Positions 1 to 64,000 of a stretch of DNA of 64,000 nucleotides are shown piece by piece (position 1 is the first letter of the stretch; the number at the start of each line of letters is the position of its first letter). Below the pieces are notes generated by a model. The model ran no database searches. It was not told the DNA's origin and saw only the letters and a program-made list of their open reading frames with translations. Where the stretch lies: positions 1 through 64,000 of the forward strand of contig JAMYGW020000015.1 of assembly GCA_025617375.2 (NCBI GenBank). The letters are read 5' to 3'. The position numbers and the translations under genes are program-made. The stretch comes from Acarospora socialis (taxonomy: Eukaryota; Ascomycota; Lecanoromycetes; Acarosporales; Acarosporaceae).

Positions 1-385
1 TTATCTTTAACTAACATAGCCTTCCTGCCGTGCCTATGCTATAAATTTACTTAAGTGAAAGTAACATCCCTACCACAACTAAATTGTATGGTATGACCAA
101 AAAGTGAAATTTAGTCTTAATATTGGGCACATAAACAACAGGTAAACCAGAGGTTAATATACCCAACTCCTTTCGTACGAAGGGGCTATCCTTATTTTAC
201 TCTAATTTCCTCTAGAAGATAGAAACCATACTGTCTTACGACGTATTTAACCCAGCTCGTGTAGCTTTTTAATCGACGAACAGTCGCACCCTTCATGATT
301 TCTGCATTCATGTGGATAAGCTAAGCCGACATCGAGGTGCCAAACTGCGCACTCAATTTGTACTCTCTGGCGCAATTAGCCTGTT
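1..385 (-). rRNA. rnl: large-subunit rRNA, 3' exon (partial, runs off the left edge)
   Basis: This is the distal part of the mitochondrial 23S-like rRNA. Read on the minus strand it starts with AACAGGCTAAT, the sequence following the peptidyl-transferase intron site (E. coli ~2450). It contains the sarcin-ricin loop CGTACGAAAGGA near 170-190. In E. coli about 240 bases follow that loop, so the mature 3' end is at or just beyond the window edge. The junction with the intron is placed at 385/386 because the intron then ends in G, as group I introns do. Confidence 0.93.
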
Positions 386-2537
386 CAAATTTTGTTATCA
401 TAAAGGCTTTTTATCCTTTATTTCCACCTTTCACAAGATGGTTCAGACTATTTCTTCATATTTATTAACTATCTAAAATTCATGCAACGCGAAATATGTA
501 AAAACTAGGTTAATTAGCCTACTTGTATTTAAATACAAATAAATAAAAAGATAATACAAAATAAAAAAAAATATGTGCTATATTAAATAAAAAAAAGTAA
601 ATAAAACTAAAAAATTACCTATTATAAAACCTAAAAAAAAACATAATGACTAAACTAAACATTTATCTACTACTTATTCAACCTTTTAATCCAAAAGACC
701 CTATACGAGTTTTAGATTTTATTTTTGTAAATTGTAGGTTAGATTTAACATGACCTCTTAAAAGAACTGAAGACAACCCTTTATAAGAAGAATCTAGATT
801 TTTCAAATTACCTATATATTTAAATTTAAAAACAGATTTTGCAGCAGTAAAACGTCTAGATAATCTACCAGCAGCTTCTACTCTAACTCCATTTATTGAC
901 TTATTTTTAATGGAATTTAAAACAGTATTAACCAAAAAGTTAAAAGGTTTATCATTAGTGTAATAAGGAAATATTTTTTGCAGCAGTTTATCTAGTGCAT
1001 CTTTATTTTTCCCTACATAAGATAAAAATGAATTTACCTTTAAATTCTGCACTTTTTTTAAAAACCATGTTTTGTTTGCTTTACTAGAAGTGTCATCTAA
1101 TATAGTTAATTTATTTAAAGGTCTATATTTTATCATCCTCATAGAAGCTTTTAAAACTCTTAATAGTCTATTTTTTCTCTTTTTTAATTTTATAGCTATA
1201 GATTCTGATAAAATATCACTATTCAAATGTAAGTATTTTAGATTAACTAGATTAAATTCTACTTTTTTGTTATAAACTTTTTTTAGTATGTTAGTTAAGC
1301 CAAATAAACGAGTATTTTCAAATTTAGATCTATTAAAGTAAACAATACGCTTGTAATGAATATTTAACATTTCTTTTTTTAAAGATTTTACAATAAAATT
1401 TTTATAATACTGTTTTGCATAGTTTTTAAAGTTAACATTATCATAAAGAGGTGTTTCAAAAAAGAATTTTTTTGCTTTTTCTTTTTGCACTTTTTGCACT
1501 TTTTGAATTATAGCCAAACCTTGTAACTTTATTAACTTTATCTTTCTTATAAAGCTTCTTTCTCTTAGTCATGTTATAGTTTTTAGCCGTCTTATTTTGT
1601 TAAAAAAGTATTTTTTTTGTCTATTGTATATATATAAAGTAACTGTAACTTTACTATTTGTATGTTTAAACTCTGCCCTACTTACAAATATTCTATTTGT
1701 TGATAATCTTCTAATTCTAGTTCTCAAACGTTTAGATTTTATTTTACCTTCAAGTTTTCTACTGTAAAAGTTAAAATAACTTTTTATTAGTTTAATCACT
1801 ACCTTATCAGCTACAGGTAATGATTTAAGGGTATTTTTGTTATATGCATATATGCTGTTAAATCACTCTTTATTTGCAGGTGGGTAGTGTGTAATCAGAC
1901 CCAACTGTTCACCTTGATCTGGATCTTTACCTTTACCTTTTTTGTGTAAAGATATCACCTTATCTTTATTTTTGTTATTTAACTTAAGATTATAAATATT
2001 TAACATGTTATATGTACTTGTAGGACTCTAAAAATTTAGTTTTATTATATCTTTGTATTTTATCCTTAGCTTAATAAAAAAGTTAGTTAAGTCTATTTCA
2101 CTAATATTGCCGTGAGCAATATTAATCATTATACAGACACAGCTTAATATTATGTTAATAAACATGATAACTGTAATAATATATTATATGTAAGCTTGTG
2201 TTAATATATTATAAATATAATGCTTATATACATATAACATAAAGATTTGTCTATGCCATGTTAACAAACATCTAAAGTAAGATGTGGCCAATAACAATTA
2301 TATCTAGTTTATAAATATGCTGGGTGTTAATAAAAGGGTTATTGTTAGCAATACTCACCTTCTAGTCGTTGAACGTTCTTACTTACCATACAATATGATA
2401 TCTAAACATAAGTATAAAAATGCAAAAGCAAGTTTCGCTTCAAATACACATGACTTATAAATAGTCAAGTTGTTTTTGAAATTTACCCAGATGATTACCA
2501 ATAGTTTAGATTAAAAACATTGGAGGACTAACATTTA
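386..2537 (-). other. group I intron of rnl (mL2450 site) hosting rps3
   Basis: The intron lies between exon 1 ending ...TAGGGAT and exon 2 starting AACAGGCT, which is the conserved insertion point used across Pezizomycotina. It starts after a U, ends in G, and shows a group I R-type segment (GTTCAACGACTA, minus strand, near 2355-2375). Bases 2007-2537 and 386-662 hold the ribozyme parts, and rps3 fills the middle. The subgroup (IA) is inferred from family knowledge. Confidence 0.9.
663..2006 (-). CDS. rps3: mitochondrial ribosomal protein S3 (intron-encoded)
   Basis: This is the small-subunit ribosomal protein S3, 447 residues, the usual size for the Pezizomycotina rnl-intron form. The ATG at 2006 is the first codon after an upstream TAG. 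The frame contains TGA codons that must be Trp (for example around 1569 and 1863, and 678). The N-terminal part ends in the conserved RLSTNRIFVSRAEFKHTNSK block (about residues 100-125). The C-terminal part carries GVRVEAAGRLSRRF and the ending RIGSFGLKGW, both diagnostic of Rps3. The protein is strongly basic, fitting an rRNA-binding role. It is expressed from within the excised intron or the unspliced precursor. No disruption was seen, and the gene looks functional. Confidence 0.95.
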
Positions 2538-5165
2538 ATCCCTAGCGTAGCTTTTTCAAAAATCCAAGACCTTTCCTTTCTGCATCTTGTGATCATATGC
2601 CCCGCTTACGCGACTGAAAGACGTGTAGGTCAAACAGTAAAGCAAGATTAAGCCATTAAACTTTAAAAATAAAAATAATAATCATTTTATTAGTAGTTGT
2701 ATAATATACTAATAAAACAACTAGAAACATTACTAATAATTTCTTACTAACTAATGTATTATTTACATCTATTAGCATATAGTTAAAATCTTACTACAAA
2801 AAAATAATATTTCTAACTTAATAGATAAATAATTGAATCAGTTATAAAAAAAATTTTTTATACCTAATAACAAACTAAAAATAAAAAAACATGTAGGCAA
2901 AAGCCTAAACACATTTAATTGCAGGATGCAATTTTACAAAATTAACTTTGGATACACCCAGGTACTTTTTATGGGATCTGTGCCCCGCATAAACCGCCTC
3001 CTAGCAATTGTTCCTGTACCCTTAGGGGAGTATAGCGATAACTATACCCCTATGGTATAGAGATAGATAAACTAAGTAAAGGTGTTTCAATTCTATCTCA
3101 ACAACTACCTTATACACTACAACCTGTTTAATCATATCCAATAACTAGCAACAGTAAAGCTGCATAGGGTCTTCTCGTCTAACTAGAGGTAAACTGTATC
3201 TGCACAGTTATTCCAATTTCACTGAGCCAATCATTGAGACAGCTGTTGTATCGTTAAATCATTCATGCAAAGACCGCATTTAACGGCCAGGGTATTCCGC
3301 TACCTTAGGACCCTCAAGGTAAGGCCGCCATTGATCGGGGTTTCAGTCAAAGCCAAGCTTATTTTAGTCAGCTAAGCAAATCCGTTAACCAGCCGACATC
3401 GGGCAGAAATCACACTCAATACTTTGACTTTTGTCTTCGCAGAGTGCTTTGTTTTAATTAAACAGTCGTACAACACTATTCTATGCTTCCTATTCTTTAC
3501 CTGATATTAATCAGGAGGAATGGCTCTCCTTATTCCGAAGTTACGGTAGTTAGTTTGCCGAGTTCCTTAATGATTGTTCACTCAAACGCCTTCGTATGCT
3601 CTACTTGCTTACTTGGGGTAGTATCTAGGTACGGTCGGGCAAAGAAGGCAAACAAAACATACAGGGATGTTACTTATAACTGCATCCCTCCTTGTTTATC
3701 TCCTTAGTTTAACTGTTTACAGTTTTTCCAGAACCTTTGTCACTTTGTACATAAAGGTTGTTTACAGTTTCCAGATCCTTTGTGAATTTGTACATAAAGG
3801 TTATTTAAATGTAAACTTAGATTTTCTCATCGTTTTTCATCCTTTAGGATGTAAACTTAGAGGCCGTTACTTTAACTAAATACCATAAGCTTAAGGCGAG
3901 GGAATAATTCCCTTTATCGTTACTCATGTCAGCATTATCACTTGGGTTATCTAATTGTTAATCTTAAAAAGAAAAAATCTGAGATTTACCCAATGTTCCG
4001 CTACCCCATAAATATAATACATATAATTTACATATTAATAAGTATGGACAAGGTCTCGGTATATTGTTTAGATCCGTTAAATTTTCGGTGCTATTATCAA
4101 TGTAAATTATGAAAACAATTTACTGAACCAGTGCTCTGTTACGAGGTCTTCAAAAAATGGCCGCTTCTAAGCCTATTTCCTGGTCGTATCTGATAAAAAC
4201 TTCCTTTATTTCACTTAACAATAATTTTGGAACCTTATTAACTCTTGTTCTGGGCTGTTTCCCTCTAGACATACAACCTTATCGTAATATGTCTGATTAT
4301 TCAATATTCATCATTGCCCTTCCGAGTGCAAATACTCACTGGTAAGATCTTAACGATCCCCGCAATATATACAAAACAAATTTTTCTTATAGATAAAATT
4401 TAAGTTGTCTGAGATCACAGTTCTGTACCTGCTATGATGTTATTTGAATTACCTACTTATATAGGTTTCGCGGAAAACCAGCTATCCTAGTCAGTTTTGT
4501 CTTTCACTAACTTACCACAATTCATCGGATATCTTTACAACGATAACCCGTTCGGGCTTTTATAACCCTGATCATGGTAAGATCACTAGGCTTCGGGTCT
4601 AATTTTAGATACTTAGTTATTATTTAATAATCGGTTTAACTAGGCATTACTGCTCGCATCTAACATTAACTTGCTGACCCATTATGCAAAAGGTACGCTC
4701 TTATTATTTATTTAAACTTTATTTGAGCTGCTTATAAAACTACTATTTCAATTGTTCCCTCACGGTACTTAGCACTATCGCTTATATATCATATTTAGCC
4801 TTAGAGGAAGGTTCCCCTTTATATTCAAACAGGTATGTACTCCATTTTACTTGTTCAGTATATCAATATGTTCTGATATACATAGGCTGTTCTGCTTTCA
4901 TTCACACTAGTTACAGAATCTCGTTTGATTTGTTTTCCTAAAGTTAATAAGATGTTTCAATTCACTTCGTTTATTACTGAATTTCTCTAAGAGTTCAGGT
5001 GTTTTTCAACATCATCTTTATGATCATGATGAAAAGATCACCAAAATTAAGTAACTCTCTTTGATATATAGCTATATATCCATAATAGTTTCTTTGTATA
5101 CTTGCCATCATTTCAAAAATGTAATGATGAAATAATAAATTCCATATCAAACTACATTACTAATA
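2538..5165 (-). rRNA. rnl: large-subunit rRNA, main exon
   Basis: This is the 5' domains through domain V of the mitochondrial 23S-like rRNA. Conserved blocks read on the minus strand include GATAGCTGGTT near 4480 (domain II), the AAGTACCGTGAGGGAA block near 4760 (domain I), GGTCCTAAGGTAGCG near 3305 (domain IV) and GAAGACCCTATGCAGCTT near 3165 (domain V). It ends at the intron junction at 2538. The 5' end is diffuse; about 5165 is placed between the last rRNA-like sequence and trnP. No further intron was detected. Confidence 0.9.
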
Positions 5166-5191
5166 TGTTTTACAAAAAAAATAATCATAAA

Positions 5192-5264
5192 TCGGGTCAT
5201 TATGATTCGAACATAACTATTCCTCAACCCAAATGAGACGCCTAACCAACCCGGCTCTAACCCG
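5192..5264 (-). tRNA. trnP: tRNA-Pro (UGG)
   Basis: A 73-nt cloverleaf with a 7-bp acceptor stem (CGGGTTA/TGACCCG, one G-U) and anticodon loop TTTGGGT. It lies just upstream of rnl on the same strand. Confidence 0.9.
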
Positions 5265-5297
5265 TATATTTATTAGTAATTTATGCTATTTTTCCTG

Positions 5298-5340
5298 CAG
5301 AGAATATCCGATTCGAACGGATGTGGTCACTTAGACCAAA
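5298..5340 (-). pseudogene. displaced 3' end of a trnS gene
   Basis: 27 bases (5298-5324) are identical to the T-arm, acceptor stem and discriminator of trnS(UGA) at 6638-6664. They are followed by a different variable-arm-like hairpin (GGTCTAAGTGACC). No anticodon or D-arm follows. It therefore looks like the original 3' end of a tRNA-Ser gene, separated from its 5' half by the GIY-YIG-bearing insert between 5341 and 6637. Confidence 0.75.
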
Positions 5341-5377
5341 TAAGTAAAACCCAATAAGTAATAACCTAGTAAGTATG

Positions 5378-6181
5378 TTAACTTTTTTTATTTATTTTTA
5401 TGGAGTATATACCTCGGAACAATTTATTATTTCTTGCATATACTCCTATTTGTGAATGTGAAGTTTCCAGATATTCACCTGCACTTCTCATAGCTAAAAA
5501 TTTATGTATTTCACCTGTAGTTATATTTGTTACAATTACAGATTGTGTTTTAAGATTAGAATCTCTCATTTTTGATTTAGTTTCTAATGATAAAACTCTA
5601 CCCAAAACAGCTGCACGTTGTAATTCTTTCGTAGCTTCACTATGCAAAAAACCTGACCGATTACCTGCGATTTTCAATATATTATATTCGGGTTTGAATA
5701 GATAAAGATAGTATTGTTCTCTTTCTATTAAAACGTTAGGATCACAATGTTCTAGTATATCAAATCTAAACCCCGAATTACCATATTTTAGAAGTGCTCT
5801 GTAAATAGCACTATTATTTCTTGCGATTTCTCTTAATAAGCTTGGTACGGAGTAATATTTTACTAATCTTTGGGCTATGTTTAAAGATGAACCCACATAA
5901 CTTTTACCAGATTCTTTATGGGTTCATCTGTATATACCAGTTTTTTTATAATTGTCTTGGTATATTGCTTTTTTTTCAGTATCCGAGTTTTCATAAGAAA
6001 GAACTGGTACTACTACATTGTTATTGTTAAGGCGGCAGGGAGAAGAGATCATAAAAAATCTGTAACCCAACCCTAAAGATCCAACCTGAGCTCTAAAAAC
6101 TCTGTGCATATCTATAAAAACTGAGGGAGAAGACCCACAGTGTGTATATTGTATATTTAAATTGTTTTGTAGTATTTTCAT
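5378..6181 (-). CDS. GIY-YIG homing endonuclease, free-standing
   Basis: A 267-residue protein (with TGA = Trp) predicted to cut DNA at a homing site. The catalytic GIY-YIG core starts at about residue 83: GIYRWTHK followed by SYVGSS, then an Arg helix and a conserved EREQYYLYLFKPEYNILK block, which supplies the metal-binding Glu. The C-terminal third has a NUMOD3-like SLETKSKMRDS segment and a NUMOD1-like helix (ATSHSQIG-type region), the usual DNA-binding parts. No rRNA or protein exon flanks it. It sits between trnS(UGA) and a duplicated trnS 3' end, so it probably marks a mobile insert that re-creates the tRNA end. The ORF looks intact. Confidence 0.85.
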
Positions 6182-6637
6182 ACGTTTATTTTATAATTAA
6201 AGATCCAAATTAAAAAAACACTCTTTACAAGATGTTAATCCTTAAGCATTTATCTACCTGGGATTGGTATAAACCAGAACAGATCAAGGAATTACCTTGG
6301 CACCGTTGAAATCTTCTACAATGGTAAAATCAGGCTACTTAGCCATATAATAAAGTCTTTAATCCACCAAAAGAAAGATACGTAAGATCTAATCAGTGGT
6401 GGAGGCTGGCTAACAGAGATAGGCTACTACAATGCCTGCGTGATAACTGCCCTAAATTATATATTTCTGAAAAAAACAAGTAAAAGATGGTTAGCCCTTT
6501 TTATATAATTTGTTAAAACTATACATTACTAATTTACATCCACAACCGTAGACTAAATGTAGCCTAATGTTAAAAAAAAGCCACAAACAAACACGCAAAC
6601 AATCGGAAATATACGAGTATATGAGCATACTTGTATT
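6182..6637 (-). other. non-coding stretch with a GC-richer, structured block
   Basis: No ORF or tRNA is seen. Bases 6240-6450 are clearly GC-richer than the AT-rich flanks and contain several short hairpins on the minus strand, such as GGCTAAGTAGCC and CCACC paired with GGTGG. The block could be the RNA part of the element carrying the neighbouring GIY-YIG gene, but no group I or II core could be identified. Confidence 0.4.
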
Positions 6638-6723
6638 CAGAGAATATCCGATTCGAACGGATGTTGGTTTATCACCAAAACAAGTTTCAAGCTTATCGCT
6701 TTAAACCACTCAGCCAATTCTCT
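6638..6723 (-). tRNA. trnS: tRNA-Ser (UGA)
   Basis: An 86-nt class II tRNA with acceptor AGAGAAT/ATTCTCT, anticodon loop CTTGAAA, a long variable arm and a T-arm with GTTCGAATC. Its last 27 nt are repeated at 5298-5324 beyond the GIY-YIG gene. Confidence 0.93.
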
Positions 6724-6891
6724 TTTTTTTTTTAAATATAATAAATATGATAAACATAATTTATATATCATAGATGAATGCTTAAAAGGTTGTACAATTG
6801 AACATTTAGGCATATCTTTTTTAAGTATGTAGATTCTAGGTAAATTAGGACTATAATAACGTATGGTACAATGATAACCCATTATAACAGC

Positions 6892-6954
6892 TATAGCTAG
6901 TTCTAAGGCTGAGAAAGCAAGAATAAAGGCTAAAGGTAATAAACCTATAAAAAG
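6892..6954 (-). pseudogene. fragment of atp6 exon 2
   Basis: About 63 bases nearly identical to bases 37085-37145 of the genuine atp6 exon 2. They encode the helix GLLPLAFILAFSALELAI. Upstream it is joined to a copy of the atp6 5' flank; downstream it runs out of homology into trnS(UGA). It cannot encode a subunit. Confidence 0.85.
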
Positions 6955-7213
6955 AACACTAAGCAAAAACCTAAAGATCTCACTTTTTAATAATTATTCA
7001 AATATTTATTTTATTATATTATTTTATATGTACAATACGCTAGAAAATATGTGACTAACTAAAGAGAACAAATTAATAAAAACCTAAAAACAACAACAGT
7101 AACAGAAAAACTGATAATCTTATAGTACTGTAATGTACACCAACTCAGTATTTAAAACCAATAAACTATATTAAGTATCTAAACAAAATATAAAAAGTTA
7201 AAAATTTAATAAA
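6955..7213 (-). repeat. copy 1 of the flank between the acidic ORF and atp6
   Basis: Nearly identical to 32568-32832, and weakly similar to the native atp6 leader at 39415-39480 (shared TAAAAGTGAGATC and the AT-rich stretch before it). It follows the acidic ORF, just as the atp6 leader follows the ORF at 39808-40590. The unit copied was therefore probably 'acidic ORF plus atp6 leader'. Confidence 0.75.
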
Positions 7214-7756
7214 TTAACCATCAGGATCTGATACATCCATAGGTTCACCCTCCATAACATCCTGAACATATTCTAGTGGAGTTTGTCCAGTAGGATTACG
7301 ATTATCACCTTGATTATTATCATTTTGATTACTACTATCTTGATTATTATCATCCGAATCAGTGCTACTAGATGCAGAGTCAGGCTCATGGTTAGTAAGT
7401 CTTGCAACATCAGACTTTAAGTTAAAAAAATCATTTGTTTTTTGTGAAAACAATTCATCTTCCTCCTGCATGTTAGCATCATAATTCTCTCTAGATATTT
7501 TGTGATCTACGTAGTCCTGTGTATATTCTTTTTGAATTTTTTCGTGGTCATCGGCTATTTCGCGTCATTCACGTTCAAAATAGTTATCAAATTCTTGTTG
7601 ACTAGAACCTGTTAAATTATTAACAATTAAACTCTGGTTTCAAGTACTGGGCTCCAAACGATCGTAGGTTTGTGCATCTCTGAGATTACTCAACCGAGTA
7701 TCTTCAGTATTATTTTGTAAATCGTTGTTATTATTATTATTATTATTATTATTCAT
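7214..7756 (-). CDS. acidic orphan protein, DPDG family, copy A
   Basis: 180 residues from the ATG at 7756; not recognised. It starts with a poly-Asn run (ATT/AAT trinucleotide repeat), then a charged, probably helical middle, an Asp/Asn/Gln-rich low-complexity region, and the conserved end PLEYVQDVMEGEPMDVSDPDG (final DPDG shared with the ORFs at 32833 and 39808). No signal or membrane segment is seen. Copy B at 32833-33393 shares most of the N-terminal and C-terminal sequence while the low-complexity centre differs. Both copies remain open, which suggests some constraint or recent duplication. It has a nad6-type leader directly upstream. Confidence 0.7.
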
Positions 7757-7772
7757 AGATATATATTTAATA

Positions 7773-7930
7773 ATAAACTTTTAGATGCCTCACTTTTAAC
7801 TATCTTTAGTTATATTTTTTTTAATCTAATAATAAATTATAAAAATAAAGATTTTTTTAACTATTGATTGAGGTTTTAATAGTTAACAAATTAAAAAGCT
7901 ATAAATTAGCTGTAGAACTGTTTATCTTTT
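7773..7930 (-). promoter_or_regulatory. nad6-type 5' leader, copy 1
   Basis: An AT-rich element of about 150 bp that ends (minus strand) in AAAAGTGAGGCATCTAAA a few bases before the start codon of the acidic ORF. Related copies precede nad6 (29401-29545), the second acidic ORF (33411-33555) and a GZ ORF (35811-35960). The repeated position suggests a shared 5' untranslated leader or promoter. Confidence 0.65.
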
Positions 7931-7965
7931 AGAGAGATCTCTCTAAAAGATAAAGAAAAAAAAAT

Positions 7966-8037
7966 AAACGCGTGCAAGATTTGAACTTGCAATCTTGTGT
8001 CCGTAGCACAATGCTATAACCATTTAGCTAACGCGCT
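7966..8037 (-). tRNA. trnR: tRNA-Arg (ACG), copy 1
   Basis: Cloverleaf with anticodon loop CTACGGA, acceptor AGCGCGT/ACGCGTT and D-arm GCTAAATGGTTATAGC. A second copy lies at 29573-29644 and differs by one acceptor-stem base that still allows a G-U pair. Confidence 0.9.
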
Positions 8038-8111
8038 TAAAGTTAAGTAAAAAGAAAGCTAAAGTTTTATTTTACTGTTTTTACATTTAGTTTTTAAAAA
8101 TGCTAGATGTA

Positions 8112-8184
8112 TAGCCCTTAAGATGAATCGAACATCCACCGAAATATTAACAGTATTCCGCTCTACCGTTGAGCTATAAAGGCT
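8112..8184 (-). tRNA. trnN: tRNA-Asn (GUU), copy 1
   Basis: Anticodon loop CTGTTAA, acceptor AGCCTTT/AAGGGCT, T-arm with GTTCGATTC. Duplicated at 29719-29791 with near identity. Confidence 0.92.
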
Positions 8185-8246
8185 TATAATGCTCTCTAAG
8201 CTATATAAACTATATGTAAAAATAAAGATACATTGTTAGATAGTTA

Positions 8247-8765
8247 CTATTTAAATGTAAACATTAAAAACCAATATTGTAAAAAGAAATAAATGTAACA
8301 ATCTAAAGTGATAAGCAAACAACAACCAACTAAACCAGTATTTTTATAAAATTTAACAATGTTTGAATCTATAAATTCTAAACGATATCTATCTAAATGT
8401 TTACTTAGTTTTTCTAAATTAATAGCAAAAATAGATTTAGGTTGTTTAATAAAGTATAATTTAAATATAACAAATTCATCATTATCATATAAATCCTCTA
8501 ATATATTTCCAATATTATATACAAAATCTTTATTTAAAAATATCTTACCATAAAGTTTAAACACTAAAGAGTTTTTATCATAAGAAAAATCCTTTATTAA
8601 TAAATCCTTAAAATCAAAACTAGAGGTAGAAGTAGTAGAGAGCGATTTATTTAATAATTTAGAAGCAGCAAAACGAGATAACACACAAGCAAGTAAACCA
8701 GGATTATTTTTAAGCAAAAAGGTATTAAAACCGTAAAAATTTATCTTTGTAAATATCATTTTCAT
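8247..8765 (-). CDS. hypothetical protein, 172 residues
   Basis: An ORF with an ATG start and no recognised domain. The N-terminus (MKMIFTKINFYGF...) is followed by a Ser/Thr stretch, a charged helical middle and a hydrophobic C-terminal segment (GLVGCCLLITLDCYIYFF), a likely membrane helix. The last ~60 bases fall inside the repeat also present at 29.9 kb, so the C-terminus was fixed by a recombination junction. It may be a remnant of a larger gene. Confidence 0.45.
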   Translation of the reverse strand: MKMIFTKINFYGFNTFLLKNNPGLLACVLSRFAASKLLNKSLSTTSTSSFDFKDLLIKDFSYDKNSLVFKLYGKIFLNKDFVYNIGNILEDLYDNDEFVIFKLYFIKQPKSIFAINLEKLSKHLDRYRLEFIDSNIVKFYKNTGLVGCCLLITLDCYIYFFLQYWFLMFTFK

Positions 8766-8932
8766 ATTTTGTTTCTTTTTTTTTATAACACAATACTAGA
8801 TATATTAATATAAAGTTAGACTCTAGATAAATCTAACTGTCGTTATTTAGGTGTATAACCAAACACCTAAATTGTCAAGCCAAAGTCGCAGGGACTTACA
8901 AGTTAATAAATATTTATTTTTTTAATAACGAC

Positions 8933-9004
8933 TGATTCCTTGACGACTTGAACGTCAAACCTACCTTTATCAAAGGTATACTTTACCTATTAAGTTAAGG
9001 AATC
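8933..9004 (-). tRNA. trnI: tRNA-Ile (GAU)
   Basis: 72 nt, perfect acceptor GATTCCT/AGGAATC, anticodon loop TTGATAA, T-loop GTTCAAGTC. Confidence 0.93.
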
Positions 9005-9093
9005 TTTTAGATATTAGCAGAAAAAATTAATAATATAAAATATATACACTTAAAGGTTTTGTCTTAAAAATCTTTTCTTTATTGTTTTTGCTA

Positions 9094-10008
9094 TTAGAAA
9101 TTATATGGCACATTAATAAGATAGATATCATAAAGTTTTTTAGGATATTTTAGATATCTTCTTATTGTTGTGCTGGAGGTATTAAGCCCCACAGCTGCAT
9201 GTTTAATAGAGAGATATTCACGTACTTCACCTGAATCAACATTTCTAACTACAACAGCTTTACTATGGCTCGCCTTCATTTTTGAACGAGTTTCCATACT
9301 AGGCTTTTGGTTAAGTATAGCTGTTCTTAGTTTAGATATAGCTTGTTCAGTGTGTTTTCTACCTTTCAATGCTGCACTTATTTTACCTCGGATTTCCTCT
9401 GAGAGATTTTTACCCAAGTGGGCTTCACTTATTTTTATTCGTGTCTCCTTTGTGTGAGTATGTCCGACAAGAGCTGACATAGTTTGTCTAATTAGATTTT
9501 TAGTTTGTTCTGTATGTATATAACCGAAATTTGACCCTGCTATTTTTAAAATATTATATCTAGGTTTAAGTAAATAAAAATAATATTGTTCTCTGGACAC
9601 TGCTTTTTCTCTTTCACAGTATTCAAGGATTTCTAAACTAAAGTTTGAGTACCCATATTTTAAAAGTGGCGAGTGTATAGGTGTTTTACTTTTTAATAAA
9701 CGAGTAATCTGATAGTAACAAAGAAGTCTATTTTTTAAATTTGTTGAACTACCTATATAAGTATTATGATTAATATTATTAACTCAACGATATACCCCTG
9801 CTTTATTTTTATTTTCTTCAATTATCTGAGCTTTTAGCAAATCAGCATTAGAATAAAAAACTACAGGTTTTACATGAAATGATGAGTTAAGTATTGGGTT
9901 TGTATTTTTTTTCGCCTGGTGAGAACAGGATGAAAAAGATGCATTTTTAGTTAAATGTAGAAAGATGTTTATGTTTGTAGCTTTAAAATTAAGATATAAA
10001 TATTCCAT
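9094..10008 (-). CDS. GIY-YIG homing endonuclease with NUMOD3 and NUMOD1 domains, free-standing
   Basis: 304 residues from the ATG at 10008, with TGA = Trp inside the motif. The catalytic core begins near residue 72 (AGVYRWVNNIN, then TYIGSSTNLKNRL), and REQYYFYLLKPRYNILK supplies the catalytic Glu region. About three NUMOD3-type repeats follow (TKETRIKISEAHLGK, SEEIRGKISAALKGR, SMETRSKMKASHSK), then a C-terminal NUMOD1-like helix-turn-helix (SIKHAAVGLNTSSTTIRRYL). It lies between trnI and trnW with no interrupted gene around it. The ORF is intact and could be an active mobile endonuclease. Confidence 0.9.
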
Positions 10009-10167
10009 GACTTTAGAGGTTATCTTTTCAATTCTATTAACAAATAGGGTGCTAGCCTTCTGTTGACCCGAGTACCTTTCTACAGTGTACCTTGCTTGTA
10101 GCTGCTACGGGTATTTACTGATCATAACTTATCTGCTGCTATTTAAAAATGATTTTAAATAAAGTAT

Positions 10168-10206
10168 GAATATGGTTAAAAGTGAATATGGTTAAAAGTG
10201 AATATG
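10168..10206. repeat. short tandem repeat, 16-bp unit
   Basis: GAATATGGTTAAAAGT occurs twice plus a partial third unit, in the non-coding gap upstream of the GIY-YIG gene. Confidence 0.9.
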
Positions 10207-10318
10207 TTTGAAAAATTACTTACCAGTTAAGTTAAAAAACCTTAAACTATATGTACACAGATAAGAAAATGTTTATTTTAAATGCATAATATATTACAAT
10301 CTATTATGTTATAAAATT

Positions 10319-10390
10319 CAAGAGCACTCAGACTTGAACTGAGAATTTGAAGTTTGAAGCTTCCTATTTTGCCTATTAAACTATGCTCTT
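10319..10390 (-). tRNA. trnW: tRNA-Trp (UCA)
   Basis: Acceptor AAGAGCA/TGCTCTT is perfect and the anticodon loop is CTTCAAA (UCA). It reads both UGA and UGG, supporting the mitochondrial code. A near-identical gene follows at 10415-10485. Confidence 0.88.
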
Positions 10391-10414
10391 AATGCTATCT
10401 ATTATGATCAGAAA

Positions 10415-10485
10415 CAAAAGCACTCAGACTTGAACTGAGAATTTGAAGTTTGGAGCTTCCTATTTTACCTTTAAATTATACTCTT
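10415..10485 (-). tRNA. trnW: second tRNA-Trp with CCA anticodon
   Basis: A tandem paralogue of the preceding gene: T-arm, variable loop and anticodon stem are nearly the same, but the anticodon loop is CTCCAAA (CCA, reading UGG only). The acceptor AAGAGTA/TGCTTTT keeps pairing through G-U pairs. The preserved pairing suggests it may be functional rather than a decaying copy, but expression is unknown. Confidence 0.75.
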
Positions 10486-10571
10486 TGTTTAATAAAGTAA
10501 TATACTTTATATGCCTAGCATTTTATAATATCGCTTTTTAAACCTGTATACTATCTACCTTTAGAATTTAA

Positions 10572-10652
10572 CGGAAAAGAGATGATTCGAACATCTAGTG
10601 TTAAATACACAATATTTAGCAAATATCTCGCTTTACCTCTAGCAACTTTTCC
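10572..10652 (-). tRNA. trnS: tRNA-Ser (GCU)
   Basis: Acceptor GGAAAAG/CTTTTCC, anticodon loop TTGCTAA, and a class II variable arm GTGTATTTAACAC. Confidence 0.9.
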
Positions 10653-10709
10653 TATCTAGTATTAATCTAAAATTTTTAATATATTTATATTATTATAAGA
10701 GAGATAAAT

Positions 10710-10782
10710 CGAGTTAGGCCGGCTACGATTCGACATCTAGTTGCTCGACAAGAAAACACTTTACCAATTAAGTTACTAACTC
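10710..10782 (-). tRNA. trnQ: tRNA-Gln (UUG)
   Basis: Acceptor GAGTTAG/CTAACTC and D-arm ACTTAATTGGTAAAGT are good. The anticodon loop TCTTGTC gives UUG. The T-arm is atypical (loop ATCGTAG, one stem mismatch), so it may be slightly degenerate. Confidence 0.7.
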
Positions 10783-10796
10783 TTAATAATATATTA

Positions 10797-10867
10797 TACG
10801 GCCAGTCGAATTCGAATCGACAAATTTCGTTTGGAAGACGATGAGTTTACCATTAACTTATAACCGT
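10797..10867 (-). tRNA. trnG: tRNA-Gly (UCC)
   Basis: 71 nt, acceptor ACGGTTA/TGGCCGT with two G-U pairs, anticodon loop CTTCCAA. Confidence 0.85.
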
Positions 10868-11037
10868 TTTTTTTAATATGTTTTAATGTTCAATATTAAA
10901 TATATTAATAATAAAAAAAGAATTTACTTTATAATGTTACAAATTTATTGATATGTTTAAAAACTATTTAAGTGGTATCAATTAAAATAAGTTGTATTGT
11001 TGTTCATTGAATTTTTGATTTCATGTATTTCATTAAT

Positions 11038-12219
11038 TTATTGTTTTGTTAAACGTTTACCTAAATAATTAAGTCCTTTAACAAAAGATAAATAGTCAAG
11101 ACGCTTGCTAGTCATTAAGGGGTATTTATCATAATAAGAAGTAATCAGATTATGCTTACTGTCTGCTTGAACCAAAAAAGTTATTTGATTAGCTGATTTA
11201 TAATTGATTTTACATTTAAAAAAGTTGGCTATTTTTGTCATAATAGGAAGAAAAGAATCACCAGTTGGCTTGTTAATTAGTGTTTGCTTTATAGAAAACA
11301 GAGATTTAACCCGTCCTCTTTTTTGTGATTTATTCTCTGATAAAATCAATGCATAAGAACCCTTTAGACTAATAGAAAAATAACCATCCATCTGCATGAA
11401 TAAACCCTGCTAATCATGCATAAGAGTCTAAATTATAAGTATCTAAAGGTAGTTTTTGTATGTTAGTATTATATAATAAATTAAGATGGTCAATAGCTCT
11501 GTACAAATATTTTATTTTGCGTGTACGAAATTTTCCATTTATTAAGTTAATCACTTCTGGCAATTTTTCTTTATCAGATATTCTGTACTTACAAACATTA
11601 CTTAATTTTTATTGATACAGGCTTCCTGTTTTAAAAACCTATTTCATTTTTTCAAAAAAGCCCTTTCTTTTATATGAAAAGTAAATGTTATTTGTGGATT
11701 ATTTATACGACCTTTTGGGGATTTTAGTGTTTTAGACGTTCAAATGTTACCATCACCCTCGATTAAACCAGCAAGATAAAAACCTAATTGTGGATTTGAA
11801 TTTGAGTTTGGATTCTTTGAATTAGACAGATTTCTAGATAAGTTATTATTTGTTTGTTTAAGATATCTGGGTTTTGATCTATCAAAACAATTTATAGTAA
11901 ACAATCTAACTAGTGAACCAGGTGAACGAACTAAAAAAGTTGATCTAACTGGTGAACCTCTTGCACCAACAGATAAATGTAAAATATTTATATTTAATAA
12001 GATATTAATATCTTTTATAGAAAATAAAAAGTAAGAAAATACTTGTTTGATAAAGTGTTTGTATTCTACTTTACTTAAAGTAAAGGAATTAGAGTCTAAA
12101 CCATCAAGTATAGTATAGGGAGTATTTTTATTATAGTAAGATAAACAATAACCTGTTGAAAAACATCTACGTTCTAGTGGCATTACATTAGAAAATTTTC
12201 TAGTTGTTATCTTAGGCAA
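11038..12219 (-). pseudogene. two-motif LAGLIDADG homing endonuclease, degenerate, outside any recognised intron
   Basis: Two LAGLIDADG motifs are visible: [14 protein letters not shown] (near 11740) and AWLAGFIQMDGYFS (near 11400). Between them the sequence INNPQITFTFHIKERAFFEK and LINGKFRT are typical of LAGLIDADG_1 proteins. The C-terminal half (11038-11397) ends LGKRLTKQ, as does the related endonuclease in cox3 intron 2. In-frame stops (about 11600-11690) separate the two halves, so it is broken. An unusual ~110-residue N-terminal part precedes the first motif. No host exons flank it. Confidence 0.75.
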
Positions 12220-12231
12220 GGAATGATTATT

Positions 12232-13710
12232 CTAAAAATTCAACTTATATCTATATCCATTCATTTCATTACGACTAGGGTAATGTCCTCCTAGTATACC
12301 TCTAAAAGGTTGTATAATATTAATTAAACTTTTATTTATCACAGTATTTATAAAATAAGAAAAATCTCTTGAATTAATCTGTTTAATAGAGTTTCATAAA
12401 TAAACATTAAATATTGTAAATATATACATATCATACCCAGATTCAACAATATCACCAGTATATAGATCAAATAGTTCTTTAATTAAAATATTTTTAAACT
12501 CTGTAAAACTTAAAAAATAATCTAGTTCCAGATTTTTGTCTAATATTTTAATATTATATTTTTTATATTCAAAGCCTGTAACCTTTAAATTATAAAAATA
12601 TAATATTAATCTTTTACCTAAATCATGCCACAAAGACACTAGATCATATTTGTATATTTTAATTGGATTTATTAAGTAACCATTAAAACTATAATCAAGT
12701 ATATTAGTATAATAATAATTTATCTGTTCTATGCAAAAATAAAAAATTAAATTATCTGTAGTACTTAATAGATATAATATATAATTCTTTTTTCTAACTA
12801 AATAGTTTAATTTAAAATAATATAAATTTGCAAAATAAAATCCTTAAAACTCCTTGTCAAGAGCTAAATGGCTAAATATAAAATTATTACCATTATCAAT
12901 TAAATATATATATTTTTTAACAAATGAAAAATTAGATTTAGGCAAACGTCTATATTTATTATAATAATTTAAACTAACTCATCTTGTAATATTAATTTTT
13001 TTATTTAACTTTGATATCTTTTCATCTAATTTTTTAGAATTTAAATCTGTTATACTCTTTATATCACTATACAAAATTAAGATACCATTTAAACGATTAA
13101 ATGGTTTAATATTTGTATTTTCATATGTATTGTTTTCTTGAGAAAAATAATAATTATTCATTATTTCTTTTATACTGTTTACAAACTTTTCATACAGATC
13201 TAGATATATATTAATATCATGTTTAGATAAAATAGTTAAAGGTATATTACCTTCACACATGTAAAAATACGTATCAACACGGAATCTTATTTTAACAGTA
13301 ATACTATAATTAGTATTTAAAGAAAAATTATTAATAATAAAATTACAAAAATTTTCCTGAGTAAAATTTTCAGGATTATATAATATATAATTAGCTGGGC
13401 AACCCTTATATCTAATGGTTCTTTCAAAAGAAAAAGTGTAAGAAAAAACGCTAGAATCAGACATTATAAAATTTGTATTAAAAAGCCCAGACATAGTAGC
13501 AAAACCATTTAAAACAAACATACTTCTAAATTTATTTTGTCTTACCATATTTTGTAAACACAACAAAGGAACAATTGTTTTTTTAATACAGATCAATTTT
13601 TGATTTAATAAAGGGGAAAAAGAAAATGAAGATGAAGCAAAAGATCTTAAATATACCGGCTTTGCTATACTAAAAGTTTCATAAACAGGCAATGAAAATT
13701 GAGAAGCATG
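12232..13710 (-). pseudogene. unrecognised long ORF, broken (possible mitochondrial-plasmid remnant)
   Basis: A reading frame of about 490 codons starting at an ATG at 13710, interrupted once. The protein is Asn/Ile/Tyr/Lys-rich, has no clear membrane helices and keeps conserved-looking blocks such as NGFATMSGLFNTNF, KKINITRWVSLNYY and RGILGGHYPSRNE. The size, composition and position in an accessory block recall N-terminal regions of linear-plasmid DNA polymerases, but no catalytic polymerase or exonuclease motif is visible. That link is only a guess. A degenerate LAGLIDADG gene follows directly downstream. Confidence 0.4.
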
Positions 13711-13776
13711 GAAATGTGAGATTAAATATATATGTTTTAATTTATAATTTTTTTCATCATTGTTTTAATCCTTTCT

Positions 13777-14550
13777 TTATTTATTGTTATAATTATTATC
13801 AGAATATTCCTTAATCTTTTTAGCTAGCTCCTTAGCATAATCTGTTACTTTAGCTTTTTCCATGTTTTTAACCTCTTCAAATGCAGATTTAATAGACTTA
13901 AGATCATCATTGGAAAATTCGTTAGGACTTAAAACTGAGTCACATTCATCAGCTAATTTTTTAATTTCGCACAATCTATCTTGACTAGATTTTAGATTTC
14001 TTAAATCCTTATTTATCTCGGTATATAAATTATCCGCTGGTACACCTCCTATCATAAATTTAACACCTCTAGCTATTAAAGGAGTAAATACTTTTTCTTG
14101 CCCTCCAGCTTCTAATATACTATCAGCAATAACAGATGAACCAGCTAACCCAATACCTGAAGCACCTACTTGACAGCCAATTTTTCAGCAAACTAACAAT
14201 TTAGTAGTAAGAGAAGCAAAATGATCTAAGGGAGAATTTCTAACATTTAATTCATCAGTTCAAAATCTACTAATACCAAAAAATATTTTAATTAAACTTA
14301 TTACAACAATATAAGAAATATGTAGAAAAGCTAAAAATAAAATTAAATATTGTAAAGGTAACAATAGTAATAAATGTTTTTTCAATAACACAGTAAGCAC
14401 AGACAAACCACCTACAACTCTAAAAATACGCAGCAAAGGATAATTATGGAAACAGATAACTTTTGGAGGCAATAATGGTGTATTCCAACCTAATTTTAAA
14501 CCAATGAGAAGACGCTGAAATATAGTTTTTTTATTGTGATTGTTTTGCAT
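13777..14550 (-). CDS. orphan membrane protein, SPL family, free-standing
   Basis: 257 residues from the ATG at 14550, with TGA = Trp at three places. Residues ~27-45 carry the SPL-type motif (PPKVICFHNYPLLRIFR, compare [15 protein letters not shown] in the cob tail). Two or three hydrophobic segments follow (FRVVGGLSVLTVLL; LLLLLPLQYLILFLAFL; YIVVISLIKIFF), then a glycine-rich part and a charged, coiled-coil-like C-terminal ~85 residues (NKDLRNLKSSQDRL... to the end). Probably an inner-membrane protein with a soluble tail. Function unknown. Confidence 0.65.
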
Positions 14551-15523
14551 TTTTTTTTTATTAATTCTATATATAAGTTTTAATTCTATTCAATAGAATG
14601 AATGGGATACTGTCCAACAGTTTCTATCTCACACTTGTACAATTTCCAGAGGTTCTCGGAGATTCATACTAATAAAAACTTAGTAAATAGATCTAGATAT
14701 AGCTTACTATCTGTATCAGCCTTGAAATATGACTAGCCTACATCTACTAGATATTCCATGTACGATCTTAAATCGTCAGCAATCTACCGTTCAATTTCAG
14801 ATGACATACCGCATTGCGTTTTCAAGCATGTTGTTTGCAGAAAAGCAGTCCTATAAAAAGAAAATATCTGTTCAATAATTACATTCAAAATCCCTGTGAG
14901 ATTAAAAAAGCCTTGAGCATCTAAGTCTCTTTAAAGTATGTATAGGCCAGGGTAATGTACTTGTAGATAAAATGAGTAAAACAGCTGAGCTGCAATAACG
15001 TACAATACCTTTTACTCAAGTAAGAAAAAAAATATCCAGCAAAATCTAACAAGCAAGGTAAATTACAAGCTAGACATAAGGAGGACTAATTATTTAAAGC
15101 TCAAAATATATAATTTATTTGTAATTATAATCAAAACAACGAAATAACATAGGCAAAATATAAAAAGTAAAGTAAAATAAAAAGGAAATAAAGAGTAATA
15201 AAGGATCATAAAAAAAAGATATTTATCACCAGATCAGCTAAATCGTGATAAAGGCAAATAATGGTCTCCCATGTGTGTAAGATAAATGAAGGAGAGGAGT
15301 GTATCCACCAAACATCATGCAAAACTTCAGCTGTTTCATCCTCTTGTTTTCTGAATCTGTAGCCAACTCATCAGCATTACATATAGAGGTTTTTAAACTG
15401 ATTTTATAACTCAGAACCAGGATCAATATAAACTATGCTAGACATTATTATCCCTAATAGTATATAGGAATAAAAAAAAAGATAGTAATACAACTACCTT
15501 TAACCTATCGCCGTTTATAGATT
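14551..15523 (-). other. non-coding region
   Basis: No convincing gene is seen. Bases 14590-14880 are richer in GC and contain hairpins such as ACGAT-TTAAG-ATCGT (minus strand), suggesting a structured RNA or intron remnant that I could not classify. A short ORF at 15238-15426 has no support. Confidence 0.4.
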
Positions 15524-15597
15524 TAAGACCTGGGGGATTCGAACCCCTCATGTTGATGATTAAAAGTCACATATTTTACCAATTAAATTAAAGTCTC
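15524..15597 (-). tRNA. trnK: tRNA-Lys (UUU)
   Basis: Acceptor GAGACTT/AGGTCTT, anticodon loop CTTTTAA, T-arm GGGGTTCGAATCCCC. Confidence 0.9.
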
Positions 15598-15929
15598 TTT
15601 AAGGTAAAAAAAAAATTTTTTTTATATTTATTTTTATATATATTTTTTTTTTGATAAAAATATAAAAAAACCTTTGTAAACACAACATTAGTTACTAAAA
15701 ACATTTAGATCCTAAATATAGCATCTACCATACCACTTCTAGCTATTTTTAACCAATGAATATATTACCTAATTAAACAAAGTTCCCTACAGCACCTAAC
15801 CACTGCACCTGGTACATTTATATTTTTTAAAGCTTTACTAAAAGCCATAAATCATAATGTTAATTTTATTACCATTAATGTTATTATCTTTAACAATGAG
15901 CCAATTATGTTACACTAATCCACATTTTA
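15598..15929. other. non-coding spacer, nothing recognised
   Basis: AT-rich spacer between trnK and the cox2 chimera, with long A and T runs. No gene is seen. Confidence 0.6.
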
Positions 15930-17246
15930 TTATTGTGTAAAGGGATCCTCAACTAGATCTCTTTGAAGACTTAACAACCGGTTTTTTGTTATTAAATAGA
16001 GTTTTTCAGCTTTTTCTTTTAGAATTAATCTAGTTACTGGCCCTATATTATTGTAATTTCCAGCATAATTTACATCTCTGGGGAAAAAAGTATTAACTGC
16101 ATATAGTTCGTCATCTGTAAGTGCTCGTATATCTCCTGTTATTTCCTTTTTATCATTAACCATCTCACACAATAATTCAACAACTCTCTTATAACGAGTT
16201 ACTCTTGCCAAAGCTCAATCCCTAACTGCAAATTCCTCTACTGTGTCTCCTAAATACTCATGCTCGAATAAATCAGTATTATGTGTCAAATTACGAGCTT
16301 CATCTAAATCAGAGTTACCATCTGTTATTGATCCGTCTTCATAATCAGAGTCCAAGAAATAAGGAAGTCTATCAAATGCACCCTGATTTGAAGCTAGAAG
16401 CTTAACTTCAGATTGAATGGTCATACAATATGTATGTTTAGGTATAATCGAAGTTGTAGACTGAAATTGTGATGGATAGTGATTAAAGTCAAAGATGAAA
16501 AATCTTTTTGTTGATGATATTATATTATTAGTATCTATTTCTGGATACAGGTGAAGAATATTTTTTTTAATAAAGTCATAATAAGCATTATCACAAACAT
16601 CTAAATCTGACTCTGCTAGTAAATATGAATCAAATCCTACGAATTCTTCATCACTGTTTAAAAAATCAGGATATTGATAGCTTCAGTATCAATTATATTT
16701 TTCTGCTAAAACTGACATAGCAGGATCACTTACCTCATCCATTAAATATAATAATTTAAAAGATGGAAACGATATTAAGATTAAAATTAACATAGGCGTG
16801 ATTGTTCAAATTAATTCTATTAATGTTCCGTGGTTCAGATATTTGTAAAAGAAATCTTGTTTATCATTAATGTAATTTCAAAAAAGAGACAATAAGATTC
16901 AACCTACACCAAATAAAATTATTACTAAATAAAACAAGATGTTATCTTGTAATTCTACAAGCCCTTCCATTTGTGGTGTTGCACTATCTTGAAAATACAT
17001 ACCCCATGGTCTGGGTGCGTCACAATATTCAAAATAAGAAAATGCTTTATTAGTTTCAAATAATGATCATAATATTATAAAACATAAAACAAGAATTATA
17101 GATAAGATTTTAGAGAGATCAAACTTAAAATTTAAGTTAAATCTACTCTGCAGAGGTAAGCTTACAAATGCGTGAGGTTTAGGTGGACTATTTAAACATC
17201 ATTGTTGTAAGTTACATAAATTTATACCGTGTTTTAATGTCCACAT
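15930..17246 (-). CDS. chimeric ORF: SPL module + N-terminal half of cox2 + unknown C-terminus
   Basis: 438 residues in one open frame from the ATG at 17246. Residues ~20-60 carry an SPL-type motif ([15 protein letters not shown]) and one membrane helix. From about residue 75 the sequence is COX2: [20 protein letters not shown], the two transmembrane helices, [15 protein letters not shown], and WYWSYQYPDF to about [10 protein letters not shown]. Homology stops there, before the intermembrane domain. The Cu-A site (HSFAVPSLGIK and CSEICG blocks) is absent and not found elsewhere in the window. The last ~210 residues (from [10 protein letters not shown]) are an unrecognised acidic domain. It cannot act as cytochrome oxidase subunit II, so a full cox2 should lie outside the window. 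It starts 57 bases after the cox3 stop codon, so co-transcription is likely. Confidence 0.8.
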
Positions 17247-17302
17247 ACTACACACGGTTATTATTTGCAGGAAGTTAAAAGACCCATTTTTTTTTAGGTA
17301 GT

Positions 17303-20300
17303 CTAAGAACCCCAGTAGTATATGGAAATAAACAAAAAAAGCCACACTATATCAACAAAATGTCAGTAAAGTATTGATGACTCTGTTCCAAGGTGATGGT
17401 TATCTGTAGAATGATAAGCCAATACACGTCATAAACCAACAGCTATAAAAGCTGTACCTATCATGACGTGCAGCCCATGAAAACCTGTCCCAAAGTAAAA
17501 ACAAGAACCGTAGGCTCCATCTGAAATAGTAAAAGTAGAAACTGAATACTCTATACCTTGTAGAGCAGTAAATACAATGGCTAATATAACTGTACAAACA
17601 AAACCGTATAAAGCTCCACTTCTATTTCCTTGTATTAAAGAATGGTGAGCATACGTTACAGTTACCAAATCTCAAAATAATAGCTTTATTTGTTTCTATT
17701 ATCCCTGTAATTTATATTAATTTAAATTTTTACAAACAAATATACAAACTATATTTCATAACTGTAAATTTAATACAAATCCTTGTGTTTCATTATGCAC
17801 AATGAAAAGAGATTCCGACTGTACATTAAGCAGCATTTCAGCTACCCACCGGTGAACCAGTCTGTAGCGACCTTTCATACGGCCGACGGTCTTGACTTAT
17901 TACATTAATCGTTAACCGTTAACATCAGTATTGCCCGTAAATTAAAATGTATTAATTTACAAATATTATTTAATAATAATATTTTATTTAATATATAATA
18001 TTTTTTTATGAAAATTGCATATTACATTAATATAGGACTATAAAAAAGATTTAAGATAAATTTACTTTAACCATATTTAATTTATATAAAAAATATGGAT
18101 GTAAATAAGGTGATATTAATGGTATTAAGATAGGTAAATTAGATTTAGGTATATAAATATTATATTGATTTAAATAGCCTGCAGAATGTATTGCTAATTT
18201 TAGTTTATATTTAGTTTCTAAAATATTTACTAATCTTTTTACATCAGATAAAGTAAAACAATTAGTGCATAGCTTAATACCTCTATTTTTAATTCATGAA
18301 CCATCGTCCATTATTCATATAGCTAAAGCTATAGGAGATAAGTATTGTTCTATTCAACAAGGGATAGATTTTATTCCCTTATTACAAAATCCTTCATAGA
18401 TTCAATTAAACGAACTATAAGTGAAACTACGAAATCTACAATAATAAGCTAATTTGTCATTAATTATCCTAGTTTGAATTTGAGGCAAATTTTCTTTGCA
18501 ATAACCATGCTTTAGTAATTGTTGATGAAGTCACAATACATATTCAATATGTTCTCCTTTTTGATAAAAACAAAACCTGGATCCATTACCATATTTTTCC
18601 ATTGAACCATCACCCAGTAAAGATCCTATTAAAATACATAATATTTCATAATTATGTGGACCTGTTCGTTTAGTAGAAGCTACCCTAGGAGAACTAAAAG
18701 GTAAAACAGGTAAAAAGGTTATTTTATTATTATTGTTATTATTATTATTATTATTGTTATTATTATTATTCATTTGTTTCATTATTTTAATCATTATTAT
18801 TTATATTAATATATATATATTTACATAACTATCCAAATTAGTATATAATTCACCAACTGTGTAAGCGGAGAAAGCTAATGCTATTATTAATATTATTAAT
18901 AAAACCCAAATATAAATAGCACCTATTTTCTTATTAGAATAAATATGGAATCTAAATAATAGTATTATAATTAAGCTAATTATAATGACTAAAGATATAT
19001 AATTTGCAACCGCTAAACTAAATAATACTTCTTCTATTGATTCATAGGCAGTAGCTACGATATTGTTATTAACAGAATTGTGTAGATTTATAAAACTATC
19101 TATGTTAGCAGACATAGCATTAATACCGTAAATAGAAATTGATATTCCGAATAACACTATTGCAAGAATAAATCAGATCCAAAAAACACTCATTTGTTTA
19201 TTTAACTTAATTATTTTATTGAAATAATATTCTATTTTACTGTTAATGTTATTACCTAATAGTTTAGATAAACCTAAATTAATGCTATCTTTTAGATACA
19301 ATTTATAAACTAATTGTATTATTAATATATATATCATACTCAAACAAACGTAATCTATAACCTCAAGTTGAAAAAATAAAGTTTGTAAAGAACTAACTTG
19401 TGAATCACCTAAAAATTTATTAATACTATCACTAGTATTAGTTGCAGTATATATACCACTAGCTTTAGTAGATGTAATACTTTTATTTACACCACTAATA
19501 AATGCTTGACCTACACCTCCAAGTACACTAGCACCAACTATTACACCAGCTTTTTGTAAAGGAGGCATAGGGGATTTAGCTATAGCCTTTCCTACTCCTC
19601 CAGCTATACCAACCATAGCACCAGTTATTCCCATTTGAGTTGCTATGCTTTTACCTGCTTCTTTATCATTAACATGAACATGTCCTTGTAGGTTTACATT
19701 AGTGTTTACATTAGTATCAATATCATTATTCATATCACCAGCACTTAAAATAATATTTATTGATGTTATGTTGTCGTAAATAAATAAAAAGCATAATAAA
19801 GGTATAACTGAAAAAGAAAAAATTTGTGTATATTTTAACACAGTATTTTTAGATAATTTTCAATCGTCTAAATAAAATAACATAAAACTAATTGTTAATA
19901 TCAAAAACAGTATATATATATAATAATAATTTTTAATAATTTTGTAAGAAATAAGTAGAATATTTGATAAAAGTAAATTTAAGCATAATAATAAAATAGG
20001 TAAATTAAATAATAAAACTGTTAATAAAAAAAAAAAGCAAATTTATAAAATCTTTTTCATATAAGGCATACACCAGAGGATAACAATATTACTGTATTAA
20101 GTAAAGGTAATTCAAAAGGATTAACAGCGTTTATACCCATTGGAGGTCACTGAGCTCCCAACTCAACAGTAGGAGAGAGTGCACTATGAAAAAATGCTCA
20201 AAATATAGCTAGAAAAAATAAAGCCTCTGAAACTATAAATAAAGCAACTCCCATATTTAAACCTCTTTGTACGGCCAAAGTGTGATTACCTAAATAAGTC

Positions 20301-23300
20301 AAGTATACATAATTATATTAAGATTAACTTAATTACAAACATATAGATTAGATATTATATTAATTCTAAAATTTATTAAAATGATCTCAGTTATAATAAA
20401 TCCTTTTTTTATTCATGAAATCTTTAATGGTACGTATTTTAAAAATCTCTTTTTTTGTTAAACGTTTACCTAAATAATTTATAGATTCACTATAGTTTAA
20501 AAAATCCAGATACTTACTTGTCATAAGCGGATATTTATTAAAATAATTAGTTACTAAATAATGTTTTTTATCTGATTGAACATAAAAAACTAAAAGTTTA
20601 GCTGGTTTTTTGAATAAAGGATTAGTAACTAATCTAAAATTTAAGTTACATTTAAAGAAATAAGCTAATTTTGTCCTAAACTCTAGAAAAGACTCAGAAG
20701 TTATTTTATAAATTTCTCTTTGGTTAATAGAAAAAACAGTAATAACACGTCCACGTGTATTTAAATCAGAATCTGTCTAAATTCCACTTAATTTAATGGA
20801 AAAATTACCGTCTGCATCTGCATCAGTAAATCAATTCTAATCATGCATTAGAATTGAAGTCACTATTGTCTAAATGCAATTTTAATAAATTAGTGTTTCG
20901 TCATTTATTAAGATTATCAATGGCTCTATATAAAGCTTCTACTTCTGGTGTACGAAAATAACCATTTATAAGGTTAACTATTTTTATTACTGTTTCTGCA
21001 TTAGTAATTTGAAATCTACAAACATCTGTTTTTCCTTTATAAATATTTACAGTTTTAAGTTCAGTTTTTAGTTTTTCAAATATAGCTAATTCTTTTTTAT
21101 GAAATGTAATTATGATAGCTGGAGATGTTTTTTCTAATTTTCCTATTCTTAAGAAAATATAACCATCTCCTTCTATCAGTCCAGCTAAGTATGGACCTAA
21201 TTGCCTTTCAGTTTGTTTAAAAGTATTGTTTAGATTAATATAATATTTATTTTCTGTTTCTATATGTGTCTGTGTCTGCTTCTGTGTATGTTTGTGTGTC
21301 ATACTAAGAATATCTAGATTATAATTATGTATACAATATATTTCTATATTGATTGGACTATATCTTAACTTAGCTTAGAAATATATTATTCTTTCTAAAA
21401 TATTAGTTCTTGACATATAGTCTCTGAAGATCCTACTAAGGTAATTATATACCTGTTGGTTTCCTGCTGATAGACCTATATTATATAGGAGTTTCCAGCA
21501 AATAGTCAAGTTTAATGAGGCCACTTATTATTAAAACCGATACTGTAAATTAATTAAAAGAAATATATTTAATTTAAATTGCTCAAAATAATGGAAATTG
21601 ATCAAAGAGATATTACCATACAAATTAATATAGCAATTAATATTAAATATACTCATAATATATTTGTTTTATCTCATCACTTAAATATTTTTAGAAATAT
21701 AATTTGTATATAATCACCTAAAGATAGCTTTTTAACAAATTCAAACTTTAAATCACGTTTACTAAAATTTTTCATAATTAAAAACATAAAAACTAATACA
21801 AGTAAATAGATTATTACTATGTGTAAATAAAAATCTAATTGTAATTGCTCTATATCTAGTGAAGATATAAGAGAACCATTTCAATCTCCAACAATAGAAT
21901 GATCTGAATCTCCAACATTAGAATCTCCTGGTTCTATTACAGATTTGGCGGTATAAAGCTCATCAATCTTTTTGTTTCAAGAAGAACAAGTAGTAACACT
22001 ATCATCAATCTTTTTGTTTGAGGGAGAAGAAGAAGCAGTAACACTAGAATTTATCTTATCAATTTTTACATTTAAACTACCTTGAGTGTTTGTTTTAGTG
22101 GATGATAAATTATTTTGAACCATTTTATAACCAATCAAAGATGCAGCACCCATACCTAATGTAGCACTTAATTTAGCTTCTATGGGTAAACAAGTAGCTT
22201 TAACTACTTTAGCAACAGCTGCCATTACTCCTACATATATAGCACCATCACGTACTTGTTCTATTGCAACATCTAAGCCATTAATTTTTATATTTTTTGC
22301 TTCTAGATCTAGAACACCTTTAGCTACATTAGGGCTAGAGTTATCCTTAGCCATACAAATTATATTTTGAGTATAAAATAAATTATTCATATAATATAAA
22401 TTATATATATCAAATATGTATAAACTAATTATAACAAAAAAAAATAAAAAAGAAAATTTAACATTTAATAAACAATATCGATTTAGACAAATGTGCAACT
22501 TTAGCCTCTGATATAACATCACGAAACCATAAAGACATAGAATAAATTAAAGATATAAAGGCTAATAGTAAATAGTTTTCTGCATTGTTAAATCCATGCA
22601 TTGTTAATACCAAATTATTTTTTTATCTACTGGATTAACTCCCATAGCGACAAGTTAGTAGTTTAAGCCCTGCCTTAGTTTAGGAAGAATACGCTAACCA
22701 GGCTTCAAAAAAGTGTTAGTCGGCAAACACTTAATTGTTAAGCTGCCGAACTAAAAACTTTTAAGGTAGATATGCCAACACTTACGTATTGGGTAGGACT
22801 ATATCTTATTTCTCTAATTTGTAAAAGCCTTGTAAATGATTTCAGAAGAAAATAGTTCTTCTACTATTCATTCCTTCTTTTATTTGTCTTACATTGTTTA
22901 AATAATTAACATCACCTGGATGAAGATTGTTTGCTTTTTTAAGCTCTAAGACTTTTAATCAATCTAAGTAATTCAAGTGTTTACTACTAAATAATAAATA
23001 TTTATTAAAATAGTTTCACACTAATATGTTACTAGCTAAATTTATAGTTCTCACTCTGTATTGAGGATGATTTGAATCACCTCTTGTAACACCTAGTGTA
23101 CTACCTAAGAAATTAGCTATTTCAGACATAAAAGCGTAATTACTTAAACCGTTGTGATATATTTGTCTTTGTACTATTTCAAATCTACATTCAACTACAG
23201 GGTAGCTTCCTTTAGTCTTTGAACTAGCAGATCTGACCGTAAAATGGCCATCTCCATCTGTAAATCCCGCTAATCATGGATTAGAGCCCAGAGGTTCAGA

Positions 23301-24062
23301 ACTTAAAGGCAATTTAGGAATAAATGTATTAGAATATCCTGATACTTTTATTCAGTCAATTAAATCATGTAATGCTTTAATCTTAGGAGTTCTCATCTTT
23401 CCATTTATTAAAGACACAATTAACATGATACTCTCTTTGCTGTTAAAAGTCAAAACATAAGCATTAGCTCCTTTTCTTTTAGACAAAGAACCATGGCCTA
23501 AAGTGCTTTGAATCATTAAAGCTAAAGACATATCACGAGAATCCAACAAAATTTGCATAGAAGGGTAATATAATCTACCTTTGCTCGATCTTTCAGTTTT
23601 AGGTACTATTATCGTACCATCAGCTTCAATTAAACCAGCTAAGTAATGCGAAAGCATACTAGTGTTTCTATTATAAGGGATATTATTACTTGTTGTTTCG
23701 TTTTTGCTAGAAGAGCCAACATAACAAGTAGTGTCCTTATCTGAATTATCAGCTGATGTTTTTACTGGCAAACAAAGCAATATAGACATAAATACAAAGG
23801 CAGCACGAAAGAGAAACTCAAGCGTAGAGTCTCTGAAGATACCTAAAAAGTCCAAACTTAAAAGGTTTCCTGCTGATAATCCTAGTACTATCATTAGTAT
23901 TAGGAGTTTCCAGCATATAGCTTGATTTGAAACAGGCATATTAAAAAGTTTACCTGTGGTTGTAAGGGCTAGCAGAGAAATGCAAGTGTAAAGAGGTCAA
24001 GGAGAAGGAGATACTAAGTGAAAAGGATGAGCTTGAAAATTACTTCTTGTTAAATTTGTCAT
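17303..24062 (-). CDS. cox3: cytochrome c oxidase subunit III (four exons)
   Basis: Core subunit of complex IV in the inner membrane. Exons are 23952-24062, 22503-22610, 20072-20299 and 17303-17665. Together they give 810 nt and 269 residues, the family length. Landmarks are the start [33 protein letters not shown], the [14 protein letters not shown] block, [43 protein letters not shown] and the end FISIYYWGS. All junctions follow the group I rule (exon ends in T, intron ends in G). TGA codons are Trp. It has three introns, two of which carry a GZ orphan ORF together with a LAGLIDADG gene. No defect was seen. Confidence 0.95.
18051..18794 (-). CDS. LAGLIDADG endonuclease of cox3 intron 3
   Basis: 247 residues from the ATG at 18794, seven bases below the stop of the GZ ORF. 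After MIKIMKQM comes a poly-Asn run from an ATT repeat, then [20 protein letters not shown] (first LAGLIDADG-like helix) and, further on, IALAIWMMDDGSW (second). This is the LAGLIDADG_2-type arrangement seen in cob and cox introns. It is related to the endonuclease of cob intron 2 (shared GPHN, LLGD, NSFT and WMMDDGS/WIMQDGS blocks). The frame is open to [12 protein letters not shown] homing endonuclease or maturase role is expected. Confidence 0.85.
18801..19883 (-). CDS. GZ-family orphan membrane protein in cox3 intron 3
   Basis: 360 residues from the ATG at 19883 (the frame is open further up to about 20042). Order of parts: hydrophobic N-terminal helices; an Asn/Val-rich stretch ([14 protein letters not shown]); a glycine-zipper segment with alternating small residues ([19 protein letters not shown], then [20 protein letters not shown]); a Ser/Thr linker; a helix pair with LGLSKLLGN and [15 protein letters not shown]; and two further C-terminal helices. 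It is most similar to the ORF in cob intron 3 ([25 protein letters not shown]). Probably inner-membrane; function unknown. It is not in frame with the upstream exon as read. Confidence 0.75.
20300..22502 (-). other. cox3 intron 2, group I
   Basis: 2.2-kb intron between ...FRDVISEA and TYLGNHT. A group IB-type core is visible at 21360-21525 (plus strand GGACTATATCTT, then TAGTCTCTGAAGATCCTA, GGTTTCCTGCTGAT and TTTCCAGC). It carries a GZ ORF and a degenerate LAGLIDADG gene. Confidence 0.85.
20366..21302 (-). pseudogene. LAGLIDADG endonuclease of cox3 intron 2, degenerate
   Basis: The N-terminal half is intact (133 codons from the ATG at 21302): [14 protein letters not shown], then [22 protein letters not shown]. 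The second half is recognisable by similarity ([11 protein letters not shown], then [23 protein letters not shown], and the end WDHFNKF) but is split by a frameshift and an in-frame stop around 20780-20880. The end resembles the orphan LAGLIDADG at 11038. Probably no longer an active double-motif enzyme. Confidence 0.8.
21569..22519 (-). CDS. GZ-family orphan membrane protein in cox3 intron 2
   Basis: About 316 residues. It begins within or just after exon 2 but in a different frame from cox3; the ATG at 22519 or an internal ATG could start it. Parts: an N-terminal hydrophobic helix ([14 protein letters not shown]), [13 protein letters not shown], a small-residue segment ([37 protein letters not shown]), a Ser/Thr/Asn linker, the family motif [11 protein letters not shown], then C-terminal helices ([35 protein letters not shown]). 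No stop was seen when read codon by codon. Unknown function. Confidence 0.7.
22611..23951 (-). other. cox3 intron 1, group I
   Basis: 1.34-kb intron between ...LALTTTG and VLTMHGF. Group I core pieces lie at 23830-23905 (TAGAGTCTCTGAAGATACC, GGTTTCCTGCTGAT, GTTTCCAGCATATAGC on the plus strand) and 22796-22808 (GACTATATCTT). The core overlaps the intron ORF, as is usual for exon-fused endonucleases. Confidence 0.85.
22806..23951 (-). CDS. LAGLIDADG endonuclease fused in frame to cox3 exon 1
   Basis: The frame continues without a stop from the cox3 ATG through exon 1 into the intron (418 codons in total). The endonuclease is probably released by proteolysis of this fusion. Two motifs: [13 protein letters not shown] (about residue 138) and [14 protein letters not shown] (about residue 265). 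[20 protein letters not shown] lies between them and [18 protein letters not shown] ends it. Everything is open with TGA = Trp, so it looks intact. Confidence 0.88.
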
Positions 24063-24079
24063 TTTTTTTCTTTTCTTTA

Positions 24080-24167
24080 TTTTTTTTTCTATATTACGTA
24101 TTATTTATTTTATTTTTTAACTAAAAAAAGAATAAATAGTTTATTACATATTTATGTTTATACTAAT
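24080..24167 (-). promoter_or_regulatory. cox3 5' leader (native copy of a duplicated element)
   Basis: 88 bases starting about 18 bases upstream of the cox3 start codon. They are almost identical to 25079-25168, which sits at the same place relative to the orphan ORF at 24312-25067. Only the length of one A-run differs. It probably contains the 5' untranslated leader and perhaps the transcription or processing signal. Confidence 0.7.
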
Positions 24168-24311
24168 CTAAAAGTCTAAATCTAGAACTTAAAAATATTT
24201 ATTAATAATTTATACTGTTAAAATCTTACCACAGATACAAAACATAGATAAAAAAGAAAAAGATCTTTTAATAATTAGATTATCTATTACTTAATCTAAT
24301 TATTAAATTTA

Positions 24312-25067
24312 TTAATTTAATCCACGTAAACTATCTCTCAGTCTAAAGTTATTTTTTAACACATCCCAATTATAAGGTTGATTACTATTACTAGTTGTAA
24401 ACCTTTGATGTAATGCTCTATCATTATGGTATAAATAACGATCTAAGAAGTTTAGATCAGATGAGTTTAATACATGTCTAGAAAGATGAGAGGAGTTATC
24501 ACTTTGAAACGCTAAAGCATTTGCTAAATTATTCGCGAATGGTTGATTACCACCACCTGGGTTGTACACAGTTCCACTCCCATAAATAACTAAAGGTGTG
24601 GTATTTCTACTAGCCGCTTGCTGATTCATAGGACCTCAATTACTATTAGCCATACCTCCATCGCAACCTGCCCTAGAGAATGTACCAGGACCGGTAGGAT
24701 TAGCCACTGCTGGTGGATTTGCAGCTCCAGGATTTGCTGCTGGTGAATTTGCAGATCCAGTATTTGCTGCTGAATTACCTACAGGGTTTCCTACTGGATT
24801 ACCTGTAGGATTACCTCCAGCACCACTACCAACATTAGACATGGCCATAGGGACAGACCCTAAATTTTCAAAGAAAACTGAAATTAAAGGTCTGAAGATA
24901 CAAGCTCCTAGTCCTAGATAAATAAAATCCAAGAAGACAGATAATTCTAAATTAAAGTAATAAATTATTAATGTTCTAAGTATAAACATAGCAACCAAAG
25001 AAAAGCAAGTAATAACAAAGTAACCAAGAGTGTATTTAGCTTTAATTACATTAAAAGTTGTTTTCAT
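24312..25067 (-). CDS. orphan membrane protein with Asn/Pro/Gly-rich linker (SPL-related)
   Basis: 251 residues from the ATG at 25067 (one TGA = Trp near 24636). The N-terminal ~75 residues contain two or three membrane helices (GYFVITCFSLVAMFIL; FLDFIYLGLGACIF). A repetitive Gly-Asn-Pro-Ala linker follows (GNPTGNPVGNPVGN), then a hydrophilic C-terminal domain. That domain resembles the ORF at 59554-59850: QPFANNLANAL versus QPLASNIAQCL and SHLSRHVLNSSDLNFLDR versus SHLSSNLFSPEMQRFLVD. It lies upstream of cox3 and has its own copy of the cox3 leader. Unknown function. Confidence 0.65.
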
Positions 25068-25078
25068 TTTTATTTTAT

Positions 25079-25168
25079 TTTTTTTTTCTATATTACGTAT
25101 TATTTATTTTATTTTTTAACTAAAAAAAAAGAATAAATAGTTTATTACATATTTATGTTTATACTAAT
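25079..25168 (-). promoter_or_regulatory. duplicated cox3 5' leader in front of an orphan ORF
   Basis: 90 bases, the second copy of the element at 24080-24167. It ends 11 bases above the start codon of the ORF at 25067. This places the orphan gene under signals copied from cox3, or the reverse. Confidence 0.7.
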
Positions 25169-25613
25169 ACACAAGGTTGGTAACAAATGTAAATACCCTA
25201 ATCACCCGCTATCAAACAAAACACCCTACAATATGTTTATAGTGGGCCAGAATGATTATGTTTTTTTACAGACAGGCAAACTGATTACTTAAATTCTTTG
25301 CAGATTGTTACTCACCTAAAATACAATTTTTAGACTCTAAACATTTTAGATTAGCTTTTAGAAAATTAGATCTTTTTTTATAAATAGTTATATTTACCTA
25401 CAGTTATACCCATTATTGAAGTGTTATTAGTTAGTGTGCCCTTTTGTTAATTGTGGCTTTTGTAACCTTAGCTCAAAGTATGCATTGTAAGATAAATTTT
25501 AAAAACTTATCTTTAAGATATCACTCAAAAAAAAAAAATCTAATCTCTAACTTAACACAAATAGTAATATTTCTTGCTATTATTAAGACATCTATTTCTT
25601 AAATAATAGCTTT
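25169..25613. other. non-coding spacer, nothing recognised
   Basis: AT-rich spacer between the orphan ORF leader and trnV. No ORF, tRNA or intron core is seen. Confidence 0.6.
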
Positions 25614-25685
25614 TAAGGAATAGGTGATTTGAACACCTAACCCACCGTGTGTAAAACGGTTGCTCTACCCTTGAGCTAATTCCTT
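25614..25685 (-). tRNA. trnV: tRNA-Val (UAC)
   Basis: Acceptor AAGGAAT/ATTCCTT, anticodon stem-loop ACCGT-TTTACAC-ACGGT. Confidence 0.93.
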
Positions 25686-26034
25686 TAAAGTAGAAATAAC
25701 CTGTTTCTACTTTATTAAACTAATATATATATGGTATAATAGATTGATATGTATGGCTGTATTTAATTTAGATTAAAAATAGTATTTTTAGTATATCTGT
25801 GTGTATAAAAATTAGGAAAATAAACAAATATATAAAAGATTCATTCGAATTAATAAACACTTTTAAATATTCGTGTATTTAAGATTAATTTTTTTATGAT
25901 TAGCATTAAATTGGTTTTTATTTTAATCTTATACGGAGTTTATAGCATTTTTTTTTTTACTTTCCTGCTAATAGTGTCCATATGTTGTATTTGCAAAGTG
26001 TCTGCTTGTTAAGGGTCAAATGTGATAGATAAAT

Positions 26035-26107
26035 CGAGTTAGGTCGGAATCGAACCGGCATATTTTTCTTTGACAGTGAAAATCTTTACCAATTAAGAAA
26101 CTAACTC
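26035..26107 (-). tRNA. trnD: tRNA-Asp (GUC)
   Basis: Acceptor GAGTTAG/CTAACTC, anticodon loop CTGTCAA, T-arm GCCGGTTCGATTCCGAC. One mismatch closes the anticodon loop. Confidence 0.88.
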
Positions 26108-26249
26108 TTTAAATTATTAAACTTTAATTGCCATACCATCACCATCCGCTCTCACCGTCCGTTTTTTACGATTTTACTTTGTTTTTAATTTATATATAGA
26201 TATGTTACTTTTCATTTATTTAATAATCTGTGTGTTTAATTTTTTTGTT

Positions 26250-26375
26250 GGGTCTCGGGTCTCGGGTCTCGGGTCTCGGGTCTCGGGTCTCGGGTCTCGG
26301 GTCTCGGGTCTCGGGTCTCGGGTCTCGGGTCTCGGGTCTCGGGTCTCGGGTCTCGGGTCTCGGGTCTCGGGTCTC
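26250..26375. repeat. heptamer tandem array, 18 units of GGGTCTC
   Basis: 126 bases of perfect 7-bp units. It is G-rich against an AT-rich genome. The sequence after the last unit (to 26425) resembles the region upstream of cob (58855-58917), which holds a single GGGTCTC, so the array may have expanded from such a seed. Confidence 0.95.
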
Positions 26376-26533
26376 TAAATATTTATCTAAAGTTGCCTAA
26401 TTTTAGGCTATTATTTTTTTTTTCCTTCGAAAAATATAATTTTTTTTTTAATAATAGTTTTAATTTCAAATTTTTTCATATATAAAATAATTTAGAAAAT
26501 AATACAATATTAGATAAATACACCCATAGCGAC

Positions 26534-26557
26534 TGCAAAGCATTGCAATGCTTTGCA
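26534..26557. repeat. perfect 24-bp palindrome
   Basis: TGCAAAGCATTGCAATGCTTTGCA reads the same on both strands, giving a potential hairpin or cruciform. No function is assigned. Confidence 0.9.
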
Positions 26558-27188
26558 TTACAAATATATGACCATCATAAAAACTAACCAAAATAATAAT
26601 AATAAGGTATTATAAAGTAAGTATAGTATATTTACTTTTATACAAGATATTAAGGTATTCTCTGTTAATATGAGATTAATGTTAAGTTCACATAATGAAG
26701 ACAAACTAGACATGTGCTTGGTTATGTGAAGATAAGCTAGTAAGTATATTAACTCTTTTTCTACTGTTGTTTATGGTAGTTTTCACATATCTTAGGGAAA
26801 TTATTAAAAAATATAGCAACATTTCCTGTTAAACCCTAAATAATTGATATCTTTTTAAGTAAACCTGCTGCTTCACGTAAATGCATAAAAGGCACAAAAT
26901 AAAATCTAAATAAACTAAACTTAGCCTCACAGAGATATAGCCACAAACACAGACATAAATATATTTAAATTATGAAATCATAATTTAAATATATAAGGAA
27001 TGTTTACTTATTACTGCGTTTTAAATTATCTTTTAAAGACACCATTGCTTAATCTTTATTCTCATAGATAAAAATAATAGCAACTAATATAATGTCGATA
27101 TAACACAAGGTGTTTTACATTTTTACATTATTAAAGGATTTAGAAAAGCAATAGTTAATAATATAAATAAATATGAAAAAAAAAGGGG
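26558..27188. other. non-coding region, nothing recognised
   Basis: AT-rich. No ORF, tRNA or intron core was recognised between the palindrome and the endonuclease remnant. Confidence 0.55.
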
Positions 27189-28021
27189 TTTATTCAATAT
27201 ATGCTATTCTTAAATGTTTATAAGGTTTCTTACTATTAGCATACTTTTTAAGAGTTTCACTACATATCTTAGTATTACGCACCGCAACACGAGTAGAATT
27301 ATATACACGAACTTCACCTGTATCCATATTAGTAATAGAGATAATTTTAGCTCTAGGATGTACACATATTTGGTCTTTATCTCACTTTATAGTATACCCA
27401 TTGTATTCACCACCTGAGACAATACGAGATCTTATACTATTACCTGTAGTTTTAAAACCCATATTCCTAAAAAATTTGCTACAAGCAGTTAAACTTTTAA
27501 AAGTTAAAATTTTATTAGTTTTTACATCAAATAAGACCACTTTTTTCCTTTACCTGTGGAAACATCTAGATATTGTCTATCTTTATTTAACGCTTCTACT
27601 AATTTGGGAAGAGAGATATCTGAAGTACTGGCTGTTAATATCTCACTAGTAGTTAATATATACTTACCCAAATAAAGTAACTCCTAATTAATATACCTTG
27701 AAACAGTATTTGAAGTATATATCCCTAACAATGAAAAATCATTTTTTAGACCAGAAAAAAATAAAATAGATTTATCTTTATTATACATAAATAATGTAGT
27801 GTTTTTCCTATGCTTGGCCAACATTTCTTTAACCTCCTCCTCACTAAATTTACCATCTTTAGCTGTAAAGACAGGAAAGGGGAAAAAACATATTCTCCTA
27901 AATAAAATGAACCTGTCTCAATATTATTTACAATAACAGCGTGCCAAATACCAAATTTAACAAAAAAATCTTTAAAAGAACCTAAATGATAAATCAATAC
28001 AGTTTTATCTCTATTATACAT
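27189..28021 (-). pseudogene. endonuclease-associated repeat protein with NUMOD1-like modules, broken
   Basis: It starts just after the GIY-YIG gene. Similar modules recur: MYNRDKTVLIYHLGSFKDFF followed by AVIVNNIETGSFYLG, then MYNKDKSILFFSG in another frame, then KTNKILTFKSLTACSKFF, and finally ISITNMDTGEVRVYNSTRVA. The last two are NUMOD1-like (DNA-binding) units. Several frameshifts, one at an A-run near 27540, split the frame. It is probably a decayed C-terminal extension or companion of the upstream GIY-YIG gene. Confidence 0.55.
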
Positions 28022-28027
28022 AAAAAT

Positions 28028-28585
28028 TTATTTAGATTTGAAAGCAGGAACATTAGCTACTCTAGATACATTTAAATTAAATGACGTATCTAGTAGATAA
28101 TATTGTTCTAATATAAGTTCTGGTTTTAAAATTAAACTAGAATATATGGATATGACCTCTAAAGTAAATTTATCTAATCCTTCTTTTGTTAAAAATGGTA
28201 AAAACTTACCATACTCTACATAAGTATTACTTAAATATCTTTGCAGTCTAGTAGCTAATTGAATAGAAGAGCCTACATACTTAGACCCAGTCTCTTTATG
28301 AGTAAAAATATAGACTCCTGCTACTTGTTTACCATTCATTTTTCCTAACTTTTCAATAAAGTAAGGATCTCTATACAAATCCTTGCGTAAACAATTAAAC
28401 CTTAATCTTGGTAGATTAACTAATAGTTTTAACGCTTCATCTGTAGTATGTAAATTATATATAAACAAAATACTATTTATCACATCAGCTGTCACCTTTA
28501 TTACGTTTTTCATATGTTCAACAGCTTTATTCTGGCTATTTTGCATAGGTTTATCGAAAATTAATCACCACTTTTTTCGTGTCAT
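28028..28585 (-). CDS. GIY-YIG domain protein downstream of nad6
   Basis: 185 residues from the ATG at 28585, with consecutive TGG and TGA both Trp near the start. The GIY-YIG core lies at about residues 103-135 (AGVYIFTHKETGSKYVGSS, then ATRLQRYL), and LILEQYYLLDTSFNLNVSR provides the Glu region. It has an N-terminal ~100-residue extension and lacks the NUMOD tail, which may be represented by the broken ORF just downstream. It follows nad6 by 125 bases, with no displaced nad6 exon visible. Confidence 0.8.
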
Positions 28586-28709
28586 GATAGTGCCTACATT
28601 TTTTTCATCTGAGATCTGAGACAGCTTCCTTTTTTACAAGGCAAGACTCAGTATGATAATTTCGTTTATTTCCTAAGGCTATACTTTTTAAAATCATTAT
28701 TTAAATAAT

Positions 28710-29390
28710 TTAATCCTTTTGTTTAATAACAATTATTATAACACCGACCATGGCTAACAATAGTATTATAGAAGTTATAATAAGTCATATTGAATAACTA
28801 GTATACATTATATTACCTATACTAGTTATATGTGTAGTTTCCGCCAGACTACCATCTCAAATCTTAGTTGTTACAAAGGGTATTTTATCATTATCGGTAA
28901 TAAAATTTAATAATTTATTAAAAGAGTAAATATTATTATTATTATAAAAAATCTCATTTTCATTTCTGTAAGATGAGTTGTAAAAATTAAAACTAGAACT
29001 ATTAATAGCAGCTAAACTAGAAGGTAATATGTGATAAACAGGGTAATTAAAAGATAGAACTATTATAATAGCTAAAGGTATACTGTTACTGGTATCACTT
29101 AATAATTCAGATATCCTAACATTTATTAACATTAATATAAAAAGAAATAAGATTGATACGGCTCCTACATATACTAATAAATAAGATAAACCAATAAAAT
29201 TTATACCTAACATTATTAAGTAACAAGATATACTTAGAAACAAACCTATTAGAAATAATACAGAAACTATAGGATTTTTACTAATAATAACCAATATACC
29301 ACAAAGAATCGAATCTAAAGATATAAAATCCAGAACTTCAACTCTGTAACCATTAGTGTAGGTTTCGTTTAGAACAAATAAACTATACAT
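28710..29390 (-). CDS. nad6: NADH dehydrogenase subunit 6
   Basis: Complex I membrane-arm subunit, 226 residues from the ATG at 29390. It has five hydrophobic helices. Conserved parts are NPIVSVLFLIGLFLSISCYL and GLSYLLVYVGAVSILFLFILML, and a hydrophobic final helix ends VGVIIIVIKQKD. A Ser/Asn-rich loop (NSSSFNFYNSS) lies between helices 4 and 5, as in filamentous ascomycetes. One TGA is Trp at 28857. No intron. Confidence 0.95.
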
Positions 29391-29400
29391 GGTATTAAAA

Positions 29401-29545
29401 AACTTTTGTTTAGATGCCTCACTTTTAATTCTTTTTTAGATCTATAAAAATAAAGATTTTTTTAACTATTGATTGAGAATTTAATAGTTAACAAATTAAA
29501 AAGCTATAAATTAACTGTAGAACTGTTTATCTTTTTTTTTTATAG
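29401..29545 (-). promoter_or_regulatory. nad6 5' leader (native copy of a repeated element)
   Basis: Directly precedes the nad6 start codon. Related elements precede the ORFs starting at 7756, 33393 and 35804. All share (minus strand) AGTTCTACAG, AAAAATCTTT-like runs and AAAAGTGAGGCAT just before the gene. Confidence 0.7.
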
Positions 29546-29572
29546 ATTTTTATAAAAGATAAAGCAAAAGAT

Positions 29573-29644
29573 AAACGCATGCAAGATTTGAACTTGCAAT
29601 CTTGTGTCCGTAGCACAATGCTATAACCATTTAGCTAACGCGCT
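29573..29644 (-). tRNA. trnR: tRNA-Arg (ACG), copy 2
   Basis: Same as 7966-8037 except for a change in the acceptor (ATGCGTT) that gives a G-U pair. Likely functional. Confidence 0.9.
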
Positions 29645-29718
29645 TAAAGTTAAGTAAAAAGAAAGCTAAAGTTTTATTTTACTGTTTTTACATTTAGTTT
29701 TTAAAAATGTTAGATGTA

Positions 29719-29791
29719 TAGCCCTTAAGATGAATCGAACATCCACCGAAATATTAACAGTATTCCGCTCTACCATTGAGCTATAAAGGCT
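29719..29791 (-). tRNA. trnN: tRNA-Asn (GUU), copy 2
   Basis: Same as 8112-8184 with one difference in the D-loop region. Confidence 0.92.
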
Positions 29792-30087
29792 CATAATGCT
29801 CTCTAAGCTATATAAACTATATGTAAAAATAAAGATACATTATTAGATAGTTACTCTTTAAATGTAAACATTAAAAACCAATATTGTAAAAAGAAATAAG
29901 TGTAACAATCTAAAGTAATATATTATAAAAGCATAACTAAAACATATAATAATGTATAAAGATAAATCTATATTATAAAAAAATATAATTAGCCTAAATG
30001 CTAATTATAATCTTACGCTCTACCTTTATCTAATAGCACTAAGAGACATAAAGTCTATTAAAAGTTAAAAAAAGTAATAAACCTTTC

Positions 30088-30172
30088 TAGGAAGAAAAGG
30101 ACTCGAACCTTCGACAGCTTATAGCTATTGAGTTTACAGCTCAACCCGTCAACCAACAAACGGACCCTTCCT
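30088..30172 (-). tRNA. trnY: tRNA-Tyr (GUA)
   Basis: 85-nt class II tRNA: acceptor AGGAAGG/TCTTCCT, anticodon stem-loop TTGAG-CTGTAAA-CTCAA, long variable arm. Confidence 0.93.
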
Positions 30173-30544
30173 TATTATATTTTTTTTTTTATAACTTATT
30201 TATTGTTTACTTAGTGACAGGTGTTTATAAATAAAATTTTATAATTGAACAATATAGGTTTATTTTACCAGTTAATGTAAAGGTAACCTGAAAATAAAGC
30301 GCTTTTGCTGAAGCGGCTAATAGTTTATTGTGATATTGTAAGGATTTTTAAGCTTAGTCATACTCCCTTTTTTTTCTCTTAGCAATATCTTATAGACTAG
30401 GTTCTTAACGCACATCAAATTAGCGTGAGCTTTTTAACAATGTTTATAGTACCAACAAAAAAACTTTACATGCATATTTGTATATGTATTATATATATAT
30501 ACCCATAGTTAAATATATATATATAATACATACACGGGGTATTG
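30173..30544. other. spacer between rns and trnY with a long AT hairpin
   Basis: No gene is seen. Bases 30485-30530 form an inverted repeat (TGTATTATATATATAT against ATATATATATAATACA) next to the rns 3' end, possibly a processing or termination structure. Confidence 0.5.
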
Positions 30545-32010
30545 TTAATATTAATAACTTCCGTGCAACTTCCACTACACGAACCATATTTCGACTTAAC
30601 ACTAATCAAAGTTACGCATACGAAGATTACTTGTAAACATATCTAGACCTAAGTGTCTATATTATAAGTTAACACCTAACCAAACTTATTGCACATACTC
30701 CTTTCAGCGCCTGACGAGTAGTTAGTACCCATCTGAGATTAAATCCACCGTGACATGGTGATTCACGATTACTAGTAATTCCTTTTTCATGTAATCGAGT
30801 TACAGACTACAATCCATATTATATCCTATTTTAGGGGATTAGCTCAACTTCACAGTTTTGCATCCCTTTGTGTAGGCATATGTGGCACGTCTATAGCCCA
30901 CAACATTAAGGCCATGATGACTTGTCTTAGTCCCTCTTATCATATCCAATATATAGGCGATCTACTTTATAAAAAAAATAAATAAAGTAAGGGTTTACGT
31001 TAATTAATGGAGTTAACCAAAATCTCACGACATTAACTGAAGACAGCCGTGCAACTCTTGTATTAATTAAAAAATATTCAAGTTGTGGTAAGGTTTTTTG
31101 TGGACCATCAAATTAAATAACATACTTCACTACTGGTTTCAGAAACGGTCTAATGATTTCAGTTCCTGTGTTGCCACATTACTCCTAAGGTGGAATGCTT
31201 ACACTTTCATTTATAGACCAAAAATAATCTAATCTATGGCATTCAGAATTGTCTGCTTGGACTACTAGGGTATCTAATCCTATTTGCTACCCAAGCCTTC
31301 GTCCCTCAACGTCAGTTTATACATAGAAGGTTGCTTTCGCCACCACCAGTTACCTCATAGTATAACAAAATTTCATCTCTACTCCACGAGTACTCCCCTC
31401 CTCACATAAAACTCTAGTAAATCCGTACCCTATTTTGGGCTAGAAATACCGTCTAGGTACCCTTTAAACCTAATAAAGATGAATAACACTAGTCTTCCAC
31501 GTATTACCGCGACTGCTGGCACGAGACTTGGTCAAGACATATAGGTAAAAAATTGTCATCATCATTATTCTACCTAGAACTTTAGTCGACGTAGTCGATC
31601 TTGCATTAACTAATAATACAACTAGCTTTCGCTATACATTCCCCCAAATTGCTGGTTCAGCCGTTAGGCTATTGACCAATATTCCTCACTGCTGTACTAT
31701 ACGTATTGGGGTTTTTTCAGACCCAATGTGGTCGATCAACCTCTCAGTCTCGACTACGGGCTTTGAGCTAGTTAAGCCATTACCTTAACTACTACTTACC
31801 CGAGGTATTAATTAACATCTTAAAGCGGAACCTTAATTCCTTTCTATATAAGGGATTTTTCTCCTTACTTTAAGGTAGCCAAAATACCATTTACTCACCT
31901 GTACACCACTTCATCTTAGCTTTAGCTAAAATGACGTTCGATTAGCATGTGTCAAGCATTTGGACAGCGTTCATTCAGAGCCATCATCAAACTCAATTTA
32001 ATTTTTTTAA
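30545..32010 (-). rRNA. rns: small-subunit rRNA
   Basis: Mitochondrial 16S-like rRNA. The 5' end reads (minus strand) TTGAGTTTGATGATGGCTCTG and GAACGCTGTCCAAATGCTTG near 31950-31990. The 3' end reads AAGTCGAAATATGGTTCGTG and GTAGTGGAAGTTGCACGG near 30550-30600. The length of ~1.47 kb is close to 16S, so there is no intron. Ends are approximate. Confidence 0.93.
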
Positions 32011-32041
32011 GCTATAAAAATTATTTATAAGCTTAGTTATA

Positions 32042-32130
32042 ATGGATTTTACTCCATTACTAATATATTTTAATATCTTAAATTATATTTTGGTTGGCAC
32101 ATTGACATTGCATGGCTAACATTAAAAGAT
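32042..32130 (-). repeat. rns upstream element, duplicated
   Basis: About 89 bases, nearly identical to 33773-33861. It lies just upstream of rns on the transcribed strand, so it may hold the rns promoter or processing site. Confidence 0.75.
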
Positions 32131-32170
32131 CACATAAAATACTAATGCATTTATGCTTAATTACCTTTTT

Positions 32171-32456
32171 TTTTAGTTAGGTGACACAAATAAGCCAGTT
32201 CCTGTTTTTGCATATGAATCTAATAAAAGGCTAGGTAGAGGCTTGTTAGTTCGCGGTTTTATCTTACTTAATAAACTTAAATTGTTTATCAGTTTAGATA
32301 TTAGATAACTTCTATTTTCTGTTAAAGACCAAGGTTTTTACCTCTGTATACTTTTAGATTAAATAAAACTATAAAAATATACATCTACCCAAATAGCTCT
32401 GGACTTTCCTATGCCATTATTAATAGCATTTTGCAGTTTGTTTCACCTAACTAAAA
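32171..32456 (-). ncRNA. rnpB: mitochondrial RNase P RNA
   Basis: The RNA subunit of RNase P, which cuts tRNA 5' leaders. Two diagnostic regions are visible on the minus strand: CR I as ATAGGAAAGTCCAGAGC near 32395-32410 and CR V as AACAGGAACTGGCTTA near 32190-32210, which together form helix P4. The outer ends pair perfectly as P1 (TTTTAGTTAGGTGA with TCACCTAACTAAAA). That defines an RNA of about 286 nt, a size typical of reduced ascomycete mitochondrial RNase P RNAs. It lies just upstream of rns. Confidence 0.85.
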
Positions 32457-32567
32457 AGGGCATTTCTTTTGATACATTAAATAACCTCGGGGGAGGGTCT
32501 AGCATAAAAGTTATTTTTCTTATATATATCATATCATTTATTTTCTATCTAGAAAAACCCTAAAACA

Positions 32568-32832
32568 AGAACACTAAGCAAAAACCTAAAGATCTCACTT
32601 TTTAATAATTATTCAAATATTTATTTTATTATATTATTTTATATGTACAATACGCTAGAAAATATGTGACTAACTAAAGAGAACAAATTAATAAAAACCT
32701 AAAAACAACAACAGTAACAGAAAAACTGATAATCTTATAGTACTGTAATGTACACCAACTCAGTATTTAAAACTATGATATAAACTATCTTAAGTATTTA
32801 AACAAAAAATAAAAAGTTAAAAATTTAATAAA
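32568..32832 (-). repeat. copy 2 of the flank between the acidic ORF and atp6
   Basis: Nearly identical to 6955-7213. Here it follows acidic ORF copy B and leads into the rnpB region instead of atp6. Confidence 0.8.
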
Positions 32833-33393
32833 TTAACCATCAGGATCGGATACATCCATGGGTTCACCATCCATAACATCCTGAACATATTCTAGTGGAG
32901 TTTGTCCTGTAGGATTACGATTATCTTGATCATTCTCACCTTGATTATTATCACCTTGATTATTCTCATCTTGATTACTATCATCTTGATTATTATCATT
33001 AGAATCAGTATCATGAGAAACAGGGTCATGATTAGTCTTTTCTGCAACATAAAACTTTAACTCCACTAAATCTTTAATTTTTTTTGAGAACAATTCATCT
33101 TCCTCCTGCATGTTATCATTATAATTCTCTCTAGATATTTTGTGATCTACGTAGTCTTGTCTATATTCTTTTTGAGTTTTTTCATGATCATCGTGTATTA
33201 CGCCTGTTTCACGATCAAAATAGTTATCAAATTCTTGTTGACTAGAACCAGTTAAATTATTAACAATCAAATTCCAGTTTCAAGTACTGGGCTCCAAACG
33301 ATCGTAGGTTTGTGCATCTCTGAGATTACTCAACCGAGTATCTACAGTATTATTTTGTAAACCGTTGTTATTAGTATTATTATTACTATTCAT
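32833..33393 (-). CDS. acidic orphan protein, DPDG family, copy B
   Basis: 186 residues from the ATG at 33393. It starts with an Asn-rich tract, then shared blocks with copy A (DTRLSNLRDAQTYDRLEPST, SSQQEFDNYF), an Asp/Asn/Gln repeat-like region (DNNQGDNNQGEND) and the common end EYVQDVMDGEPMDVSDPDG. No membrane segment. The flanks on both sides are copied too. Open throughout with TGA = Trp. Unknown function. Confidence 0.7.
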
Positions 33394-33410
33394 AGATATA
33401 TATTTAATTT

Positions 33411-33555
33411 AAACTTTTAAAATGCCTCACTTTTAACTATCTTTTAGTTATATTTTTTTAATGTAATTATAAAAAGAAAGATATTTTTTAACTATTAATC
33501 GAGGTTTTAATAGTTAACGAATTAAAAAGCTATAAATTAGCTGTAGAACTGATGC
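33411..33555 (-). promoter_or_regulatory. nad6-type 5' leader, copy before acidic ORF B
   Basis: Third member of the leader repeat (see 29401-29545), ending 18 bases above the start codon at 33393. Confidence 0.65.
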
Positions 33556-34197
33556 GATTTTTTTTTTATAGATCTTTATAAAAGATAAAACAAGAAAGAC
33601 TTTTAAGATTAAATCACAAGTCAATTCTATTTTTTTTTAGATTATTTAGAATTTAAAAATATATCAACCTTTAAAAGGTTTTTTACAATTTTCTTTTATA
33701 TAGAAATACTAGCTTGTGTTAATCCAAGGCTGAATAAAATTTTTCTCCATTATTAAATAGAAATATCTGAAGGATGGGTTTTACTCCATCATTAATATCT
33801 TTTAATATCTTAAATTATATTTTGCTTGGCACATTGACATTGCATGGCTAACATTAAAAGGCTCTAAGTAAACCTTAGAAGCGAATAGTACCTAATATAT
33901 TAAACTAGTGATAAATGAAATGAAACTATTTATCTTCTATATTTTCTATTAGCCAAACCTTTTACATCTCTACGGTGAGCACTATGCAAAGGTCTATCGT
34001 ACATCTGACATGCAATAAATCATCGATCTCTCCTCTTAGCTCACTTTTCGTTTCTTTCTTAAGAGCTGTACATAGTTTAGTGTTAGGATCTCAAGATTTT
34101 TTTAAAATCTTCATAAGAGTGATAGTTATTACTATCCTTTGCCCATATAGTTCAAAAAAAAAAAATTTTTTCGTTTAGCCATATTACGATATTTGAT
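33556..34197. other. spacer with a second copy of the rns upstream element
   Basis: Bases 33773-33861 repeat 32042-32130, but no rRNA follows. No gene is recognised in the rest. Confidence 0.6.
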
Positions 34198-34764
34198 CTA
34201 AACAGTATCAAGTTTAGCTTCCTTATGGAAAAGATCTAATTTAATTATACCTAAAACTCCTGACTTAGTGGTTTCTATTTCTTTTGTACTACAGTGTGCA
34301 TCCATTGAGGAATGGTCAGCAGGAAGATCAGACCCATGATAAGAAGCTGCACGATACACTTCTCTACCTTGTAACTCTGGTAATTCAGCTCTAAATCTTT
34401 GATCTGAACTTCCATCTAACTCAATCATACCATGTAAAGTGTTTACTTTTCGGCACCAAGGCGGTAAACAAGAAGGAAGAGGAGATCTATTAACAGCTCT
34501 CCCATCTAATTCAACAGTTACAGCTCTACCATCTAATTCATAAGGCATATCTCTAGGATGCCCCTCAGATATAATAGGTCTACTATATAACTCGCTAATG
34601 TTACGCGTATTATGAGTTGAAACCTGATTTACAGCTCTACCATCTAGTTCAGCCACACTGGCTGAACCTGAATTTTGAGGAGTGTTTATGCCAAGAGATG
34701 AATTATTTAAGCCAGAAGATCCTAAACCAGCATAACTGATGAAGAATTTAGTTAAATTTGTCAT
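34198..34764 (-). CDS. orphan protein with ELDGRAV repeats
   Basis: 188 residues from the ATG at 34764. The motif ELDGRAV occurs exactly three times (VAELDGRAVN, YELDGRAVT, VELDGRAVN), with diverged forms IELDGSSDQ and ELQGREVY. The repeats are almost identical at the DNA level (about 20 bp each), as if a short module had been inserted repeatedly in frame. The first codons, MTNLT, match the start of cox3. No membrane helix; Ser- and Arg-rich. Not recognised. Confidence 0.55.
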   Translation of the reverse strand: MTNLTKFFISYAGLGSSGLNNSSLGINTPQNSGSASVAELDGRAVNQVSTHNTRNISELYSRPIISEGHPRDMPYELDGRAVTVELDGRAVNRSPLPSCLPPWCRKVNTLHGMIELDGSSDQRFRAELPELQGREVYRAASYHGSDLPADHSSMDAHCSTKEIETTKSGVLGIIKLDLFHKEAKLDTV

Positions 34765-35012
34765 TAGTAAAGAGAAAATTATTAAGGGGATAAGAATAAT
34801 GTTTTTATATGTGTTTCATCCTGCAAAAGCGTGAGTCTAGTCACATATACACCACAGGATCACCTGTAGCAAAATATTCTCTTTATTTTATAAATAAACC
34901 ATAATTTACTTTACACTATTTACATATAAATAACATAAAACATAAAAATCATTTACAAAATAATATCAATAATAAGCGCTAGCAATACAAGCAATTAAAA
35001 TAACTATTCACA

Positions 35013-35804
35013 CTAAAAAAAATATATAAGATTGATCTTGTCTCAATAATTGAATAGTTTTATAAACTTAGGATAAATACTGTTACCATATGGTAAATTT
35101 TTTATTCAATTAAAACTTAATTTAGAGTTAGCTACTAGCACAGAGATAAAAAACAGTATAAATGTATAAAGTAAATATATAATTACTGCACGTAAGATTA
35201 TATTACTCTTTAAAATATTTATAAGATCTTCAGCTGTAAATAAGTCAGGACTATCTCCATCTTCTAATACAGATGGTGCAGGATAAGAGGAATTATCTCC
35301 TTTATCTGATAATTGATACACTGTTTTTTTATCATTATAATTTAACTTATTCATACTGGAATAAATAGTATGCATAGCACCTCCAGCTATTCCACCGCCT
35401 AATGCAAATCCAGCTTTAGCTCAAGGAGATCCACCTTTAGTTAAACTAGTACCTATTTGCATACCACCCAAAATAGTTCCGCCTAAGCCTATATTATTTA
35501 ATACGCCAGTGGGTACATTAACATTAAGGGATTGAGTTTGTAAATTTACTGTGTTTCCTGTAACAGAAGGATTAATATCTTTAGCAGTTTCTAGTAATTT
35601 TTTTTTTTCTGTTTCTCCATCAATACAATATTGTATGTCAGCACAACCTGTCATAAATATATAAACAATAATAAACAAACCTATAAAGAGAATAAAGAAA
35701 ATAAAGCGAGAAAATAAATGAGAAACTCTAAAGGTAGCGGTATATAAGAGGCTGAATAGAATTTTACTAAAAAATTTTTCACAATACGATTTTATATATT
35801 TCAT
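35013..35804 (-). CDS. GZ-family orphan membrane protein, free-standing
   Basis: 263 residues from the ATG at 35804, with TGA = Trp at 35421 and 35106. Parts: an N-terminal hydrophobic anchor (FIFFILFIGLFIIVYIFM), the block YCIDGETEKKKLLETAKDIN (compare [10 protein letters not shown] in the nad5 tail), an Asn/Val stretch, a glycine-zipper (NNIGLGGTILGGMQIG, ALGGGIAGGAM), the family motif YPAPSVLEDGDSPD, a further helix and NYWDKINLIYFF at the end. Compared with relatives the last helix is missing. A nad6-type leader sits seven bases upstream. Unknown function. Confidence 0.7.
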
Positions 35805-35810
35805 TTTAAA

Positions 35811-35960
35811 CTTTTGTTTAGATGCCTTACTTTTAACTATCTTTTAGTTATATATTTTTTTTTTAGATAATTATAAAAAGAAAGATATTTTTTAACTATT
35901 GATTGAGAATTTAATAGTTAACGAATTAAAAAGCTATAAATTAGCTGTAGAACTTATTTT
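35811..35960 (-). promoter_or_regulatory. nad6-type 5' leader, copy before the GZ ORF
   Basis: Fourth member of the leader repeat. It ends (minus strand) AAGTAAGGCATCTAAACAAA immediately before the start codon at 35804. Confidence 0.65.
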
Positions 35961-36059
35961 TTTTAGAAAGAGTAAATCTTAACACAATAAAGGCTAGTAA
36001 ATACGCTAAAAAGACGATATAATTAAAACAAAAGATTAATCACTAATTAACTTAAAAAG

Positions 36060-36994
36060 ATATCTATTTTTAAAAGGGTTTTTACGCTGCTTTTATTTAA
36101 GATATAAAGAAATACTGCCTTGTTGTAACCCTAATGCTTTAGCAGCCGAAGAAATAGAAACATAAATAGTTATTTTACCTTGCTCAGACAAATCTGTTAC
36201 CTCTATTTTTACACAAGAAGTTTGCAGATGCACATTTTTTTAGTTTAGGTTCTCCTATTTTATTAAAAATATATTTACCTAAAACAGGATTTTCCTGATT
36301 TAAATCTAAATATTTTTTTTTGATATATTTTCTGTGAATACCTAAAGCCTTAGCAGCTGCTCTAATTGCAGGGTAAATAGTTTTCGTATCTTAAATAAGT
36401 AACTTCTATTTTTTGACCACTTGATTGTGCAATAGACGAACGAGCAATAATTTCTGGCGATCTAATGCTAGCAAATGCTTTTATTTTAATTTTTGTTTCT
36501 TCCAAATGTTTTCAACCTTTATCCCTAGAAGGAGAAGAAGGAGAACCTGGTTATAATGCTATATTATATTCCGGTTTTAGTAAATTAAAATAGTACTTTT
36601 CTCTTTCTAGAAGATTTTCAACCTCGCAATATTCAATAATTTCTAAACTAAAGTTTTAAAACCCGTACTTTAACAACCCTTTATTAATAGCCATATTGGA
36701 AACCTGTAATAATCTGTTTACATTGTAATATTCAAGAAACCTACGGTTTAAATTTACAGAACTACCGACATAACGTTTTTTATTTATTAAGTTTGTTCAC
36801 ATGTAAATACCAGATTTACCTTTACTATCATTTAATATATTCAATCTTTGGCTATGAGCATTAAAGTAGTATATCGGTCATTTAGACAAACTAGCAGAAT
36901 AAAATCTATGTATTTTATATGTATTTTTTCTATAGAAAAACGGTATGACCAAAATAAAGCTAAGCAATGAAATATTTAAATTATTTATTTTCAT
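36060..36994 (-). pseudogene. GIY-YIG endonuclease downstream of atp6, degenerate
   Basis: It begins near an ATG at 36994, 17 bases below the atp6 stop codon. The core is recognisable: SGIYMWTNLINKKRYVGSS, then EREKYYFNLLKPEYNIAL. NUMOD1-like pieces follow, but several stops and frameshifts break the frame. It is related to the degenerate GIY-YIG gene inside the atp6 intron (GIYMWTNK, KYVGSSVDLKRRLLEYYNVN). Confidence 0.8.
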
Positions 36995-37010
36995 TTATTT
37001 TTTTTTTCTA

Positions 37011-39417
37011 CTAATGTAAATCTAATGCGTCTTTAATATAACTACAAGTTAATACCACGAAAACTTGGGCTTGTATAACAGATATAGCTAGTTCTAAGGT
37101 TGAGAAAGCAAGAATAAAGGCTAAAGGTAATAAACCTATAAAAAAGAATATAACACCACTTGTCATTATCTTGTACGTAAACCCACTTAATATGGCTAAA
37201 AGCATGTGGCCAGATAAACGGCCACAAATTTATCCTCTTATTATATATATTTATTTTTTTTTTCTTTAAAAAGAAGATTAATGAGATTGCAGATACCTTA
37301 AACTACTATAATAGAAATATTATATTATGCGAGGCTTCGCCTAGTAAAGCATACTTAAACTAGTTTAAATAGATATTTTCCTTTAAAGGGTTTAGTTTGA
37401 TTTTCTTTTAAATATAGGATATGCTAGGTTGACGATAGCCTAATGCTCTTGCAGCAGCACCAATAGAAGGATATTCCGTAATTTCATTTGTCTCGACATT
37501 AGTAACCTCTAATTTATGAAAAGTGTTTTTAACTTTTTTGTTGAAATTTAAACTTTCACTTTTAGGGTCGGCGGAGCCGCGCGCAAGCTCAAGTAATTTA
37601 AAAGTATATCTAGCTAAAACAGGTTTTTCTTGATTCAAGTAAATGTAATGTTCAAGATATCTTTTGTCCAGACCCAAAGCACAAGCTGCAGCTCTAATTG
37701 CATGATAAGTAGTGATAGTATTTGTTTCCAAATCAGTTACCTCTACTCCAATACTATTAGACTGAGCTGCAGAGAGTTTAGCTAAAAATTCTGGAGATTT
37801 GGATCTTTTAGATGCAGCGATACGCATATTTTCTATTGAAGCCTCAGAATGTTTTCACCCTGATCCTCGAAAAGGACTTCCAGGGTCTTTTAAAATATTA
37901 TACTCAGGTGAATACACTTCAAAAGAATATTTTTCTCTAGCCATAAGGCTATAGAAATCATAGTATTCTAAGAGAGTTAAACTAAAATTATTATATCCAT
38001 ACTTTAACAATGTTAACGTTATAATATTCTAATAATCTACGTTTCAAATCTACAGAACTACCAACATATTTTTTACCATTTAACTTATTTGTTCACATGT
38101 AAATACCACTTATTTTTTTACTATTCTCAAGTATTGCTAATTTGTCTTTGTCTGCATCAGAAAAAGTACCTGAGTTAGTAGAATCAGGACAAGGTAAACT
38201 TATATCTTTGTTTCTTTTAGTTGAAAATAATATAATAATCTGGGTAAAGTTAGGTCTTACACGGTGATTGAATAAATTATGGCATCTGTTTTTAGATATG
38301 TTTAAAGAAAGGGCTCCGCCTTCAAAAACAGGTTTAAATACTAATTTATTAATAATACAGTATAAAACTCGCTCACGAAATTATCCTTGGTGATCACAGC
38401 ATAAAAAAACTTTTCTTTTTATAAGAAGGACAAAATAGAGTATATATAATTTAATTTTTTTTTTTTGCGTTTTTTTTATAAGAAAAAAAAGCATAATTTA
38501 AGGAAAGGCTATTGTGGTATCTTTAATCTTGAATTACTTAATTTCATCCAAGAACCAGTTTCCCGGCGACTAGAGTACACCTTATAATTATAAATAAAGA
38601 TATCTATAAGTAAAGAACCATCTACTCGTTGCTCTTTTACAGTAATGGTTTCAAATATTACTGACTTAGATCCGCGATCACCCATTCCTATTACTAGAAT
38701 CTCTAATGATATTACTATACCCCCAGCCATTAATGGGGCCAGATAAGAAGTTTCCGTCTTATCTTTAGTTATTAGAGCTCTTAGGGCTTCCCCGGAATTT
38801 GGTCCTTAAACACAAGAAGAGTGAGGAACCTATTCTCATCTTTGTATGTTAGCAGCTAATCTTAAACCCAATGAGACATTACGTGCAAGATATGATATAA
38901 ACTCTATTAATACTAATAAAGGTAATAAACCTAAAGGACAACCAGCAGGTACAAATAAAGAAAAAAACTCCAAACCATGTTTATTAAAGCCTAATATAGT
39001 TGCACCTAAAACTACTGTAAAGCTTATGAAAAATGTAAGTATAAAATGGGATGTTGAAGCAAAACTATACGGAACCATTCCTATTAAATTATTTACTAAG
39101 ATAAATATAAATAGCGCAGAGATAAAAGGAAAATAGATTTGCCCTTTATTTGCGTTTATTTGATTTATAACTATGCTATGTATAGTAGCATATATTGACT
39201 CTTGACTTAGAGACCAAGGATTAGAAACAACTCTGTTATAGTTAGTTGCTAATATGTTTAAGGTTAAAGCAATTAAAACACCAATTGTTAAATATAATCC
39301 TATATTTGTTAAAGATATATGTAAATTAGCTAATATAGGAGCGTCTAAACTTAACAAATTTCTAATTTCAAACTGGTCTAATGGGCTGGAGATTTCTGTG
39401 TATAAATTTGATCTCAC
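37011..39417 (-). CDS. atp6: ATP synthase subunit 6 (two exons)
   Basis: The F0 a-subunit, forming the proton channel with the atp9 ring. Exon 1 is 38846-39417 (EISSPLDQFEIRNLLSLDAP, then PYSFASTSHFILTF, FSLFVPAGCPLGLLPLLVLIE, and SYLARNVSLGLRLAANI with the essential Arg). Exon 2 is 37011-37218 (LSGHMLLAILSGF, LLPLAFILAFSTLELAI, SYIKDALDLH). The exons join as AACAT + TTTATCTGG. No ATG precedes the conserved region; the first possible starter is a GTG at 39415-39417, with a stop four codons further up. The gene follows an acidic orphan ORF where atp8 would be expected. Confidence 0.93.
37219..38845 (-). other. atp6 intron, group I
   Basis: 1.63-kb intron between AANI and LSGHM. The 5' part (38509-38845) shows an intron-core-like segment (minus strand GGGGAAGCCCTAAGAGCTC) and an open stretch with the recurrent group I intron peptide GGIVISLEILVIGMGDRGS. 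The rest is a degraded GIY-YIG gene. Confidence 0.8.
37408..38200 (-). pseudogene. GIY-YIG endonuclease of the atp6 intron, degenerate
   Basis: The core GIYMWTNKLNGKKYVGSS lies near 38040-38110 and AREKYSFEVYSPEYNILK near 37890-37950. The C-terminal 139 codons (37408-37827) are open and contain two NUMOD1-type units (TYHAIRAAACALGLDKRYL; EYPSIGAAARALGYRQPS). A deletion/frameshift near 38015-38030 separates core and tail. It is homologous to the degenerate gene at 36060-36994. Confidence 0.8.
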
Positions 39418-39807
39418 TTTTAATAATTATTATAATATTTATTTTTATACGCACAAGATCCTAGGAAATATGTAACCATTTCTCTATTGTAGAGATTTAA
39501 GAAAACAAGCTGTTTATAAGCTAGATCTAAAGAATAAAAAGATAGACAACTTAAATGGTATAACTGACAGTGTATCAAAATGAAGTAGTAGTGATGAAAA
39601 TATGACAAAAGATGCTATTTAAAGAATCTCTGAATTAAATAAACATAAAACTAAATTACTAACTGTTACAAGGTGAAATAGCTAAATTTTTAAGATAAAA
39701 TCCTCTTAATAAATCTGAAATAACATTAATAGAAATATGATAGTATGTATAAATATCTTTAACGAGTTAATATTGTACAACATAAAGATCTAAGCAATTA
39801 AGAAATG

Positions 39808-40590
39808 TTAGCCATCAGGATCAAAAGGATCAAAAGGTTCCGAATTAGGATCAGCATAATCATCTAATAGGGAAGGTTTATCTTTAGAGGTCTTAGATAC
39901 AGATTTAGAACTAGCAACATTTGTATAACCAGTATCTGGTTTTTCTTCTCCTACCTCTGATGTGACGTGAGCTTTATTTTCCTCAACTTTCAGACCCCCA
40001 CGATTGTTCTCGTCACTATCAGTACTATATCCACCAGCACTAGACATTTCAGCCTCATGAAAGTCTCGAATTGTAGATTCCCCAACATCCTTCACAACTT
40101 CTATTTCTCTATTAAGATGTCTATTGTTGTCACTTATATTGTCAGCTATCCACTTTTCTTGCTCTCTACTAAAATTAGACAATTCCTCATCATCCATTTT
40201 ATTTTGTCTATGTAGAGCACGAGCTTTATCGATCAACCCCTGATTATCTTCGCGCATTTCTTCATTGAATTTATTTGCGCTAGAAATAGTATCTCTGATA
40301 ATCTCATCAATTTTTGACCTAGCTTCGTCTGTATTGTCACAACTCATTACATCGTCTTCAACTTTATCACGTAACTGTTGCAAAGTTCCTGGATCTTTAA
40401 AATCCTCAACTTTTTTTTCAGCACGTTCTTGTGCTTCAATACAATCCTTAATATCAGGATCTGTAGGAGTTGTATCACTAAATTTAGATACATCCACAGC
40501 CTCTATACATAAAAAGGTTTTAGTAGAAAATAGTTTTCATGTATTTTTAGCTAATTTTTTATTTAGATTAAATTTATTACAAAAGAACAT
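39808..40590 (-). CDS. acidic orphan protein, DPDG family, copy upstream of atp6
   Basis: 260 residues from the ATG at 40590. After a basic, possibly targeting-like N-terminus (MFFCNKFNLNKKLAKNTWK) it is highly charged and mainly helical (Asp/Glu/Lys/Asn), with no membrane segment, and ends PNSEPFDPFDPDG. The shared ending and the shared downstream flank link it to the ORFs at 7214 and 32833, of which it is probably the parent. Followed by the atp6 leader. It occupies the position of atp8 in many relatives but has no similarity to atp8. Confidence 0.65.
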
Positions 40591-41644
40591 ATTGATGTTT
40601 TAATAAATTTAATACTATACTAGAATATAATGTATTAGGTCTAGATATTTTTCTTCTGAATCTAGCCTAGCCAGTATATTATTAAAAGCAATATTTATTC
40701 TAATATACATAAATTGAGAGAAAAATCTATATAAGATAATGAGAGTTTATCTTCTGTTTCTTTTATATGTAAAAATCCTATTAGTCCAAATGTTTATAAA
40801 GAAGAAAAAAAAAGAACATGATGAACAGAATGAACCCCATTTACAAAAAAGGGGGTCAAGCTTGTAGTGTTAATCTGGGCAGGAAATTATACCTAAACAA
40901 ATCATCTATTTCTCTTTGAACAGAAAGGTGGTTTTTATCTTCGAATGCAAAAGATATAGCAACATTATACCTTATCTTTGCTTTATTTTTTTTTTTACTA
41001 ATAGGATTTTTAATTTAAAATATCCTTGGTGTTTCAACACAATTTTAAATTAAATATTACATAAGACATAAATCGATAACAGAATTGGCATGCATGCATG
41101 CATGCATGCATGCAGGATATCTTTTGAAAACACGTAGATCCTTCTCAAAAACGGTCTAAAAACGAATGTTTTATTTATTTATAAAATAAAAAGGTACGAG
41201 TTGAGGTTATATAAAGGACGATTAATATGACTTGTTCAACAAGGTAAATATTTAGTTTAATTTTCAACTTTTAATAACTTGTGATTAATAAATTAAAATT
41301 ATTTTTTTTTTTTAGTTTAAGATAAATATAAGCTGGTTAATAATTATTTTAGTAATTATTATAATTTACTTATAAAAACTCGTGTTGAAAATAAACGAAC
41401 AAATCTAGGTAAGACGTATTTTGAAAACACGTAGATCATTACAATAAGAAGTATAAAAGCGAATGTTATTTGATTTATAAAATAAAAAGGTACTAGTTGA
41501 GGCATATATAGTTTAGTTTTTTGTTAACTTGATGCGATCATTTATGCATCGATATCTAATTAAAGATAAAGGTTTAAGTTTAAAGAAGTTTTTAAAGAAT
41601 TACACCAAGTGGACCAGAGAAATAAAAAACCGGCATCAAAGCTT
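40591..41644. other. non-coding spacer with direct repeats
   Basis: No gene is seen between nad4 and the acidic ORF. Two ~100-bp imperfect direct repeats (41118-41215 and 41412-41510) share TTTTGAAAACACGTAGATC and the block ending AGTTGAGG. A GCAT tetranucleotide run (41088-41114) precedes the first. Confidence 0.65.
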
Positions 41645-43156
41645 TTAATAGATAGGATTGGAAGCCATAACATGGCTCATATCAATATTTAAAGAACTGT
41701 TATATATTAAAGTAGATACGGAGTAATGTAAACCATCTAATATAGGAGCAGGATATATACCCAATACTACCGTGAATAAAACTAAAGTTAATAAAATAAA
41801 AAACTCACGCTTATTTAAATCAGGTATGTTAACACGAAAAAATTTAGAGTATGATCCTGCAAATGCTATTCTGTTAAACATAAATATAGTATATGCAGCA
41901 GAAAATACTATAGAAGAACTAGCAAAAACACCTAATAAAGGTAATCTTTCAAAAGTGCCATAAAGACTCATAAACTCACCAATAAAATTAAGAGTTAAGG
42001 GAGTACCAGCGTTACCTAAACAAAGTATAAAGAATAATACAGAAAATAAAGGCATTACTTGAGCTATTCCTCTATAATAAGTGATTAATCTTGTTTTAGA
42101 TCTATCATATAAAACACCTCCTGCACAAATAAATAAACCAGAAGAAACAAATCCATGGGCTAAACCTAATGTAATACCACCTTCTATCCCTTGTATAGTA
42201 TTGCTAAATACACCTAAAAGATACACAGCAGCATGAGAAACAGATGAATAAGCAATAAGCTCTTTAACATCTATAGTTCTTAGTGTACTTAAACTAGCAT
42301 ATATTATAGTAATAATACCGATTAAATATACTATATATGTATAGTCTAAAGAAGCTTTAGGTAATAAAGGTAAAATTAATCTAAGTATACCATATAAACT
42401 TAATTTTAAAACTATACCAGCTAAAATTATACTACCACCTAAAGGTGATTCAACGTGAGCTTTTAAAAGCCAAGTGTTTAAAAATATAGTAGGTGTTTTA
42501 ACTGCAAAAGCTATAAATATACCATAAAATAAAAATAATTGAGTAAAGTAATTAAAATTAGTTTTATATAATGCATCAAAATCCGTAGTTCCCATTATTG
42601 AAGACATTGTAAGAATAGACAGTAATAAAAATAATGAACCTAATAATGTATATAAAAATAAATAGAAACTCGCCCTTACTCTATTACTTGAGCCAAATAA
42701 TCCTATTAATATAAATAAAGGTGGCAATATACTTTCAAAAAAAATATAGAACAATAAAATATCTAACACTAAAAATACACCTAATAATAGTGTTTCTAGT
42801 AATAAAATAATTATTACATAAGATCTTATATTTTCAGATATAGAAGATCAATTAGATAACAATGAAATAGGTATTATTATAGTTGTTAGTAATACAAAGT
42901 ATATGGATAAACCATCCACACCTAAATAAAAATCAAAAGAACTTATTTGATGGTATTCTTGAACAAATTGAAATTGGTTGCTAGTAAAGTCAAATAAAAT
43001 AAATATAATTAAAGAAACAAATAAATTAATAATTGATGTAGTCAAAGCAGTAAACTTAATTCGCTTTATCTTTAAATCTGATAAGTCATAAGACATACCT
43101 GTTGAAATAATAAATATACCTATTATAGGTATTAATAATAATAGTAGAAGTAACAT
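41645..43156 (-). CDS. nad4: NADH dehydrogenase subunit 4
   Basis: Complex I proton-pumping subunit, 503 residues from the ATG at 43156. Landmarks: SFDFYLGVDGLSIYFVLLTT, FFESILPPLFILIGLFG, the WLLKAHVESPLGGSIILAG block with the conserved Lys and His, ISYSSVSHAAVY-type segment (AYSSVSHAAVYLLG) and GNAGTPLTLNFIGEFMSL. One TGA is Trp. No intron. The stop lies at 41645. Confidence 0.96.
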
Positions 43157-43336
43157 AATATAAAAATATATCTATATTTAAAATTTCCCACACGATCACT
43201 AACTATAACGATCTTTTGTAACACCACATATATCTACATGGCAGATTATTTACATAGCTTTTAGAATTGTTATTTATCTACACTAGATAAATAAACATTA
43301 TTTTATAATGATTAACAATAAATATTATTATTATTA

Positions 43337-45514
43337 TTAGAATAAACACAGATTGCTAGGTATTATATCAAAGCTATATAAAATACAAGGAACTAAAATA
43401 ATAAAGGCTATAACTATAGGTAAAAGTATAGTTCAACAGAATGACATTAATTGGTCAAACCGTATTCTAGGAAAAGATGCTCTAGCTCATATAAAAACGA
43501 AAATCATAATACAAGCTTTTAGTCCTAAATTTAGACCATAGAGCGTTCCTTCTATTAAAGGATCAAATAAGAAAGTTTCATTGTCAGTATTTATAATACT
43601 AATATAAGAATCAAAATCAATATATTGAGTTAATGAAATTAAAGGCAGCATATTTAACAAGTAACCACCTAAAAACAATATACTAGTTAGTATACAAATA
43701 AGAACAATACTAGCATACTCAGCCAAAAAGAAAAACACAAAAATAACTGCTGCGTGTTCTGTCATAAAACCACTAACAAGTTCTGATTCCTGTAAATAAA
43801 AGCTAATTTATACTTTGTTTACTATAAAATAAATGAGATCTTTTATTGTAAAAAAGACCTGAATTTAGGTATTTACTTAGCGTAATTTTAGTTATATTTA
43901 AATGTTTAGCTAACTCAGTATTATTTTTAAACTTAAAAATTAAATTATCATTTAAGTCCTAAATACCTACTCCATAAGAGTGTTTACTCAATTTTTCACT
44001 TATCTTTCCTTTACTTATTTTACTATCTAGTTTACCAAACATGAAATTTAATTTTACTGGTTTACTTATTAATCGTGTTTATTTTTTAGGAGTTTTACCA
44101 GACATAGGGTGATTATGCTTGTGTTTAATTTTTTTTTTCCATTTTTAGTTTAGCCTCTTAACTGTGTTTATAATCTATAAGACTTTAGCTGTTCTAATAA
44201 AATTATAGAGAGTCTAAAAATTAAATTTTTTTAATAAAATTAGTCTCTAGATCAGTTAGAGCTTTACTTATAACTTTACTGAAAAAAAAAAAAATTCAGA
44301 TATAGAAAAGTTAATTTTATCTAAACCCTATTTTGCAACAGCACTTTGCAACGCAACATTTTACTTTTTGTTAGAAAGATGCTCAATAAGTCTTAAATGT
44401 AAATCTTTTGCACTAGCAATATCTTGCTAATTGTTTACTGTTAATAAAACAATAAATACCACCTTTGTTTTTTAATAAATCACGATTAGATTATATCTAA
44501 TTGTTATCATTTAGCGTATAAAAAACTTTAGATTTGGGTAAAGGTGTAAATTTAGATGGTGATGGTAAGCATAAAGTATAATAACTTATACGCGTAAAGT
44601 TAAATAATTACTTCACAAATTAATGGTAAAAACTCTTTAGATAGGTAAATTTAAAGTCTAGATTTATTTTTTTGTAGTTTCATACAAATTTGGACTATAT
44701 CTTATTTAATACAAATAATGGTATTAAATGATCGCGTGTAGTCTCTGAGGATCCAACGAAGATAAAAGATATCTTTTGGTTTCCTGCTGATGGACCTATA
44801 ATTTTTAATAGCCTAAAGCCAATAAGGTGTTTCCAGCATATAGCGATCTTTAACGAGACCAAATCATAGTTAGTCAGTAGCCTCAGCTAAGTCAAAAGGG
44901 GCTCTATTGGTTTCTGCTATAGACCCTATAAAGAATATAATAAAAATTGGTAATAACGGTATTATATACCAAACTGCTTTTTGAGCTTCTATATTTACAG
45001 TTAAATTTAAACTACCTGTTAATAAAATTACAAGTAATATAGCAGAACTTAAAATTAGCTCATAACTAATTAGTTGGGCTGTACTTCTAAGTGAACCTAA
45101 AAATGCATATTTGGAATTAGCAGATCAACCTGCTAGTAATATCCCATATGTAGATAATGAAGACACTGCTAAGATATAAAGTATACCTAGATTAAAATCT
45201 GAGATAGCTAGACCAGGACCATATGGTATAACAGCATATCCTAATAATGAAAAAATTAAAGTTATTATTGGACCAAGAAAAAATAAGATTATATTAGCTT
45301 GTGTTGGAGACACATATTCTTTCAAAAGTAGTTTTAAAGCGTCTGCAAATGCTTGTAAAAGACCATAGTATCCAACAATGTTAGGCCCTAGTCTTCTTTG
45401 CATACTGGCCATTGTTTTTCTTTCAGCTATGGTTACAAATGCCACGGTTAACAATACGGGCAGGCTAACTAATAACACTTCAAGAATGGATATAATTTGA
45501 GGTAGATATAACAT
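43337..45514 (-). CDS. nad1: NADH dehydrogenase subunit 1 (two exons)
   Basis: Complex I subunit at the quinone site. Exon 1 is 44879-45514 ([31 protein letters not shown], to [12 protein letters not shown]). Exon 2 is 43337-43789 ([33 protein letters not shown], then [13 protein letters not shown], to IPSNLCLF). The junction falls in the strongly conserved AEAESELVSG. The exon ends in T and the intron in G. A ~35-residue loop in exon 2 ([17 protein letters not shown]...) is typical of fungi. Complete. Confidence 0.95.
43790..44878 (-). other. nad1 intron, group I, with decayed GIY-YIG gene
   Basis: A group IB-type core at 44690-44850 (plus strand GGACTATATCTT, TAGTCTCTGAGGATCC, GGTTTCCTGCTGATGG, TTTCCAGCATATAGCG). 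Between 43810 and 44640 lie remnants of a GIY-YIG/NUMOD3/NUMOD1 gene ([37 protein letters not shown]) broken by several stops. Confidence 0.85.
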
Positions 45515-45735
45515 TTGATTTATAAAAAAAAAGGATCTAATTTTCTTAAAACTAATATAAAAATCATTTAACTCTTTACATTTAAATTAAGAAATTATTA
45601 GATTAAAGATAACTATTTTAGTTTAGACTTTTAAAAGTTTGTAATTAGAGGTTAGTCTCTAAAAGTTATCTATTAATATTTAATTTAGAGAATTTAGCTC
45701 TAATTTTATTGTTTGCCACCATTAATGAATGTGTG

Positions 45736-45792
45736 GTTGGATGAATGAATGTTTGGATGGATGGCTGGATGGACAGATAGATGTATGAATGG
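45736..45792. repeat. degenerate ATGG/ATGA microsatellite
   Basis: Imperfect 4-bp repeats (GGATGAATGAATG, GGATGGATGGCTGGATGG) directly beside the 3' end of trnR(UCU). Confidence 0.85.
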
Positions 45793-45796
45793 TGAA

Positions 45797-45867
45797 ATTC
45801 TTATCCAAGACTCAAACTTGGATCTAAATATTAGAAGTATCCTGCTCTACCATTGAGCTAATAAGAA
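45797..45867 (-). tRNA. trnR: tRNA-Arg (UCU)
   Basis: Perfect acceptor TTCTTAT/ATAAGAA, anticodon loop CTTCTAA, T-arm CCAAGTTTGAGTCTTGG. Confidence 0.9.
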
Positions 45868-47455
45868 ATATTAAGTGTTTACTCTAGAAAAAGTACTGTT
45901 ATATTAGTCACTTTATAGTGTAACAAATCTTTTAATTATTTATTTTAACTATTAAACTATATATAACTGTAAAAATGCAAAGTTAAAAGCAAATAAGATA
46001 TAACAATAAAATTTAAATTTTGGCATTAAAAGAGGAAAGCTATTATTAATTAAATAGTAAAGCATTTAACTTTTATTGTTTATAGTTACTTATCTAGAGC
46101 AGAAACTAAAAATAAAATAATTATATACAAATAAAAAAACAAATACAAATAAAAAGATAAGTTATATTACTTCACAATATAAGTAATTTATTTAACATGT
46201 ATTTATTATAATAAAAAAAAAAAATAAAAATTAAAATTTATCTTACCATTATATTTGCTAATATGTTTCATTAGTATAAAACATGATAAATAATAATATA
46301 ACAAAACAACCTAGATTGTCCATGTCATAACCAGGTTATAAATTATATTTCGCGGAGTAACCATACAGACCAGACCAACATCTTTTTAATATGAGGAAAG
46401 ATCTAGTTTAGTTTTACACTATCTGCTTATAGTTTTACGCTATTTTTAACTCTATTAGAAGAAAAATTATTTAGAATTATCTTAAACTCAACCCATTAAA
46501 TAATTCTCTTCTCTCACCTTAACCTATAGCTAAAGTCTTACCATCTGCAGGTGGTATAGAATAATTTTTCGCAACTACACAAGCAACTGCCAATACATCA
46601 AGATAAACTATACAATATATAATTTTTCAAATACAACATATAAGCCAGTATACTTAAGACAACTTACTTGAAATGTACCTTTTACTATATTTACTAATCA
46701 CTAAATATACAGTTTAAAAGACCTAAATAAAATAAATAAAAACTAAATTTATACTAAATCTGTAATAGAGGTAGTTTCCTACCCGGACGGACTATGTGTT
46801 CACCCATACACTTATATGGGGCTTCGTGTGTAGTCTCTGAGGATCCTACTTGTAATTGCTGTTAAAAATGCAAATTACTTTGGTTTCCTGGACATTATTC
46901 CCATGTATACATAAGTGTTACTACTAATTCAGTCGTAAAAACAACTTTATAGATTTGTTTAATTTATCGTTATTTAATTTAGATAAATAGTGTACAACAA
47001 GTCATTCATAATTATTGTTCTGCAAAATGGAAAACATTATTTAAATATGCTTTAATAATGTATATAATGCGCTGGTTGGTTTTGGTTAGCGGACCAGTTA
47101 GCTAGCTCTAAAGTTTTATATAACAAAGTGTTTTAAATTAACTTTGTTTTACGACTAAAATATATATATTTTATGCCATATAAACACCTTTATTTTTGTG
47201 ATTTCCCATAAAGTAAAATAGTTTATATTATGTTAATAACAGTAACAAGTTTACAAATTAATTTCTAAACAGTAGTAATTTTTAATGTTTTTAACTTCAA
47301 CAATAAACTATACTGTAATTTTAAACATGTATTGAATTACCATCACTTAAATAATCCGTTTATATTTGATAGTGTAAAAAAATTATTTTTTTTATCTTTT
47401 AGTGCTTATACATTATAAACCAGCAAAATAGATAAAACTAGTGGCTAACGCTTTA
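45868..47455 (-). other. long non-coding region with an orphan group I core
   Basis: No gene in about 1.6 kb between atp9 and trnR(UCU). Bases 46790-46900 contain group IB core pieces (plus strand GGACTATGTG, GTAGTCTCTGAGGATCCTA, GGTTTCCTG) without host exons or an endonuclease ORF, so this is an intron relic. Confidence 0.6.
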
Positions 47456-47686
<231 letters not shown>

Positions 47687-47937
47687 TTAAATTTTTAAAT
47701 ATAATTTTAGATAGGTAGCCCTTTTACTAGTTTAAAATGTATTTTTTTAGGTTAGTTTTAGCTAATTATCTTTAGTCTTTAGAGATGTTATTTTTCTTTA
47801 TAAGCTAAAAATACAGATAAAACTATTTACATTTTATTCATAAATACTTATTATATCTTTTTCTTATTAGCTATCTAATAATATCTAGCTAAAAAGAGTT
47901 AAGTCAAGTGTATTTTAGTTAGTTACATGATGACTCT

Positions 47938-47940
<3 letters not shown>

Positions 47941-47969
<29 letters not shown>

Positions 47970-47986
47970 CCACAGGGACAGGGACA
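47941..47986. repeat. CAGGGA hexamer array overlapping the trnC 3' end
   Basis: About seven GGGACA units, one with a C variant (CAGCCA). The last unit is the trnC acceptor strand itself, so the array has apparently expanded from the tRNA end. Confidence 0.9.
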
Positions 47987-48051
47987 AGGAGGAATCGAAC
48001 CCCTTATTTTTGATCTGCAATCAAATTGTAGAGCCATCTACAACATATCCC
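47980..48051 (-). tRNA. trnC: tRNA-Cys (GCA)
   Basis: Anticodon stem-loop TTTGA-TTGCAGA-TCAAA, acceptor GGGATAT/TTGTCCC with one mismatch and one G-U, discriminator U as usual for Cys. Confidence 0.9.
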
Positions 48052-48213
48052 TTTTTTATTCTGTATCAATTATACAAAGAAAAAAAAGCCAGATATTACA
48101 TCATATATATACACAAGTAATAAATGTAAAAAAACTTTAACCATTGTAGCAAGCTGATATATTTTTTAAAAACTTATAAATTTTAAGCTAAACTCTTTAG
48201 TGTTAGTAAAGGT

Positions 48214-49470
48214 TTATTTAATATTTTTATAATCCGTTAATCATTTTTCAATAAAATCTTTGTTGATTTTTTCTTTGGACCATTCATGCAAAAGATCTTT
48301 ATGGGCTTTTTCTACAAGCCATTCCTTTAGACAAGTGTTATAAAACTCTTGTCTCTCTTTTGTTTTAGATTCTAAAACCCGAAAAATGGTTTTTTTATCT
48401 CAAGTGTCATAAAAAGCCTTCTCTTGTTGATACTGATTTTTAAAAAACTGCTCATGTATTGTATAATGCTCATGAAATACATTCTGGACACGTTGATAAA
48501 AGTCAGCTTTTGTAGCAGAACCTTCTGAAAAGTTTTCTTTTTCAAAAGCTTTAAGAATCATTTTATTTAGAGAAACATTTGATTTCATTTGCTCTAAATC
48601 CTGTAATGCATCTCTACGTACATTTCAGGGATTATTAAAGTCAATAAAAGGTCCTTTCCAATTGTCATTGGTAGTGAAACCTATATATCTTTTTTGACGC
48701 TCTTTAAAAGCCTCTATAGCTTCACCAGTAGGTTCTCTGCCTGCATCTATTGCATCAAAATAATCTTTAACCTTATTCAATGAACAAAGACTCTTATTAT
48801 CACTTTGAATGTATGGTTCAGAAAAATTATTTTCTCAATATCGTTGAGGCTCAGGAAAACCTTGTAACCTCAAAGCTAGTTCAAGAGGTCCAAGTTGTTT
48901 TAGAGGGTAATTACAAGCTAATTTCAGTAATTCCTCTTTTTCAGAAATATAATTATATGGCCCACTAGAAACATATTGTTCAGTATTTGCTACTGGCCGA
49001 TTAGGGTCTTCACCATTGTTACCTACTCCTGGACTTTCTCCAGGATTACTTCCTACTGGGTTACTAGCCGTAGTATTGCTTAAACCAGCCATGTTATTAT
49101 CACCAGCTCCATGTGTTAAAGTATTGCTGACAAGAAGTTCACGAATGCCTTCTTTTATAGCAAAACTTATATAAGAAGCTATAACACTAGTAGAACAAAA
49201 GTCTCAAAAGACTTTTAAATCTAGTCCTATACTAATAAGATATAATCTGATAAATCAGGCAGTTATTATACCTATACTAAGTGAAATAAAACTAATAATA
49301 GCAAGCTTATTGTGTTTATATATAGCTCAAAAACGTTTAAAATTAAATCTTATTCCACTTTGTAAAGGTGAATTTAAAAAGACAAAAGGTTTAGCTGGAC
49401 TATAGTTTTGTGTTGCCTCTTTCTCTTTCTCTTCCTCTTCCTTTTCCTCTTCAGATATAGATATTGTGCC
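48214..49470 (-). CDS. C-terminal extension of cob: SPL-family protein
   Basis: About 420 residues in frame with cob, with four TGA codons read as Trp. A Glu/Lys-rich linker ([15 protein letters not shown]) leads into the SPL motif [18 protein letters not shown]. Two membrane helices follow ([36 protein letters not shown]), then an Asn/Gly/Pro linker ([19 protein letters not shown]) and a long charged, helical C-terminal domain (e.g. [18 protein letters not shown]). Fused this way the tail would be made whenever cob is made. It may be cleaved off by a protease, or may stay attached on the matrix or intermembrane side. Function unknown. Confidence 0.75.
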
Positions 49471-52400
49471 ATATTTATTGCTAGCTAACTCTATTAAACT
49501 ATTTTCAAATAAACTACCTAGAGGTACTATAATTAAGAAATATGCAAAATATATAACTGTAGAAATTTGTCCAAATTCTATAAATGGAGATTCCACGTGT
49601 TTAGCCCCTAATTGCATTAAAATTAAAAAATTACCTATAAAAATAAAAAAAACTATTTTACTTAAAGGTCTAAATTGTATACCTCTTGATCTAGATAAAT
49701 CAGTAAATGGCATAGCTAATAAGATTAGAATTGCAGAAAACATAGCAATAACACCTAATAATTTATTAGGTATTGATCTTAAAATAGCATAGAAAGGCAG
49801 CAGATATCATTCAGGTACTATAGCAGGTGGAGTTTGCATAGGATTTGCCATAACATAATTTTCACTGTCTATTAACACATTAGGCATAAAGAAGACAAAA
49901 ACAGATAAAACTAAGATGAAAAGAAAAATAGTTATAAGATCTTTAAATATATAATAAGGAGCAAAAGGTAATCTATCATAATTACCTGAAACCCCTAAAG
50001 GATTACTTGAACCAGCACTATCATGAAGTGCTATTAAATGCATTAAAGCTAAAGCAGCTAATACAAAAGGTAAAACAAAATGTAAGGCGAAAAATCTGTT
50101 TAAAGTAGCATTATTAACAGAACAATTGTGTTGGTAACCCCATAATCAGTGTAGTATAAAACTGAAAACTCTCGTTACACGCAATAAATTTCTTTATTGT
50201 TCGGACTATATCATAATCTTACATTAATACTTATCAGGTATATTAAATTTTTTAGTGTACCGTGGTATTGTACGAAGTTGTTTAAGTCATAATAAATATT
50301 GTAATTTTTTATAACCCAAAAGTTTAACTGGAGCTTTTTGTATAAATTTAACAATGTTTTCTACGGATCTTACATTAGAAACTTTAAACTTAAAGTTGTT
50401 TGTTTTATCTTTATAAATACTTGTAGTTAAATATAAATACTTAGACATAGCTAGAATTAGTATATGACCATTAGTTTGATAAATATCAAAACTCGCTATT
50501 AAAGAAGGGTCAATTTTGGGTTTATAAATACTAAAACAACCTTCAGCTTCAATAAACCCTACTAATCAAGCAGAGAAATATGGTACACTTAAGATAGACT
50601 CTATAGAATTTAGAGGATTTATTGGACGTATATATTCCGGTAAAAGTTCACTATATTTAATACCAGATAAAAGTACATTTTTAAATCTTTCATAATCATA
50701 TTGTTTATTTGAAAGAAAAGGATATTTATCAAAAATAGGTAAGATGTAGTTAATAAGGTGAGATTTTTTTCTAACTCTAAAAAAGACTGTATCAGCTCTA
50801 TCTTCCGATTTTCTAAAAAAAAACAACACCAACCCCTAAAAAATCTTTTATTTTATATATAAGTTGAACATCTCTAATAGATACTTCTATACCAAACTCA
50901 TAGCCTAAGTATTTTCCTTTTTTTTGTTATACTAAATCTACCGTCTGCTTCAATTAAACCCACTAAATAAGCATAAGTAAGATTTCCTGCGTTTAGTCTC
51001 TGAGAAGCTTTGAGAGTAGATATCTCTCTAACCCCTGCTGGTTGCCCCTTTATTGTTATACTTTTTACGGCTAGATGTACATTAATAGTATAGTCGTATA
51101 TAACTTTTAAATTTAAGGGTATTCCAGCAATAAGCAGGATTTGCATTACAACATTACTGTTGTAAGGCTCTTCTATTAATGTTATAATTAATATACATAA
51201 GCCACCTCATAGAAACTCCACTATATCTTGTCCTATTCATGGTATAGCACTCATTAGGTTAGTAATACATACTTTGTGTTAATAATATATTAAGTATTAT
51301 AAAATCAGGCGGTTGTAGCATAGTTCTATTTATAAAATTTAGGGGAGTAGGCTTTAATTCTTTTTACAGTTAAAGCGACTATTAAACCTTCTTTATTTTT
51401 TACAGGTTTACCATCATTTAAGCGCTGTGTTATAGTATTATTACTCACATATAGAGCTTTAGCACAAGAGACTCCATTAGTAAAATAACTGATAGAACCA
51501 TTAAAAAAAATAGCTTTAATAATATAGGTAGATCTTATATATTTTTTATCCTTTATTATAATAGCCCTACCCTCAGAATCTATCTCGATTAAAGCTTTTG
51601 ATTTAATAACAAGATCCAGTTCTGATTTAGTAGCCTTATCGAGAGTTAAGGGGTTAGAATTAGTTGACAATCTATTATTATTGATAGTATCACCTAATTT
51701 AATTATTAATTGTTTACCCTTTTCTGTTAGATGTTTACCTTCTAACATTAAAAAAGCTATTGTTCTAAAATCGAGGTAATCCTTATATTTTTTAGTTCTA
51801 AATTGTAAGCTATCAAAATAAGGTATAAGGATGTTGCATATATAATCAATTTGTGATATTTCTAAAATAGAGATAGGTTTATTGTTCTCTTTTATTTTTC
51901 TATCACAGATATTAATTAGTTTGGTACAACTACCCAATATATAAGAGTACTCGTCTAAATGATTTAGAAGAAACTCTCGTATGTTTTCTAAAACTACTTT
52001 ATTAGGCGTTGTGGTAACAAGTGAGACATGGGCAGTCATATCATGTTTATTTAAATAAAATGATCCGTCCCCTTCCAGTAAACCCAGCAAATAATTATCT
52101 GTCATTTTTATGCGATGATCTACAGGTAAATCAAAAATTACTCTTTTATAATTCATACTATCTTTTAATTTAATAATCTCTGAATATAAATCTTGTTTAT
52201 TTAATTTATCAGTTTTCTGGTTTAAAAACATAAAAAATGCTTTTTTAAAAGCTAAATAATCTAGATGTTTTGTTGTGTTTAATGGAAATTGTTCAAACAA
52301 AGGAATTAATATTTTTTCAATAGCACTTAATTGAGATATTGTAAATACTAATGTGTCTCTCTCGGTGTTAAATCTACCACAACCTAAAGTAGATTTTATA

Positions 52401-55400
52401 TATTCTAAAGCATTTCGATCATCTTTATGCAAACTAATTCTAAACACAAACTCAAATCCTACTACTCCCCCTTGTTTATTTTTACGCACACGACATAAAA
52501 AATTAGACTCTGCTTCACAAATACCTACAAATCATTCAATAAATGCAATACTTATTGAAGGTTTAGATAATACTTCATGGGAACCCTTGTTTTCCCTATT
52601 GACCTCACTAAAAGGTGCAAAATGGGCTACTGCTTTTATTTGAGGAACAGATGAAAACAATTTAAAGGGAACAATTAAAGAAGTAATACATTAACCTTTC
52701 GGTATACAACCCTGTCCCACGTCCAGAGGTGGGAATCGGAAAATTTTATTCTAGATTATCTTAATATATTAAAGGTTTCATTAAATTTCTTTAATGTTAG
52801 GACTATATCTTTACCCCCCCCCTTCTAGTTTTTACTGCTGGTCAGCGAAGGAGGATATATCACGTCTAGTCTCTGAAGATCCTACTAAGACTGCAGAAGC
52901 TGCCTGTTGGTTTCCTGCTGATTGCTCTAAACTAAGTTTCCTTACTTAAACTATACAATTAGAATAAATTAGTTATTAGAGGTTTCCAGCATATAGTGAT
53001 ATTTTTCAACAGCTATTACTTAACTGTTGCACCTCATAGTGACATTTGCCCATACGGTAAAACATACAAACCTACTCTATAATATATAAAAAGCTAGAAT
53101 AACTTTAATTTCGTGTATTCTATTAATAAACCAACAAACGAACGTTTGTATTATTAAAGGTCCCGACTGTACATTAAGCAGCATTTCAGCTACCCATTAG
53201 TGACCCAGCCTGTCGCGATTATCTAAATAACCGACGGTCTCAATTTTTTAATCTTTGACCGTTTTCACTAACATTGCCAAACAAATAAAATTTTTATCTC
53301 TTCAATAATCCTGTCGGACTATTACACTTTATTTTAAAGATTAATTTAATCTTTACTTTAATAATTATTATTAAAACTATTTTTTTATAGAAATTGCATA
53401 GAAATTTAAACTAGTGTGACTATAACATAAATTATCTTTAAACATTTTAATTTTTATAATTAACAATAAACCGTGTTTTTAATATTTTCTTTTCTGTTTT
53501 TAAAGCTCTATTAATAGTTATAGGACTACAATTAATATCTTTAGCAGCTTCTATTATACTAGGATATTCCCCAAAAACAGTATAATTTAAATTATATAAT
53601 ATCACAAATTTAGATCTTTTCTTCATATTTAACAAACACTCTTCTGAATAATTAACTTTTTTTATCTTTTTTATCTTTTTTATCTTTTTTATCTTTTTTA
53701 TCTTTTTTATCTAGATAAAAAAAAAGATAAAAAAAAAGAAAGCCCTTTCTCTCATTTTTCCTATAGTTTCTGAAGATAATTTCTTACTTCTGTTTGAATT
53801 ACCCATAAACTCGCGACGTTGTAAACTAAAATTAGACTTCATTTTTATAAAGTTAATTCAGTGTGTTTGTACGCAAAACTTGTACCAGCCTCAGTTAATA
53901 TATTATAGTTAGGCAATAAAGATTTTAAATAAAAATCTTCCAGATCTAATAATTTTTTATTATTTTCTTTATTCACTATCTCGGGAAATAACTCTAGAAC
54001 TAAAAATGCAAAGTTATTTAATTTATATTTTCTTACTGCGAGTTTTACTATTTTATTTCCACTAAAATATAATAAATGATTAGAAAATCTGGCGAAGAAT
54101 TTATTTGTAGAAGCAGATCTTACATAATAATCTCCAGTAATTTTATTAAATATAAGATATACACCACTAAGATTACTAGTGTCTTTTCGTATTAAACTTT
54201 GCGTACTTTCTAAGTGCAAATTTTCATAAAGGTATACAGGCTTTAATTTATTATCTGTTAAAAATCTCGCTAATAATTCATTCTTGGTAATTGTAGTTGT
54301 AATTGTTCTTGTCATTTTCATTGTTTTTATTTATTTCTTAAAAAAAATGTACAATTTTACATAATTATTTATGTGAGTGTACAAATCCCCGTAAGTATAA
54401 ACAGCTAAAGCTAAAGTGACTATTAATATTAATAAGGTTAATCAAATATAACTATTTTTTATATTGCTATTAAAATGAAACTTTAGCATTATTTGTAATA
54501 TCAAGAAAATTAAAGCAATTATAGATATATAGTGAGTCATTTGCAAGTTTAGTAATATATCTTGTATTGAATTATTGGACATATGTGTAGGACATATGTC
54601 ATTAAGAATAGTAGGATTAAATCTAGTTTCTATATTAATGTAACTATCTAAATTAACTAATATGTCATAAATAACATATGTGTTAATACCTAGCCCAAAC
54701 ATTATTGTTACAGAACCAAATCAAATTCATATAACACTCATTTGTTTGTTTAACTTAATTATTTTATTAATGTAGAATTCTATTTTAATACTTGTTCTAT
54801 TACCTAATAACTTGGATAAACTTAAATTAATATTATCTCTAAAATATAATTTAAAAACTAGCTGTATTATTAATAAGTATAGTACACCTAAACAAACAGA
54901 ACTCATCATTTCCCCGTTAAACAATAATTCTTGTAGAGGACTAAGATGATTATCATCTATAAGTTTATTTACGTGTGAATCCGCACTGGTACTTGAAATA
55001 GAAGAAGCTGTAAGATTAGGGTTATTTACATAAATATTTTTTCTATTCATAGTACTTATTGCTGAATGTCCTAAACCAGCAGCTAATCCACTACCTACTA
55101 TAAAGCCAACTTTTTGTAAAGGAGGCATACCACTTTTGGCTACACTTTTTCCTACAACAGTACTTACGCCAACTATGGTACCACCTAAGCCTCATTGACT
55201 TCCAATTGTAGCTAATCCTTGGCCTATAGCTTTACTTGCTTCTTTATCTATAGACACATGTCCATGTGCGTGTAAATTTACGTTATTTTCATTATCTTTT
55301 ACACAACTTAATATATCTATAGATAAAGTATGATTATAAGCAAGTATAAATACTATAAAGGGTAGACTAATGAAAGAAAAGATTTCAATATATCTAATTA

Positions 55401-58400
55401 AATTTATATTGGATAATCTTAAATTATCTAAATAAAATAGAACTAAGCTAAATGTAAATATGTTTGTATAAATATTCATAAAAATATTATTATTAATGGT
55501 GTTGTTAAAAAATAAAGAAATATCTGATCAAGAAATGTTTAAAAATAATTCATGTCATTTTGGGCTATAAACATAACCCAGGAATGCTGTCAAAGTTCCG
55601 GCTAACTATAACCTAAATTTATCTGTATAGCGCCCCTGTATTTTATCAATATATTAGTCCCCGATATTTAGCAGATATCTTTATAATATATATCATTTAA
55701 AACCTTGTGTAACCCTTTTATTTTAGTTAGGAACTTCCGACTGTACATTAAGTAGCATTTCAGCCACCCACTAGTGACCCAGTCTGTAGCGATTATATAA
55801 TTAACCGACGGTCTGTAAACAGATAATGAATGTTTAACCGTTTTCACTAGTGTAGCCAGGTAACATACCCAATACCCATGTCAGGGCATTCTACTTTAGT
55901 TTTTAATTAATGCTAATGCAAAAAATTATAAAACAGTATCTTTTTAATTATATATTACATATACTCTAAATTAAAGTAAGACTTTGATTTGGGGGAGTCA
56001 AGTTAGAGATATCCTCTAAATTTATATTTCATTTCGTCTATAATATATGGTTTAACTATTAAAACTAAATCAGCCGTAGATTGTTTTCAGATACTTATTT
56101 TTCATTGAGCAATATGTCCTGCTTTCACAACACTAGTTTTAAGGCCATATTTTTCTTTAATGATTTTACTTAAGTAAACACAATCCTCATATGTAAAACT
56201 GTTGGTTGCAAGAGATATTCCTGGATTCTTTTGTCTGGATCCATCTTGCATAATTCAATGAGCTAAACCTATTGGTGTTATAAATTCTCCTATTCACTCT
56301 GGTATCTTTTTTACCATACTACCATTAACTTCATGATAAAATGAGTCATATACTCAGAATAGACTAGTAAAACTATATGTTGTTAATCTATAGTTATAGC
56401 GAGTTGATGTGGGATCTAATCGTTTATCATCCATTGATTCAGATTTAACAACCAATTTAGGTGTAACATTAGAACAGTAACCTAATTCATGCAAAAGAAT
56501 ATTAAGATGATGAATATAAGCAGAATTTCTTACACCCTGTTCTATACTAAACCGTACAATATCCATCTGTTGACCTTTTATCTTGTTACACCATAAATCA
56601 CCCAACATACCATATATTATTATTGATAATACATCAATATTATGAGGACCAATCCTGCGGATTGCTCTCGTTCTACCTTTATTAAAAGGTAAGGTAGGAG
56701 AAATGATGTTATTATTATTATAATCTTTAACTTGAGATATCACCAATCAATTTGGCCACATAATTTTTTTGTATAGCCATCATTAAAATAAAGATCACTG
56801 TACCAATAGTTCAAACTAATGTTCTAGGAGCTTTGTATGATCCGTAATATAAACCTCTACCTATATGTAAGTATATTATAAAGAAGAAAGCTGAAGCTGT
56901 ATTTGCATGTAAATAACGTAATAATCATCCATTATTTACATCACGCATAATCAAATAGTGTTAATTATCTACGATGTTCTAATCGTTAGACGTACTATCT
57001 ATAGGATTAAAATAGAAAAGATATTTCTTTTTATATAATCTATTTGTATCAATGTAACAATTACATGTATTACTACTAGATTTTAATCCTAATGATTTAT
57101 GTGCGGCACTATATGAAGCAAAAGGAGAACCTTTAATCATATTTTTACCTTCATATATATAAACAGTGTTTGACTTTTCAGATCTGTTAGCTAAACTAAA
57201 TGCCCGTACATGATCAATATGAGGCATATTAGCCTGTACATCAAATAGAGGATCTTTAGCTAATATAGCTTGAGATCTTTCAAAAACACCTTATATAATT
57301 TCATCTATATTTTTAGTAGATGTTGTACCATATCTTTTGTTAATAATGTCTGAAATATCCAGAAATAATCTTTTACCTTCTGGTAAAAAGTAGTAACCAT
57401 GTATTTTTAACAATAAAGCCACTCTTCATAATTTAAAATATATAGCTTTACGTGTATACATATTAGACGAGTCTAAATAAGGCAATAAATAGTAATATAG
57501 ACTGTCTACACTATTATCAACTAAAGATACTACATTTGTTTTTACATTAGTCGTACTTACTACATTCAAAGGCAATATTTTAATCTTTTGTAAAACATTG
57601 CTAGGTAATCTAGTTAAAAAGGTTGTTATGGCATTTAAACTTTCTTGACTTGTATTTTTTTGAGCTACTTGTAGATACAAAGCAGACCCTGTTTTAATAC
57701 CAAAAGTACCTTCACCTTCTAGAAATCCTATGAATCAGTTAGGGTTTATTATAATTTGAAAATTTCTAACTTGATATGTAAATATTTCTCTTTTAGAGTT
57801 CATACCTTTTTTAAGAGATATGATTCTTGCCATTTAAACATCCGATTTTTTTTGATGTAATCTTTAATAAGCACAGCCTCATTAAAGTCTTCAAAATCTA
57901 ATCTTTTACTAGTGTGTAAATGGAAACAATTGAAAAGAGGACATATTACATTTTTTATATCTGTATAATTTTCTACAATAAAAGAACAACGATTTCTACT
58001 ATTTTCTACTGTAACAATTCCTATATTTAACTTAGATTTATGGTATGAAGAACCTCAATATCATCAAGATGTAATGATATTTTAAATATGAATTTTACAT
58101 AATTACGATCTAAAGTAATTAAAAAGTTACCTTCTGCATCAGTAAATCCTTAAAATCAAAACAAGAAATCATCAGAGACACCAGATAATCTGGAGTTCTC
58201 TGTGTCTAATTCAGACTTTTTATAGGAAATAATAGAAAAATGAAAAAATCCCATTTTTTTTTTTTATTACCCGATACATAAATAAAGAATAGTAAACTTA
58301 TACCTATTAAAAGGTATAGATAATTAATCACATCTATCTATAATTTTTCAATCACAGTTGGACTATATAATCATCTCTATCATTATTTATATATAGGATG

Positions 58401-58729
58401 CCAAGCGTATAGTCTCTGAAGATCCTACTAGCAAATTATTACTTTGGTTTCTTGCTGATTGTCCTCTATATTAAGGAGTTTCCAGCATACAGCTTGGTTT
58501 AAAGAGCACACTATGCGGAATTTTAAATATGCTCAACAGAATTAAATGCTTCTAAGGCACTAGGATTATAATGCATTGCTAAAGTTACACCAGTTATTAT
58601 TTGTATTATTAAACATAGGGCTAATAAGGAACCAAAATTTCAAAGATAGCTTATGTTTGATGGCTGTGGAGAATCAATTACGTAGGAATTAACCATTTTT
58701 AATAAAGGATGACTTTTTAAAATTCTCAT
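48214..58729 (-). CDS. cob: apocytochrome b (six exons, five introns), with a long C-terminal extension
   Basis: Core of complex III. Exons: 58529-58729 ([17 protein letters not shown] to FNSVEH), 56775-56951 ([19 protein letters not shown] to FILMMA), about 55572-55590 (TAFLGYV), about 53023-53062 ([13 protein letters not shown]), about 51202-51267 ([22 protein letters not shown]) and 48214 to about 50122 ([14 protein letters not shown], then [19 protein letters not shown], to [14 protein letters not shown]). The heme-ligand histidines are in exon 2 and exon 6. The natural C-terminus would fall near 49470, but the frame continues unbroken for about 420 more codons to 48214. The last junction appears to lack the usual Phe of WGGFSVNN, so its boundary is uncertain by a codon. 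Confidence 0.92.
50123..51201 (-). other. cob intron 5, group I, with frameshifted LAGLIDADG gene
   Basis: The ORF is in frame with exon 5 at its start ([15 protein letters not shown]...). It has the motifs [14 protein letters not shown] and [16 protein letters not shown], and ends near 50240 (KKFNIPDKY). Two frameshifts at A- and T-runs (near 50925 and 50815) interrupt it. Group I S-type sequence GGACTATATC is at 50200-50210 on the plus strand. Confidence 0.8.
51268..53022 (-). other. cob intron 4, group I
   Basis: 1.75-kb intron between LWGATV and ITNLMS. The core at 52798-52990 shows (plus strand) GGACTATATC, TAGTCTCTGAAGATCCTAC, GGTTTCCTGCTGATTG and GGTTTCCAGCATATAG. It carries the open LAGLIDADG gene at 51326. 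Confidence 0.88.
51326..52690 (-). CDS. LAGLIDADG endonuclease of cob intron 4
   Basis: About 450 codons. The frame is open from roughly 52690, but the start codon is unclear (no early ATG; a GTG at 52489 is internal to the domain). Motif 1 is [14 protein letters not shown] and motif 2 is [32 protein letters not shown] and [18 protein letters not shown] are the usual LAGLIDADG_1 helices. A ~110-residue C-terminal part ends in a NUMOD1-like unit ([19 protein letters not shown]). It looks intact; probably a homing endonuclease or maturase. Confidence 0.87.
53063..55571 (-). other. cob intron 3, group I, with GZ and GIY-YIG genes
   Basis: 2.5-kb intron between the 19-20-nt exon TAFLGYV and LPYGQM; the junctions are ambiguous by one base. 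The 3' core at 53162-53240 is closely related to those of cob intron 2 and cox3 intron 3. It carries a GZ ORF in frame with the exon and a GIY-YIG gene. Confidence 0.85.
53430..54321 (-). pseudogene. GIY-YIG endonuclease of cob intron 3, decaying
   Basis: The first 158 codons (53845-54321) are open: [20 protein letters not shown], then [22 protein letters not shown]. The YIG element reads YVR, losing the conserved Gly. The linker at 53660-53740 has an expanded TTTTTTATC nonamer array and several stops. A NUMOD1-like end remains open (53447-53635: [20 protein letters not shown]). Probably inactive. Confidence 0.75.
54331..55590 (-). CDS. GZ-family orphan membrane protein fused in frame to cob exon 3
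   Basis: 420 codons from the exon TAFLGYV, with no stop between exon and intron (TGA = Trp). An internal ATG at 55479 would give about 382 residues. Parts: N-terminal helices, the block [19 protein letters not shown], a glycine zipper ([40 protein letters not shown]), a linker, [33 protein letters not shown] and two C-terminal helices. Closest relative in the window is the ORF in cox3 intron 3. As an exon-fused intron ORF it would be made from unspliced cob transcripts, as maturases are. Confidence 0.78.
55591..56774 (-). other. cob intron 2, group I
   Basis: 1.18-kb intron between FILMMA and TAFLGYV. The 3' core at 55737-55815 is shared with cob intron 3 and cox3 intron 3. It carries one LAGLIDADG gene. 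Confidence 0.87.
56003..56761 (-). CDS. LAGLIDADG endonuclease of cob intron 2
   Basis: 252 residues from the ATG at 56761, not in frame with exon 2. It has [21 protein letters not shown] (first motif), [12 protein letters not shown], and [17 protein letters not shown] (second motif), then [20 protein letters not shown]. Homologous to the gene in cox3 intron 3. Open throughout with TGA = Trp. Confidence 0.85.
56952..58528 (-). other. cob intron 1 (after codon 67), group I, with degenerate LAGLIDADG gene
   Basis: Inserted after base 201 of the coding sequence, a common fungal site. A group IB core lies at 58360-58500 (plus strand GGACTATATAAT, TAGTCTCTGAAGATCCTAC, GGTTTCTTGCTGATTG, GTTTCCAGCATACAGC). 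The endonuclease (about 56979-58255) shows [20 protein letters not shown] and [17 protein letters not shown]-type second-motif sequence near 57720. It ends in a NUMOD1-like unit ([19 protein letters not shown], open at 56979-57227). Several in-frame stops break it. Confidence 0.82.
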
Positions 58730-59553
58730 TTTTTTTCTTTAGATTATTTAATTTTATTTGTTTACTTTTCTAGAAATTTGTAAAATATTAAGTAAATATA
58801 GGGGTTTAATATTCAAATATTAATTAATATGATAAATATCTAGATATATTTTAGGGGGTCTCTAGATATTTTTAAAAAGATCTCTAGTTGTCTAATTTTA
58901 GGCTATTTTTTTTTCCTGGTTAGGTTGTTTACTATTTACTGTTAACCATTGACCGTATAATGTTAACTGTTGACTATTCATTGTAGCATCCGGCTAAATA
59001 AGAATTAATCTTATTGCTAATATCTTTTAAACATTAAAACATACCATTTTCTTACAAATTTTTTGCTTCATCATTTTTAATAAAAAAATTCAACCGTAAA
59101 CACTACCATAGCAGTAAAAATTAATATAGCCAAAACAGGAACAAATACAATCTGTAAGATTGGGTAAGTACTGTTATAATTTTAAACTATAAAATTATTT
59201 ATAATTTATTGTTTAATTATCTATTATTTTTATAAGCAAAAAGCGAAGTAAATAATAAGATGAAAATGGAAGATTAATCCTATAGACGTTTTAGAAATAA
59301 ATGGTAAAAAGGTGTGTACTAGCAAATAAAAACAAAAATCAAAAATGATTATTACCAAAGATATTAGATATGTTTTTTGATGTTTTTATATGTTTTTATA
59401 TCTTTTTATATATTTTTAATGGTGCTAGATAAACCTAATAAAAAGCTATTAATGAAGCAAAGAAAAAGACAAATTGACCAATTTAAGGAATATTCCTTAA
59501 ATTGTCTCTAAGTGCTTTTGTATTAGATATATTTCACCACTGAGGAGTAGAAT
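58730..59553. other. non-coding region upstream of cob
   Basis: No gene is seen. Bases 58855-58917 (GGGGGTCTCTAGATATT ... TCTAATTTTAGGCTATT) resemble 26366-26425 beside the heptamer array. The remainder is low-complexity AT sequence. Confidence 0.55.
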
Positions 59554-60440
59554 TTATCCCAGCTGCAAGATAAAATTTTTCATAACAGGATCATTTGCCC
59601 TAAAGTGATCTACTAAAAATCTTTGCATTTCTGGCGAAAAAAGATTAGAAGAAAGATGACTACCTGTTTGTTGATACCGCAAGTCAAGACATTGAGCAAT
59701 GTTACTAGCTAGAGGTTGATTAGTATCATTCTGGTTATATTGACCTACCAGACGGTTAAGTTGACCGAGAGGATCCTGAGGAGTAGTTCTAGATAGATGA
59801 TGATTATACCCACCTCTTTGGTTACCTAGATTACCTTGGTTACCCATCATGTTACATATGACATCATCTTTAAACAGATATATAAATTTATTGATAATTA
59901 ATTCAAAAGTTTAAAGGATAAAATAATAAAGTATAACCAATGCACCAAAATTAACACAAGTTACTTTATATGTCATAAATACTGCTATAATAAATATATA
60001 TAATAGATAGAGGTGAGTTAAAATCCGGGTTTTGTGAGACAAGTGTTACTTGACTTACAATACAACTAATTAAACCACTATATACGAAAAATAATGGCAT
60101 GATATTTAACTCCATACAACAAACTTTTAAAGAAGATTAAAAAAAAAATAACCATTACTGAAACAAACACAACAATTACTAAATGACTTTTGAGAAAACT
60201 TAATAATTTATTTGGAATAAAAAATCCACTATGTAAAGGTGAATTTATAAATTTATGTGGTTTAGGTGGGTTATGTGTATCTGTACTGATATTATTTGCA
60301 ATAGTGCTAAATAAACCAAATAAAATTAATAACAGTAAACTGTTATCTGCTAAAGAAAGATATGGTATTAATATATAAAAAAGTAATTCCACTAATATAT
60401 ATAAAACATAAGATGTAATAACACCAGCGCTGCTTACCAT
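59554..60440 (-). pseudogene. displaced nad5 3' end followed by a broken SPL-family tail
   Basis: The frame at 60078-60440 starts with a near-copy of the last nad5 helix ([38 protein letters not shown]). It runs straight into the SPL motif NPPKPHKFINSPLHSGFF and a membrane helix, then stops. About 200 bases further a second open stretch (59554-59850, 98 codons) matches the C-terminal domain of the ORF at 24312 (QPLASNIAQCL, SHLSSNLFSPEMQRFL). It appears to be an older nad5-SPL fusion, cut off from nad5 and decaying. Confidence 0.7.
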
Positions 60441-60559
60441 TATATATTAATAATAATGAAACAAACACACAAGATAGAAATACTCCTTATAAAATACAGA
60501 CTACAGACCAGAAGTTTTAATATTTTTATTTAGATCTTTATATGTTTATTAGCTAATCT

Positions 60560-61290
60560 AAAAATGTTCTATTTATATTTAGTATTTTGATACATTTCTG
60601 TTATTATATCAATGTGAACAATTAAAAAATATGCAAAATATATGGAATTACTAGCTATAATTAAAAAAATAAAACCAAAAAGCATTAAAAGTTTATTTGA
60701 TTTATTTGTAAAAGTAAAACCCTTCATAAAATAATAATAGAAATCCTCTCCGATTATTTTTTTTTAATAAAAAAAAAATAATCCCATTTTTCGTTGAGAA
60801 TTTTTGTGTTCATATATAATATTATTAAATAATATATTAACAATAGTATAGATATAGTTAGTACTAAATTAGCATATAAAAACTCCATTGCTAATTTAAT
60901 TCCATCTGTAACATTACTATCAGCATTTTTTAAAACAGAAACTGTTCTATCGTCTTGATATATATTTGAAATTATATAAATATTTTCTCATAAACTATAA
61001 GCAATATATATATAATAAAACTAGTTATCACTAATGAGACTCAATTTACAAACATAACTGTTTTTGTTTTATTAATATATAAATATAATAATATTACAAG
61101 TAATAGTAACATAAAAACACTTATCCATAAATTGCAATAAAATAAATTAATTACATTTTCCACATTATCCCCCTCTTCTATGACAGAACTTGCTGGACAT
61201 GTACCACCACTATTTTTATCATTATTAGAAAGATTATTTTTGCAACAATCTAAACTTTTTTTAGTTCATGTATTTACAGCATTAGTACCC
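60560..61290 (-). pseudogene. GZ-family copy, broken
   Basis: It contains the family motif CPASSVIEEGDNVENVINLF followed by helix IFMLLLLVILLYLYI-like sequence, and near 60700-60850 a second part resembling the C-terminal helices of the nad5 tail (YMNTKILNEKW-like, MLFGFIFLIIASNSIYF). The frame is interrupted several times. It lies directly downstream of the nad5 fusion. Confidence 0.6.
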
Positions 61291-61300
61291 ACAAAAACTA

Positions 61301-62540
61301 TTATTTTTTGTAATATAGATATAATTCTGTTATTATATCTATATATTGGATAAAAAAAAATATTGCCAAAATCAAAAGCAAAGAAGCTATGACAGATAAA
61401 ATCCAACCAAATAACATTCATGCTTGGTTGCTTTTACTTGTAAAAGTCAATACTTTAAATAAATAATAATAATAATGTTTTCCAAATATATTTTCTAAAA
61501 AAGATAAATTTCATTTTTCATTAATAATTTTGGTGTTTATATACAACACAAACAATAAGTAAAGTAAAAACAATAGACTGACACTTATTACAAAATAAGA
61601 AGATAAAAACATATTTGTTTCCTCTATTTCATTTGTTGATGGATCTAATGTGCTATAATTTACTCTAGAAATACTATTATAATTTTGATATATTTCTGAT
61701 ATTGTGTCTATACTTATCATCAAATTGTAAGCAAAATAAATAGAAAATAAACTAAAGATAACTAATAAAACCCAAATAATAAAAAGACGTAGCTCCCCAG
61801 ATATCTTTTGTCTGTGTGTATATAAATATATTAATAAAAAAAGCAATAATAATAAGCAAAGATTTAATAATAAATTACTATATAAAAAATTCATTATATT
61901 GTCTACACTATCTCCCTCTTCTATAATAGATTTAGCGGGATAAGCATCAATATTACCATCACAATTACTAGTAGTGTTTTTAGTTGACTCTAAACTTTTA
62001 TTAATTTTTGTATTTGCATAATTAGTTAAAACAAATGCTCCTCCACCTATTGCACCACCTAATGCAACCATTCCTGCTTTAGCGGTAATAGGCATACTAC
62101 CTCGTTTCGCTCCTTGAGCAAAAGCATAAATACCAGCAGATACTGCACCACTAGCACCTAAACTACTTATGGCTGTACCCACAGAACTAGGTAAATTAAC
62201 ATTAGGATTATGTATATGTAGATTAGGTTTTTCTACATTAATATTAGTATTATTATCAGTAACATTTGAATTAACATTTTTAGCTAATTCATTAGCTACA
62301 GATATTTTTCTTTCTGTTTCTTCATCAATACAATATAACGGCGAGAAATCATTTAGTAAAAAGTACATTATAAAGAATAATGTAGCAGATAAAATAAACA
62401 AAATTAGAAAGTTTTTATATTTATTTACCATATTATATAAAAATGTAATATAATTTCCTAATCCTGCTTCAACAATAACATTACCTTGTTTCAAATCAGA
62501 ATGCGTTAATTTTAAATTAAATATACTAGAATTCCTGTTT
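61301..62540 (-). CDS. C-terminal extension of nad5: GZ-family protein
   Basis: In frame with nad5 (see that entry). It shares YCID-ETE-K and the glycine zipper with the free GZ ORF at 35013, and the PA-S-IEEGDS motif with the ORFs at 21569 and 35013 and the broken copy at 60560. It has at least five hydrophobic helices. Whether it is cleaved from ND5 is unknown. Confidence 0.75.
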
Positions 62541-63574
62541 GTTTTAATTGTGGTAAATAAACCAAATAAAATTAACAATAGTAAACTGTTGTCTGCTAAA
62601 TAAAGATATGGTATTAAAATATAAAAAATTAATCCAACTAATATATATAAAGCATAAGATGTAATAACACCAGTATCTAAGCTAGCAATATTTCTACTAA
62701 GATTAACTAATCCTTTTTCTAGACCATAAGGTCCTAATAATTCTACAGAACCTTTATCTATAACCTTAGTAGTTTGACCTCCTAATTTAAGAATAAGACC
62801 AGTCACATATTTGTTATAAAATAGTTCAATTAAAAACCGTTGGTTAAAAAAACTAAATATGTTATAACCAAGTCTAGTAAACTTAAAATGAAGAAGTATT
62901 TTAGGTAAAAATTCGGATAAAACTATAGATATAACACATAATAATATGGTTAAAATTAAAGGTAGTAATTTAAATAGAGTTGGAACAGCAAACTCAGTGT
63001 CTAACATTATTTCATGTGACGGATGTATAAATAAACTGTTATCTGAAAAAAACCCAGAAGCTAAGCCTAAAAATATATCCTTAGTTACATAACCAAAAAA
63101 GATAGAAAAAATAGCCAATATGATTAGAGGTAAACTCATAAATATATCACCTTCATGAACTTGTCTATAATTAACTAAAGGTCCATTAGGGTTAGTTAAA
63201 AAGGTTAAATATAAAACTTTAACTGAGTATAGGGTAGTAAACATAGCACCAATAGTGGCTATGAAATAAACAACCGTACTAGAAAAGTAGAACTGTCCAT
63301 ATGCCGATTCAAGTATAAAGTCCTTAGAGTAGAATCCAGTCATAAAAGGGAAGGCTACTAAACTAAGAGAAGCAATTAACATAACTGAATATGTTAAAGG
63401 TAAGAAAGGTCTTAATCCACCATATTTTCTAAAATCTTGGTTATCAGCTACAGCATGTATTACCGCACCTGCACCTAAGAATAAAAGCCCTTTATAGAAA
63501 GCATGGTTAACTAAATGAAATAAAGCAATGTTATAAGAAGACAAACCTACTGCTATTACCATCATACCTAATTG
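61301..63574 (-). CDS. nad5: NADH dehydrogenase subunit 5, 3' exon, with GZ-family C-terminal extension
   Basis: The last exon of the largest complex I pump subunit; earlier exons lie beyond the right edge. It starts CAATTAGGTATG ([11 protein letters not shown]) after an intron ending in G. NAD5 landmarks: [54 protein letters not shown] and [15 protein letters not shown] near the natural end (about 62540). The frame then continues about 410 codons to a TAA at 61301: a membrane helix, [20 protein letters not shown], an Asn-rich stretch, glycine zipper ([34 protein letters not shown]), [18 protein letters not shown] and three or more further helices. The fusion was read codon by codon at its end. 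Confidence 0.9.
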
Positions 63575-64000
63575 CTAATTATATATATAATATAATTTGG
63601 ACCATTTCTTTATTAGTCTCTGTATTTTTCTCATTTATCTTTGAATGCAATTCATTGGTTAAACTTGCCTATATCACTAGTACTCTTACTATATGTTAGT
63701 AGTGGATAGAATTGTCTGATTAAATTTATTCTGCTGGCTTTTTTGGTTTTCAAAGGATATTTACTAAAATAGTTATCTATTAGACTCAATAATTCGGTTT
63801 TTCTAAAAACAATATATTTAAAGGCATCTATCTTAGGACTAAATATATCTATTCTTCCTCCATATAAACTTATTAGTGGTTCGAGTAAAAATCTATTTTT
63901 TTGAGATATACCTATAAATACTTGTCCGGATTTTTCACAATAATATACTGAACCATCACTATCTATAAACCCGCTTAATCATCCATTATTATATGTTAAA
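63575..64000 (-). other. nad5 intron (partial) with LAGLIDADG gene
   Basis: The intron ends in G immediately before QLGMM. The C-terminal part of a LAGLIDADG endonuclease (stop at 63613-63615) is open to the window edge: GWLSGFIDSDGSVYY, FSKYPLKTKKASRINLIRQF, and the end WIAFKDKWEKYRD. The upstream half and the ribozyme core lie outside. Confidence 0.85.

Follow-up and report, generated by a model that had tools for sequence, protein, structure and literature searches.

A family of about ten predicted membrane proteins in introns, a gene tail and free reading frames of a fungal mitochondrial genome

Membrane ORFs of unknown function are already known from fungal mitochondrial DNA (mtDNA), and several described systems come close to the one presented here, as far as the portions of the cited reports at hand describe them. 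Intron-encoded proteins that are fused to the upstream exon have been reported from organellar introns (PMC3073962, PMC12308204), while membrane ORFs of fungal mtDNA include plasmid-associated and non-conserved ones (PMC4201751, PMC10234125, PMC9744193). In Phlebia radiata, cob and nad6 carry C-terminal fused extensions (PMC4019555), and the second atp9 of Sclerotinia borealis, whose mtDNA also holds nine intronic and 14 free-standing hypothetical proteins, ends in an unrelated tail of 213 aa (PMC4162613). Our literature search for the family described below, or for its pairing with endonucleases, found no account.

The window, which is the whole stretch of 64,000 nucleotides analysed here, is part of a fungal mtDNA (contig C15). 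Read in code 4 on the minus strand, it contains five open members of a family called GZ, at the places where the original prediction had put them (GZ coordinates run stop to stop; member names in brackets):

18804..20042, minus strand: GZ ORF of 413 codons stop to stop (18801), in cox3 intron 3, out of the upstream exon's frame
21572..22546, minus strand: GZ ORF (21569) in cox3 intron 2, whose stop-to-stop frame overlaps the exon 3' end in a different frame
35016..35804, minus strand: free-standing GZ ORF (35013; 35016-35843 stop to stop), C-terminally shorter than the other members
54334..55605, minus strand: GZ ORF (54331) in a cob intron, continuing the frame of the short exon before it (TAFLGY)
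61304..62541, minus strand: in-frame GZ tail at the end of nad5 (nad5 ORF 61304-63574)

Five further open members are found in the assembly, three in C15 and one each in C38 and C16, which brings the total to ten open copies of 263-424 codons; for comparison, a simple composition model expects 0.0003 stop-free runs of 270 codons in 131 kb. Two broken copies were also observed. The open C15 members occupy all three of the settings that had been predicted, namely introns (four of eight, in cox3 introns 2 and 3, cob and cox1), one gene tail and free ORFs (three), and outside C15 there are intron copies in C38 cob and C16 cox1.

Membership was assessed by leave-one-out HMM searches over the ten open copies, five inside and five outside the window. 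The profiles recovered 10/10 members with 67-300 bits, while shuffled sequences (200 per member) reached at most 6.5 bits, so the fall to shuffle-level scores that had been named as grounds for refutation did not occur. Among 14 control proteins from the same mtDNA, the top score was 18.9 bits, from a second membrane family. The top control was the protein KGW3 in nine of the ten runs, at 7-19 bits, and KGW1 in the remaining one, and a profile comparison between GZ and the KGW family gave a probability of 2%; the two are kept as separate families, between whose sequences a distant link may be conceivable. In pairwise BLASTP, each of the five window members finds at least one partner among the others at E <= 1e-9, the weakest best link being that of 21569 to 35013 (5e-10), and several remaining pairs are weak, such as 54331 with the nad5 tail (0.24). 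The predicted motifs were found as well: PA.S(I/V)(I/L)E.GDS in 35013 and the nad5 tail, with a 12-residue counterpart in 21569, YCID.ETE.K in the same two members, and LNKQMSV.WIWF in 18801 and 54331. Profiles and BLASTP links thus bear out a paralogous family, which is confirmed to be real and larger than first noted, with about ten open members. Five of the six members first proposed stand; the sixth, at 60560-61290, is a partial tandem duplicate and no independent member.

As predicted, GZ proteins appear to be membrane proteins, since hydropathy, at the threshold applied, shows 2-7 hydrophobic segments in each member. The proposed glycine zipper is a Gly/Ala-rich hairpin (Gly and Ala make up 28-44% of the hairpin and 9-13% of the whole), and in the strict GxxxG sense it did not hold up: GxxxG spacing exceeded composition in 0/10 members at p < 0.05 (p 0.09-1.0), small-xxx-small counts did so in 2/10 (p 0.028, 0.049), and no Pfam Gly-zipper model was among the listed matches. 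A possible doubling of the C-terminal module in 18804 and 54334 is weak at the protein level (E 0.002, 0.23, 0.84). No endonuclease or maturase domain (LAGLIDADG, GIY-YIG, RT/maturase) was found in the ten members against Pfam at E <= 0.5, where seven weak matches appeared, one member each, the best at 0.0092. As in the original prediction, which recognised no named family, there was nothing credible in NCBIfam (best 0.0086), PHROGs (one weak match for one member, E 0.016), PADLOC (no family) or PDB (a single match, E 0.2). No credible relative was found in IMG/VR with the profile of six members and one single member, or in GTDB contigs with the same profile, and one member used as query had no match in PLSDB plasmid and phage records; IMG/VR likewise held no KGW family. 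AlphaFold2 models from two window-only alignments reached a mean pLDDT of 41 and 42 and were unusable.

The two cox3 introns have the following further parts:

17666..20068, minus strand: cox3 intron 3, between exons 20299-20069 and 17665-17306 (tblastn exon map)
18054..18800, minus strand: LAGLIDADG_2 homing endonuclease ORF (PF03161 3.1e-45)
20369..21374, minus strand: LAGLIDADG_1 endonuclease split in two ORFs (20808-21374, 20369-20776; PF00961 3.8e-10, 2.2e-5)
21334..21566, minus strand: group I intron catalytic core (RF00028 64.4 bits), directly 3' of the GZ ORF at 21572

The endonuclease of intron 3 lies directly 3' of the GZ ORF at 18804 in a shared frame, separated from it by one stop codon. 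The core of intron 2 contains an exact AAGATATAGTCC, which we take to be the P7 motif. In C38, cox3 is intronless, and both GZ-bearing introns are absent from the exon map.

The arrangement in cob is similar:

53067..55574, minus strand: cob intron at TAFLGY|VLPYGQ, holding GZ and a GIY-YIG-like ORF (ends approximate)
53848..54330, minus strand: GIY-YIG-like ORF of 161 aa, 69% identical to a C38 ORF of 302 aa

Here too, one stop codon separates GZ from the ORF directly 3' of it. That ORF itself has no Pfam match at 0.01, and its C38 counterpart (302 aa) matches PF01541 (1.6e-6) and NUMOD1. Two sites show this layout of GZ and endonuclease in two contigs each: cob in C15 and C38, cox1 in C15 and C16. 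The GZ frame continues the upstream exon at cob in both C15 and C38 and at C15 cox1, and in C16 cox1 two stops separate the exon from GZ. There was no Rfam match in cob (C15, C38), cox1 (C15, C16) or cox3 intron 3, all of which had inexact group I motif matches or none.

In the introns, GZ is the exon-proximal ORF and is followed by a homing-endonuclease ORF, which is intact in some cases and broken in others. An endonuclease-like ORF lies within -60 to +220 nt downstream in 5/8 open C15 members, compared with 8.7% of random positions and with 4/27, 5/38 and 2/20 other non-endonuclease ORFs of at least 200, 150 and 250 aa (one-sided Fisher 0.015, 0.007 and 0.009), a comparison whose distance limit was chosen after the loci had been seen and which is confounded because intron ORFs usually are endonucleases; 3/8 members have no endonuclease behind them. 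Since GZ is paired with three kinds of endonuclease (LAGLIDADG_1, LAGLIDADG_2 and GIY-YIG), its movement is probably supplied by the intron and its endonuclease. Movement of GZ from one intron to another, independently of its endonuclease, has only 70% support. Overall, the original interpretation is supported in part: the intron copies and an insertion polymorphism against C38 are borne out, and the predicted multiplication with introns needs refining in that GZ is paired there with endonuclease ORFs. In 3/6 intron copies an open GZ frame neighbours an endonuclease that is split or truncated. This, together with the pairing itself and a small-residue-rich hairpin with further hydrophobic segments, would suit a protein acting for the selfish element by addiction, killing or permeabilising membranes, so that loss of the intron is punished, but three of the loci are absent from C38 and the PADLOC and PHROGs results above speak against it, and we regard this role as very unlikely. 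It is also conceivable, though unlikely in our view, that GZ and a homing endonuclease make up a recurrent two-gene homing intron with the membrane protein as an active partner (an anchor, an addiction device or a timing device made only from unspliced pre-mRNA); if this were true, fungal mitochondrial homing introns would carry a previously undescribed membrane arm.

The nad5 tail and the free-standing copy show other surroundings:

59409..62541, strand not assigned: insertion of 3.13 kb at the nad5 3' end; in C38 it is missing and its two flanks join
60560..61290, minus strand: broken GZ that partly duplicates, in tandem, the 3' half of the GZ tail on nad5
60300..60427, minus strand: diverged repeat of the nad5 C-terminal end, matching 62546-62673 at 91%
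35805..35964, minus strand: nad6-like 5' leader of GZ 35013

Relative to C38, the insertion sits just before the nad5 stop. The broken copy is offset by 743 nt from the tail (71% over 153 nt), and over the same 128 nt the second nad5 end is 93.0% and the upstream copy 97.7% identical to C38 nad5. The leader of 35013 is homologous to those of nad6 (80% over 160 nt, E 2e-39), ORF 32833 (87%) and ORF 7217 (86%). An open frame of more than 400 codons fused with nad5, and the nad6-like leader before 35013, might be expected if mobile DNA had given rise to a domesticated accessory protein that serves the host in respiration or splicing, with the nad5 tail within working complex I. Yet C38 has nad5 without the tail and cox3 without both introns, five GZ queries found the cob-site copy alone in 67,000 bases of C38, and the tail region shows duplication and decay, so that we give this explanation little credence. 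The PPKPH..LPLQS pieces, at first read as a mobile tail of their own, are presumably pieces of the cox1 C-terminus, and the first reading was dropped.

The same mtDNA contains a single-subunit RNA polymerase ORF (PF00940 3.8e-76), which had no match in IMG/VR, together with related ORFs. One GZ, 109510, has ORF 108541 as its neighbour and a 54-nt leader (91%) in common with it; ORF 108541 is similar to the ORF that precedes the polymerase gene. Such a plasmid-gene link, the two broken copies and the weak constraint described below would fit decaying remnants of integrated mitochondrial plasmids, carried without present function, and PMC4201751, in the portion at hand, connects membrane ncORFs of Agaricomycetes to plasmid genes and places plasmid genes in introns of two species. 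Against such decay, ten copies are open over 263-424 codons, half of the intron copies being so next to broken endonucleases, and pN/pS lies below 1, interval included, in all four pairs tested: 0.58 [0.45-0.74] for the cox1-intron pair, 0.75 [0.63-0.91] for the cob pair, and 0.65 and 0.72 for two paralogous pairs. These values suggest weak constraint on the protein sequence, and the endonuclease pieces of the GZ introns are under stronger constraint (0.50, 0.32, 0.34). We consider plasmid remnants possible but rather unlikely.

The reading to which we give about even probability is that GZ is a mobile family of inner-membrane passenger proteins of fungal mtDNA homing introns, perhaps plasmid-derived. 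On this reading, unspliced pre-mRNA would yield GZ as a C-terminal extension of truncated Cob or Cox1; the protein would enter the inner membrane during synthesis, might then be cut free, and could conceivably anchor the element's nucleic acid or intron products to the membrane. Homing by intron and endonuclease would spread it, recombination would place copies in gene tails and spacers, there to use copied leaders, and a linear mitochondrial plasmid may be the ultimate source. The empty C38 alleles for both cox3 introns and the nad5 tail favour the passenger reading; against it, GZ is out of exon frame in both cox3 introns, that is, in two of the four GZ introns of C15, a group I core was detected in one GZ intron only, and constraint is weaker on GZ than on the accompanying endonuclease pieces. 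The plasmid origin has one locus as its basis, and GZ codon usage, in distances compared without a significance test, is closest to endonuclease ORFs (0.34), followed by KGW (0.48) and core genes (0.55), and farthest from the RNA polymerase (0.67). Altogether, GZ genes seem to travel with mobile DNA while their reading frames are still kept open.

Annotated fungal mtDNAs hold many "hypothetical proteins", both intronic and free-standing. A family definition that joins intronic, fused and free GZ would make such ORFs nameable, countable and testable across fungi; it would also show whether homing introns and mitochondrial plasmids exchange membrane genes, and would caution against counting the fused tail of nad5 as a genuine component of complex I.

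Compared with the portions at hand of the reports on known systems, GZ is like exon-fused intron-encoded proteins (PMC3073962, PMC12308204) in its intron position, its continuity with the exon frame at cob and C15 cox1, and its optional presence between related mtDNAs; unlike them, it is a predicted membrane protein with no endonuclease domain, encoded by an extra ORF ahead of the endonuclease ORF. With the membrane ORFs of PMC4201751, PMC10234125 and PMC9744193, which were compared by description, it has in common that they are unnamed transmembrane proteins of mtDNA with plasmid-type polymerase genes, plasmid genes lying in introns in two species, but GZ forms a ten-member family with 4/8 C15 members in introns and with endonuclease neighbours. 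Finally, the nad5 GZ, like the fusions of Phlebia radiata (PMC4019555) and Sclerotinia borealis (PMC4162613), is an unrelated in-frame coding tail on a core gene, and unlike them it belongs to a family that also occurs in introns and free ORFs, with a tail-less allele at hand.

The five open members predicted for GZ, a family of membrane proteins named here by start coordinate, are present at their predicted positions, and a search with one of them against the assembly (tblastn, 13 matches) finds the family on contigs C15, C16, C33 and C38 only, among the best 20 candidates scored. With member 121832, which was added by listing the ORFs of C15, there are ten open members, eight on C15, one on C38 (in cob) and one on C16 (in cox1). 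Profiles built from the other nine find every member with 67-300 bits, against at most 6.5 bits for shuffled sequences (200 per member) and at most 18.9 bits for 14 control proteins encoded in this mtDNA; GZ is thus a real family. In the tree, 21572, 35016, 61304 and 121832 form one group with 100% support, three of which (35016, 61304 and 121832) carry a YCID.ETE-type sequence, and the other six members share an (L)FYLD start. The closest relative of the tail fused to nad5 (61304) is 121832 (98% support), and the tree puts 54334 beside 18804, and not beside the C38 copy at the same cob site, with a support of only 70%.

Features of C15, whose bases 1-64000 are the window
18804, 21572, 35016, 54334, 61304, 84406, 109510, 121832: open GZ members (start coordinates)
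About 24062-23946, 22610-22500, 20299-20069, 17665-17306, minus strand: cox3 exons, from exon mapping
Window 13780-14679; C15 89333-90481, 128965-129732: KGW, a second membrane family (KLGWNTP..RNSPLDH)
C15 97466-100663: single-subunit RNA polymerase ORF, 1066 aa (PF00940, 3.8e-76)
Window 15933-17399, 48217-50193, 60081-60446; C15 74050-74775, 81157-81984: PPKPH..LPLQS / SPLQSG stretches
Upstream of window 7756, 29390, 33393, 35804; 24062 and 25067: 5' leaders shared between free ORFs and core genes

C15 (247,525 b of a 31 Mb assembly) is fungal mtDNA, in which table 4 suits the window genes and the minus strand of the window carries the rRNAs, tRNAs and recognised core genes. Matches on it repeat at a spacing of ~131.0 kb, from which we infer a circle of ~131 kb, read nearly twice; its first 200 bases have no exact recurrence within the first 140.5 kb. 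The count of ten leaves out the second-lap repeats and C33, the first 10,000 bases of which repeat C15 104199-114198 at 99.95%. Three mtDNA types, useful for natural comparisons, are held by the assembly, namely C15, C38 (about 84-98% identical to C15 over the main aligned pieces) and C16 (79-86% in two stretches compared), which together may reflect a mixed sample, a hybrid or heteroplasmy. C15 also contains a second copy of part of rnl with rps3 (123535-127750), the cox1 end and cox2 as one continuous ORF (72657-74075), a diverged second cox2-like ORF after cox3 (window 15933-17399), an ORF with repeated ELDGRAV units (34201-34836) and an apparent partial copy of the atp6 3' end joined to unrelated sequence (6556-6993). 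PPKPH..LPLQS / SPLQSG stretches, which presumably resemble pieces of the cox1 C-terminus, recur at gene tails and joints, adjoining foreign segments.

By a simple scan of hydropathy, each GZ member has between two and seven hydrophobic segments. In the plan common to them, one or two N-terminal segments lead into a polar Asn/Val/His stretch; next come a hairpin rich in Gly and Ala, built around K...P..QKAG, and a Ser/Thr linker, and the C-terminal module consists of two segments flanking a positively charged loop, which by the positive-inside rule would face the matrix; we take the cob and cox1 fusion points to lie on the intermembrane side. The module appears doubled in 54334, 18804 and the nad5 tail, weakly at the protein level, and at nad5 the doubling is visible as DNA repeats (60579, 60947, 61308, 61677). 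Gly+Ala make up 28-44% of the hairpin against 9-13% of whole proteins, but the glycine zipper of the original prediction is not supported in the strict sense: GxxxG spacing exceeds composition in none of the ten members, and small-xxx-small spacing in two. AlphaFold2 gave no usable model of GZ.

The cox3 exons of C15 were mapped with the intronless cox3 of C38, so both cox3 members have an empty allele. Intron 2 holds 21572, followed by a group I core (64.4 bits) and a split LAGLIDADG_1 homing-endonuclease ORF, and intron 3 holds 18804, followed after one stop codon by LAGLIDADG_2; both members are out of their exons' frame. At the cob site (TAFLGY|VLPYGQ), 54334 continues the exon frame and is followed by one stop codon and a short GIY-YIG-like ORF. 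The C38 copy also continues the exon frame, with a 302-aa GIY-YIG ORF next, and between the two contigs GZ is 42% and the endonuclease 69% identical. Member 84406 continues the frame of the cox1 exon that ends in QHLF, with LAGLIDADG_1 next; at the same C16 site, exon and GZ are separated by two stops and the LAGLIDADG is split. An Rfam search of the cob, cox1 and cox3 intron 3 loci found no intron core. The free-standing 121832 overlaps the next LAGLIDADG_2 ORF by 29 nt, and at C16 168655-169628 a broken GZ precedes GIY-YIG remnants. Of the six intron copies, three have an open GZ next to a split or truncated endonuclease.

Of the 122 ORFs on the minus strand with 80 aa or more, home-made profiles classed 41 as endonuclease-like, and such an ORF lies -60 to +220 nt downstream of five of the eight open C15 members, compared with 8.7% of random positions and with 4/27, 5/38 and 2/20 other non-endonuclease ORFs of at least 200, 150 and 250 aa (one-sided Fisher 0.015, 0.007 and 0.009), with distance limits set post hoc, after the loci were known, and a background confounded in that an ORF within an intron usually encodes an endonuclease. 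One KGW copy, too, extends a cox1 exon in frame and has its end overlapped by a LAGLIDADG ORF, much like GZ.

In C38 nad5, C15 positions 59408 and 62542 are directly joined, with a five-base overlap. The C38 protein ends in 15 residues (not shown), and the C15 frame departs at TTIK into the GZ tail. A comparison with C38 over the same 128 nt gives 97.7% identity for the upstream nad5 end of C15 and 93.0% for the second copy, within the insertion, so the upstream end is read from sequence as the native one. The 'broken copy' proposed as a sixth member (60560-61290) exists, but as a tandem duplicate of the 3' half of the nad5 tail. Searched with five GZ queries, 35016 and 121832 among them, 67,000 bases of C38 yield only the cob-site copy.

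The 5' leader of 35016 has homologues in front of ORF 32833 (87%), ORF 7217 (86%) and nad6 (80% over 160 nt, E 2e-39); the direction of copying between nad6 and the ORFs is a matter of interpretation. Free ORFs have leaders in common with core genes, the nad6 leader being shared with three ORFs and that of cox3 with ORF 24312 (97% over 95 nt). A 54-nt leader, 91% identical, is common to 109510 and ORF 108541 and ends 21-23 nt before each first ATG. ORF 108541 resembles (36 bits) the ORF that precedes the RNA polymerase gene of C15 and that is intact in C38, and weakly the polymerase itself (18 bits). This polymerase, which we take to be plasmid-type, probably derives from an integrated plasmid.

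Constraint on GZ is weak. By simple counting, which makes the values rough for diverged pairs, pN/pS is 0.58 (0.45-0.74) for the C15/C16 cox1-intron pair, 0.75 (0.63-0.91) for the cob pair, 0.72 (0.61-0.86) for C15 cox1 versus C38 cob and 0.65 (0.55-0.76) for 18804 versus 54334, the selection check originally proposed; endonuclease pieces of the same cox1 and cob introns give 0.50, 0.32 and 0.34. In codon usage GZ lies at a distance of 0.34 from endonuclease ORFs, its nearest group, 0.48 from KGW, 0.55 from core genes and 0.67 from the polymerase.

Most likely, GZ is a passenger protein of the inner membrane, carried by homing introns and landing on gene tails and in spacers as well. It would be translated, inserted into the membrane and spread by homing; it may be of plasmid origin and might bring the element some benefit, if any. 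The literature searched, as excerpted and judged by descriptions rather than protein sequences, gives no account of the family or of an endonuclease-paired membrane ORF, and excerpts of five further papers hold nothing closer to GZ (PMC3605234, PMC6279837, PMC8208691, PMC7424523, PMC8260586). GZ-like ORFs may well be recorded already as hypothetical proteins. In the excerpts, intron ORFs are translated as fusions to the upstream exon (PMC3073962, PMC12308204), and fungal mtDNA carries membrane ORFs of unknown function, intronic plasmid genes and fused C-terminal tails (PMC4201751, PMC10234125, PMC9744193, PMC4019555, PMC4162613).
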